Below, piece by piece: positions 1 to 64,000 of a stretch of 64,000 nucleotides of DNA. The DNA comes from Hordeum vulgare subsp. vulgare. Its lineage: Eukaryota; Streptophyta; Magnoliopsida; Poales; Poaceae. A program made the translations under genes and the position numbers. Under the pieces are notes generated by a model that saw only the letters and a list, made by a program, of their open reading frames with translations, had not been told where the DNA came from and did no database searches. Numbering within the stretch: position 1 is the stretch's first letter; every line of letters begins with the position of its first letter. The stretch covers positions 504,977,225-505,041,224 of the forward strand of contig NC_058518.1 in assembly GCF_904849725.1 (NCBI RefSeq), given 5' to 3'.

Positions 1-1
1 T

Positions 2-421
2 GCGCGCCGGGCGGCCATCACGAACCACTACTACCTCGACCTCACGCCGGAGCAGCGGATGAATCCCCGCTGGCATCCCGATAACCAGCATACTTGGGAC
101 GCCTTCTTCATCAATCGGCGTGAGAGGGCGCTCGCCAGGTATGAGGAGGACGGTCTGCCTCCTGGGAACTTCCACGAGGCCGGCCGTCGGCTATGGTGGT
201 ACGGCCGGACTCTGCAGAGCGTCATGGACTACATCACGGCCGGCGATATCCCCCGCCTGCGCTACCCTCAGTTCGAGCCACGAGCGCCGCCCGACGACAG
301 CGACGACAGCAGCGACGACGACGGCGGCAACTTAGAAGGCGACGACTACCAGTACAACGACGACAGCGGCTATGAAGACTACGAGTATGCATATTATACG
401 CCTAGGCAGGAGTATGACTAA
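2..421 (+). CDS. C-terminal part of an unrecognised protein with an acidic, Tyr-rich tail
   Basis: An open frame runs from the window edge (base 2) to a stop at 419-421, about 139 residues, so the true start lies outside; the first ATG in view is at 59. The first two thirds look globular and rich in Trp, Arg and aromatic residues. The last third is almost entirely Asp, Glu, Ser and Tyr. I do not recognise the family. It ends only about 45 bases before a CACTA fragment and converges tail to tail with that element's transposase. It could be a second gene of that CACTA or an unrelated host or transposon gene. No intron signal is needed within the visible part. Confidence 0.45.
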   Translation, partial: ARRAAITNHYYLDLTPEQRMNPRWHPDNQHTWDAFFINRRERALARYEEDGLPPGNFHEAGRRLWWYGRTLQSVMDYITAGDIPRLRYPQFEPRAPPDDSDDSSDDDGGNLEGDDYQYNDDSGYEDYEYAYYTPRQEYD

Positions 422-464
422 ATCACTCCAAAATTCATGTATCATCAGTGGTATCTCGAATCAT

Positions 465-2893
465 TCGAAAATGGACACCAAACACATCACGGGTAATATA
501 ATTCACATGATCCATTCAACAAAGTTTGGTGCAATAAATTATTACACATCATTTCTTCCCTTGTGTCCCTGCTTGCTTACGATTGTGCCGTATCCATGGA
601 GCATCCTCATCATTTAACTTAATGCTTGGGTCGGTGTTCACTTTGAAGGGCGGAATTTCAGCAAACATATTATAATCTTCTGACATGTCTGTCTTGTCCT
701 CCACTCCCACGATGTTTCTTTTCCCTGAAAGAACAATGTGGCGCTTTGGATCATCGCATGATGTACTGATCGTTTTCTTATCTTTCCGTTTCCTCGGTTT
801 GCTACTCATGTCCTTCACATAGAAAACCTGAGCGACATCTTTCGCTAGGACGAATGGTTCGTCAAGGTAACCAAGATTGTTGAAATCCACCATTGTCATT
901 CCGTATTGCTGGTCCACCTTTACTCCACCTCCTGTTAGCTTGAACCATTTGCACCGGAACAAAGGGACCTTAAAGGAGGGTCCATAGTCAAGTTCCCATA
1001 TCTCCTCTATGTAACCATAATATGTGACCTCTTGCCCATTCTCGGTTGCTGCATCAAAGCGGACACCACTGTTTTGGTTGGTGCTCTTTTTATCTTGGGC
1101 GATCGTGTAAAATGTATTCCCATTTATCTCGTACCCTTGGAAAGTCGTTATAGTCGAAGATGGTGTCTTGGCCAACATGTACAGCTGATCTACAACATCA
1201 TTGTCATTCATTAAATGTTTTCTCAACCAACTACCGAAAGTCTCCATGTGGGCCTTCCTAATCCAGGATTCAGGCTTCCCCGGGTTGTCCGAGCGTAAAA
1301 TATTCTTGTGTTTCTCAAAGTACGGAGCCACCAAGATGGAATTGGTCAGTACAGTGTGGTGTGCTTCAGTCAGAGAATGGCCGTCCATACATATCGTTGA
1401 TTTCCTTCCGATCGTGCCTTTTCCACTTAGTCTCCCCTCGTGCCGCGATCGAGGAAGACCAATCGGCTTAAGGTCAGGAACAAAGTCAACACAAAACTCA
1501 ATTACCTCCTCATTTCCATAGCCCTTGGCGATGCTTCCTTCTGGCCTAGCACGGTTACGAACATATTTCTTTAATACTCCCATGAACCTCTCGAAGGGGA
1601 ACATATTGTGTAGAAATACAGGACCGAGAACGAAAATCTCTTCGACTAGGTGAACCAGGAGGTGCGTCATAATATTGAAGAAGGATGGCGGGAACACCAG
1701 CTCGAAACTGACAAGACATTGGATCACATCGTTCTGTAACCGTGGTAGAACTTCTGGATTGATTACCTTCTGAGAGATTGCATTGAGGAATGCACATAGC
1801 TTCACAATGGCTACTCGAACATTTTCCGGCAGGAGCCCCCTCAAAGCAATCGGAAGCAATTGCGTCATAATCACGTGGCAGTCGTGAGACTTCAGGTTTT
1901 GGAACTTTTTCTCCGCCATGTTTATTATTCCCTTTATATTGGACGAGAATCCAGACGGGACCTTCATACTGCTCAGGCATTCAAAAAAGATGACCTTCTC
2001 TTCTTTGGTCAGAGCGTAGCTGGCACGACCTTGAAACCATTCCGGATGCCGGTCATCAGGGTCTTTCAAACGTTGCTGGTCCTGCCGTGCTTCCTTTGTA
2101 TCATTTGTCTTCCCATACACGCCCAAGAAGCTTAGGAGGTTCACGCAAATATTCTTCGTAACGTGCATCACGTCGATTGCAGAGCGGACTTCTAGGACTT
2201 TCCAATATTCTAGCTCCCAGAATATAGATTTCTTCTTCCACATGGCTGCGTGCCCGTCAGCTCCCTTCGGAACTGATTGTCCGCCTGGACCCTTTCCAAA
2301 GATGACTTTCAAATCCTTGACCATATCAAATACCTCAGCACCAGTGCGTTCCGCAGGCTTCGGCCGGTGATCTGCCTTGCCGTTGTAATGCTTGCCTTTC
2401 TTTCTTACTGGATGAATTTTCGGAAGAAATCGACGATGCCCAAGGTACACGTTCTTCTTACAATTTGGCAAATGTACACTTTCAGTCTCATGTAAGCAGT
2501 GCGTGCATGCATTGTATCCCTTATTTGACAGTCCCGAAAGGTTACTAAGAGCAGGCCAATCGTTGATGGTTACGAAAAGCAACGCTCGTAGGTCAAATTC
2601 CTCTTCTTTGTGCTCATCCCACACACGGACACCAGGTCTGCCCCACAGCTGTAAAAGTTCATCAACTAATGGCCTTAGGTACACATCGATGTCGTTGCCG
2701 GGTTGCTTCGGACCTTGGATGAGCACTGGCATCATAATGAACTTCCGCTTCATGCACAACCAAGGAGGAAGGTTGTAGATGCATAGAGTCACGGGCCAGG
2801 TGCTATGGCTGGAGCTCTGCTCGCCAAAAGGATTCATGCCATCTGTACTTAGACCAAATCTTATGTTCCTTGCGTCAGCTGCAAAATCTTTGA
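465..2893 (-). mobile_element. CACTA element fragment (copy 'A'), transposase 3' half only
   Basis: This stretch matches bases 22142-24553 in the left arm (and its mirror in the right arm) with about a dozen substitutions and one 6-base indel. It therefore belongs to the same CACTA family but is a distinct copy. Homology starts at a TCGAAAATGG block at 465 and stops at 2893, inside the transposase frame. No terminal inverted repeat is present at either end. Its orientation is the one expected if it were the continuation of the CACTA whose inner terminus lies at 26156. Confidence 0.8.
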
Positions 2894-3014
2894 TGCAAAG
2901 TCCTTGATATGGCATTGCTGGGATCAGATTATCAGCCACTATCAGGATATCACACCATGGTCCCATCTTGATTTTCTCAATGGAATTAATCAAGACCTTT
3001 TGTGTCTTGGACAT
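549..3014 (-). pseudogene. Truncated TNP2 transposase fused in frame to copia-2 sequence
   Basis: The frame carries the distal part of a CACTA TNP2 transposase: the Transposase_21 region with the STDGMNPF and NDWPAL blocks, then the DUF4218-like and DUF4216-like regions, ending at the normal stop. The N-terminal third is missing. About 40 residues of copia-2 sequence, from an ATG at 3012-3014, replace it across the breakpoint at 2894-2898. The fused frame is open by chance, since both parts happen to be in phase. Relative to the arm copies I see Gly for Ala after ARNIRF, a two-residue insertion after LLQLWG, and a few single changes. It is probably non-functional, as the transposase-associated N-terminal domain is gone. 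Confidence 0.75.
2894..2898. other. Outer rearrangement breakpoint with 5-base filler
   Basis: To the left, bases 2881-2893 match the CACTA transposase (compare 24553-24565). To the right, bases 2899-2910 match the copia-2 sequence that ends the right arm at 50652. The five bases between, TGCAA, match neither parent at that point. This is the look of an end-joined junction. Confidence 0.7.
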
Positions 3015-6000
3015 ATCCGAGGATATTCCTTACACCAACCATTATACCTTTTATTGGGGATTGCACTCTCAATAAATTGCCAAAAAATATAGTGTCAGGC
3101 CTGACTTACTTTGCAATATATATGAGTGCTCCGATGGTACTCATGTCCATTATCACTTCACCATCTCCCATGGACTTGTGTCCCATGTCAAGTATAATAT
3201 GGCCATATGTGTCTCTGATAAGATATATCCATATTGAACGTTTTCAATATTTCCAGATATATAAAGACTGTCATACATTTATTCCTGAGGGATTTTGCTA
3301 AAGCTATAAACTTAGCATCATTTGGTTTGACCCAAATATCCATCTCAAAATGATTGTGTGTATTTAATATGTCTTGTATAGACATTGATGATAAGATCAT
3401 CCACATCAATAATAAGATGTAAATCCAATTCATGATATCTTCATGAATACACATCAACAATCATCAGTATTAGAGTAATCCTTGTCAAGGAGTAACTCAC
3501 TTAGTCGGTTGTACCACACAACTCTCCGACATCTTCAGAGTCATAGGATGACTTCTGAAGCTTCACACATGTTGCGATTTATCATTGGATTCAGAATACT
3601 AAGCCATTTCATGACTTCAATATATATATCCAAACTGAATGATCCATGTGAGTATGTAGCCATTACATACATCAACTCTATGGATTTGTACTGTCAATTC
3701 AGTATCGAAACATAATTCCACTCATACCGAGAAGGTATGCTACATCATAACTGATGTCGGGTCTCTGCGGAAACCCATGTGCTACAAGCCTCGCTTTCTC
3801 ACCACCTCATCTATTTCGTTTGTGAACGAAAAATCACTTCTCTTCACTATGGAAGATACTTATGAGGAGCAGGTTTTACTATGGTAAACACCTCTCTTTT
3901 GATGAGCGAGTGCTACTCTTCTTAATTGCTTCCTTTCATTTGAACCAATATAAGTGTCAACAACACTTTTCATGGATTTTGGTTCAGGGCCCAAAAGGAT
4001 TTCTGCAATTCTCAAGAAGAAATTTATGTCGACATTTGTAGACTTTCAATATATGATTTTCTTGAGTCGATATGATTTGTGGAATTCTCGTTATGCCTCT
4101 TAACTCCTTATGATTTCCCACAACAATGGAGTCAAGGTGTTTCGATGTCCCAGCACCATAAAAATGGGTGCACATCGGTGCTGGGCTATGGATGACGCGC
4201 GTCCATCAGGTGTGTCATTCAACATAAGGTTGAATCACATTTACTGATTGAGGAGACCATTTCCTCTATTTCCGCGAAAACATATGAGAACTTAATCCCA
4301 TGTGACCAGAATTCTCCCCCTCTTGCCCTCATGTGGGGATACGAGTGGTTATTAGGTACCTCCACTCGTTCTGGTACGAAAATTCAGTGACACCTTTTCC
4401 ATCACTAAATGTATATGGCAGATTATTTGCAATATGTTGCAAATTCTCATAATCTGAATCTCTAGTTCAGATTCTCAAGTACGTGGACAAAATGTCTATG
4501 CCATTTCTTTTGCATTTCGTGGCATTCTCTGCGGTACATTTCTCCCCCTAATGCCAGAAAATATCCTCATTGCAAAAGGAATCAGCGTACGAGCTGCAAA
4601 TAACTCCCTCGCTAGGGTTAAGGTATTTGACGGATTAACAATGATACCACAGTTATTCCTCACATAGATCCCAAATATATGTGAAGGCTGTAATGTACAC
4701 TGGGATGGTGATATCGGTGTGCAACCGAATTATCGCAGATGGGAAATACTTCACTGATTTCCACGTACAGACCGTAAGGGGATAGGGTATTAAATGCATT
4801 TGATCTCATTTAGACCAAATATGTGGCATGTGAGTCCGCATGTTACCAACAACAAAATGTTGGATCATCACAATTCTGTAGCAATGGCCATGCAACTTGA
4901 CTCTTTTTGACAAGAGATCTAGCTACACCATTCTGGGTAGGTACACGACGTACTGAATATGACCATGAATTTCTCGTGAATCAAATTCAACGATATTTCC
5001 ATTCCGATGGAATTATCCCATGCATATGCTCCAAACTCGTCAATTTGAGCACTTAATTCAGTAAACACATGGTTTTGTGTGGATTATACACACCTAAGGC
5101 CATCTTCTAGATGTGTCTATGAATACAATGAAGTACCAAAATAACCCAGCCAATGGTTGAATAGTTTGCATCATTCTTGAATCCGTTCAAGAATAATGAG
5201 TGTCCCATTCAAATTTTAAGGTGAGAGTGCCTTAAAATTAATTCCTCTATGGCACATGTAGTGCACATAAATCTTTCGATTGTTAGGAATATTGCAACTT
5301 TGTTGTGGCCAACAGAATTATCAATAATTTTTCTAATCGTCCTCATACCAGACAGGTAAAGGAGGAAAAATTATTGTGTACGCAACAATATTATGTATGA
5401 ATTCTTCATACACTCAGTTCCTCACAGCTATCATGTCCCGTGGACAAGATGTTGCAAATTATACCACCTATAATAGTTCAATTATAGGCTAATGATATAT
5501 TGGGATAACTAGGAGACTACATAAGATCTCCAAAATATCTTGGGAATGTCATTCCACAAGCATATCATTAATGTAGAGGAGTGCATTCTCCTTCTACTGC
5601 ACCAGAATATTTTCTGGTTGTCCATTTGAAGTAGAACTTCAAACTTCTCCCATTTAACTCATTTGCCTTTTCCAATGGGTCGGTGACATGATTCAACCCA
5701 AAACATGGTAGTTTGGTAATCATTAGTACGATATTTCGTACAACCACCTCTTTGAAAAACTTGGGAGTTGTCATTGTGATCATTTATTTAAATGACACAT
5801 TCCTTTGTGAGATATACACTCCATTTCAGCTTGTCTCTTTTTCCACTTTACTTTCAACTCCTAGTGGTTCTCTAACCACATATTTGTTTAGTACTAAAAG
5901 CACTAACACAAATTGAAGGTAATGATATTGCACCCATTGGGGTGTACCAGATGATCTTCACAAGAAGGTCATCATATTTTTACCCTGAAATGAAGATGGT

Positions 6001-9000
6001 ATTTCTTTTACCATCATAGGAGGATGTAAAGTGCAGTAAGGACATACAATCAGATCAAGATCTGAGACTGCCTTATCACGTAATCTCAACTAAGTGTTGA
6101 TTTATAGACAACAAAATTATAAGCATCAATGGGCATGAAGTCCTTAATACAAATGAATACTCATTCGAGTGATGCTTATGAGAACATATCTCTCCTTAAG
6201 GTGGTATCAAAAGGGCAAATGGATATTCATCATCCATTAAATAGTTGGTTTTAGAACCAAGACATTGCGATGTCACATAAATGCAAATTTGCACATTTCA
6301 GGCATTTATAAAATAGCCATGACATTCTGTGCGGGTGGAATTTCTATGGCGACAAGGCCACGGGTCGACAAAATCATTAATGTCAATGACCTATTTTCAA
6401 TAGTTACTTCCACCTTATGTCATCACATCGCATTTCCTTTCGAAAAAGGTCATCCATATATTGCATGAAATGCTCATGCATTAATTTACCTTCAATAAAT
6501 TAAGGACAATGAAAATGCTATGGCTAAGCATAATCATGATCATGGTGATTTTTAGTGACTTATGACGAAGTCCTCACAAGAAGATAATCATCACAATATG
6601 ATGTAGTTCTTCAAATTGAAGGTATGGTAACCTCATAAAGAATAAATCTTTAATTCCCATAAAACACAGAGGTAATCAACCACCTAGTGGTGCCTCACTC
6701 TTATGTATATTTTATTCAATCATAGCCCCTACACAACCTTATGTTATTTAAAACACATGAAGGTAATTACCACGAAGTGGCATAAACCTCTCAGTTGTGC
6801 ATGAAATTTAATTCATTGCTACGACTACATCTCATAAGTTGTGTACTCATCGAAGGTAATCACCAAAATATGCAAGTCTTTTGCATAATTATCTTCATAG
6901 CATAATATGTAGCATATCCGCTACTAATGCCTTGGATTCCTCTCTTGATGGAGCATGTGACACTGTAGTCACAACCAATGACAAATGCTATGAAATTAAC
7001 AAATATTTGGAAAAACATCATGAAGGTAGGCACCAACGGTGTAGGCCTCATAATGATTATGTCAAAAAAATTATGCCTTTAATTTGCTTTGAACACATGG
7101 AGATAATCACTACTGAGTAGTGTATGCCTCATTCTTATGGAGCTTCTCACAACCTTATGTTTTAAAATACATTGAAGATAATCACCACATGGTGGTGTAG
7201 ACCTCGCAGTTGTGAACGAAATTTAATTCGTTGCCACAAAGGCAATCCATAAGTTGTGTGCAAAATTGAAGGTAGTCATTATGTCTAAACGACATAATAT
7301 AGACCTCTCAATAACATTGAGTAATCTGCAATTAAGCAGTAGGTACCATTTATCGATTCCGTGTGACAAATGTAAATTTGACATAACGTGGCAGTGTCAA
7401 ACAGTTCACTACCTCATGTTTTCCAAATTTGCAAGCAAATTCCATATTCTATATGAATAATGGAATTAACATATTGCTTTGCAAAGTATTACTCATGTAA
7501 TACAAATAAATACAAAAGTATTAACATACTTGTGCAATATATATGAGGACTTGGAGCCTCAAACAGTCATTTTACACGATGTAAAATGATGCATAATCAA
7601 CTATTATGCAATTCTGCAAGACCTTGTAGTCTATCATGTATATTTGCTCTGAATGCTCGGGGCATAAAATGCAAATACCAATAACCATATGGTTAAAGTG
7701 CTGAAAAACAGCAAACGAGAGGGCTAAACTACAAGGAGATAGATATCTGATGGCTAAACGATAGCCAAGGAGATAGATATCTCCTTCCCCGTGCGGTTAC
7801 AAATCCTGAAGGGGAATTTCCACTAACTGCCGCCGATGGCCTATAGACCAAGGCCATCTCGACGAATGGTGCCACCTGACGTGTACCAGCCATTTGCCAC
7901 TACCGAGAGGTCGCGACCATGAGCGCCCGCTTCTACACTGGAGCGCATCGATTTACACAACTAACTTCGCATGGTCGCTTTGTCTTGGCGCGGTCATGTC
8001 TAGATGTAGACGCCATTGCGCTGCAACGGAGCCGAGGGTCATGGCTGAAGGACGCCGATGCGAATCCGTTATTGATGCGTACGAGTACCAAGTAGTGTGC
8101 TGCTCTTGATTGCTCCGTGTCAGGCCGTCTTGGTGAAGATCTTCCAGTCCTCTTTTGGAGTGGCACACGCTCAATCCGAGCGATTCATACATGCATCATA
8201 GAAGAATAGAAATTGCACAATACTGATTAGTAGATGTTAACTGTATGAGCAACTTTCTCCTAATCAATTTATCATACATATGCATGCAAGCGGATGAATC
8301 CATGTTTTTGCTGTGGTTGTGCCCCAACCATCGGTTCTTCTTTGCGTGTTCCTGATTCACCGAAGAAATCTTCTTGCTTCATCAGTATGAAAACCCATCA
8401 AATTATGAAATTGGGGTGTTTAATCGCAAGAAGACAAATAAACTAGCATTGTCCTGATTGATTTCCTGTGAGGCAAAAAGGAAATTGCTCTCCGTTCTAG
8501 AAACACACGATCAGTGAGTCGCTGATGCTAATCAGAGAATGAAAATCAAATTGGCCTTCTCCTCATCGATTTCTTCAATGAACGTGCATGCCTTTGCATG
8601 CTTCTCTTTGCCGTAGACGCAATGATGGGTCCTGGGCTGAGCGCCGCTGCAGGGGGGCCATCAGCGTGCCATGCACCGGAGGTTGATCCTTCTTTCATGT
8701 GTGTGCTGATCCGATGAAGAGATTCATGCATGCTATTCACGAAAATACAATTATTAGATTGCTAATCTTAATCATAAAAAAACAAAGGTTAGCGCTTTGT
8801 GATGGATTTCTCTTTATGGATGCATGTCTGTCCTTGACGAGGACGTCCTAATAGCGTCCATTAGCGATCAATTTCCAAGGTCTGTTCTTTGTCTTGGAGG
8901 ACGAGTATTTGCCGGGCTGCGGAGACTCCAGTTCCTTCCTGAATGACTTCTTCTGGTTCATCTCCACGTAGCAATTGATCCATTTCGTCACGCTCATGCG

Positions 9001-9294
9001 CCGCCGTCTTCTGTGGCCGGAGCACAACCTTCACACGTCTCGCGTCTGTGTAACCGCCGTCACGAACTTTCCTTTCTCTAGCCAGCCATAGAGACTATGT
9101 GCTGATAACGTATTGTAGAATGAAAGCAAAGAGACAAATAAAGAGTCTAAATGATCCACTAGTTTCATTGCAATGTGGGACACCCATTTATATACAAGAT
9201 GAAGGGGTGTGTTGGAGAGACACATTTTCTTCAACAGACACCTCCTGGAAGGCATCCCTCCCATACAATTGATCACATGTTTTATTTCTCAACA
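2899..9294 (-). mobile_element. copia-2, left-arm copy, lacking its 3' end
   Basis: This is the mirror image of the complete element at 44257-51488. Its 5' LTR (9111-9294) is intact, but the element stops at the breakpoint at 2899. The last 0.84 kb, including the polypurine tract and 3' LTR, is therefore absent. Coding sequence is heavily decayed: integrase remnants near 4650-4950, the RT box near 3385-3415 and RNase H near 2990-3160. All other sequence here is AT-rich and holds no intact frame. Confidence 0.9.
9111..9294 (-). repeat. 5' LTR of copia-2 (left copy)
   Basis: The LTR is 184 bases. On the minus strand it opens TGTTGAG and closes CTACAATA. It is followed inward by the CGTTATCAGCAC primer-site-like sequence (9099-9110). 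Confidence 0.9.
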
Positions 9295-9639
9295 GGGATG
9301 ACCCGAAGTTTGAGCCGGATTTAAAATGTCATGGTGTAGATGCTCTGGATGCAGACTTTTTGGTGGACCTACAGGGATCAAGATTTGGCCAGAACCAGTT
9401 GTAGATGCTCCAGGGCAACAGAAACGACGGCTCCTTTGGGCGGAGGAGCACTGTTTGCCTGCTGATGCAGCGGTTCTCGTGGCCACTCGCAAGTGCTTCT
9501 ACAGTTCCACAAAAAAGACGGCAGCGAAGTGATGGCTGAATTCGGTCCAGTCCGGTGCCGCCTCGGGCCGGAGCTTCGCATCTCTTCTACTACGTGACTG
9601 GCGGCAGCGCGCCTACAGAACCAGGTTCTGAACCTCGGG

Positions 9640-10383
9640 CTAAAAAAACTCTGACATGTGCAAGAACAGCTCGTCGAGTTGACCCTCGAGCTCCATGTCA
9701 ACCCCGAGGCCTCCACCAGGCGCCGCGTAGCCGTAGCTCCCGGTAAGCTGGCACCAGGAGCTCGCCGGCGAGGAGGGGAAGGAAAACGGAGTCACGGGCT
9801 CTGCCGGCAACTGAACCCCTTCCGGCGCCGCGGCCGGCGGGCTCTGCTGCTCCTGGCCGAAGGCAGCAGGCGGCGGCAGCTGCTGCTCCGTGCCGCCCAG
9901 GACCGCGGCCCCGGCGCAGGTGTGCGCGCCCACGTACACGACGTCGAAGAGCAGCGGGTCGGCCGTCGCGCGCTGCACCTGCTTGGTGGCGGCGCAGCCC
10001 TGCGTGTGCCGGTGCGTGCACCGGAAGTAGGACCTCGGGTACGTGGCGCCGAGGATGCCCTTCTGGCCGTACTTCCTCCAGCTCATCCCGTCGTCGAGTG
10101 GCCCGAGGTCCTGCATTGAGGCCACCCGCACCTGCGTGCGCACCTTCGCCGCTGCCGCCTTCCTGCCGCTCCTGAGCTGGCCGTTCACGCCCGCCCTGGC
10201 GCCGGCATTGCGGCCACGGCCGGCGAGGCGCACGGCCCGGTCGACGGACGCGGCCAGCGCGGAGCAGAGCTCCCTGGCGGCGCCGGGCGCGCCCTGGTCG
10301 CCGTCGACGCGCGCCTCCAGCTCCCTCGCCATGGCCAGCAGCCCGTCTAGCTCCGTCGCCAGCGTGGCCGCCGCGTCCTCCAT
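9640..10383 (-). CDS. Group III WRKY transcription factor, left copy
   Basis: The protein is identical to the right-arm gene at 43168-43911 (247 residues), transcribed away from the palindrome centre. WRKYGQK is followed by the C-X7-C-X23-H-X-C zinc ligands. The frame can be extended upstream to a GTG at 10410, but the ATG at 10383 is the plausible start. The neighbours are the 3' LTR of copia-1 upstream (10779-11115) and the 5' LTR of copia-2 downstream (9111-9294), so the gene sits alone in a 1.5 kb non-repeat island. Nothing in the coding region is broken, so both copies should be expressible. Confidence 0.92.
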   Translation of the reverse strand: MEDAAATLATELDGLLAMARELEARVDGDQGAPGAARELCSALAASVDRAVRLAGRGRNAGARAGVNGQLRSGRKAAAAKVRTQVRVASMQDLGPLDDGMSWRKYGQKGILGATYPRSYFRCTHRHTQGCAATKQVQRATADPLLFDVVYVGAHTCAGAAVLGGTEQQLPPPAAFGQEQQSPPAAAPEGVQLPAEPVTPFSFPSSPASSWCQLTGSYGYAAPGGGLGVDMELEGQLDELFLHMSEFF

Positions 10384-10553
10384 GCCCGGCCCTCCGTTCA
10401 GCGCACGCACCTAGCTAACCGATCGATCAGTGGCGCCCGACGAGACCGTGAGCGCGCGTGCTTTGCGGGTCTCACTCTCACACTCACTCTTGTGAATTGT
10501 GATGATCGATGATGACTGATGAGCTTGGTAGCGACTGGGGAAGGAGGAGGAAT

Positions 10554-10559
10554 CTTATA
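10554..10559 (-). promoter_or_regulatory. TATA box of left WRKY gene
   Basis: On the minus strand the sequence is TATAAG, about 170 bases before the ATG, followed by a CT/CA-rich leader. A W-box core (TTGAC on one strand) lies about 85 bases further upstream at 10644-10648. Confidence 0.55.
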
Positions 10560-10778
10560 GTGCCAGACCAAGTAGTTAAGCGCTGAGCACTGTTGGTGCC
10601 TTGGTGGCCTGAATCATTGATCTGTAGTTAAGCGAGGTTCCGGTTGACTGAAGACCGGAGAAAAGCTGGAGACTTTGAAATCGAGAAAGAAGAGAAGAAG
10701 ACCAAAACTGTAGTGCACTCGGGCAACCTCTTGTGGCAACAACGACACTGCACCGAACAGTCCAATAAATACTGCTCC

Positions 10779-11115
10779 TGTTACCCCTCAACTCTAGCCG
10801 CCGGACAGGAAAGAATTCAGTTCGCGGGCGGGAGGAGAAGCTGTGATGTTTTGTGAAGCGCATTCACTGCTATTTTTCAGTTCCTCTTTTATTCCTCTGT
10901 TGAACGAAAAAAATCGGATCCAGGCATCTCCTTTTACTGGATCGTGCCATCCCACGATCGGGAGCGCGCGTTTGCCGCTAGCTACAGCCCCGGGAGTGCA
11001 CAGACCGCGTCCTCGGACGCTAACTGAAAAAATAAGTGGCGAAACTGAATCCTAACACTACTTGACCGACTATCAACAACCTGTCGGTCCTGTCATGCTA
11101 TGTTATTAGCTAACA
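10779..11115 (-). repeat. 3' LTR of copia-1 (left copy)
   Basis: The LTR is 337 bases with perfect TGTTA...TAACA ends. The polypurine tract (TTAGGGGGAGAT on the minus strand) abuts it at 11116-11127. Confidence 0.88.
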
Positions 11116-11146
11116 ATCTCCCCCTAAGCTAGACATGACAGAAAGA

Positions 11147-11807
11147 CTAAATTGCGATCATGCCAATGCACGCACGAAGCTCGTGAAACCGCGTGCGTCC
11201 AAAAGACTTTGTGAAAATGTCTGTCAGCTGATTGCCTATGGCGATGTGCTCCACCATGATCTTCCCCTCTTCAACACACCTTCGGGTGAAGGGAAATCGC
11301 ACGTCGATGTGCTTGCTGCGGTCATGGAAAACGGGGTTCCTGCACAGCTGGATGGTGACGGCGGACTTGTTGTCGATGAACATGGTGACGGCGCCGGCGA
11401 CTTCCTTCAGCAGATCACCCAAGAGCTGGCTGAGCCAGATCATCTGGCATGCTGCAGTCGTTGCAGCCACAAATTCTGCTTCACACGAGGACAAGGCGGC
11501 GATCTTCTGCTTCTGTGATTGCCAAGTGATCGGTGCCCCTCCCAGGAAGAAGAGGTTGCCCGAAGTGCTCTTGCGGTAGTCGACGTCGCCGGCCATGTAC
11601 GAGTCGCTGTATCCAATGAGTTTGCCATCGCTTCCCCTGACATACCTGCAGCCGTACTTGCGGGTGCCTGCGATGTAGCGCAGCAGGTGCTTGAGAGCAG
11701 CGAAGTGGGTTGTGGCTGACGCCTCCATGAACCGGCTGACATACCCTACTGCAAAGGTGATGTGAGGCCGCGTGTGGGTGAGGTAGCGAAGCCCGCCGAT
11801 GAGGGTG
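11147..11807 (-). pseudogene. copia-1 RNase H, left copy
   Basis: Same sequence as 41744-42404. It holds a copia RNase H domain with the YSDSYMAGD, SSCEAEF and HIDVRFPF blocks, ending at a natural stop. It is cut off from its reverse transcriptase by the solo LTR. Confidence 0.9.
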
Positions 11808-13480
11808 TGATGTCTACTACGCAACCTTCTTCTTCTAGACGTTGTTGGGTCTCCAAGTGCAGAGGTTTGTAGGACAGTAGCAATTTTCCCTCAAGTGGGT
11901 GACCTAAGGTTTATCAATCCGCGGGAGGCGTAGGATGAAGATGGTCTCTCTCAAGCAACCCTGCAACCAAATAACAAAGAGTCTCTTGTGTCCCCAACAC
12001 ACCCAATACAATGGTAAGTTGTACAGATGCATTAGTTCGGCGAAGAGATGGTTATACAGGTGCAATATGAATAGTAGATATAGGTTTTTATAATCTGAAA
12101 ATATAAAAACAGCAATGTAATTAGAAATAAAAGTGAGCATGAACGGTATTGCAATGCGTGGAAACAAGGCCTAGGGTTCATACTTTCACTAGTGAAGTTC
12201 TCTCAACAATGATAACATAATTGGATCATATAACTAGCCCTCAAGATGCAACAAAGAGTCACTCCAAAGTCACTAATAGCGGAGAACAAACGAAGAGATT
12301 ATTGTCGGGTACGAAACCACCACAAAGTTATTCTTTCTCATCAATCTATTCAAGAGTCCGTAGTAAAATAACACGAAGCTATTCTTTTCGTTCAATCTAT
12401 CCTAGAGTTCGTACGAGAATAACACCTTAAGACACACATCAACCAAGACCCTAATGTCACCTAGATACTCCATTGTCACCTCAAGTATCCGTGGGCATGA
12501 TTATACGATATGCATCACACAATCTCAGAATCATCTATTCAACCAACACATAGAACGTCAAAGACTGCCCCAAAGTTTCTACTGGAGAGTCAAAACGTGT
12601 GCCAACCCATATGCATAGGTTCCCGATGTCACGAAACCCACAAGTTGATCACCAAAACATACATCAAGTACTCACATGAATATCCCATTGTCACCACAGA
12701 TAGACACGTGCAAGACATACATCAAGTGTTCTTAAAGACTCAATCCGATAAGATAAATTCAAAGGGGAAACTCAATTCATTACAAGAAGGGAGAGGGGGA
12801 AGAACATCATAGGATCCAACTATAGTAGCAAAGCCCGCGGTACATCGAGATCATGACATCTGAAGAACAAGAGAGAGAGAGAGATCAAACACATAGCTAC
12901 TAGTACACACCCTCAGCCCCGAGGGAGAACTACTCCCTCCTCGTCATGGAGATCGCTGGAATGATGAACATGGCCACCGGAGATGGATTCCCCCTCCGGC
13001 AGGGTGCCGGAACGGGCTACCGATTGGTTTTTGGTGGCTACAGAGGCTTGTGGCGGCGGAACTCCCGATCTAGGTTTCTTTTGGGGGGTTTATGTATTTA
13101 TAGGAATTTATGGCGGTGGAATTACGTCAGTTGGGCCCACGAGGAGGTCACGAGCCTGCTAGGCCCTCCCGGGGGGTAGGGCGCACCTACCGGGCTCGTG
13201 ACTCCCTCGTGGCTCTTCTGGCCTTCTTCCAAAGCTTCAGGGGTCTCTTTTGATCCCAAAAAAATCATCGCGGAAGTTTTATTCCATTTGGACTCCGTTT
13301 GATATTCCTATCTGAAAAAGGTCAAAAGCAAGGAAAAACAAAAACTGGCACTGGGCTCTAGGTCAATAGGTTAGTCCCAAAAATAATATAAAATATCATA
13401 TTAATCCTTATAAACATCCAAAGTTGATAATATAATAGCATGGAATGATCAAAAATTATAGATACGTTGGAGACATATCA
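11808..13480 (-). mobile_element. Solo LTR, left copy (1673 bases)
   Basis: The ends are TGAT...ATCA and the element is flanked by GGGTG at 11803-11807 and 13481-13485 (CACCC on the other strand). It mirrors 40071-41743, where it is described. Confidence 0.85.
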
Positions 13481-13485
13481 GGGTG

Positions 13486-14378
13486 CAATACTCTGTGGCG
13501 TTGACCGACGGCTCAGTTCCCTCCTTTCTCAGCTTGAGGCGAGGCTCCATTTGGGACGTGTCCTGGGTTGCAATCTCACATGCCTGCCCGCTCCAGGAGT
13601 TTGCCCGCATACGCCGCCTGTGAGAGGGTTGTCTGTGCAGCCCCTGCTTCACTTCAATGCCAAGGTAAAAGTTGAGTAGGCCAAGATCGCTAATACAGAA
13701 CCTAGCATTCATCTCCGTCTTGAAACTACGGATCGCCTCGTCATCGGCTCTAGTGTCGAATAGGTCGTCGACGTACACGCCGACTAGTAGACGTGCTCTC
13801 CCTTCGCCACGCGCGTACATAGCATGCTCTGAGGGGCAACTCTCAAACCCAAGCCGTTGCAGGGTGCTGCCGAGCTTTGCGTTCCATGCTCGCGGTGCTT
13901 GCCGCAGCCCATAGAGCGCCTTGTGGAGGCGGTACACCTTGTGCTCCTCGCCTTGCCGTGCGAAGCCGGGGGGTTGCCTGGCGTAGACCTCCTCCTTGAG
14001 CACGCCATTGAGGAAGGTTGACTTGACGTCGAGGTGATGTAGTTCCCGGTCGTGCCGTGCAGCCACGCCAACCATGGTGCACACTGCGTCCAGCCTTGCC
14101 ACTGGTGCGAACGCGTCGTCGTAGTCCACGTTCTCCTTCTGCACGAAACCTCTTGACACGAACCTTGCTTTGTGCTTGATCACGGTTCCTGCCGCGTCCT
14201 TCTTCAGTTTGAACACCCACTTTAGACTAATGGACCAGTGACCATCAGGCAGGACATTGATGGTGCAAGTCCCGTTCTCCACGATTGAGGCCAGCTCGTC
14301 CAACATAGCACGTCGCCAGCACTCATGGGGTTCGGCCTCGTTGAAGTTGAGTGGCTCCTCCTTCTCAGCTAGCAGCAC
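13486..14378 (-). pseudogene. copia-1 reverse transcriptase, left copy
   Basis: Mirror of 39173-40065: an open RT frame with the KARFVSRGF, LHHLDVKSTFLNG, LYGLRQAPRAW and YVDDL blocks. There is no upstream start and it runs into the solo LTR. Confidence 0.9.
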
Positions 14379-14760
14379 GCTTTCACACGGCTGGGGTGTC
14401 CTGCTCGGTCCGCCGAGGAGGTCCGCTAGATGGCGGAAGCAGTGGCCAGTCGGCGTCGAAGATATCGGGTCATGTCGTCGGTGGCGTGACGAACTCCACT
14501 CCCCTCGGGGCCTTGCCCGGGGGTGTTCTGCTGCTGGATGCCCTCACGGAGGACGTAGACGTGCCGGACCGCGGCATAGCTAGAGGTTCAGCCCTGGCGG
14601 TGCTCGTGAGCGTGGCTGGAGAGGCCGCCGAGGTGTCATCGTTGTCTTCCTGGAGCTTGCTCGCGTTGTCCGTCATGGCGGGCACCTCCCGCCCTCTGAT
14701 GGCTGGCGCAAGCTCGTGGTGAGTGACGAGCGTCTCGGCTGCAGACTTGTCAGTGGCGCC

Positions 14761-15893
14761 CTAGTCCCATCTAGCCCTCTCGTCGAACACCACATCGCGC
14801 GACGTGTATACCCACTTGGTTAGCAGATCGTACATCATGTATGCGTTTAAGTCCGCTTCGTAGCCGATGATGACCATCTTCGTGTTGTGGTCGTCGAGCT
14901 TCTTTAGCCCTGGGCGCGTGTTCTTGACGTACGCGATGCAGCCGGAGACACGCAAGTAGTGCACGGCGGGCTTCTTGTCGTACCACAGGTCATATGGAGT
15001 CTTGTCGTCGATGTTGCGCGTGTAGATCCTATTGAGGATGAAGACTGCGGTTGCCACGGCCTCCCCCCCAAAACCATCTCGGCATGTTCTTGGCCTTGAG
15101 CATGCTTCTAGCCAAGCCGACGATGGTCTGGTTGCGTCGCTCCACCATGCCGTTCTGATATGGCGAGTAGGGTGCCCTATATACGCCTTGGTCCGCAAAG
15201 TACTCGCCGAGCACGTTGGAGGTCAACTCACCGCCCCGGTCAGTCCAGAACCTGCGCAGGCGCGCCCCCTGCTCTGCTTCGGTCGCGGCGATGAAGTGCT
15301 TCATGTTGGTCGCGGTTGCGTCCTTGGTGGGCAGCATCATGGCCCACATGTAACAGAGATGGTCGTCGACGGCGATCATGAAGTAGCGCTTCCCGTCGGG
15401 GGTTGCCGGAGTGATTGGCCCGCACAGGTCGGCGTAGACGAGCTCGGGTGCCCCCGTCGCGAGGTAGCGCGCCTGTGAAGGAAATTGTGGGCGCCATTGC
15501 TTCCCCACGAACCAGTGGCATCCCGCACACCATGTGTGCGCGACCCATGCGCCGGAGTGCGTCGAAGTGTTGATGGCCGAACCTGGCGTGCCATTTCCAT
15601 GCCTCGTCACCTCCATTTGCTGCCAGACATACAGGATGCGAGATGTCCAGACGAACTACGTAGAGGTGCTTGCCATTATGGCATACCTGAGCCAACTCAT
15701 GCTCGCAGCGATCGTACAACGTCAGGACCCTTCCGTGAATCTTGGTGGTGCAGTCGTGCTCGTCCAACTACCCGAGGCTGATGATGCTTGTCTTGAGGCA
15801 CGAGATGAAGTAGATGTCGGTGAGTGCTTGTCGATCGTAGCTGCATACGGTGAAGGTGATTGTGTCACGCCCGTGGATGGCCACGCTGGAGCC
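14761..15893 (-). pseudogene. copia-1 integrase, left copy (frameshifted)
   Basis: Mirror of 37658-38790. The GAG-pre-integrase region and integrase core lie in three successive frames. The breaks match the right copy exactly, so the damage predates the duplication. Confidence 0.88.
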
Positions 15894-16111
15894 ATCCACT
15901 GGTGGAAAAAAGGCCTTTGGTCGCGGTTCGCAACTGCCATTAGTCGCGGTTGCGCAACCGCGACCAACTAAGTGCGACTAAAGCCCCCCACCTTTAGTCG
16001 CGGTTTCTTAAGAACCGCGACTAAAGGCCCGTCCACGTGGGCGCCAGGCGGCCGTCGGGGCGGAGGACCTTTAGTCGCGGTTCTTATGGACAACCGCGAC
16101 TAAAGGCCGCC

Positions 16112-16150
16112 ACAGGTTTAGGGCGCGCGCGCGCCCCCCCCTAAACCTGT
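16112..16150. repeat. GC-rich inverted repeat near CACTA outer end (left)
   Basis: Twelve-base arms, ACAGGTTTAGGG and its complement, flank an alternating GC/poly-C core just inside the outer subterminal repeats. It mirrors 37401-37439. Confidence 0.8.
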
Positions 16151-16364
16151 TTTCTGTTTAATTTGTATTGTTTTATTTCTTTTGTGCTTTATTTTAATTT
16201 TGAAGGAATTTCATATATTCTACGGTACTACATACATGCATATGAATGTACAATTTCAAACAAATTTGAAATTAGAACCAAAAAGAATTCAAGAGGAATA
16301 TACAATATATATTCAATATCATCGGATGACCATATACAATTTTGAACAAGTTTCCATACATAAT

Positions 16365-19300
16365 TTAATGCATATAAAGTTCTACGTCCTCGTAATGGTG
16401 TTCTCCTTTAGGATGGAGGACTTCCCTGCTGAACCATCCAGCTAGTTCCTCTTGAAGTGGTCGGAAGCGAGCTTCTGGACTAAGCATCATCCGGAGGTTA
16501 TTCCTCTGAGCATTGGTATCACTCAGAACCCGCTCAGAGGTGTATCTCCGGATCATCTCACAGACATAGTATCCACATAGATTGGTCCCCGCTGGCTGAA
16601 TATCCCCACCATTCTTAGGCTTTGACCTTTTGAATTCTAGCTCTTTTTTGAATTCACCAACCTTTGTATCTACGAACCGTCTCCAAACCCTACGAGGCAA
16701 AGAAAATTAAATGAACAAGAGAGTTATTAGTTACTTGATATTAGGAAATGAACGAAATAGGCCGATCGATATAGAGCGCAAATGAATGAAAATAATTACT
16801 TCTGCAGCATTCTTCTCATGCCGCCCCAAAGCTTTGGATCCATATTCAGAGAGTCGTGGACGAGACATTCTGAGGTGTTAACTTTAATTACTAGCAGAAT
16901 CCAGTGGAACCTGCGGACACGATACATGCACAGTACGTCATGCATAACTCATCGATTAGCCGGCCACATACCATGCATGGAGTAAACAAAAGAGAATGTG
17001 CTCAAGACAGAAACACTCACCCAAAATGGTAAGGAAATAGAATATCACTTTTGAGTTCCTGCTTTGTAAGAAACTGCCACAGGTCTGCCTCCATGTCGGC
17101 GGGGTGATGCTCCAACACATGTCCATTAACGATGTGTGGGTCAATGAACCCAACATCATGGATGTTCCTTACTCTGCATTCCTTAATCTTCATTCTGCAT
17201 GTATAATAGCGGACACAACAATATAGTTAGGACATATATATAGTGCAGGCAATATGAACGAGATGGGGTAGAAATAAATCACTTACAGAACGTAGCAACT
17301 GATGATAGATTTGTCGAGATCGCGCAGATTGAAAAGCTGGAACAATTCACTCAGTTCAATTTGTACATAGTAATGTTTGAAGTGATGCTCATGTCTAACT
17401 TCCGCATAAATATAATCTTTGGCGTTTTTATTTTTTATGTAACCCTTGTACCATTTCAGCAGACCTTTCATTTGTGGAGGTAGATCCTTTTCCTGCGCAG
17501 GCTCGACGAGAGGCCCATTCTTGACATATGTAATTACTACCTCCTTCACTGGCGCCTCATCAAGGCCTAACAGTTCACGAAGAGTAATACCTAAGTTGGC
17601 CGCTTGTTCTCTGGCACTCGTTGCAGTCAATCCCTGTGCTGCCGCAGCTTGTATGATCTCGGGGGCATCCGGACCGGCGGCTTCCACTATAAGCGGGGCA
17701 ATCGATTGTTTACTTTGTTCCCCGAGCTGGGCAACTTGTTTCCCGCTTTTTTTACTTTCGGCCTTCTCCCGCTCTTTGTTCTCCTTGAACATGAGTGCCT
17801 GCCTGCGAAGTTCACGTGCATAGTCGTCAGGCAGATTCTTCGCGGCTTGGGACAGTGTGCTCAAAAATGACTTAGCCCACTTCTTTTGCTCATCAGAAAA
17901 TACTGGCTTGGGCTCGGGCTCTCTTTTCTTCTTGCAGTCCGCCTTCCATTTCTCCAAATCAGCAGCCGCGGCCGCGTCGACTTCCTCGGCACTACGTTCC
18001 CAAGGCCTTGTGGGGAGAGGCTTCAGTGATGGCTCCGGTACCTTTGTGGTCTTAGGTACATAAGGGTCCGGGTTAATAATCCAGGACTGCTTCTGCTTCT
18101 GCTTCTTTGCCGGAGGTGGATTGGGGGGCGGCGTCTGATCACCCGCCGGACGAGGACTGGGGGGCGGCGTCTGATCACCCGCCGAACGTTGTGGACTGGG
18201 GGGCGTCGGCTGACGTGACGGAGGTGTAGGTGAACCGCCACCACCACCACCACCACCACCACCGCCACCGCCACCACCACCATCGTAGGGGGGTGGACTT
18301 GTTGTCCTTGGCGCCTCGCCTGGAAACTTGATAAACTTCTTTTGCCATAGAATGAAATGGCGCTTGACATCTCCAAGTCTTTTCTCCCCTTCAGGTGTAG
18401 CAATGTCAATCTCCAGGTCCTCAAACCCTTGGACTATGTCCTCCACCGTGACACGAGCATAGCCATCTTGAATGGGGTTGTTGTGGTGGAGTGCTCCAGG
18501 TAAACATGGTAAAGCACTGCCGATGGCTACCTTCATGGACATGTTCCCGATAGGATAATACAGATGACATTCTTTCATCTCCTTTATATCGTCCACGGGG
18601 TAGCGAGGAGGCTCCGGTGCAGTAATTTCGACCACCAGAGGCTCCGGTGCAGTAATTTCGACCACCAGAGGCTCCGGTGCATTAATTTCGATCGTCGGTG
18701 CATCTGCACCAGCCGGTGGGGCCTCCGTGGAAGCCACGCTGCTTCTCCGCTGCTGGCTTCCGAGATCCGCTGGATGATCTTCATGCTGCACCCGAGCTGC
18801 ATCTCTTTCGGCTACTAGTACACTCATGGTTTTCTTCATCACATCCATTTCCGATGCCAACCGCGCCACAACATCTGCTTCCCGATCCATCTTTCTCTTA
18901 CGGCTTCTGTAACCGTACGGGTCATCGTTCTGGGGGAACCCTATTTTCCACGGAATGTGCCCCATGCCTCGTACACGTCCTCCGTGTTCAGGATTCCCGA
19001 GGGCTTTTGTCAGCGCGTCGTTCTCTCTGTTGAACTTGATCTTCCCCTCTTGAGCATCCCTCATTGCGTCAATAAGGGCTTGGGTGGGTTTAATTAATTT
19101 GCCCCGGTAAACACACTCCCCTGTCTCCGGGTTCAGCGTTCCCCCATGCCCGTACCACCAGCTTTTGGCCCTTGGGTCCCATCCCTCCGTACCTGGACGG
19201 ATTCCTCGCGCCCTCAGCTCGTTCTCCATCTTCTCCAACCTAGGCAACAAAATGCGATACCCTCCTGGCCCCATAATATGATTGTACTCCTTCTTAGCCG

Positions 19301-20204
19301 CATTTTCCTTATTTTTTTTCGATATTTGAATGAACTGCTCCGATTTCTTTTGCTTCACAAATTCTGGCCAATCATGTTTCAGTTTCTCATATTGTCCTTT
19401 GAAATCCGGAGTCTTGTTCTGCTTGACAAAGTCATGGGCTAGATTTTGCTTGAATTTCCGGAATGCGTCGGCCATCTTATGAAGAGCGAACTGTTTGACT
19501 AGCCTCCTCCTCTCCTTGTTTTCCTCAATCTTGTTACCCTCCTCATCGAATTTGTTGTATTCCGGAGGTAGAACGAAATGTTCCATAAGCTTCTTGAAGC
19601 AATCTTTTTTTGTTCTCTTATCGACAAAAGTGAAACCTGCAGCAATTCGTGCCTTCTTTGGCTCATTCCACTCCTGGACGGTGATCGAGACGTTGTCTCT
19701 AACAACGGCTCCGCATTGGCTGACAAACTTGGTGGCGTTCTTGCGGGGCTCCAGCGGCCTGCCGGTTGCACTGTCGACAACCTCGATGGTGCATGTTTCT
19801 CCTTGTTTCATCGTCTTGGTTGCGCCACGCTTTGACGACGTACTCGATTGTTTCGACGATCCGGCCGAGGGCTAAAATAAGAAAGAGAGTCGCGCGCGTT
19901 AGTACACACATATTTATTCAAATTAGTTAGTTTGTATCACCAGAGGCTCAATGTATATATATACCTCGGCGCCGGAGGTGGTTGCTACTTCCATTTGAAG
20001 ATCGTCGTTTATCGACGTTTGTTCGGCATCATCTTGCTGACGGCGCCCTTCATCTTCACCGTCAAGGTTCAGATAAGAAGAGATATCATCTTCTTCTTCT
20101 CCGGTCGGCACATATAGAATATCGCCGTTTATGATGCCGAACATATGTGCTTCACCGTCCGGATCATAGTTGTCCATAATCGGGTCAGCTCTATCGTCCG
20201 CCAT
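16365..20204 (-). CDS. CACTA TNPA-like protein with Ulp1/C48 protease domain, left copy
   Basis: Five exons on the minus strand: 20204-19965, 19871-17287, 17194-17021, 16910-16800 and 16689-16365. All introns are GT-AG and join in phase to about 1144 residues. The sequence appears identical to the right-arm gene (33347-37186), where domains are described. Being intact in both arms, it contrasts with the stop-containing transposase beside it. Confidence 0.8.
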
Positions 20205-22225
20205 TATGTCAGTCCTGAAAACATGTAGTAAAAACAAATTAATTAAGTGAAGAAGGGGGGCGGTGGCGGTGGCGGTGGCGAAAGGGCGGTGGCAAAAGGA
20301 GGGGGCGAGGAAGGGGTGGGAGAGGGTGTCGCGGTAGAGCGCGAGACGGGGCGCTCTTTGTTCTTTATTTCTTTATTTCTTTATCTTTGTTCTTTGTTCT
20401 TGCATAGTCTTCCCGACGGCTGTGGCTGAATATCCGACACATGAAAAAGTTTTAACTAGAGTTTTTGACCGTGAACCTGCTGCTTCAGCTTTGCACTGGC
20501 CGACCGCCGATTCGCTGGTTCATTTGCTAGTTTTTAATCATAAAAGAAAATACTTTCTTTGTTCCTAAATAATTGTAGTTAAAAAAACTAGACTATCTTT
20601 TTTTGACTATAATTATTTAAAAACGGAGGGAGTAAATATTATGTAAGTATCTCATTATTAAAAGAGGAGTTGGTTCCGTTGCCTCTCCTACTCCCTTTGT
20701 TTTTTCGTCCCATGACTCCCTCTCTTCTTGGTTTTCTGTTGATTTTTTGATACTCACAATTGATCCCACACATAATTTAAACTACACAAATAAAGTAACT
20801 TGAAATAATCTAAAAGATAATTGATACATTCCCAAAATCATGTCCTGCAATAACTCAACCAAAATAGATAGTCTTAAACTCAACCAAAAATGGTGAACTT
20901 TTCCAAATTCGCTAATTTTTTTCAATTTAGATTGATTAATTATTTAAATTGATGATTTTTTAACTCGATGATCTTTTTTATATTCGATGAAACTTTTTCA
21001 TATTTGATAGTCTCTGTTCTTTTTCATATTCGATGAAACTTTTTATATTCGATGAAACTTTTAAATAGATAGTCTCTGTTCTTTTTCTTCCAAGACGAAC
21101 TACCCACGGGACGTCGGGATGAGATGTTCGTTCTTGATTTCTGCGAGCCCTGTCGGCATCGATGGGCGCGGGGACGAGGGCGGCTATGAGCGCAGCGACG
21201 AGCGCAATGCTTCGAGCGGAGGGGGCAGTAGGCGGCGACAGGAAGCGAGGAAGGCGGGCGCGGCGCGGGAAAGATGAAAGGATAGGGGTGAACCCTTTAG
21301 TCGCGGGCGAGGGCGACGGCGGGCGGCGACGAGGGCGAGGGCGACGGCGGGCGGCGTCGACGAGGGCGAGGGCGACGGCGGCGGCAGGCCTTCGGCGCGT
21401 GCGGCAGAGAATCGGAGAAGACGAGAGAGATGGAGAAGACGGCGGCAGGGGAGGCGACCCGCACTTGTATTTATAGCCCCCCCCTTTAGTCGCGGTTGGG
21501 GAGGCGACCCGCGACTAAAGGGTACCTTTAGTCGCGGGTCGCCTCCCCAACCGCGACTAAAGGGTTTTTGGCGGGTTTTTTGCGTTCCCGCGCCCCCCCC
21601 TTTAGTCGCGGTTGGGGAGGCGACCCGCGACTAAAGGGTAACCTTTAGTCGCGGTTTGCCAGACCAACCGCGACTAAAGGCCCCCCCCAAATCTTCTTTT
21701 ATTTTCAGAACCTTTTATCTTTTTCTTTTCAGAAAAATCATCATTGCTTTTATAGAAACTTCAAACATTTTATTTTCTGTTTTCTAAGCATATTTTCGTA
21801 GGAAAAATATGCATAGAGACAATACATTGAATCTGCCTAAAACGGGACAGAAAAAAGAGAATCCATTTAAAGGGAACATTGGCCACAGCCTCTCTCCCCC
21901 CCGGCCTGGGCCGGCCTTCGGCCTCGACCCATCTTGCTCACGCCAGCCTGGTGCGGTGGCTGTGATGCCCCGCTGAGAGGCCTCTCGCCCGAGCCGTGAG
22001 CGCGCCGCCCCTTTCTTCTCCTATCCGCCCGCTGAGAGGTCGTTTTTGCGTTCCCCGCGCGCAACGACCTTTAGTCGCGGTTGGTCTGGCCTTTAGTCCC
22101 GGTTGCACCAACCAGCCGGGACTAAAGGTTAGATGACCAGCTCGAAAATGGACACCAAACACATCACGGGTAATATAATTCACATGATCCATTCAACAAA
22201 GTTTGGTACAATAAATTATTACACA
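20205..22225 (-). promoter_or_regulatory. CACTA internal region: leader, promoter and repeat cluster (left)
   Basis: This is the non-coding gap between the two CACTA genes. It holds a 5' leader with a probable intron, a TATA box (21468-21475) and TTTAGTCGCGG palindrome clusters (21484-21680 and 22069-22128). It is the mirror of 31326-33346. I see no gene in it. Confidence 0.6.
21484..21680. repeat. Internal cluster of subterminal-type palindromes (left)
   Basis: Several copies of CCTTTAGTCGCGGTT face their complements, forming hairpins with GGGGAGGCGACC-type loops. The same motif is found at the element's termini. Confidence 0.8.
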
Positions 22226-25200
22226 TCATTTCTTCCCTTGTGTCCCTGCTTGCTTACGATTGTGCCGTATCCATGGAGCATCCTCATCATTTAACTTAAT
22301 GCTTGGGTCGGTGTTCACTTTGAAGGGCGGAATTTCAGCAAACATATTATAATCTTCTGACATGTCTGTCTTGTCCTCCACTCCCACGATGTTTCTTTTC
22401 CCTGAAAGAACAATGTGGCGCTTTGGATCATCGCATGATGTACTGATCGTTTTCTTATCTTTCCGTTTCCTCGGTTTGCTACTCATGTCCTTCACATAGA
22501 AAACCTGAGCGACATCTTTCGCTAGGACGAATGGTTCGTCAAGGTAACCAAGATTGTTGAAATCCACCATTGTCATTCCGTATTGCTGGTCCACCTTTAC
22601 CCCACCTCCTGTTAGCTTGAACCATTTGCACCGGAACAAAGGGACCTTAAAGGAGGGTCCATAGTCAAGTTCCCATATCTCCTCTATGTAACCATAATAT
22701 GTGACCTCTTGCCCATTCTCGGTTGCTGCATCAAAGCGGACACCACTGTTTTGGTTGGTGCTCTTTTTATCTTGGGCGATCGTGTAAAATGTATTCCCAT
22801 TTATCTCGTACCCTTGGAAAGTCGTTATAGTCGAAGATGGTGTCTTGGCCAACATGTACAGCTGATCTACAACATCATTGTCATTCATTAAATGTTTTCT
22901 CAACCAACTGCCGAAAGTCTCCATGTGGGCCTTCCTAATCCAGGATTCAGGCTTCCCCGGGTTGTCAGAGCGTAAAATATTCTTGTGTTTCTCAAAGTAC
23001 GGAGCCACCAAGCTGGAATTGGTCAGTACAGTGTGGTGTGCTTCAGTCAGAGAATGGCCGTCCATACATATCGTTGATTTCCTTCCGATCGTGCCTTTTC
23101 CACTTAGTCTCCCCTCGTGCCGCGATCGAGGAAGACCAATCGGCTTAAGGTCAGGAACAAAGTCAACACAAAACTCAATTACCTCCTCATTTCCATAGCC
23201 CTTGGCGATGCTTCCTTCTGGCCTAGCACGGTTACGAACATATTTCTTTAATACTCCCATGAACCTCTCGAAGGGGAACATATTGTGTAGAAATACAGGA
23301 CCGAGAACGAAAATCTCTTCGACTAGGTGAACCAGGAGGTGCGTCATAATATTGAAGAAGGATGGCGGGAACACCAGCTCGAAACTGACAAGACATTGGA
23401 TCACATCGTTCTGTAACCGTGGTAGAACTTCTGGATTGATTACCTTCTGAGAGATTGCATTGAGGAATGCACATAGCTTCACAATGGCTACTCGAACATT
23501 TTCCGGCAGGAGCCCCCTCAAAGCAATCGGAAGCAATTGCGTCATAATCACGTGGCAGTCGTGAGACTTCAGGTTTTGGAACTTTTTCTCCGCCATGTTT
23601 ATTATTCCCTTTATATTGGACGAGAATCCAGACGGGACCTTCATACTGCTCAGGCATTCAAAAAAGATGACCTTCTCTTCTTTGGTCAGAGCGTAGCTGG
23701 CACGACCTTGAAACCATTCCGGATGCCGGTCATCAGGGTCTTTCAAACGTTGCTGGTCCTGCCGTGCTTCCTTTGTATCATTTGTCTTCCCATACACGCC
23801 CAAGAAGCTTAGGAGGTTCACGCAAATATTCTTCGTAACGTGCATCACGTCGATTGCAGAGCGGACATCTAGGACTTTCCAATATTCTAGCTCCCAGAAT
23901 ATAGATTTCTTTTTCCACATGGCTGCGTGCCCGTCAGCTCCCTTCGGAACTGATTGTCCGCCAGGACCCTTTCCAAAGATGACTTTCAAATCCTTGACCA
24001 TATCAAATACCTCAGCACCAGTGCGTTCCGCAGGCTTCGGCCGGTGATCTGCCTTGCCGTTGTAATGCTTGCCTTTCTTTCTTACTGGATGAATTTTCGA
24101 AAGAAATCGACGATGCCCAAGGTACACGTTCTTCTTACAATTTGGCAAATGTACACTTTCAGTCTCATGTAAGCAGTGCGTGCATGCATTGTATCCCTTA
24201 TTTGACAGTCCCGAAAGGTTACTAAGAGCAGGCCAATCGTTGATGGTTACGAAAAGCAACGCTCGTAGGTCAAATTCCTCTTGTTTGTGCTCATCCCACA
24301 CACGGACACCACCCCACAGCTGTAAAAGTTCATCAACTAATGGCCTTAGGTACACATCGATGTCGTTGCCGGGTTGCTTCGGACCTTGGATGAGCACTGG
24401 CATCATAATGAACTTCCGCTTCATGCACAACCAAGGAGGAAGGTTGTAGATGCATAGAGTCACGGGCCAGGTGCTATGGCTGGAGCTCTGCTCGCCAAAA
24501 GGATTCATGCCATCCGTACTTAGAGCAAATCTTATGTTCCTTGCGTCAGCTGCAAAATCTTTGAACCATCTGTCGATCTTTCTCCATTGCGTTCCATCTG
24601 CGGTGTGTCTCAACTCCCCGTCCGACTTACGGTCCTCTTTGTGCCATCGCAACAACTTGGCATGCTCTTTGTTCCTGAACAGACGTTTCAACCGTGGTAT
24701 TATAGGAGCATACCACATCACCTTGGCGGGAACCCTCTTCCTGGGTTTCTAGCCCTCAACATCGTCACCAGGGTCATCGCCTCTGATCTTATAACGCAAT
24801 GCAGTGCATACCGGGCATTCATTCAAATTCTCGTATTCACCGCGGTAGAGGATGCAGTCGTTGATGCATGCATGTATCTTCAGAACCTCTAAACCTAGAG
24901 GGCAGACAACCTTCTTTGCTTCGTACGTACTGGTGGGCAACTCGTTATCCTTTGGAAACATATTCTTCAACATTTTCAGCAAGTTTTCAAATGCCGAGTC
25001 AGCTACACCTGCCTCTGCCTTCCATTTCAGCAAATCCAGTGTGCAGCCCAGCTTTTTCAGACCATCATCGCATCCGGGGTACAGCGCCTTTCTGTGATCC
25101 TCTAACATGCGATCCAAATTCTCCCTCTCCTTTTCAGTTTCGCAGCGTCTCCGTGCATCAGCAATGGTCCGACCAAGATCATCAACGGGATCATCACGTG

Positions 25201-25564
25201 CCTCTTCTTCACCTTCACCTTCCCCTTCACCTTCCCCTTCACCTTCAGCATCCTCCATGAAAGTATCACCGAAATGAGCAAGATAGCTTTCATCCATGAA
25301 ATCATCCCCTTCTTCATCTTCTTCCATTATAACCCCTCTTTCTCCATGCTTGGTCCAACAATTATAGCTTCGCATGAAACCGTGCCGAAGCAGGTGCAGG
25401 TGAACTTCTCTTGAGGAAGAGTAACCCTTCTGATTCTTACAGTCAACACATGGACAGATAACAAAACCCTTCTGCTTGTTCGCATTAGCCACTACGAGGA
25501 AATCTTTCAAACCCGTAGTGAACTCGCGGGAGAGTCGGTTACCGTACATCCATTGCCGATTCAT
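22226..25564 (-). pseudogene. CACTA TNP2 transposase, left copy, one in-frame stop
   Basis: It reads from an ATG at 25564 to a stop at 22226 and is broken by a single TAG at 24749-24751, the same stop as in the right arm. The first 120 or so codons differ from the right copy at nine residues, and it has six extra Glu-Gly residues. The rest is identical apart from one Ala/Val change at 23377. The mosaic pattern marks the switch from A-type to B-type sequence. Confidence 0.85.
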
Positions 25565-25923
25565 CTGCATTATTATAATATAAAATATATAATTAACCAT
25601 CATGCATTTGTTAAACTAACTAGCTATAAACAATAGAAATTAAACAATGAACAACACACATGCATATTTTATCAATGACACACATGCATGAAAGGTTCAA
25701 GTTGCTAACCGCGATCGAGGAGGAAAAAATAAATGAGGAACCTCAAGTGTGGCTCCAACACTTCATATCATGTTTGTTTCACGCTCTTGGGGCATTTCAT
25801 CAAACACCTTGTGTGCATAAGAGGAACCAAAAGCAAACCTACACCCCCTTGTGAAGCTTGTGAAGAGAAGTGGCACCAAATGGCTAAGTGAGTGTGCTGA
25901 ACTGGTATCTATAGGGGAGGAGA

Positions 25924-26156
25924 TTTAGTCGCGGTTGGCATGGCAAACCGCGACTAAAGGCCTTTGGGCACCTTTAGTCGCGGTTGGCCCAACCGCGACT
26001 AAAGCCCCTCACGTGCACCAGCTGGCCACCGAGCGCCCTGGCCCAGGCCTTTGGTCGCGGTTCGTCTGCCGAACCGCGACTAAAGAAATCATTAGTCGCG
26101 GTTCCTACAGTGTCGCGACTTATGGGGCTGGACGGAAGCCTCTTTTTCTACCAGTG
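25924..26156 (-). repeat. Inner TIR and subterminal repeats of left CACTA
   Basis: Four TTTAGTCGCGG-type palindromes are followed by the terminal CACTGGTAGAAAAAGAGGC (on the minus strand, ending at 26156). Compared with 27409-27650, a GGCC/GGCCTGG difference and a CGCGG/CGCCG change are visible. Confidence 0.85.
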
Positions 26157-26211
26157 TCTCGTCGGTGAACTAAATTATTTCCTCTCCGGCGGCTAGAGTT
26201 TAGGGGTAACA
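26157..26211 (+). repeat. Remnant of copia-1 5' LTR (55 bases)
   Basis: It aligns with the last 55 bases of the 3' LTR at 42436-42772, sharing CCGGCGGCTAGAGTT and GGGGTAACA, with scattered differences. It begins exactly where the left CACTA terminus ends. The rest of this LTR is missing, so the left CACTA's inner end probably marks an insertion into it. Confidence 0.8.
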
Positions 26212-26213
26212 AT

Positions 26214-26225
26214 TGGCATCAGACT
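26214..26225 (+). other. Primer binding site of copia-1
   Basis: TGGCATCAGACT starts two bases after the LTR end and resembles the initiator-Met tRNA primer site TGGTATCAGAGC used by plant copia elements. Confidence 0.7.
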
Positions 26226-26236
26226 CGAGTTAGGAT

Positions 26237-27408
26237 ATGGTGGACGAAGACGCCAACAAGGCCAGGATTCCCGAGGCCTCGGGCAGCACGCCACGAGCGC
26301 AGATCATCGCCGGCGATGAGGTGTCGGGATAGGTGGCGCAGGCTCAGATAGTGACCGAGAGCGAGGGGCCGTGACCGATGCTCACCCGTACGAACTACGG
26401 GGACTGGGACATCCTGATGCTGGTGATGCTCGAGGGGCGTCACCTCTGGGTTGCAATCGAAAGCTGCACGGCGGTCTGCAACGACGACCAACTCGCCATA
26501 GAGGTGATCCTTGGGGGGGTGCCACTCGAGATGTTGGCGACCCTCGAAGCCAAGGGAAAGGCGTGGGACGCCCTAAAGAAGATGCACCTAGGTGTTGCCC
26601 GTGTGCGCGAGGCCACCCTTAGCAAGCCGTCCACCGTCATGGCGTTCAGCGACGCCGAGTGCATCGACGACTTCGCCATGCAGCTGACAGGTATGGTGAA
26701 TCAACTAAGTCTTCTTGGCGAGTTGATCCCGGAGAAGAAGGTCGTGCGCAAGTTCCCCTCTGTCGTCCCCGACAGTAATCATAGATCGCACTCTCTATTG
26801 AGACCCTTGTCGACCTTGACAATCTCTCGATGGAGGAGCTGGTCGGGCAGTTGAAAGCAGCGGAGGAATGCTACGGCGTGGACTCCACTGACGGGGGCGG
26901 CAGCCGATTCCTCGTGACGGTAGAGGAGTGGCACGTGCGCCAGCAACGCCACTAGAACGACGGATCTGGAGGCAGCGGCTCTGGATCGGGACGTGGCGGC
27001 GGATGTTGCGGGTGAGGTTGCAGGCGTGGCCATGAGGGCGGCTCCAGCAGTCTCGCCAAACCCACGGACCAGTGCCGGCACTGCAAAAAATATGGGCACT
27101 AGGCACGTGAGTGCCGGACCCGCCTGTGCTAGGAGGCGAACCTCACTGAATAAGCATGCCAAGCCGCCGACGGGCATGACGAGGACCCGACGCTCCTAAT
27201 GATGGTGATCGCCACAAGCCCGCCGCAAGGTGCGGGCGTACAAGTACAACTCGTCGAGGAATGAGCAGAGGTAAACCTCGATGCGAAAGACGCGTCGTGC
27301 GACGATCGGTGGTTCTTGGACACTGACGCGTCCAACCATATGACCGGCGACCACGCGACGGTCGTGGAGCTCGACGAGTGGATCACCGGGAGTGTCAAGT
27401 TCAGGGAT
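26237..27408 (+). pseudogene. copia-1 gag and protease, decayed
   Basis: An ATG at 26237 begins a gag frame that meets stops within 50 codons. A clear gag core with the LTRTNYGDW block follows from 26375 to about 26770 and then shifts frame. A zinc knuckle of the CRHCKKYGH type near 27071 contains a stop. The protease box near 27312-27350 reads LDTDASNHM, with Asp replacing the catalytic-loop Gly expected in DTG/DSG sites. The frame ends at the CACTA insertion and resumes in phase at 37655. It cannot encode a working product. Confidence 0.88.
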
Positions 27409-27650
27409 CACTGGTAGAAAAAGAGGCTTCCGTCCAGCCCCATAAGTCGCGACACTGTAGGAACGGCGACTAATGATTTCTTTAGTCGCGGTTCGGCAGA
27501 CGAACCGCGACCAAAGGCCTGGGCCAGGGCGCTCGGTGGCCAGCTGGTGCACGTGAGGGGCTTTAGTCGCGGTTGGCCAGGCCAACCGCGACTAAAGGTG
27601 CCCAAAGGCCTTTAGTCGCGGTTGGCATGGCAAACCGCGACTAAATCTCC
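27409..27650 (+). repeat. 5' TIR and subterminal repeats of CACTA B
   Basis: After the terminal repeat come palindromes built on TTTAGTCGCGGTT and its complement, spaced 20-60 bases apart up to about 27650. In this superfamily such arrays are binding sites for the TNPA-type protein. Confidence 0.85.
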
Positions 27651-28004
27651 TCCCCTATAGATACCAGTTCAGCACACTCACTTAGCCATTTGGTGCCACT
27701 TCTCTTCACAAGCTTCACAAGGGGGTGTAGGTTTGCTTTTGGTTCCTCTTATGCACACAAGGTGTTTGATGAAATGCCCCAAGAGCGTGAAACAAACATG
27801 ATATGAAGTGTTGGAGCCACACTTGAGGTTCCTCATTTATTTTTTCCTCCTCGATCGCGGTTAGCAACTTGAACCTTTCATGCATGTGTGTCATTGATAA
27901 AATATGCATGTGTGTAGTTCATTGTTTAATTTATATTGTTTGTAGCTAGTTAGTTTAACAAATGCATGATGGTTAATTATATATTTTATATTATAATAAT
28001 GCAG

Positions 28005-31000
28005 ATGAATCGGCAATGGATGTACGTTAACCGACTCTCCGGCGAGTTCACTACGGGTTTGAAAGATTTCCTCGTAGTGGCTAATGCGAACAAGCGGGGG
28101 GGTTTTGTTATCTGTCCATGTGTTAACTGTAAGAATCAGAAGGGTTACTCTTCCTCAAGAGATGTTCACATGCATCTGCTTCGGCACGGTTTCATGCCAA
28201 GCTATAATTGTTGGACCAAGCATGGAGAAAGAGGGGTTATAATGGAAGAAGATGAAGAAGGGGATGATTTCATCGATGAAAGCTATCTTGCTCATTTCGG
28301 TGATACTTTCATGGAGGATGCTGAAGGTGAAGGGGAAGGTGAAGAAGAGGCACGTGATGATCCCGTTGATGATCTTGGTCGGACCATTGCTGATGCACGG
28401 AGACGCTGCGAAACTGAAAAGGAGAGGGAGAATTTGGATCGCATGTTAGAGGATCACAGAAAGGCGCTGTACCCCGGATGCGATGATGGTCTGAAAAAGC
28501 TGGGCTGCACACTGGATTTGCTGAAATGGAAGGCAGAGGCAGGTGTAGCTGACTCGGCATTTGAAAACTTGCTGAAAATGTTGAAGAATATGTTTCCAAA
28601 GGATAACGAGTTGCCCACCAGTACGTACGAAGCAAAGAAGGTTGTCTGCCCTCTAGGTTTAGAGGTTCTGAAGATACATGCATGCATCAACGACTGCATC
28701 CTCTACCGCGGTGAATACGAGAATTTGAATGAATGCCCGGTATGCACTGCATTGCGTTATAAGATCAGAGGCGATGACCCTGGTGACGATGTTGAGGGCT
28801 AGAAACCCAGGAAGAGGGTTCCCGCCAAGGTGATGTGGTATGCTCCTATAATACCACGGTTGAAACGTCTGTTCAGGAACAAAGAGCATGCCAAGTTGTT
28901 GCGATGGCACAAAGAGGACCGTAAGTCGGACGGGGAGTTGAGACACACCGCAGATGGAACGCAATGGAGAAAGATCGACAGATGGTTCAAAGATTTTGCA
29001 GCTGACGCAAGGAACATAAGATTTGCTCTAAGTACGGATGGCATGAATCCTTTTGGCGAGCAGAGCTCCAGCCATAGCACCTGGCCCGTGACTCTATGCA
29101 TCTACAACCTTCCTCCTTGGTTGTGCATGAAGCGGAAGTTCATTATGATGCCAGTGCTCATCCAAGGTCCGAAGCAACCCGGCAACGACATCGATGTGTA
29201 CCTAAGGCCATTAGTTGATGAACTTTTACAGCTGTGGGGTGGTGTCCGTGTGTGGGATGAGCACAAACAAGAGGAATTTGACCTACGAGCGTTGCTTTTC
29301 GTAACCATCAACGATTGGCCTGCTCTTAGTAACCTTTCGGGACTGTCAAATAAGGGATACAATGCATGCACGCACTGCTTACATGAGACTGAAAGTGTAC
29401 ATTTGCCAAATTGTAAGAAGAACGTGTACCTTGGGCATCGTCGATTTCTTTCGAAAATTCATCCAGTAAGAAAGAAAGGCAAGCATTACAACGGCAAGGC
29501 AGATCACCGGCCGAAGCCTGCGGAACGCACTGGTGCTGAGGTATTTGATATGGTCAAGGATTTGAAAGTCATCTTTGGAAAGGGTCCTGGCGGACAATCA
29601 GTTCCGAAGGGAGCTGACGGGCACGCAGCCATGTGGAAAAAGAAATCTATATTCTGGGAGCTAGAATATTGGAAAGTCCTAGATGTCCGCTCTGCAATCG
29701 ACGTGATGCACGTTACGAAGAATATTTGCGTGAACCTCCTAAGCTTCTTGGGCGTGTATGGGAAGACAAATGATACAAAGGAAGCACGGCAGGACCAGCA
29801 ACGTTTGAAAGACCCTGATGACCGGCATCCGGAATGGTTTCAAGGTCGTGCCAGCTACGCTCTGACCAAAGAAGAGAAGGTCATCTTTTTTGAATGCCTG
29901 AGCAGTATGAAGGTCCCGTCTGGATTCTCGTCCAATATAAAGGGAATAATAAACATGGCGGAGAAAAAGTTCCAAAACCTGAAGTCTCACGACTGCCACG
30001 TGATTATGACGCAATTGCTTCCGATTGCTTTGAGGGGGCTCCTGCCGGAAAATGTTCGAGTAGCCATTGTGAAGCTATGTGCATTCCTCAATGCAATCTC
30101 TCAGAAGGTAATCAATCCAGAAGTTCTACCACGGTTACAGAACGATGTGATCCAATGTCTTGTCAGTTTCGAGTTGGTGTTCCCGCCATCCTTCTTCAAT
30201 ATTATGACGCACCTCCTGGTTCACCTAGTCGAAGAGATTTTCGTTCTCGGTCCTGTATTTCTACACAATATGTTCCCCTTCGAGAGGTTCATGGGAGTAT
30301 TAAAGAAATATGTTCGTAACCGTGCTAGGCCAGAAGGAAGCATCGCCAAGGGCTATGGAAATGAGGAGGTAATTGAGTTTTGTGTTGACTTTGTTCCTGA
30401 CCTTAAGCCGATTGGTCTTCCTCGATCGCGGCACGAGGGGAGACTAAGTGGAAAAGGCACGATCGGAAGGAAATCAACGATATGTATGGACGGCCATTCT
30501 CTGACTGAAGCACACCACACTGTACTGACCAATTCCAGCTTGGTGGCTCCGTACTTTGAGAAACACAAGAATATTTTACGCTCTGACAACCCGGGGAAGC
30601 CTGAATCCTGGATTAGGAAGGCCCACATGGAGACTTTCGGCAGTTGGTTGAGAAAACATTTAATGAATGACAATGATGTTGTAGATCAGCTGTACATGTT
30701 GGCCAAGACACCATCTTCGACTATAACGACTTTCCAAGGGTACGAGATAAATGGGAATACATTTTACACGATCGCCCAAGATAAAAAGAGCACCAACCAA
30801 AACAGTGGTGTCCGCTTTGATGCAGCAACCGAGAATGGGCAAGAGGTCACATATTATGGTTACATAGAGGAGATATGGGAACTTGACTATGGACCCTCCT
30901 TTAAGGTCCCTTTGTTCCGGTGCAAATGGTTCAAGCTAACAGGAGGTGGGGTAAAGGTGGACCAGCAATACGGAATGACAATGGTGGATTTCAACAATCT

Positions 31001-31325
31001 TGGTTACCTTGACGAACCATTCGTCCTAGCGAAAGATGTCGCTCAGGTTTTCTATGTGAAGGACATGAGTAGCAAACCGAGGAAACGGAAAGATAAGAAA
31101 ACGATCAGTACATCATGCGATGATCCAAAGCGCCACATTGTTCTTTCAGGGAAAAGAAACATCGTGGGAGTGGAGGACAAGACAGACATGTCAGAAGATT
31201 ATAATATGTTTGCTGAAATTCCGCCCTTCAAAGTGAACACCGACCCAAGCATTAAGTTAAATGATGAGGATGCTCCATGGATACGGCACAATCGTAAGCA
31301 AGCAGGGACACAAGGGAAGAAATGA
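28005..31325 (+). pseudogene. CACTA TNP2 transposase, right copy, one in-frame stop
   Basis: From the ATG at 28005, just after an AG that looks like a splice acceptor, the frame runs 265 codons, meets TAG at 28800-28802, then continues in the same frame for 840 codons. An N-terminal transposase-associated domain carries the CPCVNCKN cluster. The Transposase_21 core follows, with STDGMNPF and NDWPAL holding two of the expected acidic residues. DUF4218-like and DUF4216-like regions end the protein. Apart from the one stop it is full length for TNP2. Both arms share the stop, so it predates the duplication. Readthrough is possible but unsupported. Confidence 0.88.
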
Positions 31326-31422
31326 TGTGTAATAATTTATTGTACCAAACTTTGTTGAATGGATCATGTGAATTATATTACCCGTGATGTGTTTGGTGTC
31401 CATTTTCGAGCTGGTCATCTAA

Positions 31423-32068
31423 CCTTTAGTCCCGGCTGGTTGGTGCAACCGGGACTAAAGGCCAGACCAACCGCGACTAAAGGTCGTTGCGCGCGGGGAA
31501 CGCAAAAACGACCTCTCAGCGGGCGGATAGGAGAAGAAAGGGGCGGCGCGCTCACGGCTCGGGCGAGAGGCCTCTCAGCGGGGCATCACAGCCACCGCAC
31601 CAGGCTGGCGTGAGCAAGATGGGTCGAGGCCGAAGGCCGGCCCAGGCCGGGGGGGAGAGAGGCTGTGGCCAATGTTCCCTTTAAATGGATTCTCTTTTTT
31701 CTGTCCCGTTTTAGGCAGATTCAATGTATTGTCTCTATGCATATTTTTCCTACGAAAATATGCTTAGAAAACAGAAAATAAAATGTTTGAAGTTTCTATA
31801 AAAGCAATGATGATTTTTCTGAAAAGAAAAAGATAAAAGGTTCTGAAAATAAAAGAAGATTTGGGGGGGGCCTTTAGTCGCGGTTGGTCTGGCAAACCGC
31901 GACTAAAGGTTACCCTTTAGTCGCGGGTCGCCTCCCCAACCGCGACTAAAGGGGGGGGCGCGGGAACGCAAAAAACCCGCCAAAAACCCTTTAGTCGCGG
32001 TTGGGGAGGCGACCCGCGACTAAAGGTACCCTTTAGTCGCGGGTCGCCTCCCCAACCGCGACTAAAGG
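31423..32068. repeat. Internal clusters of subterminal-type palindromes in CACTA B
   Basis: One cluster at 31423-31482 mixes TTTAGTCCCGG and TTTAGTCGCGG forms. Another at 31872-32068 has six half-sites arranged as hairpins with GGGGAGGCGACC-type loops. They lie in the gap between the two genes and end about 10 bases before a TATA box. Bases 31490-31870 between the clusters hold nothing I recognise. Confidence 0.8.
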
Positions 32069-32075
32069 GGGGGGC

Positions 32076-32083
32076 TATAAATA
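32076..32083 (+). promoter_or_regulatory. TATA box of the TNPA/Ulp1 gene
   Basis: TATAAATA stands just downstream of the internal palindrome cluster. The leader that follows is GC-rich and CT-rich (32090-32400). A TTTTCAG acceptor at 33330-33336, 11 bases before the ATG, suggests a 5' leader intron. Bases 32400-33330 are AT-rich with no coding signal. Confidence 0.55.
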
Positions 32084-33346
32084 CAAGTGCGGGTCGCCTC
32101 CCCTGCCGCCGTCTTCTCCATCTCTCTCGTCTTCTCCGATTCTCTGCCGCACGCGCCGAAGGCCTGCCGCCGCCGTCGCCCTCGCCCTCGTCGACGCCGC
32201 CCGCCGTCGCCCTCGCCCTCGTCGCCGCCCGCCGTCGCCCTCGCCCGCGACTAAAGGGTTCACCCCTATCCTTTCATCTTTCCCGCGCCGCGCCCGCCTT
32301 CCTCGCTTCCTGTCGCCGCCTACTGCCCCCTCCGCTCGAAGCATTGCGCTCGTCGCTGCGCTCATAGCCGCCCTCGTCCCCGCGCCCATCGATGCCGACA
32401 GGGCTCGCAGAAATCAAGAACGAACATCTCATCCCGACGTCCCGTGGGTAGTTCGTCTTGGAAGAAAAAGAACAGAGACTATCTATTTAAAAGTTTCATC
32501 GAATATAAAAAGTTTCATCGAATATGAAAAAGAACAGAGACTATCAAATATGAAAAAGTTTCATCGAATATAAAAAAGATCATCGAGTTAAAAAATCATC
32601 AATTTAAATAATTAATCAATCTAAATTGAAAAAAATTAGCGAATTTGGAAAAGTTCACCATTTTTGGTTGAGTTTAAGACTATCTATTTTGGTTGAGTTA
32701 TTGCAGGACATGATTTTGGGAATGTATCAATTATCTTTTAGATTATTTCAAGTTACTTTATTTGTGTAGTTTAAATTATGTGTGGGATCAATTGTGAGTA
32801 TCAAAAAATCAACAGAAAACCAAGAAGAGAGGGAGTCATGGGACGAAAAAACAAAGGGAGTAGGAGAGGCAACGGAACCAACTCCTCTTTTAATAATGAG
32901 ATACTTACATAATATTTACTCCCTCCGTTTTTAAATAATTATAGTCAAAAAAAGATAGTCTAGTTTTTTTAACTACAATTATTTAGGAACAAAGAAAGTA
33001 TTTTCTTTTATGATTAAAAACTAGCAAATGAACCAGCGAATCGGCGGTCGGCCAGTGCAAAGCTGAAGCAGCAGGTTCACGGTCAAAAACTCTAGTTAAA
33101 ACTTTTTCATGTGTCGGATATTCAGCCACAGCCGTCGGGAAGACTATGCAAGAACAAAGAACAAAGATAAAGAAATAAAGAAATAAAGAACAAAGAGCGC
33201 CCCGTCTCGCGCTCTACCGCGACACCCTCTCCCACCCCTTCCTCGCCCCCTCCTTTTGCCACCGCCCTTTCGCCACCGCCACCGCCACCGCCCCCCTTCT
33301 TCACTTAATTAATTTGTTTTTACTACATGTTTTCAGGACTGACATA

Positions 33347-36300
33347 ATGGCGGACGATAGAGCTGACCCGATTATGGACAACTATGATCCGGACGGTGAA
33401 GCACATATGTTCGGCATCATAAACGGCGATATTCTATATGTGCCGACCGGAGAAGAAGAAGATGATATCTCTTCTTATCTGAACCTTGACGGTGAAGATG
33501 AAGGGCGCCGTCAGCAAGATGATGCCGAACAAACGTCGATAAACGACGATCTTCAAATGGAAGTAGCAACCACCTCCGGCGCCGAGGTATATATATACAT
33601 TGAGCCTCTGGTGATACAAACTAACTAATTTGAATAAATATGTGTGTACTAACGCGCGCGACTCTCTTTCTTATTTTAGCCCTCGGCCGGATCGTCGAAA
33701 CAATCGAGTACGTCGTCAAAGCGTGGCGCAACCAAGACGATGAAACAAGGAGAAACATGCACCATCGAGGTTGTCGACAGTGCAACCGGCAGGCCGCTGG
33801 AGCCCCGCAAGAACGCCACCAAGTTTGTCAGCCAATGCGGAGCCGTTGTTAGAGACAACGTCTCGATCACCGTCCAGGAGTGGAATGAGCCAAAGAAGGC
33901 ACGAATTGCTGCAGGTTTCACTTTTGTCGATAAGAGAACAAAAAAAGATTGCTTCAAGAAGCTTATGGAACATTTCGTTCTACCTCCGGAATACAACAAA
34001 TTCGATGAGGAGGGTAACAAGATTGAGGAAAACAAGGAGAGGAGGAGGCTAGTCAAACAGTTCGCTCTTCATAAGATGGCCGACGCATTCCGGAAATTCA
34101 AGCAAAATCTAGCCCATGACTTTGTCAAGCAGAACAAGACTCCGGATTTCAAAGGACAATATGAGAAACTGAAACATGATTGGCCAGAATTTGTGAAGCA
34201 AAAGAAATCGGAGCAGTTCATTCAAATATCGAAAAAAAATAAGGAAAATGCGGCTAAGAAGGAGTACAATCATATTATGGGGCCAGGAGGGTATCGCATT
34301 TTGTTGCCTAGGTTGGAGAAGATGGAGAACGAGCTGAGGGCGCGAGGAATCCGTCCAGGTACGGAGGGATGGGACCCAAGGGCCAAAAGCTGGTGGTACG
34401 GGCATGGGGGAACGCTGAACCCGGAGACAGGGGAGTGTGTTTACCGGGGCAAATTAATTAAACCCACCCAAGCCCTTATTGACGCAATGAGGGATGCTCA
34501 AGAGGGGAAGATCAAGTTCAACAGAGAGAACGACGCGCTGACAAAAGCCCTCGGGAATCCTGAACACGGAGGACGTGTACGAGGCATGGGGCACATTCCG
34601 TGGAAAATAGGGTTCCCCCAGAACGATGACCCGTACGGTTACAGAAGCCGTAAGAGAAAGATGGATCGGGAAGCAGATGTTGTGGCGCGGTTGGCATCGG
34701 AAATGGATGTGATGAAGAAAACCATGAGTGTACTAGTAGCCGAAAGAGATGCAGCTCGGGTGCAGCATGAAGATCATCCAGCGGATCTCGGAAGCCAGCA
34801 GCGGAGAAGCAGCGTGGCTTCCACGGAGGCCCCACCGGCTGGTGCAGATGCACCGACGATCGAAATTAATGCACCGGAGCCTCTGGTGGTCGAAATTACT
34901 GCACCGGAGCCTCTGGTGGTCGAAATTACTGCACCGGAGCCTCCTCGCTACCCCGTGGACGATATAAAGGAGATGAAAGAATGTCATCTGTATTATCCTA
35001 TCGGGAACATGTCCATGAAGGTAGCCATCGGCAGTGCTTTACCATGTTTACCTGGAGCACTCCACCACAACAACCCCATTCAAGATGGCTATGCTCGTGT
35101 CACGGTGGAGGACATAGTCCAAGGGTTTGAGGACCTGGAGATTGACATTGCTACACCTGAAGGGGAGAAAAGACTTGGAGATGTCAAGCGCCATTTCATT
35201 CTATGGCAAAAGAAGTTTATCAAGTTTCCAGGCGAGGCGCCAAGGACAACAAGTCCACCCCCCTACGATGGTGGTGGTGGCGGTGGCGGTGGTGGTGGTG
35301 GTGGTGGTGGTGGCGGTTCACCTACACCTCCGTCACGTCAGCCGACGCCCCCCAGTCCACAACGTTCGGCGGGTGATCAGACGCCGCCCCCCAGTCCTCG
35401 TCCGGCGGGTGATCAGACGCCGCCCCCCAATCCACCTCCGGCAAAGAAGCAGAAGCAGAAGCAGTCCTGGATTATTAACCCGGACCCTTATGTACCTAAG
35501 ACCACAAAGGTACCGGAGCCATCACTGAAGCCTCTCCCCACAAGGCCTTGGGAACGTAGTGCCGAGGAAGTCGACGCGGCCGCGGCTGCTGATTTGGAGA
35601 AATGGAAGGCGGACTGCAAGAAGAAAAGAGAGCCCGAGCCCAAGCCAGTATTTTCTGATGAGCAAAAGAAGTGGGCTAAGTCATTTTTGAGCACACTGTC
35701 CCAAGCCGCGAAGAATCTGCCTGACGACTATGCACGTGAACTTCGCAGGCAGGCACTCATGTTCAAGGAGAACAAAGAGCGGGAGAAGGCCGAAAGTAAA
35801 AAAAGCGGGAAACAAGTTGCCCAGCTCGGGGAACAAAGTAAACAATCGATTGCCCCGCTTATAGTGGAAGCCGCCGGTCCGGATGCCCCCGAGATCATAC
35901 AAGCTGCGGCAGCACAGGGATTGACTGCAACGAGTGCCAGAGAACAAGCGGCCAACTTAGGTATTACTCTTCGTGAACTGTTAGGCCTTGATGAGGCGCC
36001 AGTGAAGGAGGTAGTAATTACATATGTCAAGAATGGGCCTCTCGTCGAGCCTGCGCAGGAAAAGGATCTACCTCCACAAATGAAAGGTCTGCTGAAATGG
36101 TACAAGGGTTACATAAAAAATAAAAACGCCAAAGATTATATTTATGCGGAAGTTAGACATGAGCATCACTTCAAACATTACTATGTACAAATTGAACTGA
36201 GTGAATTGTTCCAGCTTTTCAATCTGCGCGATCTCGACAAATCTATCATCAGTTGCTACGTTCTGTAAGTGATTTATTTCTACCCCATCTCGTTCATATT

Positions 36301-37186
36301 GCCTGCACTATATATATGTCCTAACTATATTGTTGTGTCCGCTATTATACATGCAGAATGAAGATTAAGGAATGCAGAGTAAGGAACATCCATGATGTTG
36401 GGTTCATTGACCCACACATCGTTAATGGACATGTGTTGGAGCATCACCCCGCCGACATGGAGGCAGACCTGTGGCAGTTTCTTACAAAGCAGGAACTCAA
36501 AAGTGATATTCTATTTCCTTACCATTTTGGGTGAGTGTTTCTGTCTTGAGCACATTCTCTTTTGTTTACTCCATGCATGGTATGTGGCCGGCTAATCGAT
36601 GAGTTATGCATGACGTACTGTGCATGTATCGTGTCCGCAGGTTCCACTGGATTCTGCTAGTAATTAAAGTTAACACCTCAGAATGTCTCGTCCACGACTC
36701 TCTGAATATGGATCCAAAGCTTTGGGGCGGCATGAGAAGAATGCTGCAGAAGTAATTATTTTCATTCATTTGCGCTCTATATCGATCGGCCTATTTCGTT
36801 CATTTCCTAATATCAAGTAACTAATAACTCTCTTGTTCATTTAATTTTCTTTGCCTCGTAGGGTTTGGAGACGGTTCGTAGATACAAAGGTTGGTGAATT
36901 CAAAAAAGAGCTAGAATTCAAAAGGTCAAAGCCTAAGAATGGTGGGGATATTCAGCCAGCGGGGACCAATCTATGTGGATACTATGTCTGTGAGATGATC
37001 CGGAGATACACCTCTGAGCGGGTTCTGAGTGATACCAATGCTCAGAGGAATAACCTCCGGATGATGCTTAGTCCAGAAGCTCGCTTCCGACCACTTCAAG
37101 AGGAACTAGCTGGATGGTTCAGCAGGGAAGTCCTCCATCCTAAAGGAGAACACCATTACGAGGACGTAGAACTTTATATGCATTAA
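33347..37186 (+). CDS. CACTA TNPA-like protein with Ulp1/C48 protease domain, right copy
   Basis: Exons 33347-33586, 33680-36264, 36357-36530, 36641-36751 and 36862-37186 join through GT-AG introns to 3435 bases (1144 residues) without a stop. Residues 1-80 are acidic. Residues 100-400 form the En/Spm plant transposase region (Ptta type), with FKKLMEHF and NPEHGGRVRG blocks. A basic RSRKRK stretch is followed by a heptad-like segment. A run of 16 Gly encoded by GGT/GGC repeats and a Pro-rich linker come next. The C-terminus is a cysteine protease of the Ulp1 type: FHW (His about 1002), HDSL (Asp about 1019) and NLCGYY (Cys about 1075) give a full triad. In such elements TNPA-type proteins bind the subterminal repeats; the protease's role is unknown. 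Confidence 0.82.
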
Positions 37187-37400
37187 ATTATGTATGGAAA
37201 CTTGTTCAAAATTGTATATGGTCATCCGATGATATTGAATATATATTGTATATTCCTCTTGAATTCTTTTTGGTTCTAATTTCAAATTTGTTTGAAATTG
37301 TACATTCATATGCATGTATGTAGTACCGTAGAATATATGAAATTCCTTCAAAATTAAAATAAAGCACAAAAGAAATAAAACAATACAAATTAAACAGAAA

Positions 37401-37439
37401 ACAGGTTTAGGGGGGGGCGCGCGCGCGCCCTAAACCTGT
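37401..37439. repeat. GC-rich inverted repeat near CACTA outer end (right)
   Basis: Perfect 12-base arms beginning ACAGGTTTAGGG enclose an alternating GC core with a poly-G run. It sits at the inner edge of the outer subterminal repeats. Confidence 0.8.
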
Positions 37440-37440
37440 G

Positions 37441-37654
37441 GCGGCCTTTAGTCGCGGTTGTCCATAAGAACCGCGACTAAAGGTCCTCCGCCCCGACGGC
37501 CGCCTGGCGCCCACGTGGACGGGCCTTTAGTCGCGGTTCTTAAGAAACCGCGACTAAAGGTGGGGGGCTTTAGTCGCACTTAGTTGGTCGCGGTTGCGCA
37601 ACCGCGACTAATGGCAGTTGCGAACCGCGACCAAAGGCCTTTTTTCCACCAGTG
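37441..37654 (+). repeat. 3' subterminal repeats and TIR of CACTA B
   Basis: Three TTTAGTCGCGG palindromes and the terminal CCACCAGTG. The inner half-sites show GGTCGCGG variants. Confidence 0.85.
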
Positions 37655-37657
37655 GAT

Positions 37658-38790
37658 GGCTCCAGCGTGGCCATCCACGGGCGTGACACAATCACCTTCA
37701 CCGTATGCAGCTACGATCGACAAGCACTCACCGACATCTACTTCATCTCGTGCCTCAAGACAAGCATCATCAGCCTCGGGTAGTTGGACGAGCACGACTG
37801 CACCACCAAGATTCACGGAAGGGTCCTGACGTTGTACGATCGCTGCGAGCATGAGTTGGCTCAGGTATGCCATAATGGCAAGCACCTCTACGTAGTTCGT
37901 CTGGACATCTCGCATCCTGTATGTCTGGCAGCAAATGGAGGTGACGAGGCATGGAAATGGCACGCCAGGTTCGGCCATCAACACTTCGACGCACTCCGGC
38001 GCATGGGTCGCGCACACATGGTGTGCGGGATGCCACTGGTTCGTGGGGAAGCAATGGCGCCCACAATTTCCTTCACAGGCGCGCTACCTCGCGACGGGGG
38101 CACCCGAGCTCGTCTACGCCGACCTGTGCGGGCCAATCACTCCGGCAACCCCCGACGGGAAGCGCTACTTCATGATCGCCGTCGACGACCATCTCTGTTA
38201 CATGTGGGCCATGATGCTGCCCACCAAGGACGCAACCGCGACCAACATGAAGCACTTCATCGCCGCGACCGAAGCAGAGCAGGGGGCGCGCCTGCGCAGG
38301 TTCTGGACTGACCGGGGCGGTGAGTTGACCTCCAACGTGCTCGGCGAGTACTTTGCGGACCAAGGCGTATATAGGGCACCCTACTCGCCATATCAGAACG
38401 GCATGGTGGAGCGACGCAACCAGACCATCGTCGGCTTGGCTAGAAGCATGCTCAAGGCCAAGAACATGCCGAGATGGTTTTGGGGGGGAGGCCGTGGCAA
38501 CCGCAGTCTTCATCCTCAATAGGATCTACACGCGCAACATCGACGACAAGACTCCATATGACCTGTGGTACGACAAGAAGCCCGCCGTGCACTACTTGCG
38601 TGTCTCCGGCTGCATCGCGTACGTCAAGAACACGCGCCCAGGGCTAAAGAAGCTCGACGACCACAACACGAAGATGGTCATCATCGGCTACGAAGCGGAC
38701 TTAAACGCATACATGATGTACGATCTGCTAACCAAGTGGGTATACACGTCGCGCGATGTGGTGTTCGACGAGAGGGCTAGATGGGACTAG
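37658..38790 (+). pseudogene. copia-1 integrase, right copy (frameshifted)
   Basis: The pre-integrase region begins at once after the CACTA; a stop follows, then the HARFGH zinc ligands near 37960. The frame shifts near 38035, picks up CAGC and the core ADLCGP, TDRGGEL and VERRNQT, which supply the D, D and E residues of the active site. It shifts again in a G run near 38480 and finishes with a normal C-terminal tail to 38790. Three frames and at least one stop make it non-functional. Bases 38791-39172 are the low-complexity linker to RT, with frames broken. Confidence 0.88.
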
Positions 38791-39172
38791 GGCGCCACTG
38801 ACAAGTCTGCAGCCGAGACGCTCGTCACTCACCACGAGCTTGCGCCAGCCATCAGAGGGCGGGAGGTGCCCGCCATGACGGACAACGCGAGCAAGCTCCA
38901 GGAAGACAACGATGACACCTCGGCGGCCTCTCCAGCCACGCTCACGAGCACCGCCAGGGCTGAACCTCTAGCTATGCCGCGGTCCGGCACGTCTACGTCC
39001 TCCGTGAGGGCATCCAGCAGCAGAACACCCCCGGGCAAGGCCCCGAGGGGAGTGGAGTTCGTCACGCCACCGACGACATGACCCGATATCTTCGACGCCG
39101 ACTGGCCACTGCTTCCGCCATCTAGCGGACCTCCTCGGCGGACCGAGCAGGACACCCCAGCCGTGTGAAAGC

Positions 39173-40065
39173 GTGCTGCTAGCTGAGAAGGAGGAGCCAC
39201 TCAACTTCAACGAGGCCGAACCCCATGAGTGCTGGCGACGTGCTATGTTGGACGAGCTGGCCTCAATCGTGGAGAACGGGACTTGCACCATCAATGTCCT
39301 GCCTGATGGTCACTGGTCCATTAGTCTAAAGTGGGTGTTCAAACTGAAGAAGGACGCGGCAGGAACCGTGATCAAGCACAAAGCAAGGTTCGTGTCAAGA
39401 GGTTTCGTGCAGAAGGAGAACGTGGACTACGACGACGCGTTCGCACCAGTGGCAAGGCTGGACGCAGTGTGCACCATGGTTGGCGTGGCTGCACGGCACG
39501 ACCGGGAACTACATCACCTCGACGTCAAGTCAACCTTCCTCAATGGCGTGCTCAAGGAGGAGGTCTACGCCAGGCAACCCCCCGGCTTCGCACGGCAAGG
39601 CGAGGAGCACAAGGTGTACCGCCTCCACAAGGCGCTCTATGGGCTGCGGCAAGCACCGCGAGCATGGAACGCAAAGCTCGGCAGCACCCTGCAACGGCTT
39701 GGGTTTGAGAGTTGCCCCTCAGAGCATGCTATGTACGCGCGTGGCGAAGGGAGAGCACGTCTACTAGTCGGCGTGTACGTCGACGACCTATTCGACACTA
39801 GAGCCGATGACGAGGCGATCCGTAGTTTCAAGACGGAGATGAATGCTAGGTTCTGTATTAGCGATCTTGGCCTACTCAACTTTTACCTTGGCATTGAAGT
39901 GAAGCAGGGGCTGCACAGACAACCCTCTCACAGGCGGCGTATGCGGGCAAACTCCTGGAGCGGGCAGGCATGTGAGATTGCAACCCAGGACACGTCCCAA
40001 ATGGAGCCTCGCCTCAAGCTGAGAAAGGAGGGAACTGAGCCGTCGGTCAACGCCACAGAGTATTG
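39173..40065 (+). pseudogene. copia-1 reverse transcriptase, right copy
   Basis: A continuous RT frame begins without ATG. It covers WRRAMLDEL, KWVFKLKKDAAG, KARFVSRGF, HHLDVKSTFLNG, YGLRQAPRAW and the catalytic YVDDL near 39775, ending in GLLNFYLGIEV. The region after about 39905 is frameshifted. The RT is separated from RNase H by the solo LTR, so the polyprotein is broken. Confidence 0.9.
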
Positions 40066-40070
40066 CACCC

Positions 40071-41743
40071 TGATATGTCTCCAACGTATCTATAATTTTT
40101 GATCATTCCATGCTATTATATTATCAACTTTGGATGTTTATAAGGATTAATATGATATTTTATATTATTTTTGGGACTAACCTATTGACCTAGAGCCCAG
40201 TGCCAGTTTTTGTTTTTCCTTGCTTTTGACCTTTTTCAGATAGGAATATCAAACGGAGTCCAAATGGAATAAAACTTCCGCGATGATTTTTTTGGGATCA
40301 AAAGAGACCCCTGAAGCTTTGGAAGAAGGCCAGAAGAGCCACGAGGGAGTCACGAGCCCGGTAGGTGCGCCCTACCCCCCGGGAGGGCCTAGCAGGCTCG
40401 TGACCTCCTCGTGGGCCCAACTGACGTAATTCCACCGCCATAAATTCCTATAAATACATAAACCCCCCAAAAGAAACCTAGATCGGGAGTTCCGCCGCCA
40501 CAAGCCTCTGTAGCCACCAAAAACCAATCGGTAGCCCGTTCCGGCACCCTGCCGGAGGGGGAATCCATCTCCGGTGGCCATGTTCATCATTCCAGCGATC
40601 TCCATGACGAGGAGGGAGTAGTTCTCCCTCGGGGCTGAGGGTGTGTACTAGTAGCTATGTGTTTGATCTCTCTCTCTCTCTTGTTCTTCAGATGTCATGA
40701 TCTCGATGTACCGCGGGCTTTGCTACTATAGTTGGATCCTATGATGTTCTTCCCCCTCTCCCTTCTTGTAATGAATTGAGTTTCCCCTTTGAATTTATCT
40801 TATCGGATTGAGTCTTTAAGAACACTTGATGTATGTCTTGCACGTGTCTATCTGTGGTGACAATGGGATATTCATGTGAGTACTTGATGTATGTTTTGGT
40901 GATCAACTTGTGGGTTTCGTGACATCGGGAACCTATGCATATGGGTTGGCACACGTTTTGACTCTCCAGTAGAAACTTTGGGGCAGTCTTTGACGTTCTA
41001 TGTGTTGGTTGAATAGATGATTCTGAGATTGTGTGATGCATATCGTATAATCATGCCCACGGATACTTGAGGTGACAATGGAGTATCTAGGTGACATTAG
41101 GGTCTTGGTTGATGTGTGTCTTAAGGTGTTATTCTCGTACGAACTCTAGGATAGATTGAACGAAAAGAATAGCTTCGTGTTATTTTACTACGGACTCTTG
41201 AATAGATTGATGAGAAAGAATAACTTTGTGGTGGTTTCGTACCCGACAATAATCTCTTCGTTTGTTCTCCGCTATTAGTGACTTTGGAGTGACTCTTTGT
41301 TGCATCTTGAGGGCTAGTTATATGATCCAATTATGTTATCATTGTTGAGAGAACTTCACTAGTGAAAGTATGAACCCTAGGCCTTGTTTCCACGCATTGC
41401 AATACCGTTCATGCTCACTTTTATTTCTAATTACATTGCTGTTTTTATATTTTCAGATTATAAAAACCTATATCTACTATTCATATTGCACCTGTATAAC
41501 CATCTCTTCGCCGAACTAATGCATCTGTACAACTTACCATTGTATTGGGTGTGTTGGGGACACAAGAGACTCTTTGTTATTTGGTTGCAGGGTTGCTTGA
41601 GAGAGACCATCTTCATCCTACGCCTCCCGCGGATTGATAAACCTTAGGTCACCCACTTGAGGGAAAATTGCTACTGTCCTACAAACCTCTGCACTTGGAG
41701 ACCCAACAACGTCTAGAAGAAGAAGGTTGCGTAGTAGACATCA
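40071..41743 (+). mobile_element. Solo LTR (1673 bases) inserted in copia-1
   Basis: TGATATGTCTCC...GACATCA ends with five-base CACCC duplications at 40066-40070 and 41744-41748 show an LTR insertion. No internal domain or second LTR is present, hence a solo LTR left by LTR-LTR recombination. A TATAAATA at 40451-40458 followed by a leader-like region suggests its transcription runs on the plus strand. From memory it resembles a very common Triticeae gypsy LTR (perhaps WHAM-type), but the name is unverified. Confidence 0.85.
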
Positions 41744-42404
41744 CACCCTCATCGGCGGGCTTCGCTACCTCACCCACACGCGGCCTCACATCACCTTTGC
41801 AGTAGGGTATGTCAGCCGGTTCATGGAGGCGTCAGCCACAACCCACTTCGCTGCTCTCAAGCACCTGCTGCGCTACATCGCAGGCACCCGCAAGTACGGC
41901 TGCAGGTATGTCAGGGGAAGCGATGGCAAACTCATTGGATACAGCGACTCGTACATGGCCGGCGACGTCGACTACCGCAAGAGCACTTCGGGCAACCTCT
42001 TCTTCCTGGGAGGGGCACCGATCACTTGGCAATCACAGAAGCAGAAGATCGCCGCCTTGTCCTCGTGTGAAGCAGAATTTGTGGCTGCAACGACTGCAGC
42101 ATGCCAGATGATCTGGCTCAGCCAGCTCTTGGGTGATCTGCTGAAGGAAGTCGCCGGCGCCGTCACCATGTTCATCGACAACAAGTCCGCCGTCACCATC
42201 CAGCTGTGCAGGAACCCCGTTTTCCATGACCGCAGCAAGCACATCGACGTGCGATTTCCCTTCACCCGAAGGTGTGTTGAAGAGGGGAAGATCATGGTGG
42301 AGCACATCGCCATAGGCAATCAGCTGACAGACATTTTCACAAAGTCTTTTGGACGCACGCGGTTTCACGAGCTTCGTGCGTGCATTGGCATGATCGCAAT
42401 TTAG
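41744..42404 (+). pseudogene. copia-1 RNase H, right copy
   Basis: After the second CACCC, the frame reads LIGGLRYLTHTRP, then YSDSYMAGD, SSCEAEF and DNKSAV, to a stop at 42402-42404. The domain itself is intact but has no start and is detached from RT. Confidence 0.9.
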
Positions 42405-42435
42405 TCTTTCTGTCATGTCTAGCTTAGGGGGAGAT

Positions 42436-42772
42436 TGTTAGCTAATAACATAGCATGACAGGACCGACAGGTTGTTGATAGTCGGTCAAGTAGTGTTAGG
42501 ATTCAGTTTCGCCACTTATTTTTTCAGTTAGCGTCCGAGGACGCGGTCTGTGCACTCCCGGGGCTGTAGCTAGCGGCAAACGCGCGCTCCCGATCGTGGG
42601 ATGGCACGATCCAGTAAAAGGAGATGCCTGGATCCGATTTTTTTCGTTCAACAGAGGAATAAAAGAGGAACTGAAAAATAGCAGTGAATGCGCTTCACAA
42701 AACATCACAGCTTCTCCTCCCGCCCGCGAACTGAATTCTTTCCTGTCCGGCGGCTAGAGTTGAGGGGTAACA
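42436..42772 (+). repeat. 3' LTR of copia-1 (right copy) with polypurine tract
   Basis: TTAGGGGGAGAT at 42424-42435 immediately precedes TGTTAGCTAATAAC. The LTR ends GGGGTAACA at 42772. It lies in the sense direction 220 bases upstream of the WRKY TATA box. Confidence 0.9.
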
Positions 42773-42902
42773 GGAGCAGTATTTATTGGACTGTTCGGTG
42801 CAGTGTCGTTGTTGCCACAAGAGGTTGCCCGAGTGCACTACAGTTTTGGTCTTCTTCTCTTCTTTCTCGATTTCAAAGTCTCCAGCTTTTCTCCGGTCTT
42901 CA

Positions 42903-42907
42903 GTCAA
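42903..42907 (-). promoter_or_regulatory. Possible W-box in WRKY promoter
   Basis: GTCAA (TTGAC on the minus strand), about 85 bases upstream of the TATA box. A five-base core is expected often by chance. Confidence 0.3.
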
Positions 42908-42991
42908 CCGGAACCTCGCTTAACTACAGATCAATGATTCAGGCCACCAAGGCACCAACAGTGCTCAGCGCTTAACTACTTGGTCTGGCAC

Positions 42992-42997
42992 TATAAG
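42992..42997 (+). promoter_or_regulatory. TATA box of right WRKY gene
   Basis: TATAAG, with a CT-rich stretch 10 bases on and the ATG 171 bases downstream. The unique promoter extends back only to the copia-1 LTR end at 42772. Confidence 0.6.
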
Positions 42998-43167
42998 ATT
43001 CCTCCTCCTTCCCCAGTCGCTACCAAGCTCATCAGTCATCATCGATCATCACAATTCACAAGAGTGAGTGTGAGAGTGAGACCCGCAAAGCACGCGCGCT
43101 CACGGTCTCGTCGGGCGCCACTGATCGATCGGTTAGCTAGGTGCGTGCGCTGAACGGAGGGCCGGGC

Positions 43168-43911
43168 ATGGAGGACGCGGCGGCCACGCTGGCGACGGAG
43201 CTAGACGGGCTGCTGGCCATGGCGAGGGAGCTGGAGGCGCGCGTCGACGGCGACCAGGGCGCGCCCGGCGCCGCCAGGGAGCTCTGCTCCGCGCTGGCCG
43301 CGTCCGTCGACCGGGCCGTGCGCCTCGCCGGCCGTGGCCGCAATGCCGGCGCCAGGGCGGGCGTGAACGGCCAGCTCAGGAGCGGCAGGAAGGCGGCAGC
43401 GGCGAAGGTGCGCACGCAGGTGCGGGTGGCCTCAATGCAGGACCTCGGGCCACTCGACGACGGGATGAGCTGGAGGAAGTACGGCCAGAAGGGCATCCTC
43501 GGCGCCACGTACCCGAGGTCCTACTTCCGGTGCACGCACCGGCACACGCAGGGCTGCGCCGCCACCAAGCAGGTGCAGCGCGCGACGGCCGACCCGCTGC
43601 TCTTCGACGTCGTGTACGTGGGCGCGCACACCTGCGCCGGGGCCGCGGTCCTGGGCGGCACGGAGCAGCAGCTGCCGCCGCCTGCTGCCTTCGGCCAGGA
43701 GCAGCAGAGCCCGCCGGCCGCGGCGCCGGAAGGGGTTCAGTTGCCGGCAGAGCCCGTGACTCCGTTTTCCTTCCCCTCCTCGCCGGCGAGCTCCTGGTGC
43801 CAGCTTACCGGGAGCTACGGCTACGCGGCGCCTGGTGGAGGCCTCGGGGTTGACATGGAGCTCGAGGGTCAACTCGACGAGCTGTTCTTGCACATGTCAG
43901 AGTTTTTTTAG
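43168..43911 (+). CDS. Group III WRKY transcription factor, right copy
   Basis: A 247-residue nuclear DNA-binding protein that would recognise W-box promoters. A Leu/Glu/Arg-rich N-terminal helix (1-50) and a basic GRGRN/RSGRK region precede the domain at about 95-157: WRKYGQK at 102-108, zinc ligands Cys122, Cys130, His154 and Cys156 in C-X7-C-X23-H-X-C spacing, which defines group III. The C-terminal part is Pro/Gln-rich and then acidic (EGQLDELF), typical of an activation tail. I chose the ATG at 43168 over an in-frame GTG at 43141. The intron usually found inside group III WRKY domains, near the YPR codons, is absent. Group III members often act in stress and immunity; this one's target is unknown. 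Confidence 0.93.
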   Translation: MEDAAATLATELDGLLAMARELEARVDGDQGAPGAARELCSALAASVDRAVRLAGRGRNAGARAGVNGQLRSGRKAAAAKVRTQVRVASMQDLGPLDDGMSWRKYGQKGILGATYPRSYFRCTHRHTQGCAATKQVQRATADPLLFDVVYVGAHTCAGAAVLGGTEQQLPPPAAFGQEQQSPPAAAPEGVQLPAEPVTPFSFPSSPASSWCQLTGSYGYAAPGGGLGVDMELEGQLDELFLHMSEFF

Positions 43912-44256
43912 CCCGAGGTTCAGAACCTGGTTCTGTAGGCGCGCTGCCGCCAGTCACGTAGTAGAAGAGATGCGAAGCTCCGGCCCGAGGCGGCACCGGA
44001 CTGGACCGAATTCAGCCATCACTTCGCTGCCGTCTTTTTTGTGGAACTGTAGAAGCACTTGCGAGTGGCCACGAGAACCGCTGCATCAGCAGGCAAACAG
44101 TGCTCCTCCGCCCAAAGGAGCCGTCGTTTCTGTTGCCCTGGAGCATCTACAACTGGTTCTGGCCAAATCTTGATCCCTGTAGGTCCACCAAAAAGTCTGC
44201 ATCCAGAGCATCTACACCATGACATTTTAAATCCGGCTCAAACTTCGGGTCATCCC
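43912..44256 (+). other. WRKY 3' flank
   Basis: This is a non-repeat stretch between the WRKY stop and copia-2. It includes a GAGCATCTACA motif twice (near 44140 and 44207), possibly part of a small transposon footprint. No gene is seen. It ends with ATCCC, the copia-2 target duplication. Confidence 0.5.
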
Positions 44257-44440
44257 TGTTGAGAAATAAAACATGTGATCAATTGTATGGGAGGGATGCC
44301 TTCCAGGAGGTGTCTGTTGAAGAAAATGTGTCTCTCCAACACACCCCTTCATCTTGTATATAAATGGGTGTCCCACATTGCAATGAAACTAGTGGATCAT
44401 TTAGACTCTTTATTTGTCTCTTTGCTTTCATTCTACAATA
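44257..44440 (+). repeat. 5' LTR of copia-2
   Basis: 184 bases, TGTTGAG...CTACAATA, with a TATATAAA at about 44357 as its likely promoter box. Confidence 0.92.
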
Positions 44441-47400
44441 CGTTATCAGCACATAGTCTCTATGGCTGGCTAGAGAAAGGAAAGTTCGTGACGGCGGTTA
44501 CACAGACGCGAGACGTGTGAAGGTTGTGCTCCGGCCACAGAAGACGGCGGCGCATGAGCGTGACGAAATGGATCAATTGCTACGTGGAGATGAACCAGAA
44601 GAAGTCATTCAGGAAGGAACTGGAGTCTCCGCAGCCCGGCAAATACTCGTCCTCCAAGACAAAGAACAGACCTTGGAAATTGATCGCTAATGGACGCTAT
44701 TAGGACGTCCTCGTCAAGGACAGACATGCATCCATAAAGAGAAATCCATCACAAAGCGCTAACCTTTGTTTTTTTATGATTAAGATTAGCAATCTAATAA
44801 TTGTATTTTCGTGAATAGCATGCATGAATCTCTTCATCGGATCAGCACACACATGAAAGAAGGATCAACCTCCGGTGCATGGCACGCTGATGGCCCCCCT
44901 GCAGCGGCGCTCAGCCCAGGACCCATCATTGCGTCTACGGCAAAGAGAAGCATGCAAAGGCATGCACGTTCATTGAAGAAATCGATGAGGAGAAGGCCAA
45001 TTTGATTTTCATTCTCTGATTAGCATCAGCGACTCACTGATCGTGTGTTTCTAGAACGGAGAGCAATTTCCTTTTTGCCTCACAGGAAATCAATCAGGAC
45101 AATGCTAGTTTATTTGTCTTCTTGCGATTAAACACCCCAATTTCATAATTTGATGGGTTTTCATACTGATGAAGCAAGAAGATTTCTTCGGTGAATCAGG
45201 AACACGCAAAGAAGAACCGATGGTTGGGGCACAACCACAGCAAAAACATGGATTCATCCGCTTGCATGCATATGTATGATAAATTGATTAGGAGAAAGTT
45301 GCTCATACAGTTAACATCTACTAATCAGTATTGTGCAATTTCTATTCTTCTATGATGCATGTATGAATCGCTCGGATTGAGCGTGTGCCACTCCAAAAGA
45401 GGACTGGAAGATCTTCACCAAGACGGCCTGACACGGAGCAATCAAGAGCAGCACACTACTTGGTACTCGTACGCATCAATAACGGATTCGCATCGGCGTC
45501 CTTCAGCCATGACCCTCGGCTCCGTTGCAGCGCAATGGCGTCTACATCTAGACATGACCGCGCCAAGACAAAGCGACCATGCGAAGTTAGTTGTGTAAAT
45601 CGATGCGCTCCAGTGTAGAAGCGGGCGCTCATGGTCGCGACCTCTCGGTAGTGGCAAATGGCTGGTACACGTCAGGTGGCACCATTCGTCGAGATGGCCT
45701 TGGTCTATAGGCCATCGGCGGCAGTTAGTGGAAATTCCCCTTCAGGATTTGTAACCGCACGGGGAAGGAGATATCTATCTCCTTGGCTATCGTTTAGCCA
45801 TCAGATATCTATCTCCTTGTAGTTTAGCCCTCTCGTTTGCTGTTTTTCAGCACTTTAACCATATGGTTATTGGTATTTGCATTTTATGCCCCGAGCATTC
45901 AGAGCAAATATACATGATAGACTACAAGGTCTTGCAGAATTGCATAATAGTTGATTATGCATCATTTTACATCGTGTAAAATGACTGTTTGAGGCTCCAA
46001 GTCCTCATATATATTGCACAAGTATGTTAATACTTTTGTATTTATTTGTATTACATGAGTAATACTTTGCAAAGCAATATGTTAATTCCATTATTCATAT
46101 AGAATATGGAATTTGCTTGCAAATTTGGAAAACATGAGGTAGTGAACTGTTTGACACTGCCACGTTATGTCAAATTTACATTTGTCACACGGAATCGATA
46201 AATGGTACCTACTGCTTAATTGCAGATTACTCAATGTTATTGAGAGGTCTATATTATGTCGTTTAGACATAATGACTACCTTCAATTTTGCACACAACTT
46301 ATGGATTGCCTTTGTGGCAACGAATTAAATTTCGTTCACAACTGCGAGGTCTACACCACCATGTGGTGATTATCTTCAATGTATTTTAAAACATAAGGTT
46401 GTGAGAAGCTCCATAAGAATGAGGCATACACTACTCAGTAGTGATTATCTCCATGTGTTCAAAGCAAATTAAAGGCATAATTTTTTTGACATAATCATTA
46501 TGAGGCCTACACCGTTGGTGCCTACCTTCATGATGTTTTTCCAAATATTTGTTAATTTCATAGCATTTGTCATTGGTTGTGACTACAGTGTCACATGCTC
46601 CATCAAGAGAGGAATCCAAGGCATTAGTAGCGGATATGCTACATATTATGCTATGAAGATAATTATGCAAAAGACTTGCATATTTTGGTGATTACCTTCG
46701 ATGAGTACACAACTTATGAGATGTAGTCGTAGCAATGAATTAAATTTCATGCACAACTGAGAGGTTTATGCCACTTCGTGGTAATTACCTTCATGTGTTT
46801 TAAATAACATAAGGTTGTGTAGGGGCTATGATTGAATAAAATATACATAAGAGTGAGGCACCACTAGGTGGTTGATTACCTCTGTGTTTTATGGGAATTA
46901 AAGATTTATTCTTTATGAGGTTACCATACCTTCAATTTGAAGAACTACATCATATTGTGATGATTATCTTCTTGTGAGGACTTCGTCATAAGTCACTAAA
47001 AATCACCATGATCATGATTATGCTTAGCCATAGCATTTTCATTGTCCTTAATTTATTGAAGGTAAATTAATGCATGAGCATTTCATGCAATATATGGATG
47101 ACCTTTTTCGAAAGGAAATGCGATGTGATGACATAAGGTGGAAGTAACTATTGAAAATAGGTCATTGACATTAATGATTTTGTCGACCCGTGGCCTTGTC
47201 GCCATAGAAATTCCACCCGCACAGAATGTCATGGCTATTTTATAAATGCCTGAAATGTGCAAATTTGCATTTATGTGACATCGCAATGTCTTGGTTCTAA
47301 AACCAACTATTTAATGGATGATGAATATCCATTTGCCCTTTTGATACCACCTTAAGGAGAGATATGTTCTCATAAGCATCACTCGAATGAGTATTCATTT

Positions 47401-48600
47401 GTATTAAGGACTTCATGCCCATTGATGCTTATAATTTTGTTGTCTATAAATCAACACTTAGTTGAGATTACGTGATAAGGCAGTCTCAGATCTTGATCTG
47501 ATTGTATGTCCTTACTGCACTTTACATCCTCCTATGATGGTAAAAGAAATACCATCTTCATTTCAGGGTAAAAATATGATGACCTTCTTGTGAAGATCAT
47601 CTGGTACACCCCAATGGGTGCAATATCATTACCTTCAATTTGTGTTAGTGCTTTTAGTACTAAACAAATATGTGGTTAGAGAACCACTAGGAGTTGAAAG
47701 TAAAGTGGAAAAAGAGACAAGCTGAAATGGAGTGTATATCTCACAAAGGAATGTGTCATTTAAATAAATGATCACAATGACAACTCCCAAGTTTTTCAAA
47801 GAGGTGGTTGTACGAAATATCGTACTAATGATTACCAAACTACCATGTTTTGGGTTGAATCATGTCACCGACCCATTGGAAAAGGCAAATGAGTTAAATG
47901 GGAGAAGTTTGAAGTTCTACTTCAAATGGACAACCAGAAAATATTCTGGTGCAGTAGAAGGAGAATGCACTCCTCTACATTAATGATATGCTTGTGGAAT
48001 GACATTCCCAAGATATTTTGGAGATCTTATGTAGTCTCCTAGTTATCCCAATATATCATTAGCCTATAATTGAACTATTATAGGTGGTATAATTTGCAAC
48101 ATCTTGTCCACGGGACATGATAGCTGTGAGGAACTGAGTGTATGAAGAATTCATACATAATATTGTTGCGTACACAATAATTTTTCCTCCTTTACCTGTC
48201 TGGTATGAGGACGATTAGAAAAATTATTGATAATTCTGTTGGCCACAACAAAGTTGCAATATTCCTAACAATCGAAAGATTTATGTGCACTACATGTGCC
48301 ATAGAGGAATTAATTTTAAGGCACTCTCACCTTAAAATTTGAATGGGACACTCATTATTCTTGAACGGATTCAAGAATGATGCAAACTATTCAACCATTG
48401 GCTGGGTTATTTTGGTACTTCATTGTATTCATAGACACATCTAGAAGATGGCCTTAGGTGTGTATAATCCACACAAAACCATGTGTTTACTGAATTAAGT
48501 GCTCAAATTGACGAGTTTGGAGCATATGCATGGGATAATTCCATCGGAATGGAAATATCGTTGAATTTGATTCACGAGAAATTCATGGTCATATTCAGTA

Positions 48601-48900
48601 CGTCGTGTACCTACCCAGAATGGTGTAGCTAGATCTCTTGTCAAAAAGAGTCAAGTTGCATGGCCATTGCTACAGAATTGTGATGATCCAACATTTTGTT
48701 GTTGGTAACATGCGGACTCACATGCCACATATTTGGTCTAAATGAGATCAAATGCATTTAATACCCTATCCCCTTACGGTCTGTACGTGGAAATCAGTGA
48801 AGTATTTCCCATCTGCGATAATTCGGTTGCACACCGATATCACCATCCCAGTGTACATTACAGCCTTCACATATATTTGGGATCTATGTGAGGAATAACT
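48601..48900 (+). pseudogene. copia-2 integrase remnant
   Basis: A frame with TQNGVARSLVKK, WPLLQ and SPYGLY patches aligns by eye to the distal integrase core of copia elements; stops interrupt it. It lies upstream of the RT and RNase H patches in the right order. Confidence 0.6.
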
Positions 48901-50090
48901 GTGGTATCATTGTTAATCCGTCAAATACCTTAACCCTAGCGAGGGAGTTATTTGCAGCTCGTACGCTGATTCCTTTTGCAATGAGGATATTTTCTGGCAT
49001 TAGGGGGAGAAATGTACCGCAGAGAATGCCACGAAATGCAAAAGAAATGGCATAGACATTTTGTCCACGTACTTGAGAATCTGAACTAGAGATTCAGATT
49101 ATGAGAATTTGCAACATATTGCAAATAATCTGCCATATACATTTAGTGATGGAAAAGGTGTCACTGAATTTTCGTACCAGAACGAGTGGAGGTACCTAAT
49201 AACCACTCGTATCCCCACATGAGGGCAAGAGGGGGAGAATTCTGGTCACATGGGATTAAGTTCTCATATGTTTTCGCGGAAATAGAGGAAATGGTCTCCT
49301 CAATCAGTAAATGTGATTCAACCTTATGTTGAATGACACACCTGATGGACGCGCGTCATCCATAGCCCAGCACCGATGTGCACCCATTTTTATGGTGCTG
49401 GGACATCGAAACACCTTGACTCCATTGTTGTGGGAAATCATAAGGAGTTAAGAGGCATAACGAGAATTCCACAAATCATATCGATTCAAGAAAATCATAT
49501 ATTGAAAGTCTACAAATGTCGACATAAATTTCTTCTTGAGAATTGCAGAAATCCTTTTGGGCCCTGAACCAAAATCCATGAAAAGTGTTGTTGACACTTA
49601 TATTGGTTCAAATGAAAGGAAGCAATTAAGAAGAGTAGCACTCGCTCATCAAAAGAGAGGTGTTTACCATAGTAAAACCTGCTCCTCATAAGTATCTTCC
49701 ATAGTGAAGAGAAGTGATTTTTCGTTCACAAACGAAATAGATGAGGTGGTGAGAAAGCGAGGCTTGTAGCACATGGGTTTCCGCAGAGACCCGACATCAG
49801 TTATGATGTAGCATACCTTCTCGGTATGAGTGGAATTATGTTTCGATACTGAATTGACAGTACAAATCCATAGAGTTGATGTATGTAATGGCTACATACT
49901 CACATGGATCATTCAGTTTGGATATATATATTGAAGTCATGAAATGGCTTAGTATTCTGAATCCAATGATAAATCGCAACATGTGTGAAGCTTCAGAAGT
50001 CATCCTATGACTCTGAAGATGTCGGAGAGTTGTGTGGTACAACCGACTAAGTGAGTTACTCCTTGACAAGGATTACTCTAATACTGATGA

Positions 50091-50590
50091 TTGTTGATGT
50101 GTATTCATGAAGATATCATGAATTGGATTTACATCTTATTATTGATGTGGATGATCTTATCATCAATGTCTATACAAGACATATTAAATACACACAATCA
50201 TTTTGAGATGGATATTTGGGTCAAACCAAATGATGCTAAGTTTATAGCTTTAGCAAAATCCCTCAGGAATAAATGTATGACAGTCTTTATATATCTGGAA
50301 ATATTGAAAACGTTCAATATGGATATATCTTATCAGAGACACATATGGCCATATTATACTTGACATGGGACACAAGTCCATGGGAGATGGTGAAGTGATA
50401 ATGGACATGAGTACCATCGGAGCACTCATATATATTGCAAAGTAAGTCAGGCCTGACACTATATTTTTTGGCAATTTATTGAGAGTGCAATCCCCAATAA
50501 AAGGTATAATGGTTGGTGTAAGGAATATCCTCGGATATGTCCAAGACACAAAAGGTCTTGATTAATTCCATTGAGAAAATCAAGATGGGA
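50091..50590 (+). pseudogene. copia-2 RT end and RNase H remnant
   Basis: DVDDLIIN near 50140-50165 corresponds to the RT catalytic box (YVDD in active elements). STIGALIYIAK, RPDT and ILGYVQDTKGL between 50400 and 50550 match the start of copia RNase H. Several stops and shifts are present. The last bases of this region, to 50652, are where the left arm copy ends. Confidence 0.65.
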
Positions 50591-51304
50591 CCATGGTGTG
50601 ATATCCTGATAGTGGCTGATAATCTGATCCCAGCAATGCCATATCAAGGACTGGATTTAATGGAAGAGTATTCTGACGCAAGCCTTCAGAATAGACTCTA
50701 AATAAGTCCTTCCTATAATCATTCTGTCATAACTATGTTTGAAGCATGACAAAATATACATGTCTTCACGGAATGACTGGTCACATGTGAGATCATGTGG
50801 AGATTCATTGGAATCAAAGATCATTATCTACTAAGATAATGTCACTTGTATTGCTTATGGGTTATATTTATCCTCGTGGATTACAGAAATGTAAGAGGAT
50901 AATCTGCAAACAAATTATTGTGAGGTTCACAATGTCTCTACCAACGTTTATATTCCAGAATAGCATTCGTGGAATTGGTATGAGACAACATTGATGTTTG
51001 TGAAATTCAGGGGGAGTAAAATCCCAAGTTATAACCTCTTGGTGATCTTCAGATCATTCATATTGTACTCTTTTTTCCTTTATGAGTTTTCCAAAATGGT
51101 TTCTCATATAAGGTTTTTAACGAGACAATATAAATACAAGTGCGGATGTATGCCATATTGGTTTCTCCTTATATTTTCCCCACTGGGTTTTAAAGGAGTT
51201 TTCGATGACATATTATTATAAGGTTTCTCCTCGATTTTTCCCACAGGGTTTTTGGAGGAGTTTTTAGTTTGCAATATACAAATGACGAATTGATCAAGGG
51301 GGAG

Positions 51305-51488
51305 TGTTGAGAAATAAAACATGTGATCAATTGTATGGGAGGGATGCCTCCCAGGAGGTGTCTGTTGGGGAAAAGGTGTCTCCCCAACACACCCCTTCAT
51401 CTTGTATATAAGTGGGTCTCCCACATTGCAATGAAACTAGTGGATCATTTGGACTCTTTATTTGTCCCTTTGCTTTCATTCTACAATA
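51305..51488 (+). repeat. 3' LTR of copia-2
   Basis: This copy exists only on the right. It directly follows the polypurine tract and is followed by ATCCC. Confidence 0.92.
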
Positions 51489-52286
51489 ATCCCGTTTGAT
51501 CTATGACCTGTTATCTTTACCTAATATCTCCCTAATAATAAAGCAAATTGGGTTTCTGGTCGTCCGTCGTGGCATTTTTGCAAAAACATCCCTGTCGTTT
51601 CTGGTATTCAACCCGCAGTCCCTATGTGGATCTGGAAAAAAAATGTTTCCTCTCTCCCTCACTCGGTCTCCCTCTTCCCTGCTGCGAGGCTGCCGCCATG
51701 GGAGCCCGAGCTCAAAGCTCCGCCGTCGGCCACCTCGCCCCATCTCTGGCCAGATCCGAGCTGGAGCCGCTCGGATCTGTTGACCCCAACCCGGATCCAC
51801 CTCGCCCCGGCCTTCTCCGGCCTCCCCTCGCGAGGGTCTGCGCTGGGGAGTCATGTGCGGTGAGGGAGAGGAGAGGGACGTCGCGCGCGAGTCCGCGTCG
51901 TGGGCAGCTCCTGCTCCTGGTGGCATCGTCGCGAGCTCACGGTGCCCGTCGCCGCCGCCGCCCGCCGCGCGCGAGTCCGCGTCGTGGGCAGCTCCTGCTC
52001 CTGGTGGCGCCGTCGCGGGCTCACGGTGCCCGCCGCCGCCGCCGCCCACCACCAATATTCCATCTCGCCCATAATAAAGTGGTTGAGTAATCGGACCCCG
52101 CCCTCCCTCTCCTTCGCGCGCGCCTCCAACCAAGGGGAGCTCCCCCGTGCCCCCTGCCGAAGCCCGCCGTCCGCGAGACGGGCTCGCGCCGCCGTGGCGG
52201 GGCGCGAGGAAACCGGCCCCGCCGCTCCGGTGGGCGCGGCCGCCCTGCTCTTAGGGCAGAGCTTGGGGAGGTGGTCGTGGCGTGGC

Positions 52287-52763
52287 ATGGATGCGAGGAA
52301 TTGTGAGGGGGTGGGGAATGTACAGCAGAGGCGGCCAATGGCGCAGGACGATCCGGTTGTGTCTGCACAGTGGCTGCAGCAGCACCTAGGCCAGCCCGAC
52401 GTCAAGGTGAAAGAATCTCTCATCCGCCTCACGTTTCCCCCTTCGATTCAGGAGGATATATTACCTCCTTTTTTCGCCAGCGTTTCAGAAGCAGTAACAA
52501 CAGCAACATGTTCTTGATTTCTCATCATCCAGTTTATTTATCCACATGAGAAGCAACCGAGACTTGATTAGTACAGTATTTACCACTGTTATTCTACTCC
52601 CTCTCATGTTGTTTCCCTATCATTATTGTTCTGCCCAAGAAAACATTAAGGGGCCACAGGAACCTGTGCTGTTTTTCATATCACATTTGACTTCTTGGTT
52701 CAGATACTTGATGCTTCCTGGTACATGCCACGCGAGAGTAGGGACGCATGGCAAGAATACCAG
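52287..52763 (+). pseudogene. Captured sulfurtransferase (rhodanese) fragment, two exons
   Basis: The exon at 52287-52406 (40 codons) includes DPVVSAQWLQQHLGQPDVK and ends in a GTGAAA donor. The exon at 52704-52763 (20 codons) reads ILDASWYMPRESRDAWQEYQ, preceded by TTCAG and followed by GTTTCT. Together they match the start of the first rhodanese domain of plant thiosulfate/3-mercaptopyruvate sulfurtransferase (STR1/STR2 type). Splice phases are both zero, so the order and joining are as in a host gene. The catalytic Cys lies in the second rhodanese domain, which is not captured. This is a gene fragment, not a working enzyme. Confidence 0.7.
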
Positions 52764-53102
52764 GTTTCTTTACGGGTCATCTTTGTTGTAAACTCTTCAC
52801 CCCTTTTAGGGTTCAAGGTGCAATGTTTGCCTACCCAAAATTCCCATTAACGGAAGTTATTTTGTCTTATAGAGCCTCACATTTCTTTTTTCTTCATTTG
52901 CAAGTTGTACAGATTATCTATAGCTGGGATTTGGAACAACGCCCTATATTTGGTAACTTAAAGACTCTCCTTCTCAATGACTGGTTCACGACTATATGTA
53001 CCACTGAGGTACATAGATCCTTTTTATATAAAGATGTTGCTCTATTTTAAAAGAGTTTTCATGTACATTCTATTATCTTACTAAATTTGCCATATTATAC
53101 AG

Positions 53103-53289
53103 AAACTCATTGGAACAACAGGAGCACAAGAAACAGTAAAAGAATCATTTGTGTGTGCTCACCTTAAGGTTGTGAACATTGAATGTGGAAAAGTCAACGA
53201 GGGAATTCATAAAATTTTGAAGATCTTGAGTACGTGTGGTGTATGTCACAAGCAAATTAGCATCAAGGATCCATGTTCTCGCTCAGACC
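53103..53289 (+). pseudogene. Captured exon of unidentified gene
   Basis: A 187-base open segment bounded by TATACAG and GTAAGT, both strong plant splice signals. The peptide has LIGTTGAQETV, KVVNIECGKV and a CGVCHKQ pair of cysteines with a later Cys in DPCSRSD. I do not recognise it. It may come from the same donor locus as the sulfurtransferase exons or a second one. Confidence 0.5.
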
Positions 53290-54957
53290 GTAAGTTCCTT
53301 TGTCGTTCTTCAGTCTCAGTATGTTTTTGCAATGTCATCACTGTTTTGTCTGTCATGTTCTGCTGTAATTACATGTCAACTTTAGTCTATGAAAACATTG
53401 CAAAACCATTATATCCAATATCAATTATCGTTTCGTAAAAAAAAGGATGTCATTGCTGGTGGAGTTCAGGATGGCTTGTAATATTCACCAATACTAATTA
53501 CTATGTTATTTCTGGTGGCCATACAATGATTGCCGCACATTACTGTGGTGGCCATAAAATTTGATCGCCGCACATTACTGTGGTGCCCATAAATCTATAC
53601 GATCCATGCAAACTAAGTTGGGATTGGTCCTCTGCTTTCATTATTGTTTTAACTATTTATGAAAATATCCAGTTGCTAGAATATATTTTACTAATAATCT
53701 TAAACTGATAGGGGATAGAGTGTAGTTCCTCGTATATCTAGCAAGTGCAAACTGGCTTTGCCTCGTGTTTTTTTTTGCTTCACAGTTGTTCCTAGCCTGG
53801 CGGATGTTGAAAGCCCCGTCGAGTCTTGAGGTGTATGATACATGTTTTGCTCTCATGAGGCTAAACTCTGTTAACACATAAATCTGGTGAAGGCCATTTT
53901 AGGGGAAACAAAGGGAAATTAATAAAATGCGTGATAGTTCCTATACATCAAACTGTTTGCCAAGCTATTGTCGTGTCTATATCAAGTGGGGCAATGTCGA
54001 AACCAAACTTACAGTGCATCGTCATCTATCTTGCAGGTTTCAATTTCCAGAAGCGCCCGACAGCCGCAGCGACCTCCACCATGGATGGCGCCTGAAAAGT
54101 ATGCCCGGTCATGATATTTGGTCTAGGGCCTTCTGTGTTTCTTTGAATAGCCTGTATCGTTAGTTTCAGTTCTTGCTTTCGATCTTTTGGTCGGTGCTGG
54201 AACTTGGATTTGTGGGTTGTCTGGTGTGACAAATCAATTCGATTTCCGATCCGTTGATCTGTTATCGCTGATGAAAATCGTCGTATGCCCCCATCCCGAC
54301 TGCAGGAGTTCCTTTGGCTCGAGTGTCACATTTTTTTAGCTTTAGAAGAAAGGCTTTTGTGTTTGGATGAGATGATGGACCTGAACCCTGAACCTTGTTT
54401 TAGTGTCTGCAGTATTGTTGTTTTCTCTCTGTCTGGTCGCATCATCTGTACTCCCATAATAAAACGTGGAGCGGTCCGTCACGACGCTTTTACAAAAAAG
54501 TCCCTCATGTTTTCTAAAATTAACCCGCACTACACGTTTAAGTCAAACAGAAAAATGTTTCGTTTCGTTTTTTGTAGAACACCCCCCGTTGTTACTAGAA
54601 ATCAACCCGTAGTCCGCGCATGTTAGCTTGCTGTGAGATCCATGGGCATCGCCATTGTTGTGGTGGAGCTGTTGATTCATGTTTCAGAGAGAACGGAGAG
54701 GGTGAGAAGAGAGAGAGGAGACCGGGGAGACGCACGGGGAGGAGATGGCTCACCGGCGTGGGTCTTGCTGCAGGTTGCAGTCAGGGGATTGAGTAGACGA
54801 GGCTGGCTCCGGACGGATCTGATCCAGTGGAGGCAGATCCGACGACGGTCCGTCGAATCCGGCGACAGGAGGACAAGACAGAGCGCGTCTTCGAGGCCGC
54901 CAAGCGAAGCTCAAGAACAAGCTCGGCTGTGCCAGTTACTACCTTTCGTGTGGGAAA

Positions 54958-55110
54958 ATGAGGGTCAAGGCGGTGGAGGCGGCGGCGGCGAAGAAGTGGG
55001 AGGATGACAAGGTGGTGCATAACGGCGCGAAGCTAGGGGATATACTGAGGGACGAAGCCGTCGCAGGCAGCCAGTCGGAGCAGACATGGAAGCTGCTTGC
55101 GGACGTGTGG
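54958..55110 (+). pseudogene. Possible captured DUF594 fragment
   Basis: A frame starting at an ATG contains KVVHNGAKLGDILRDEA and WKLLADVW, which resemble the C-terminal region of the plant DUF594 family. The match is short and from memory, so this is tentative. Confidence 0.35.
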
Positions 55111-56584
55111 GCAACCACACGGGCAAGCAAGTGGGCACGGCCACGGCCGCTCCAGCGGGCAGCCACGAGCGCGACGAGGCATCAGCCAGGGGCAGCCACA
55201 GGCGCGCCGCCGCCAGGCGGCTGTCGGCCGGGCGCGGCCACGGCCTAGCACGCCCACAGGCCAGGCGCAGGAGCGGTGAGACCACGGCACGGGCGCGGGC
55301 ACTGCCACGGCCTGACACGACCACGGCCACGTGCAGGCGCGACTCGGAGGCCGGGCACATGGCGCTGGTCAGGCCGCACGGTGGTCGCGGGCGGGGGCGA
55401 GGCGTGCGGCCTCGGCACGGGCACACGCGGGCACGGCCGCCGGCCGGCCGGATGGCGTCGGGCACGTCACGACGCGGGCGGGGGCGAGGCACGGGCGAAC
55501 GCGGCGCGGCGCGCGACCACGACGCGGGTGGACTGCCGTGCGGGAGAGATGGGGATCGAGTTCGTCCTGTGCATGGCAAACAGGCACACAGGGGTATACT
55601 TGCCCACTGTATTGTGCATATAATATGTGTATCATTTATAAGTATTGTTTTTGTGTGAACAAATGGCAAAATATCAAATGGCAAAATAAAGAGTGGCAAA
55701 AAATCAATTACAATCTAAATAGTGGCAAATTGTCAAAGTCCAAAGTAAGTGGTGGTTCAAAATCAAATCGCCCCCTCCAGGGGCAGCCGCACTGCACGCA
55801 CACCCCACAGCAAGGCACCGTCAGAGGGTGGGCTGGACACAATCCGGAGGCCCGGAGCCGTCAAGCAGCCGCTGGGAACGACCCTAAACAGGCCACCGAT
55901 GTGCCAGACCGGCCTCGCGCACCCTTCCCCCACAGGCCTCGCCGCAACATGCCTTTTTATGAATTTAATTCTGATTCATTCCTTTTACGGATCTGGCAGC
56001 CAAGATTGTTGGCCATTGTCAGTTTTTTTCTTTTTTAGCATCGACTGTTGTTAATCTGATTAATTCCTTTTACGGATCTGTGTGAGCTTGCACCCTTCGT
56101 TTTGTTCTCCAATCCAATCAAATTGATGCATGGATGGATGAGATCCAATAGCTCACGCTTCTTCAGTTCTCTGTGGCTATTAATTGATTTTTTCTTTTTT
56201 TTATCTTTTGTTTTCCTGTTTTATGGTTATTTGAACTCGCAATTTTATTTTCAGCAAAAAAAATTGATCGAGATTTAATACAGGTTAAATCTTATGAAGT
56301 TTTTACAAATATTGATGAAAACTTAGTTCGAATTATTACATATTAATATTTCCATCATCTCAAGTCAATATTAAATCTTATTATTCTTATTTTTTGAGAA
56401 ATATTCTCATCTTTTTATTAGGCATTTCTCATATTTTTCTAAGATTGTGTGTGTTGTGTATAACAAGTCGTTATGTTTATTCCAAGCACAAACAGTGCAC
56501 AAAACTGTAAATGAAACTGTTAATCATAGAAAATCAATTAACTATAATAAAAAAATACAAAGACCGACTTTTATTAAATTTATA

Positions 56585-56615
56585 GCCCGTTGCAACGCAC
56601 GGGCATTTGTACTAG
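56585..56615 (+). other. Helitron 3' terminus 1
   Basis: A 6-base stem GCCCGT/ACGGGC with an 8-base loop, then ATTTGTA and CTAG. This is the standard plant Helitron terminator form. Confidence 0.75.
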
Positions 56616-57509
56616 TAATAATAAAGCGGCTATCGCTTTTGTCGGAAAACCCACCGCGGTCATTTTGCAAAAACAACCTCCTGTTTTGTGGTAATCAACC
56701 CACACTCCTGTTTTTATTTGAGATAACGTTTCGTTTTTACAGCAACGACGGGCCTGGTCGGATCCGGGCGGATCTGAATCGTGCGCGGCGGCGGCGGCCA
56801 TGGGGGCGAGTACGTCTTCGAGGATGAGGAGGAGGAGGACGGGCGCGAGGACGCGCCGGTCGTGGAGGAGAAGGAGGGGTGCGGTCGAGGACTGGGGGAT
56901 CGAGATGGAGAGGAGGGGGACGAAGAGGAAGGGGCCGCGCTCGTCACGGCCACAAAAGTTGCGGTTCGTCGCCACCCTCTGCGCCTCGGCAGCGTCGTCC
57001 GACGCCGGGTCCCCGTCGTGGGGGATGCGGTCAACGGGGGCGACTGATTGGGGGGAGGAGGAGCGGGTATGGACCGAGCAGGACGTTGACGCCGAGGTGG
57101 TAGCGGCGGATGAGCCAGTGGACGCCGTCGAGCTGGTGCGGCTTGAGGTCGGCAGTGACCCCGAGGTCGGTGGAGGAGAGGGGGGGAGCTGGGACTTCCC
57201 GTCGGCGGAGAGGACGAGGTCGTCAGCGGCGAGCAAGCGGCGCTCGTAGGCGGTGGCCGCCATGGGGAGGAGCGGCGGGAACTCGTGAAAAAAGAGGGAA
57301 ATGGATGTGGGGGAATAGCCGGAGTGACGTGGAAGAGAAGAGACGAGAAGGCTCGCTACGAGAGTGAGCGTGTTGGACACGGTCAGGCCCAGCCCGGCCT
57401 CGGCCCGTTTCTCGCTAAACAGAAGTCAAAAGGGCGCGCATTATTATTATCTATACCTATACCTATATATATATTATATATACACACGTTTTTCCTAATC
57501 CTTCTCTAA
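56616..57509 (+). mobile_element. Helitron-like segment 3 with captured helicase exon, no 3' end
   Basis: It starts AATAATAAAGCGGC directly at the previous CTAG/T junction and repeats the CATTTTGCAAAAAC...AATCAACCCACA block. It runs to the next start without a hairpin. The body is GC-rich and carries a SNF2 helicase exon on the minus strand plus a Glu/Arg-rich region I cannot assign. Confidence 0.55.
57075..57263 (-). pseudogene. Captured first exon of SNF2/ALC1-like (CHR10-type) helicase
   Basis: On the minus strand an ATG at 57263 opens MAATAYERRLL, and after a one-base frameshift the sequence reads [20 protein letters not shown] and then GVNVLLG. This is the segment just before the Walker A motif of the SNF2 ATPase. 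A GT donor follows at 57074-57073, where the next exon would supply the GLGKT motif, which is absent. The piece is a truncated, frameshifted exon 1. Confidence 0.65.
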
Positions 57510-58281
57510 TCTCGTCTTAATAATAAAGCAAATACGGTTTCTGGTCGTCCGTTATGATATTTTTATAAAAAAATCCCTCTATTTTCAGTTAATCAACCCG
57601 CATGCCTTTTTTAAGTGAGGAAAACGTTTCGTCGTGCCACTTTTACAAAAAAGCCCCTGATGTTTCCTGAAATCAACCCGCAGTCCGAATTTAAGTTAGA
57701 AAATGAATCATTTTTTGCATTGTGCAGAAAACCCTCTCATGTTTCAGGTAATCAACCCGCCTTTCGTATTTTAACAAAAAAAACCTTAACTTTTCAATTA
57801 GTCAATCCAAATTTTATCTACAACAAAATTATCCATATCTTTTAAATCGTAACTTCGATTTTAACATGTTATATATGAAACTTGATTAAAAAAATATGTA
57901 AAATCTAAATAAAATGTTATTTTTAACTGTTGAATACTTTTTAAATATTATTTTTGATGCAAACTTAATCTGTAGTGTACGGTCCTTTTTTTCTTTCTTT
58001 CCGGCGACGATCCGAATTGCAATAAACATTCATTAAATTAAAACCAAATTGAGAGGAAAGAAAACATCGTTAATCACACATGCTCACCTTTGAAAAACCT
58101 CGTGGGGAGAAACAACATATTTTTCATCTTATTTCGAGTGACTATACATTCAAACGCGTTTTCGTTGTGTGAGCACTAAAGACATCGTCGTCTACACAAA
58201 TGTGATGTCATGTGAAAATATATTGCGTTCAGAGCGTGTGTTATTTTCTCTTCCGTTGCAACGCACGGGCTCTTTTGCTAG
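57510..58281 (+). mobile_element. Helitron-like segment 4, short, with 3' terminus
   Basis: It begins near TCTCGTCTTAATAATAAAGC (57510; the start is uncertain by about 8 bases). It repeats the TTTACAAAAAAGC/AATCAACCCGCA block three times in its first 250 bases and ends in TTCCGTTGCAACGCACGGG, then CTAG at 58278-58281. No captured gene is visible. It abuts the LTR of copia-3. Confidence 0.65.
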
Positions 58282-58433
58282 TAAATATGAAAGAATAAAA
58301 GCAAATGACCAAACAGTCTCTCTCGTTGATGGAAAACTGGGTATTATATCCTTTTACAAGGCAGTTAGAGTTAAAATATCCGACCTAAACAACCGACAAG
58401 CATTGATTAATATGATTAAATTAATCCTTAACA
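58282..58433 (-). repeat. Probable 3' LTR of copia-3
   Basis: On the minus strand TGTTAAGG begins after a purine run (AGAGAGAG), and about 150 bases later the sequence meets the Helitron CTAG/T boundary. The LTR end may be clipped by the Helitron insertion. Confidence 0.5.
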
Positions 58434-60365
58434 CTCTCTCTAATATATGCTAGTCTAATACGCTTCATCTTGATAAAGATTCCTTCCGGTATGTGTTTGC
58501 CTTGAGAATGTTCATCGTCTTCATTTTGAGAAAGACTTGTATAATCTTTAAAGTCTCCTTGAAAAATCCTGTGAGAAAAATATAAGGAGAATAATATAGA
58601 TATGTTGCTAAAACTCCTTTAAACCAAATGAAAAAAATGATGCAATATATAATGATTATTGTCTCTTGATAACTCATATGAGAAAAACCTTTGAAGAAGG
58701 AGAAAACTCATCGATAAGTTTGGAGAAGAATTAATATATCTCGAGTACTTCCTTTAAAAACCCCGGTAGGGAAAATAGAAAGTATGATATATGATCTTTG
58801 AGAAGATATTGCCTCGTTAAAAATCATTATGAGAAACTTTGAGAGAAAACTCATAAAGAAAAAGAGCGCAATCTGATATGCCATTAAAAACTCCTGTAAA
58901 CCCCAGTGGGAAAAATATAAGGAGAAAATGATATGGCATATATGGACAGTTGTGTTTATATTGTCTCATTAAAAACCTTTTATGAGAAACCATCATGGAA
59001 AAACTCATCAAGGGAAAAAGAGTACAATATATGCAATCTGGTGATTGCTAAGAGGTTATAGTTTGGGAGATTACTCCCCGTGGACCTTGCAAATATGGAG
59101 GATGTCTCATACCAATTTCATTGACATGAACATAAGATTTTGTATAATCTGTTGGATTATCACAACATTTTGTTTGTAAATTATTTCCCCACTTTTCTAT
59201 AATCCGTGAGGACAAGTAATTTCCGAGCAATGTGATTTATGATATTGCTCTTCATATAACCTACAGGTATTGAGTAACACAAGTGGAAGTATATTGATAA
59301 ATCAAGTTATGTGATTCTCACGAATCTCAACCACATGATTTTGAGTGTGGTTAATCATTCTGCCAAGCCATACATATTTTGCAATGCTTTTAGATAAAGC
59401 AATTATGTTAGAATGATAAGTGAGAATAACCATTAAAGTCCATTTAGATGACTTCCATATGAAGGCCATTCCAGTAAATTCATTCATTGATATGGCGTCG
59501 TTGGAATCAAATGAAGAGCCAATATCATTATGTCATATCATGGTCATATCTTGTATTTCCTGATGGAAATATCGAAGATTTATTCTAAGCTTTAGATATA
59601 AGATGATATTCCTTATATCAACCATATACCTTGTGTTGGGGGTTGCACTCTGAATAAAGATAGCAAATATAGTGTCAGACCTGACATAGTTTGCAATTAT
59701 ATGAGTGCTTTGACATTAGTGAGATATAGAACTTCAGGTCCTAGTATCACTTCATTATCACCCCTAGGTATGAATGGTTTTGTACCTTATCAAAGGTAGT
59801 ATGACCATACATGTCTTTTGTTATTATGATATATCCACATTGAATTTCTCGTATATGTTTTGGACATATGTAGACTGATATGTTTTCCTGAGAGAATGCT
59901 CAAGTTGTAAGCTTAAGCTAAATTTGGTTGAATCCAAATTTTTCGTTTTGAGATGATTTTGTGTATGTTTATGTCTTATAGAGACATTGATGACAAAATC
60001 ATCGATATAAATTAAGGTGATATAAGGAATTCAAATTGGGATTCTAAACAATCATCATTCTTTGAGTAATCCTTCGAAAGAAGAAACTTATTTAGTTGAT
60101 AGTACCTTATGATTTCCGACTATTTCGAGCCATAGAGTGACTTCTAAAATTCGACACAAATATGTTGCGACTTATTTTGGATTCGGAATTGTAAACCCTT
60201 GAGGGACTTCGTTATAAATTTCTAAAACGAGTGACCCGTATGAGTATGTAGTCACTGCATCCAGTAACTGCATGGATAATATTATTTGTACTGCAAAACA
60301 TATTTTTATCGAAACATAATTGCACTCATACCAAGAGGGTATATTACATCATAATTTGATGTCGG

Positions 60366-62144
60366 TGTTAGGAAAGCAACTTATCTTTATTGAAGGCCCA
60401 AGGGGTATATATATATTACACATGACTTGGGGTGCAAGGAAAGTAAACATAGACTAATAAGGACTCCTAGACTAATACTAACAGACTAATAAGGACTCCT
60501 AGACTAATACTAATACTTCTTAACACCCCCCTCAAATGCAAAGCGTATGCAATAGCATTTCTTTTGAAGAAGTGTAATACTAAAAAACAATGATAATCCA
60601 AATCCGCGTCTTGAGAGTGTCGTCGTAGCATGAAGAGTCTTCAAAACTAGTCGAGTCGCCGAAGGAGAGAACGAAGAGATGGCACATCAGAGGTAGACAC
60701 CGCATCACTTGAAGATACAAGATAAGTATCAAGAGAAGATGGGTTGTCAAAAGAAGATGGCACATCAAGAGAAAGATATCGAAGAGATGGCACATGAGAG
60801 GAAGACACCGCATCACTTGAAGATACAAGATAAGTACCAAGAGAAGATGAGTTGTCAAAAGAAGGTGGCACATCAAGAGAATAAAGCATTGCATGGAAAA
60901 TCATAGTCCATGACAACCGTCGGCGAAACAAGCTCGGAGGATAAGGCACGATGGATGTAGATCGACAATGCAAAAGAAGTCCAGAAAATCCTATAGAAAA
61001 CAACAAGGGCAAATAGGCCACAAAAGTTGCATAGAAAGGATCAGGACCGGAGAAAGGCTGACGGACTAAGGTATGGTGGACTCGCATGGCATGAGAAAAC
61101 ACAAAATTTCAACGGATTTGGTGGACGTAGCGAAAAAAAGAAACTAGAAAACACACACTAGAATAGGGATGATGGCAGCGGAAGAGAAAAAATAATATCA
61201 TGGCGAAGGGAATAGCAGTAGCACGGGAGCTGGATGTGGAGGAGGAGAGCATGCAATCGGGAGCTAAGCAGTACATCACCCACCAAGCTGCATGTACATT
61301 AACTGCAATCGGGGCCTAAGCAACACACGCCATGACAAGGTAGCATGCAACAACAAGCAACACGTGTGTAGCAGAGGTAGCGGTGGCCAATAGCACCATG
61401 TAGCACCATGAGCAGCACGACGTAGCATCAATTTTTTTAAGGAATCATAGATCACGTTCCAATCGGGATCAGGACGGGCTCCAGTGGCAGGTGGTGGAAG
61501 CACCGGGATCCCAACAATGGCTGGATCCGATCCAATCGGGAGGGCAGAAGGCGGCGCGACCTGGAGATCCGGCACGACCAGGAGAGAGAAGAGCCGAGGT
61601 GTGGTGGCTCGACCTAGAGATGGCGCGGCAGACAGGGCTGCCTCGTCGGGCCGCACCGACAAGAAGTCGGGGCGCACGAGGCCGAGGGAGGAGACGGAGC
61701 CGCCGTCTCGTCGCACGCCACGAGATGCGCCGTGGAGATCTCGCCGACGAGTGGCCGGCGGCGCTGACCATGGCGACCGCAGTCTCCGCGGCGATGGATC
61801 GGCGGACAGGGAGAACCTTGAACGGCGGCGAGATCCGGCGGCCCAACAGCACGAGGACGAGAACGAGAGCTGCAACAGGAGGAGATCGGGAGCAGCAGCT
61901 AGACGAACAGCGGCTGTGTGGAGAAGGTTGGATCGGGAGGGTGAGTTGCAGCGCCCGAAAAAAATAACCTAAGCTCTAATAACATGTTAGGAAAGCAACT
62001 TATCTTTATTAAAGGCCCAAGGGGCATATATATATTACACATGACTTGAGGTGCAAGGAAAGTAAACATAGACTAATGAGGACTCCTAGACTAATACTAA
62101 TAGACTAATAAGGACTCCTAGACTAATACTAATACTTCTTAACA
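60366..62144 (-). mobile_element. Non-autonomous LTR retrotransposon (1.78 kb) in copia-3
   Basis: Two 160-base LTRs (60366-60525 and 61985-62144) have TGTTA...TAACA ends. On the minus strand a TGTTATTAGAGCTTA primer-like site follows the 5' LTR and a GAGGGGGG polypurine tract precedes the 3' LTR. Flanks GTCGG and GGCGG are five-base duplications with one mismatch. The interior has no gag or pol. It contains a 108-base tandem duplication (60672-60887) and a GC-rich region on which open frames run by composition alone. Confidence 0.8.
60672..60887. repeat. 108-base tandem duplication
   Basis: Two adjacent units start CGAAGAGATGGCACAT at 60672 and 60780 and differ at a few bases. They lie inside the non-autonomous LTR element. 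Confidence 0.75.
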
Positions 62145-63641
62145 GGCGGGTCTCTGCGTGAACCCTTCTTCTACAAGCCTCGCTTTCTCAACACCTCATT
62201 TACTTTGTCTAGGAATGAAAAGTTTTTAGTATTCCTGATGGGAGGTACTTATGAGTAGTAGGTATTACTGTGGTAAATACCACTCTTTGTAGAGCAAGTG
62301 CTATTCTTCATTACTTGAATACATTACTTGCTAAATCATTGTGTACGCAACAATACTGTGTATGAAATTGAAACATACAATCAAATTTATCAAATATTGT
62401 ATCCAAGGGATATGATATTAGAAATTTTACTACATGTAGTGGTACAAGTATAGGCTAATAATATGTTGGGATAATTAGGAGACTACCTCACGTCTCTGAT
62501 ATTATTGAGTGCAAATAACTTCATCCTCCATTTACTGCACTAGACTTTAGTTCTCCTTCTAATGAAGATTGTGAGAACAAGCATCTACGAGAATATTTTG
62601 GTTGTTATTTATAAATTTTTAAATTTATCCCGTTGAATTTATCAGCCTTTTCAATAAATTTGTGATGTGGTTTGACCATATGTTTGAGGGTTCGGTAGTC
62701 ATATGTACGATATTTTATGTAATCACACATTTGACAAACTTGAGAGTTGTCTTTGTGATCGTTTGAAAACGATCTATTCCATATTAATAGGTAATTCTGT
62801 CTTTGGTTGTATTTTACCCGTCGTCACTTTACTTTGAATTGCTCATGGCCATTTTTCGTCACCACTGACTTGTCATTTGGTACCAACAAGATTTTCAAAT
62901 GATGGTATAGTACCTGTGGGGTGAGTGTGACGATTTTAAGAGATTCCATGTTTCTTCATCATGGAAAATGGTAATACCATCATATGAGGATGTAAAGTGT
63001 ATCAAGGGCTTTTCAACCAAATCCGCATATGAAAATATTTGATCATGTGATCTCAACTTGAAGTTGACTAAGTGAAAAAATTCTGAGCTGCGATAGACAT
63101 GAGGTCTTTGAAAACGAATGGGAGATCATTGGCGATGTGCTCATGGCAGCATGTTTCTCTTAAGGGAATTTTCAAGTGAATATATATATTCATCCATTGT
63201 GTACTTTGTTTGGGAACCAAGTGAAGTTGGTGACATATAAAATGCATATGTGCGTCAATAAAATATCCATGTGTTACATGAAATGATCATGCATTATTTA
63301 ATTTACTTCTTGGAGTAAAACAAAATATATGGATGAAATGATCTTGTTGAGAACAATCCACCAAGGTGATGCTTGGTGAACATGGGGTGTAAACATTCAA
63401 TATAGTGCATGCGATGAAATCGTTGCTAATGTTTTGGGCTTCATTTGTGAAAAAAAGTGTGACTTTAGAGTCACGACCAAAATATAGACTTTGCAATTTT
63501 AACATTGCTTAGTCACTATGAAAATAACAACCACAATGTGATGTGGATCTTGCAATAATGTTTGAGACACTCGGTATAAATTATGGTATCCATCTTGATG
63601 GATGGATAATAGTGACGTAGGCTTCATTGCCATGCATTTTA

Positions 63642-63644
<3 letters not shown>

Positions 63645-63692
<48 letters not shown>
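63645..63692. repeat. (AT)n microsatellite
   Basis: About 24 uninterrupted AT units within decayed copia-3 sequence. Confidence 0.95.
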
Positions 63693-63694
<2 letters not shown>

Positions 63695-64000
63695 TTTTCT
63701 ATGACATATTCAAGCAAAATGTGCAAGAACAATATTTACTATGAGAGTAAAATATTTTAGTGAACAACAACAATAAATGCTTCGGATGAGCAAATTCTAG
63801 TACGGCTGATGCCTTATAGCCATATGTGCAAACCTTAATTTATATAGGATAATATTTTGAAGATAATCACTAATATGATGTAGATCTCGCAGTAATAGAA
63901 AACATAGTCTGACTTTTGTCAGTAGATGTTCATAATTCTATTACCTTATGTTATGCTATATTTAAGAAAATTATTTAGAAGGTAGTCATCTATCAAAATG

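Follow-up and report, generated by a model that had tools for sequence, protein, structure and literature searches.

The closest described counterparts of the locus reported here are the human DUP-TRP/INV-DUP rearrangements at MECP2 and PLP1, in which BIR within inverted low-copy repeats leads to junction 1, and MMBIR or end joining, with microhomology and templated insertions, leads to junction 2, according to the available portion of PMC4352052, among whose references one title terms BIR inaccurate. In plants, the patch repair of double-strand breaks by SDSA with filler DNA is established (Wicker et al. 2010, as cited), and the accessible text of further reports describes templated break repair in grasses, sometimes with a gene carried along, in rice (PMC4423477), in wheat (PMC3445842) and in barley copy-number variation (PMC3706897), the fillers at rice excision sites measuring 1-123 bp (PMC4423477). 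In a wheat comparison, large indels are traced to unequal crossing over and to the repair of breaks (PMC6097286, in extract), and a review of the Triticeae names fork switching and MMBIR for duplications, with CACTA elements unmentioned in its available part (PMC13393857). Among the matches listed in a literature search by title, which left many journals outside, no inverted gene duplication templated by a pair of transposons was found in a plant. The barley case described below is a variant of known templated repair, for which precedents exist.

The window, that is, the whole stretch of DNA analysed, comprises 64,000 nucleotides of Hordeum vulgare (C1:504977225-505041224), taken from an assembly of 4.21 Gb in 180 contigs. 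By self-comparison, positions 2899-26156 are the reverse complement of 50652-27409 at 99.8% over 23,262 columns, and such 23-kb arms are beyond the reach of chance. Between both arms lie 1,252 unduplicated bp (26157-27408). Base by base, the left arm (2899-25206) and the right arm (28345-50652) show 2 mismatches in 22,308 bp, at 4066/49485 and 23377/30174, and the comparison of 25207-26156 with 27409-28345 gives 20 substitutions, one 18-bp and one 4-bp indel. Positions 465-2893 match 22142-24564 directly (99.26%) and 31409-28987 in reverse (99.22%), with 12 substitutions relative to the left-arm copy, 13 relative to the right-arm copy, and a 6-bp indel; positions 1-464 have no other match within the window, and scans for Rfam families and tRNAs returned 0 and 0 matches. 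The features are as follows, e being the element coordinate.

1-2893, minus strand: CACTA A, outer part; 465-2893 collinear with CACTA B e4000-e1578; carries the tnp2 transposase.
2894-2898: filler TGCAA, 5 bases matching neither flank.
2899-25206, minus strand: left arm, an inverted copy of 28345-50652 inserted within CACTA A.
2899-9294, minus strand: truncated copy of copia-2, lacking its last 836 bp.
9643-10410, minus strand: duplicated copy of the WRKY gene, identical to the right-arm gene.
15897-25206, minus strand: copy of CACTA B from ~e937 to the distal terminus, GAT duplication kept (GCCATC/CACTGG).
25191-25217: switch interval, e926-e953, ~27 bp; the sequence to its right is A-type, that to its left B-type.
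25207-26156, minus strand: CACTA A, inner end, closing in terminus CTACCAGTG, followed by TCT at 26157-26159.
26157-27408, plus strand: spacer, with the end of the copia-1 5' LTR (to ~26211), a primer-binding-like site (our reading) and a gag-like ORF.
27409-37654, plus strand: CACTA B, inserted within copia-1; termini CACTGGTAGAAA and TTTCCACCAGTG both present, GAT/GAT duplication.
37655-42772, plus strand: remainder of copia-1, with an SH3-like polymerase domain, reverse transcriptase, an RNase-H-like frame and the 3' LTR.
43144-43911, plus strand: original copy of the WRKY gene, one open frame.
44257-51488, plus strand: copia-2, a complete LTR element flanked by ATCCC, its 184-bp LTRs being 95% identical to each other.

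CACTA (En/Spm) elements are recognised by CACT(A/G) termini, a 3-bp target duplication and a tnp2 transposase. All of these were found for A and B, which have CACTGGTAGAAA / CACTGGTGGAAA termini, duplications of GAT (B) and TCT (A), and Pfam Transposase_21 matches at 552-3029 and 22229-24748. In the neighbouring genome sequence, CACTA A extends to the left beyond the window as far as coordinate -6331 (CACTGGTGGAAAAAG), with TCT directly before it; TCT is thus the 3-bp duplication at both ends of an element that runs from -6331 to 26156 and now measures 32,488 bp, including 22,313 bp inserted. Between -6331 and -1927, it shares 95.4% identity with the distal part of CACTA B. Omitting CACTA A and one TCT restores the 5' LTR of copia-1 (CTCCTCTCGTCGGTGAAC, vs CTCCTCCCGCCCGCGAAC in the 3' LTR), and 263 of 335 aligned bases are alike in the restored 5' LTR and the 3' LTR. 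Because they share this pair of termini, have TCT on both sides and rejoin the copia-1 LTR when removed, 465-2893 and 25207-26156 are pieces of one CACTA A, and with them both sides of what would be the original break are recovered. The inner piece (e1-~936) and the outer piece (e~1578-4000) have the same orientation in element coordinates. The original prediction had held that the two are co-oriented, meet within ~650 bases of the same point in the element and represent one CACTA split by 22.3 kb; about 625-650 bp are indeed missing between them, and the TCT flanks and the rejoined LTR bear out the single, split element. The ORF at 2-418, inside CACTA A, belongs to a high-copy family for which 79 clusters were found, the best of them comprising 136 and 23 members; one match of this family is named Hordeum vulgare.

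The relationship of the two pieces to other barley copies leads to the same reading. The genome was searched with the A-outer and B-outer sequences, and 40 of 5,375 and 40 of 5,372 loose candidates, respectively, were scored, the window itself accounting for one of the scored matches in the former search and two in the latter. The copies compared were the first 20 of 39 other A-like ones and 20 of 38 other B-like ones, some rows of the latter list being skipped, and all 40 span the inner, middle and outer regions. Inner and outer verdicts were concordant in 40/40: the inner end is closer to A than to B in 20/20 A-like copies, and closer to B in 20/20 B-like copies. In unrooted DNA trees built with these 40 genomic copies, as had been predicted of the two pieces, CACTA A groups with the A-like copies both by its inner end (support 99) and by its outer piece (support 99). 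The inner tree also sets CACTA A and B together against the B-like copies (support 100), because the inner end of B is itself partly A-type. A and B differ more in the inner region (20/930) than in the outer one (12/2,423; Fisher p 7e-5), which subfamily structure largely explains, because CACTA A differs from its A-like relatives by 1-5 positions of about 932 inside in 19 of 20 cases (15 of 884 in the other, L035) and by 6-10 of 2,429 outside in all 20. The possibility that the two pieces of CACTA A derive from different elements is therefore ruled out by the TCT flanks, the rejoined LTR, the 40/40 concordance and the trees.

Protein trees agree weakly with one split A. In these, A-inner groups with P0129, P0131, P0134, P0135 and P0136 (66), A-outer with P0129, P0131, P0134 and P0135, plus P0124 and P0213 (61), and CACTA B with P0128 (79 and 88). 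By protein distance, the two regions agree in 9 of the 11 closest relatives that have both, with P0130 discordant and P0124 tied; of the remoter relatives, P0213, P0217 and P0136 are discordant, P0226 is concordant and P0138 tied. Close relatives of the transposase (P0124, P0146) also occur in metagenome protein sets, P0124 having 273 members and lying on a short contig, and a further entry among the relatives bears the name Proteus mirabilis; these microbial-set relatives are probably plant DNA in microbial data. When contigs of viruses and prokaryotes were scanned for the transposase, 2 and 18 stretches, respectively, fitted a pattern, and 0 were confirmed. In the genome, B-like CACTAs were also seen in same-orientation pairs, at C5:985488/1021413 (36 kb), C5:1231705/1267645 (36 kb) and C7:630144378/630174302 (30 kb), perhaps as a result of recent tandem duplications.

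Sites that distinguish the two subfamilies locate the passage from A to B. Along the left arm, e508-926 is A-type at 13/13 informative sites, and the sequence beyond e926 is B-type at 13/14, the 14th being a third base common to the left arm and B; the A-outer piece is A-type at 7/8 informative sites and B-type at one. The switch is bounded by an 18-bp A-type insert at ~e926 and by e953. Junction 1 is thus a change from one homologue to the other within homologous DNA, as expected of templated repair. CACTA B is itself chimeric at its inner end (27409-28345), being A-type at 44/45 informative sites in e1-478 and B-type at 13/13 in e508-926. Over e1-507 it differs from CACTA A at e57, by a cluster of 5 substitutions at e216-224 and by 4 bp that are deleted in A; the exchange that made B chimeric accordingly looks older than the big duplication. 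An in-frame TAG at 28800-28802 splits the transposase of CACTA B; the same stop is present in the left-arm copy and therefore predates the duplication.

Both CACTAs are nested in copia-1, A in its 5' LTR and B in its coding region, 1,252 bp apart and mutually inverted. That B lies inside one copia element follows from the gag-like ORF in the spacer (PF14223, E 3.3e-5, weaker than the curated cut-off) and from the SH3-like and reverse-transcriptase domains beyond CACTA B, for which the Pfam matches were made on the identical left-arm frames; the RNase-H-like frame is our reading, without a Pfam match. The 3' LTR of copia-1 occupies 42435-42772, its last 45 bp being 91% identical to the start of the spacer, and 5' LTR sequence lies at -6594 to -6357, 81% identical to the 3' LTR. 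As for copia-2, none of its listed open frames at 44257-51488 exceeds 110 aa, and "copia" is the label given to it by the original prediction. A small element with 160-bp direct repeats (97%) and no clear target duplication occupies 60366-62144, nested in an older copia-2 relative of opposite orientation (~58876-62764).

The direction of copying can also be read from this arrangement. Copia-2 is complete, with its target duplication, in the right arm only, and the copy in the left arm stops at the point matching 50652. The WRKY block is present in two copies at 100% identity and in opposite orientations, and its genes, at C1:505020358 (right arm, plus) and C1:504986846 (left arm, minus), are identical. 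Three WRKY paralogues 76-82% alike lie on the plus strand at C1 504949940, 504967549 and 505044825, in a cluster spanning C1:504949940-505045594, which makes the left-arm gene the sole reversed member of five on C1. The truncation of copia-2 in the left arm and the reversal of the WRKY gene there mean that copying ran from the right arm to the left, and rule out the left arm as the original. The idea that the one-frame WRKY gene is a recent retrocopy was likewise rejected, since each of its three diverged neighbours aligns with it as a single stretch (770-796 of 796 bases); large introns seem absent from each of these paralogues. The donor was left intact, with CACTA B and copia-2 complete in the right arm and flanked by their target duplications, again as expected of templated repair.

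Junction 2 is of a different nature, as it joins CACTA A at ~e1578 to the middle of copia-2 non-homologously, with the filler between partners that have no obvious common stretch at the join, which is also in keeping with templated repair. TGCAAA recurs 14 bp upstream, at 2880, and random 5-base fillers reach such a nearby recurrence in ~5% of trials, so that templating of the filler from this motif is suggestive. At position 30174, the A of the right arm stands against a G in the left arm, in A-outer and in both subfamilies; the right-arm base is therefore derived and the change postdates copying. At substitution rates of 1.3e-8 and 6.5e-9 per site and year, the 2 differences between the arms correspond to 3.4 thousand years (0.4-12.5) and 6.9 thousand years (0.8-24.9), respectively, and gene conversion between the arms could be hiding a greater age. 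Because the arms differ so little (~0.4-12.5 thousand years at 1.3e-8), barley accessions with the unbroken state may survive.

We consider it highly likely that the locus arose by long-tract homology-directed repair of the BIR/SDSA type from the inverted transposon, followed by end joining. In the proposed sequence of events, copia-1 would have inserted beside the WRKY gene, and CACTA A and CACTA B would then have entered its 5' LTR and its coding region, respectively, in mutually inverted orientation. After a double-strand break, or a one-ended fork break, inside CACTA A, the 3' end on the inner side, carrying A sequence up to ~e926-952, would have invaded the homologous stretch of inverted CACTA B, at a distance of 1.25 kb, either on its own chromatid or on the sister. 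Synthesis would have proceeded outward for 22.3 kb, taking in the remainder of B and of copia-1, the WRKY gene and most of copia-2, before the new end came free and was ligated to the opposite side of that break, at ~e1578 of A, with the loss of ~625-650 bp and a 5-base, possibly templated filler. The outcome would be a whole gene duplicated in inverted orientation inside a split transposon. The split A, the original nested locus, the ~27-bp A-to-B switch, the direction of copying and the non-homologous second junction can each be read from the sequence itself; from these we infer that break, strand invasion, long-tract BIR/SDSA-type synthesis and end joining took place as one event. The original prediction, a break in A, copying outward from inverted B and end joining, is supported by the switch, by copia-2 and by the filler, and the notion of a transposon-templated gene duplication by the complete, identical WRKY copy inside CACTA A. 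Among the points that count against the repair model are the larger A-B difference in the inner region, the joint position of A and B in the inner tree, the one B-type site of 8 in A-outer, the merely suggestive template of the filler and the lack of a mutation excess in the copied tract, although a tract with 2 differences, one of them derived in the donor arm, says little on such an excess.

Sequence alone fits BIR, a very long SDSA and fork template switching, and the last of these, as FoSTeS/MMBIR, is the foremost alternative. After a fork stalled in A, the nascent strand could have taken inverted B as its template for 22.3 kb and then returned to A, with no two-ended break, and the same product would be expected; in the available text, such models are used for the human inverted-repeat cases (PMC4352052) and given for duplications in repeats by the Triticeae review (PMC13393857). 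We nevertheless regard this as unlikely, given that junction 1 used long homology and that junction 2 has 5 inserted bases between partners without an obvious common stretch. An assembly artefact, in which reads across the near-identical inverted CACTAs were mis-joined, is very improbable. Such 22.3-kb arms with 2 differences, read from one assembly, are indeed prone to assembler error, and the centre between them can flip; however, junction 2 joins unrelated sequences with a filler, unlike a repeat-induced misjoin, one of the arm differences is a derived change on one side, and the product fits a two-ended break, including the matching TCT flanks 32 kb apart. If A and inverted B had crossed over between sister chromatids, giving a palindromic dicentric/acentric chromatid that was later broken and healed, the A/B switch and a long inverted copy would also result, but this route needs an accidental rejoining to A, in the right orientation and within ~650 bp of the crossover, and the finding that A is a single element flanked by TCT speaks further against it, so that we give it even less credence. 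Reversed-ends transposition acts at transposon termini. The least credible explanation, an alternative CACTA transposition of this type that made the inverted duplication, would find two CACTA ends facing each other 1.25 kb apart, and its Ac version makes direct duplications in maize (PMC3744419, in extract), but the junctions, at e926-953 and at e1578/mid copia-2, do not fall at a CACTA terminus.

Gene movement in cereals has been ascribed to templated repair (PMC4423477, PMC3445842, PMC3706897), but in our view the reason for the template is seldom visible. Under the repair model, one can read here the earlier locus, how the template was chosen, where the switch took place, in which direction copying ran and how the last join was made, for a complete duplicated gene. 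It is tempting to speculate, although we think it rather doubtful, that young high-copy CACTAs in close inverted pairs are recurrent templates for long break-induced copying, and that orientation, not transposase, decides which neighbouring genes of a fast-evolving cluster, such as the WRKY genes, are reverse-duplicated; the rule is testable, as reverse duplications should be flanked by inverted young transposons. Compared with the human DUP-TRP/INV-DUP cases, as far as the available text describes them, the same two-step model applies and junction 1 falls in inverted repeats in barley too. The repeats are, however, two CACTA transposons in a plant, junction 2 leads back into the broken element on its far side, the block is duplicated, not triplicated with flanking duplicated blocks, and the earlier locus is readable. 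As in plant patch repair, a break would have been mended by copying DNA from elsewhere, a gene included, but here the choice of template is explained by the homology of two inverted CACTAs, and 22.3 kb were copied. The locus also resembles the reversed-ends duplications of maize Ac, so far as they are described in the available text (PMC3744419), in that specially oriented DNA transposons duplicate neighbouring DNA, and it departs from them in that the barley junctions are never at a transposon terminus.
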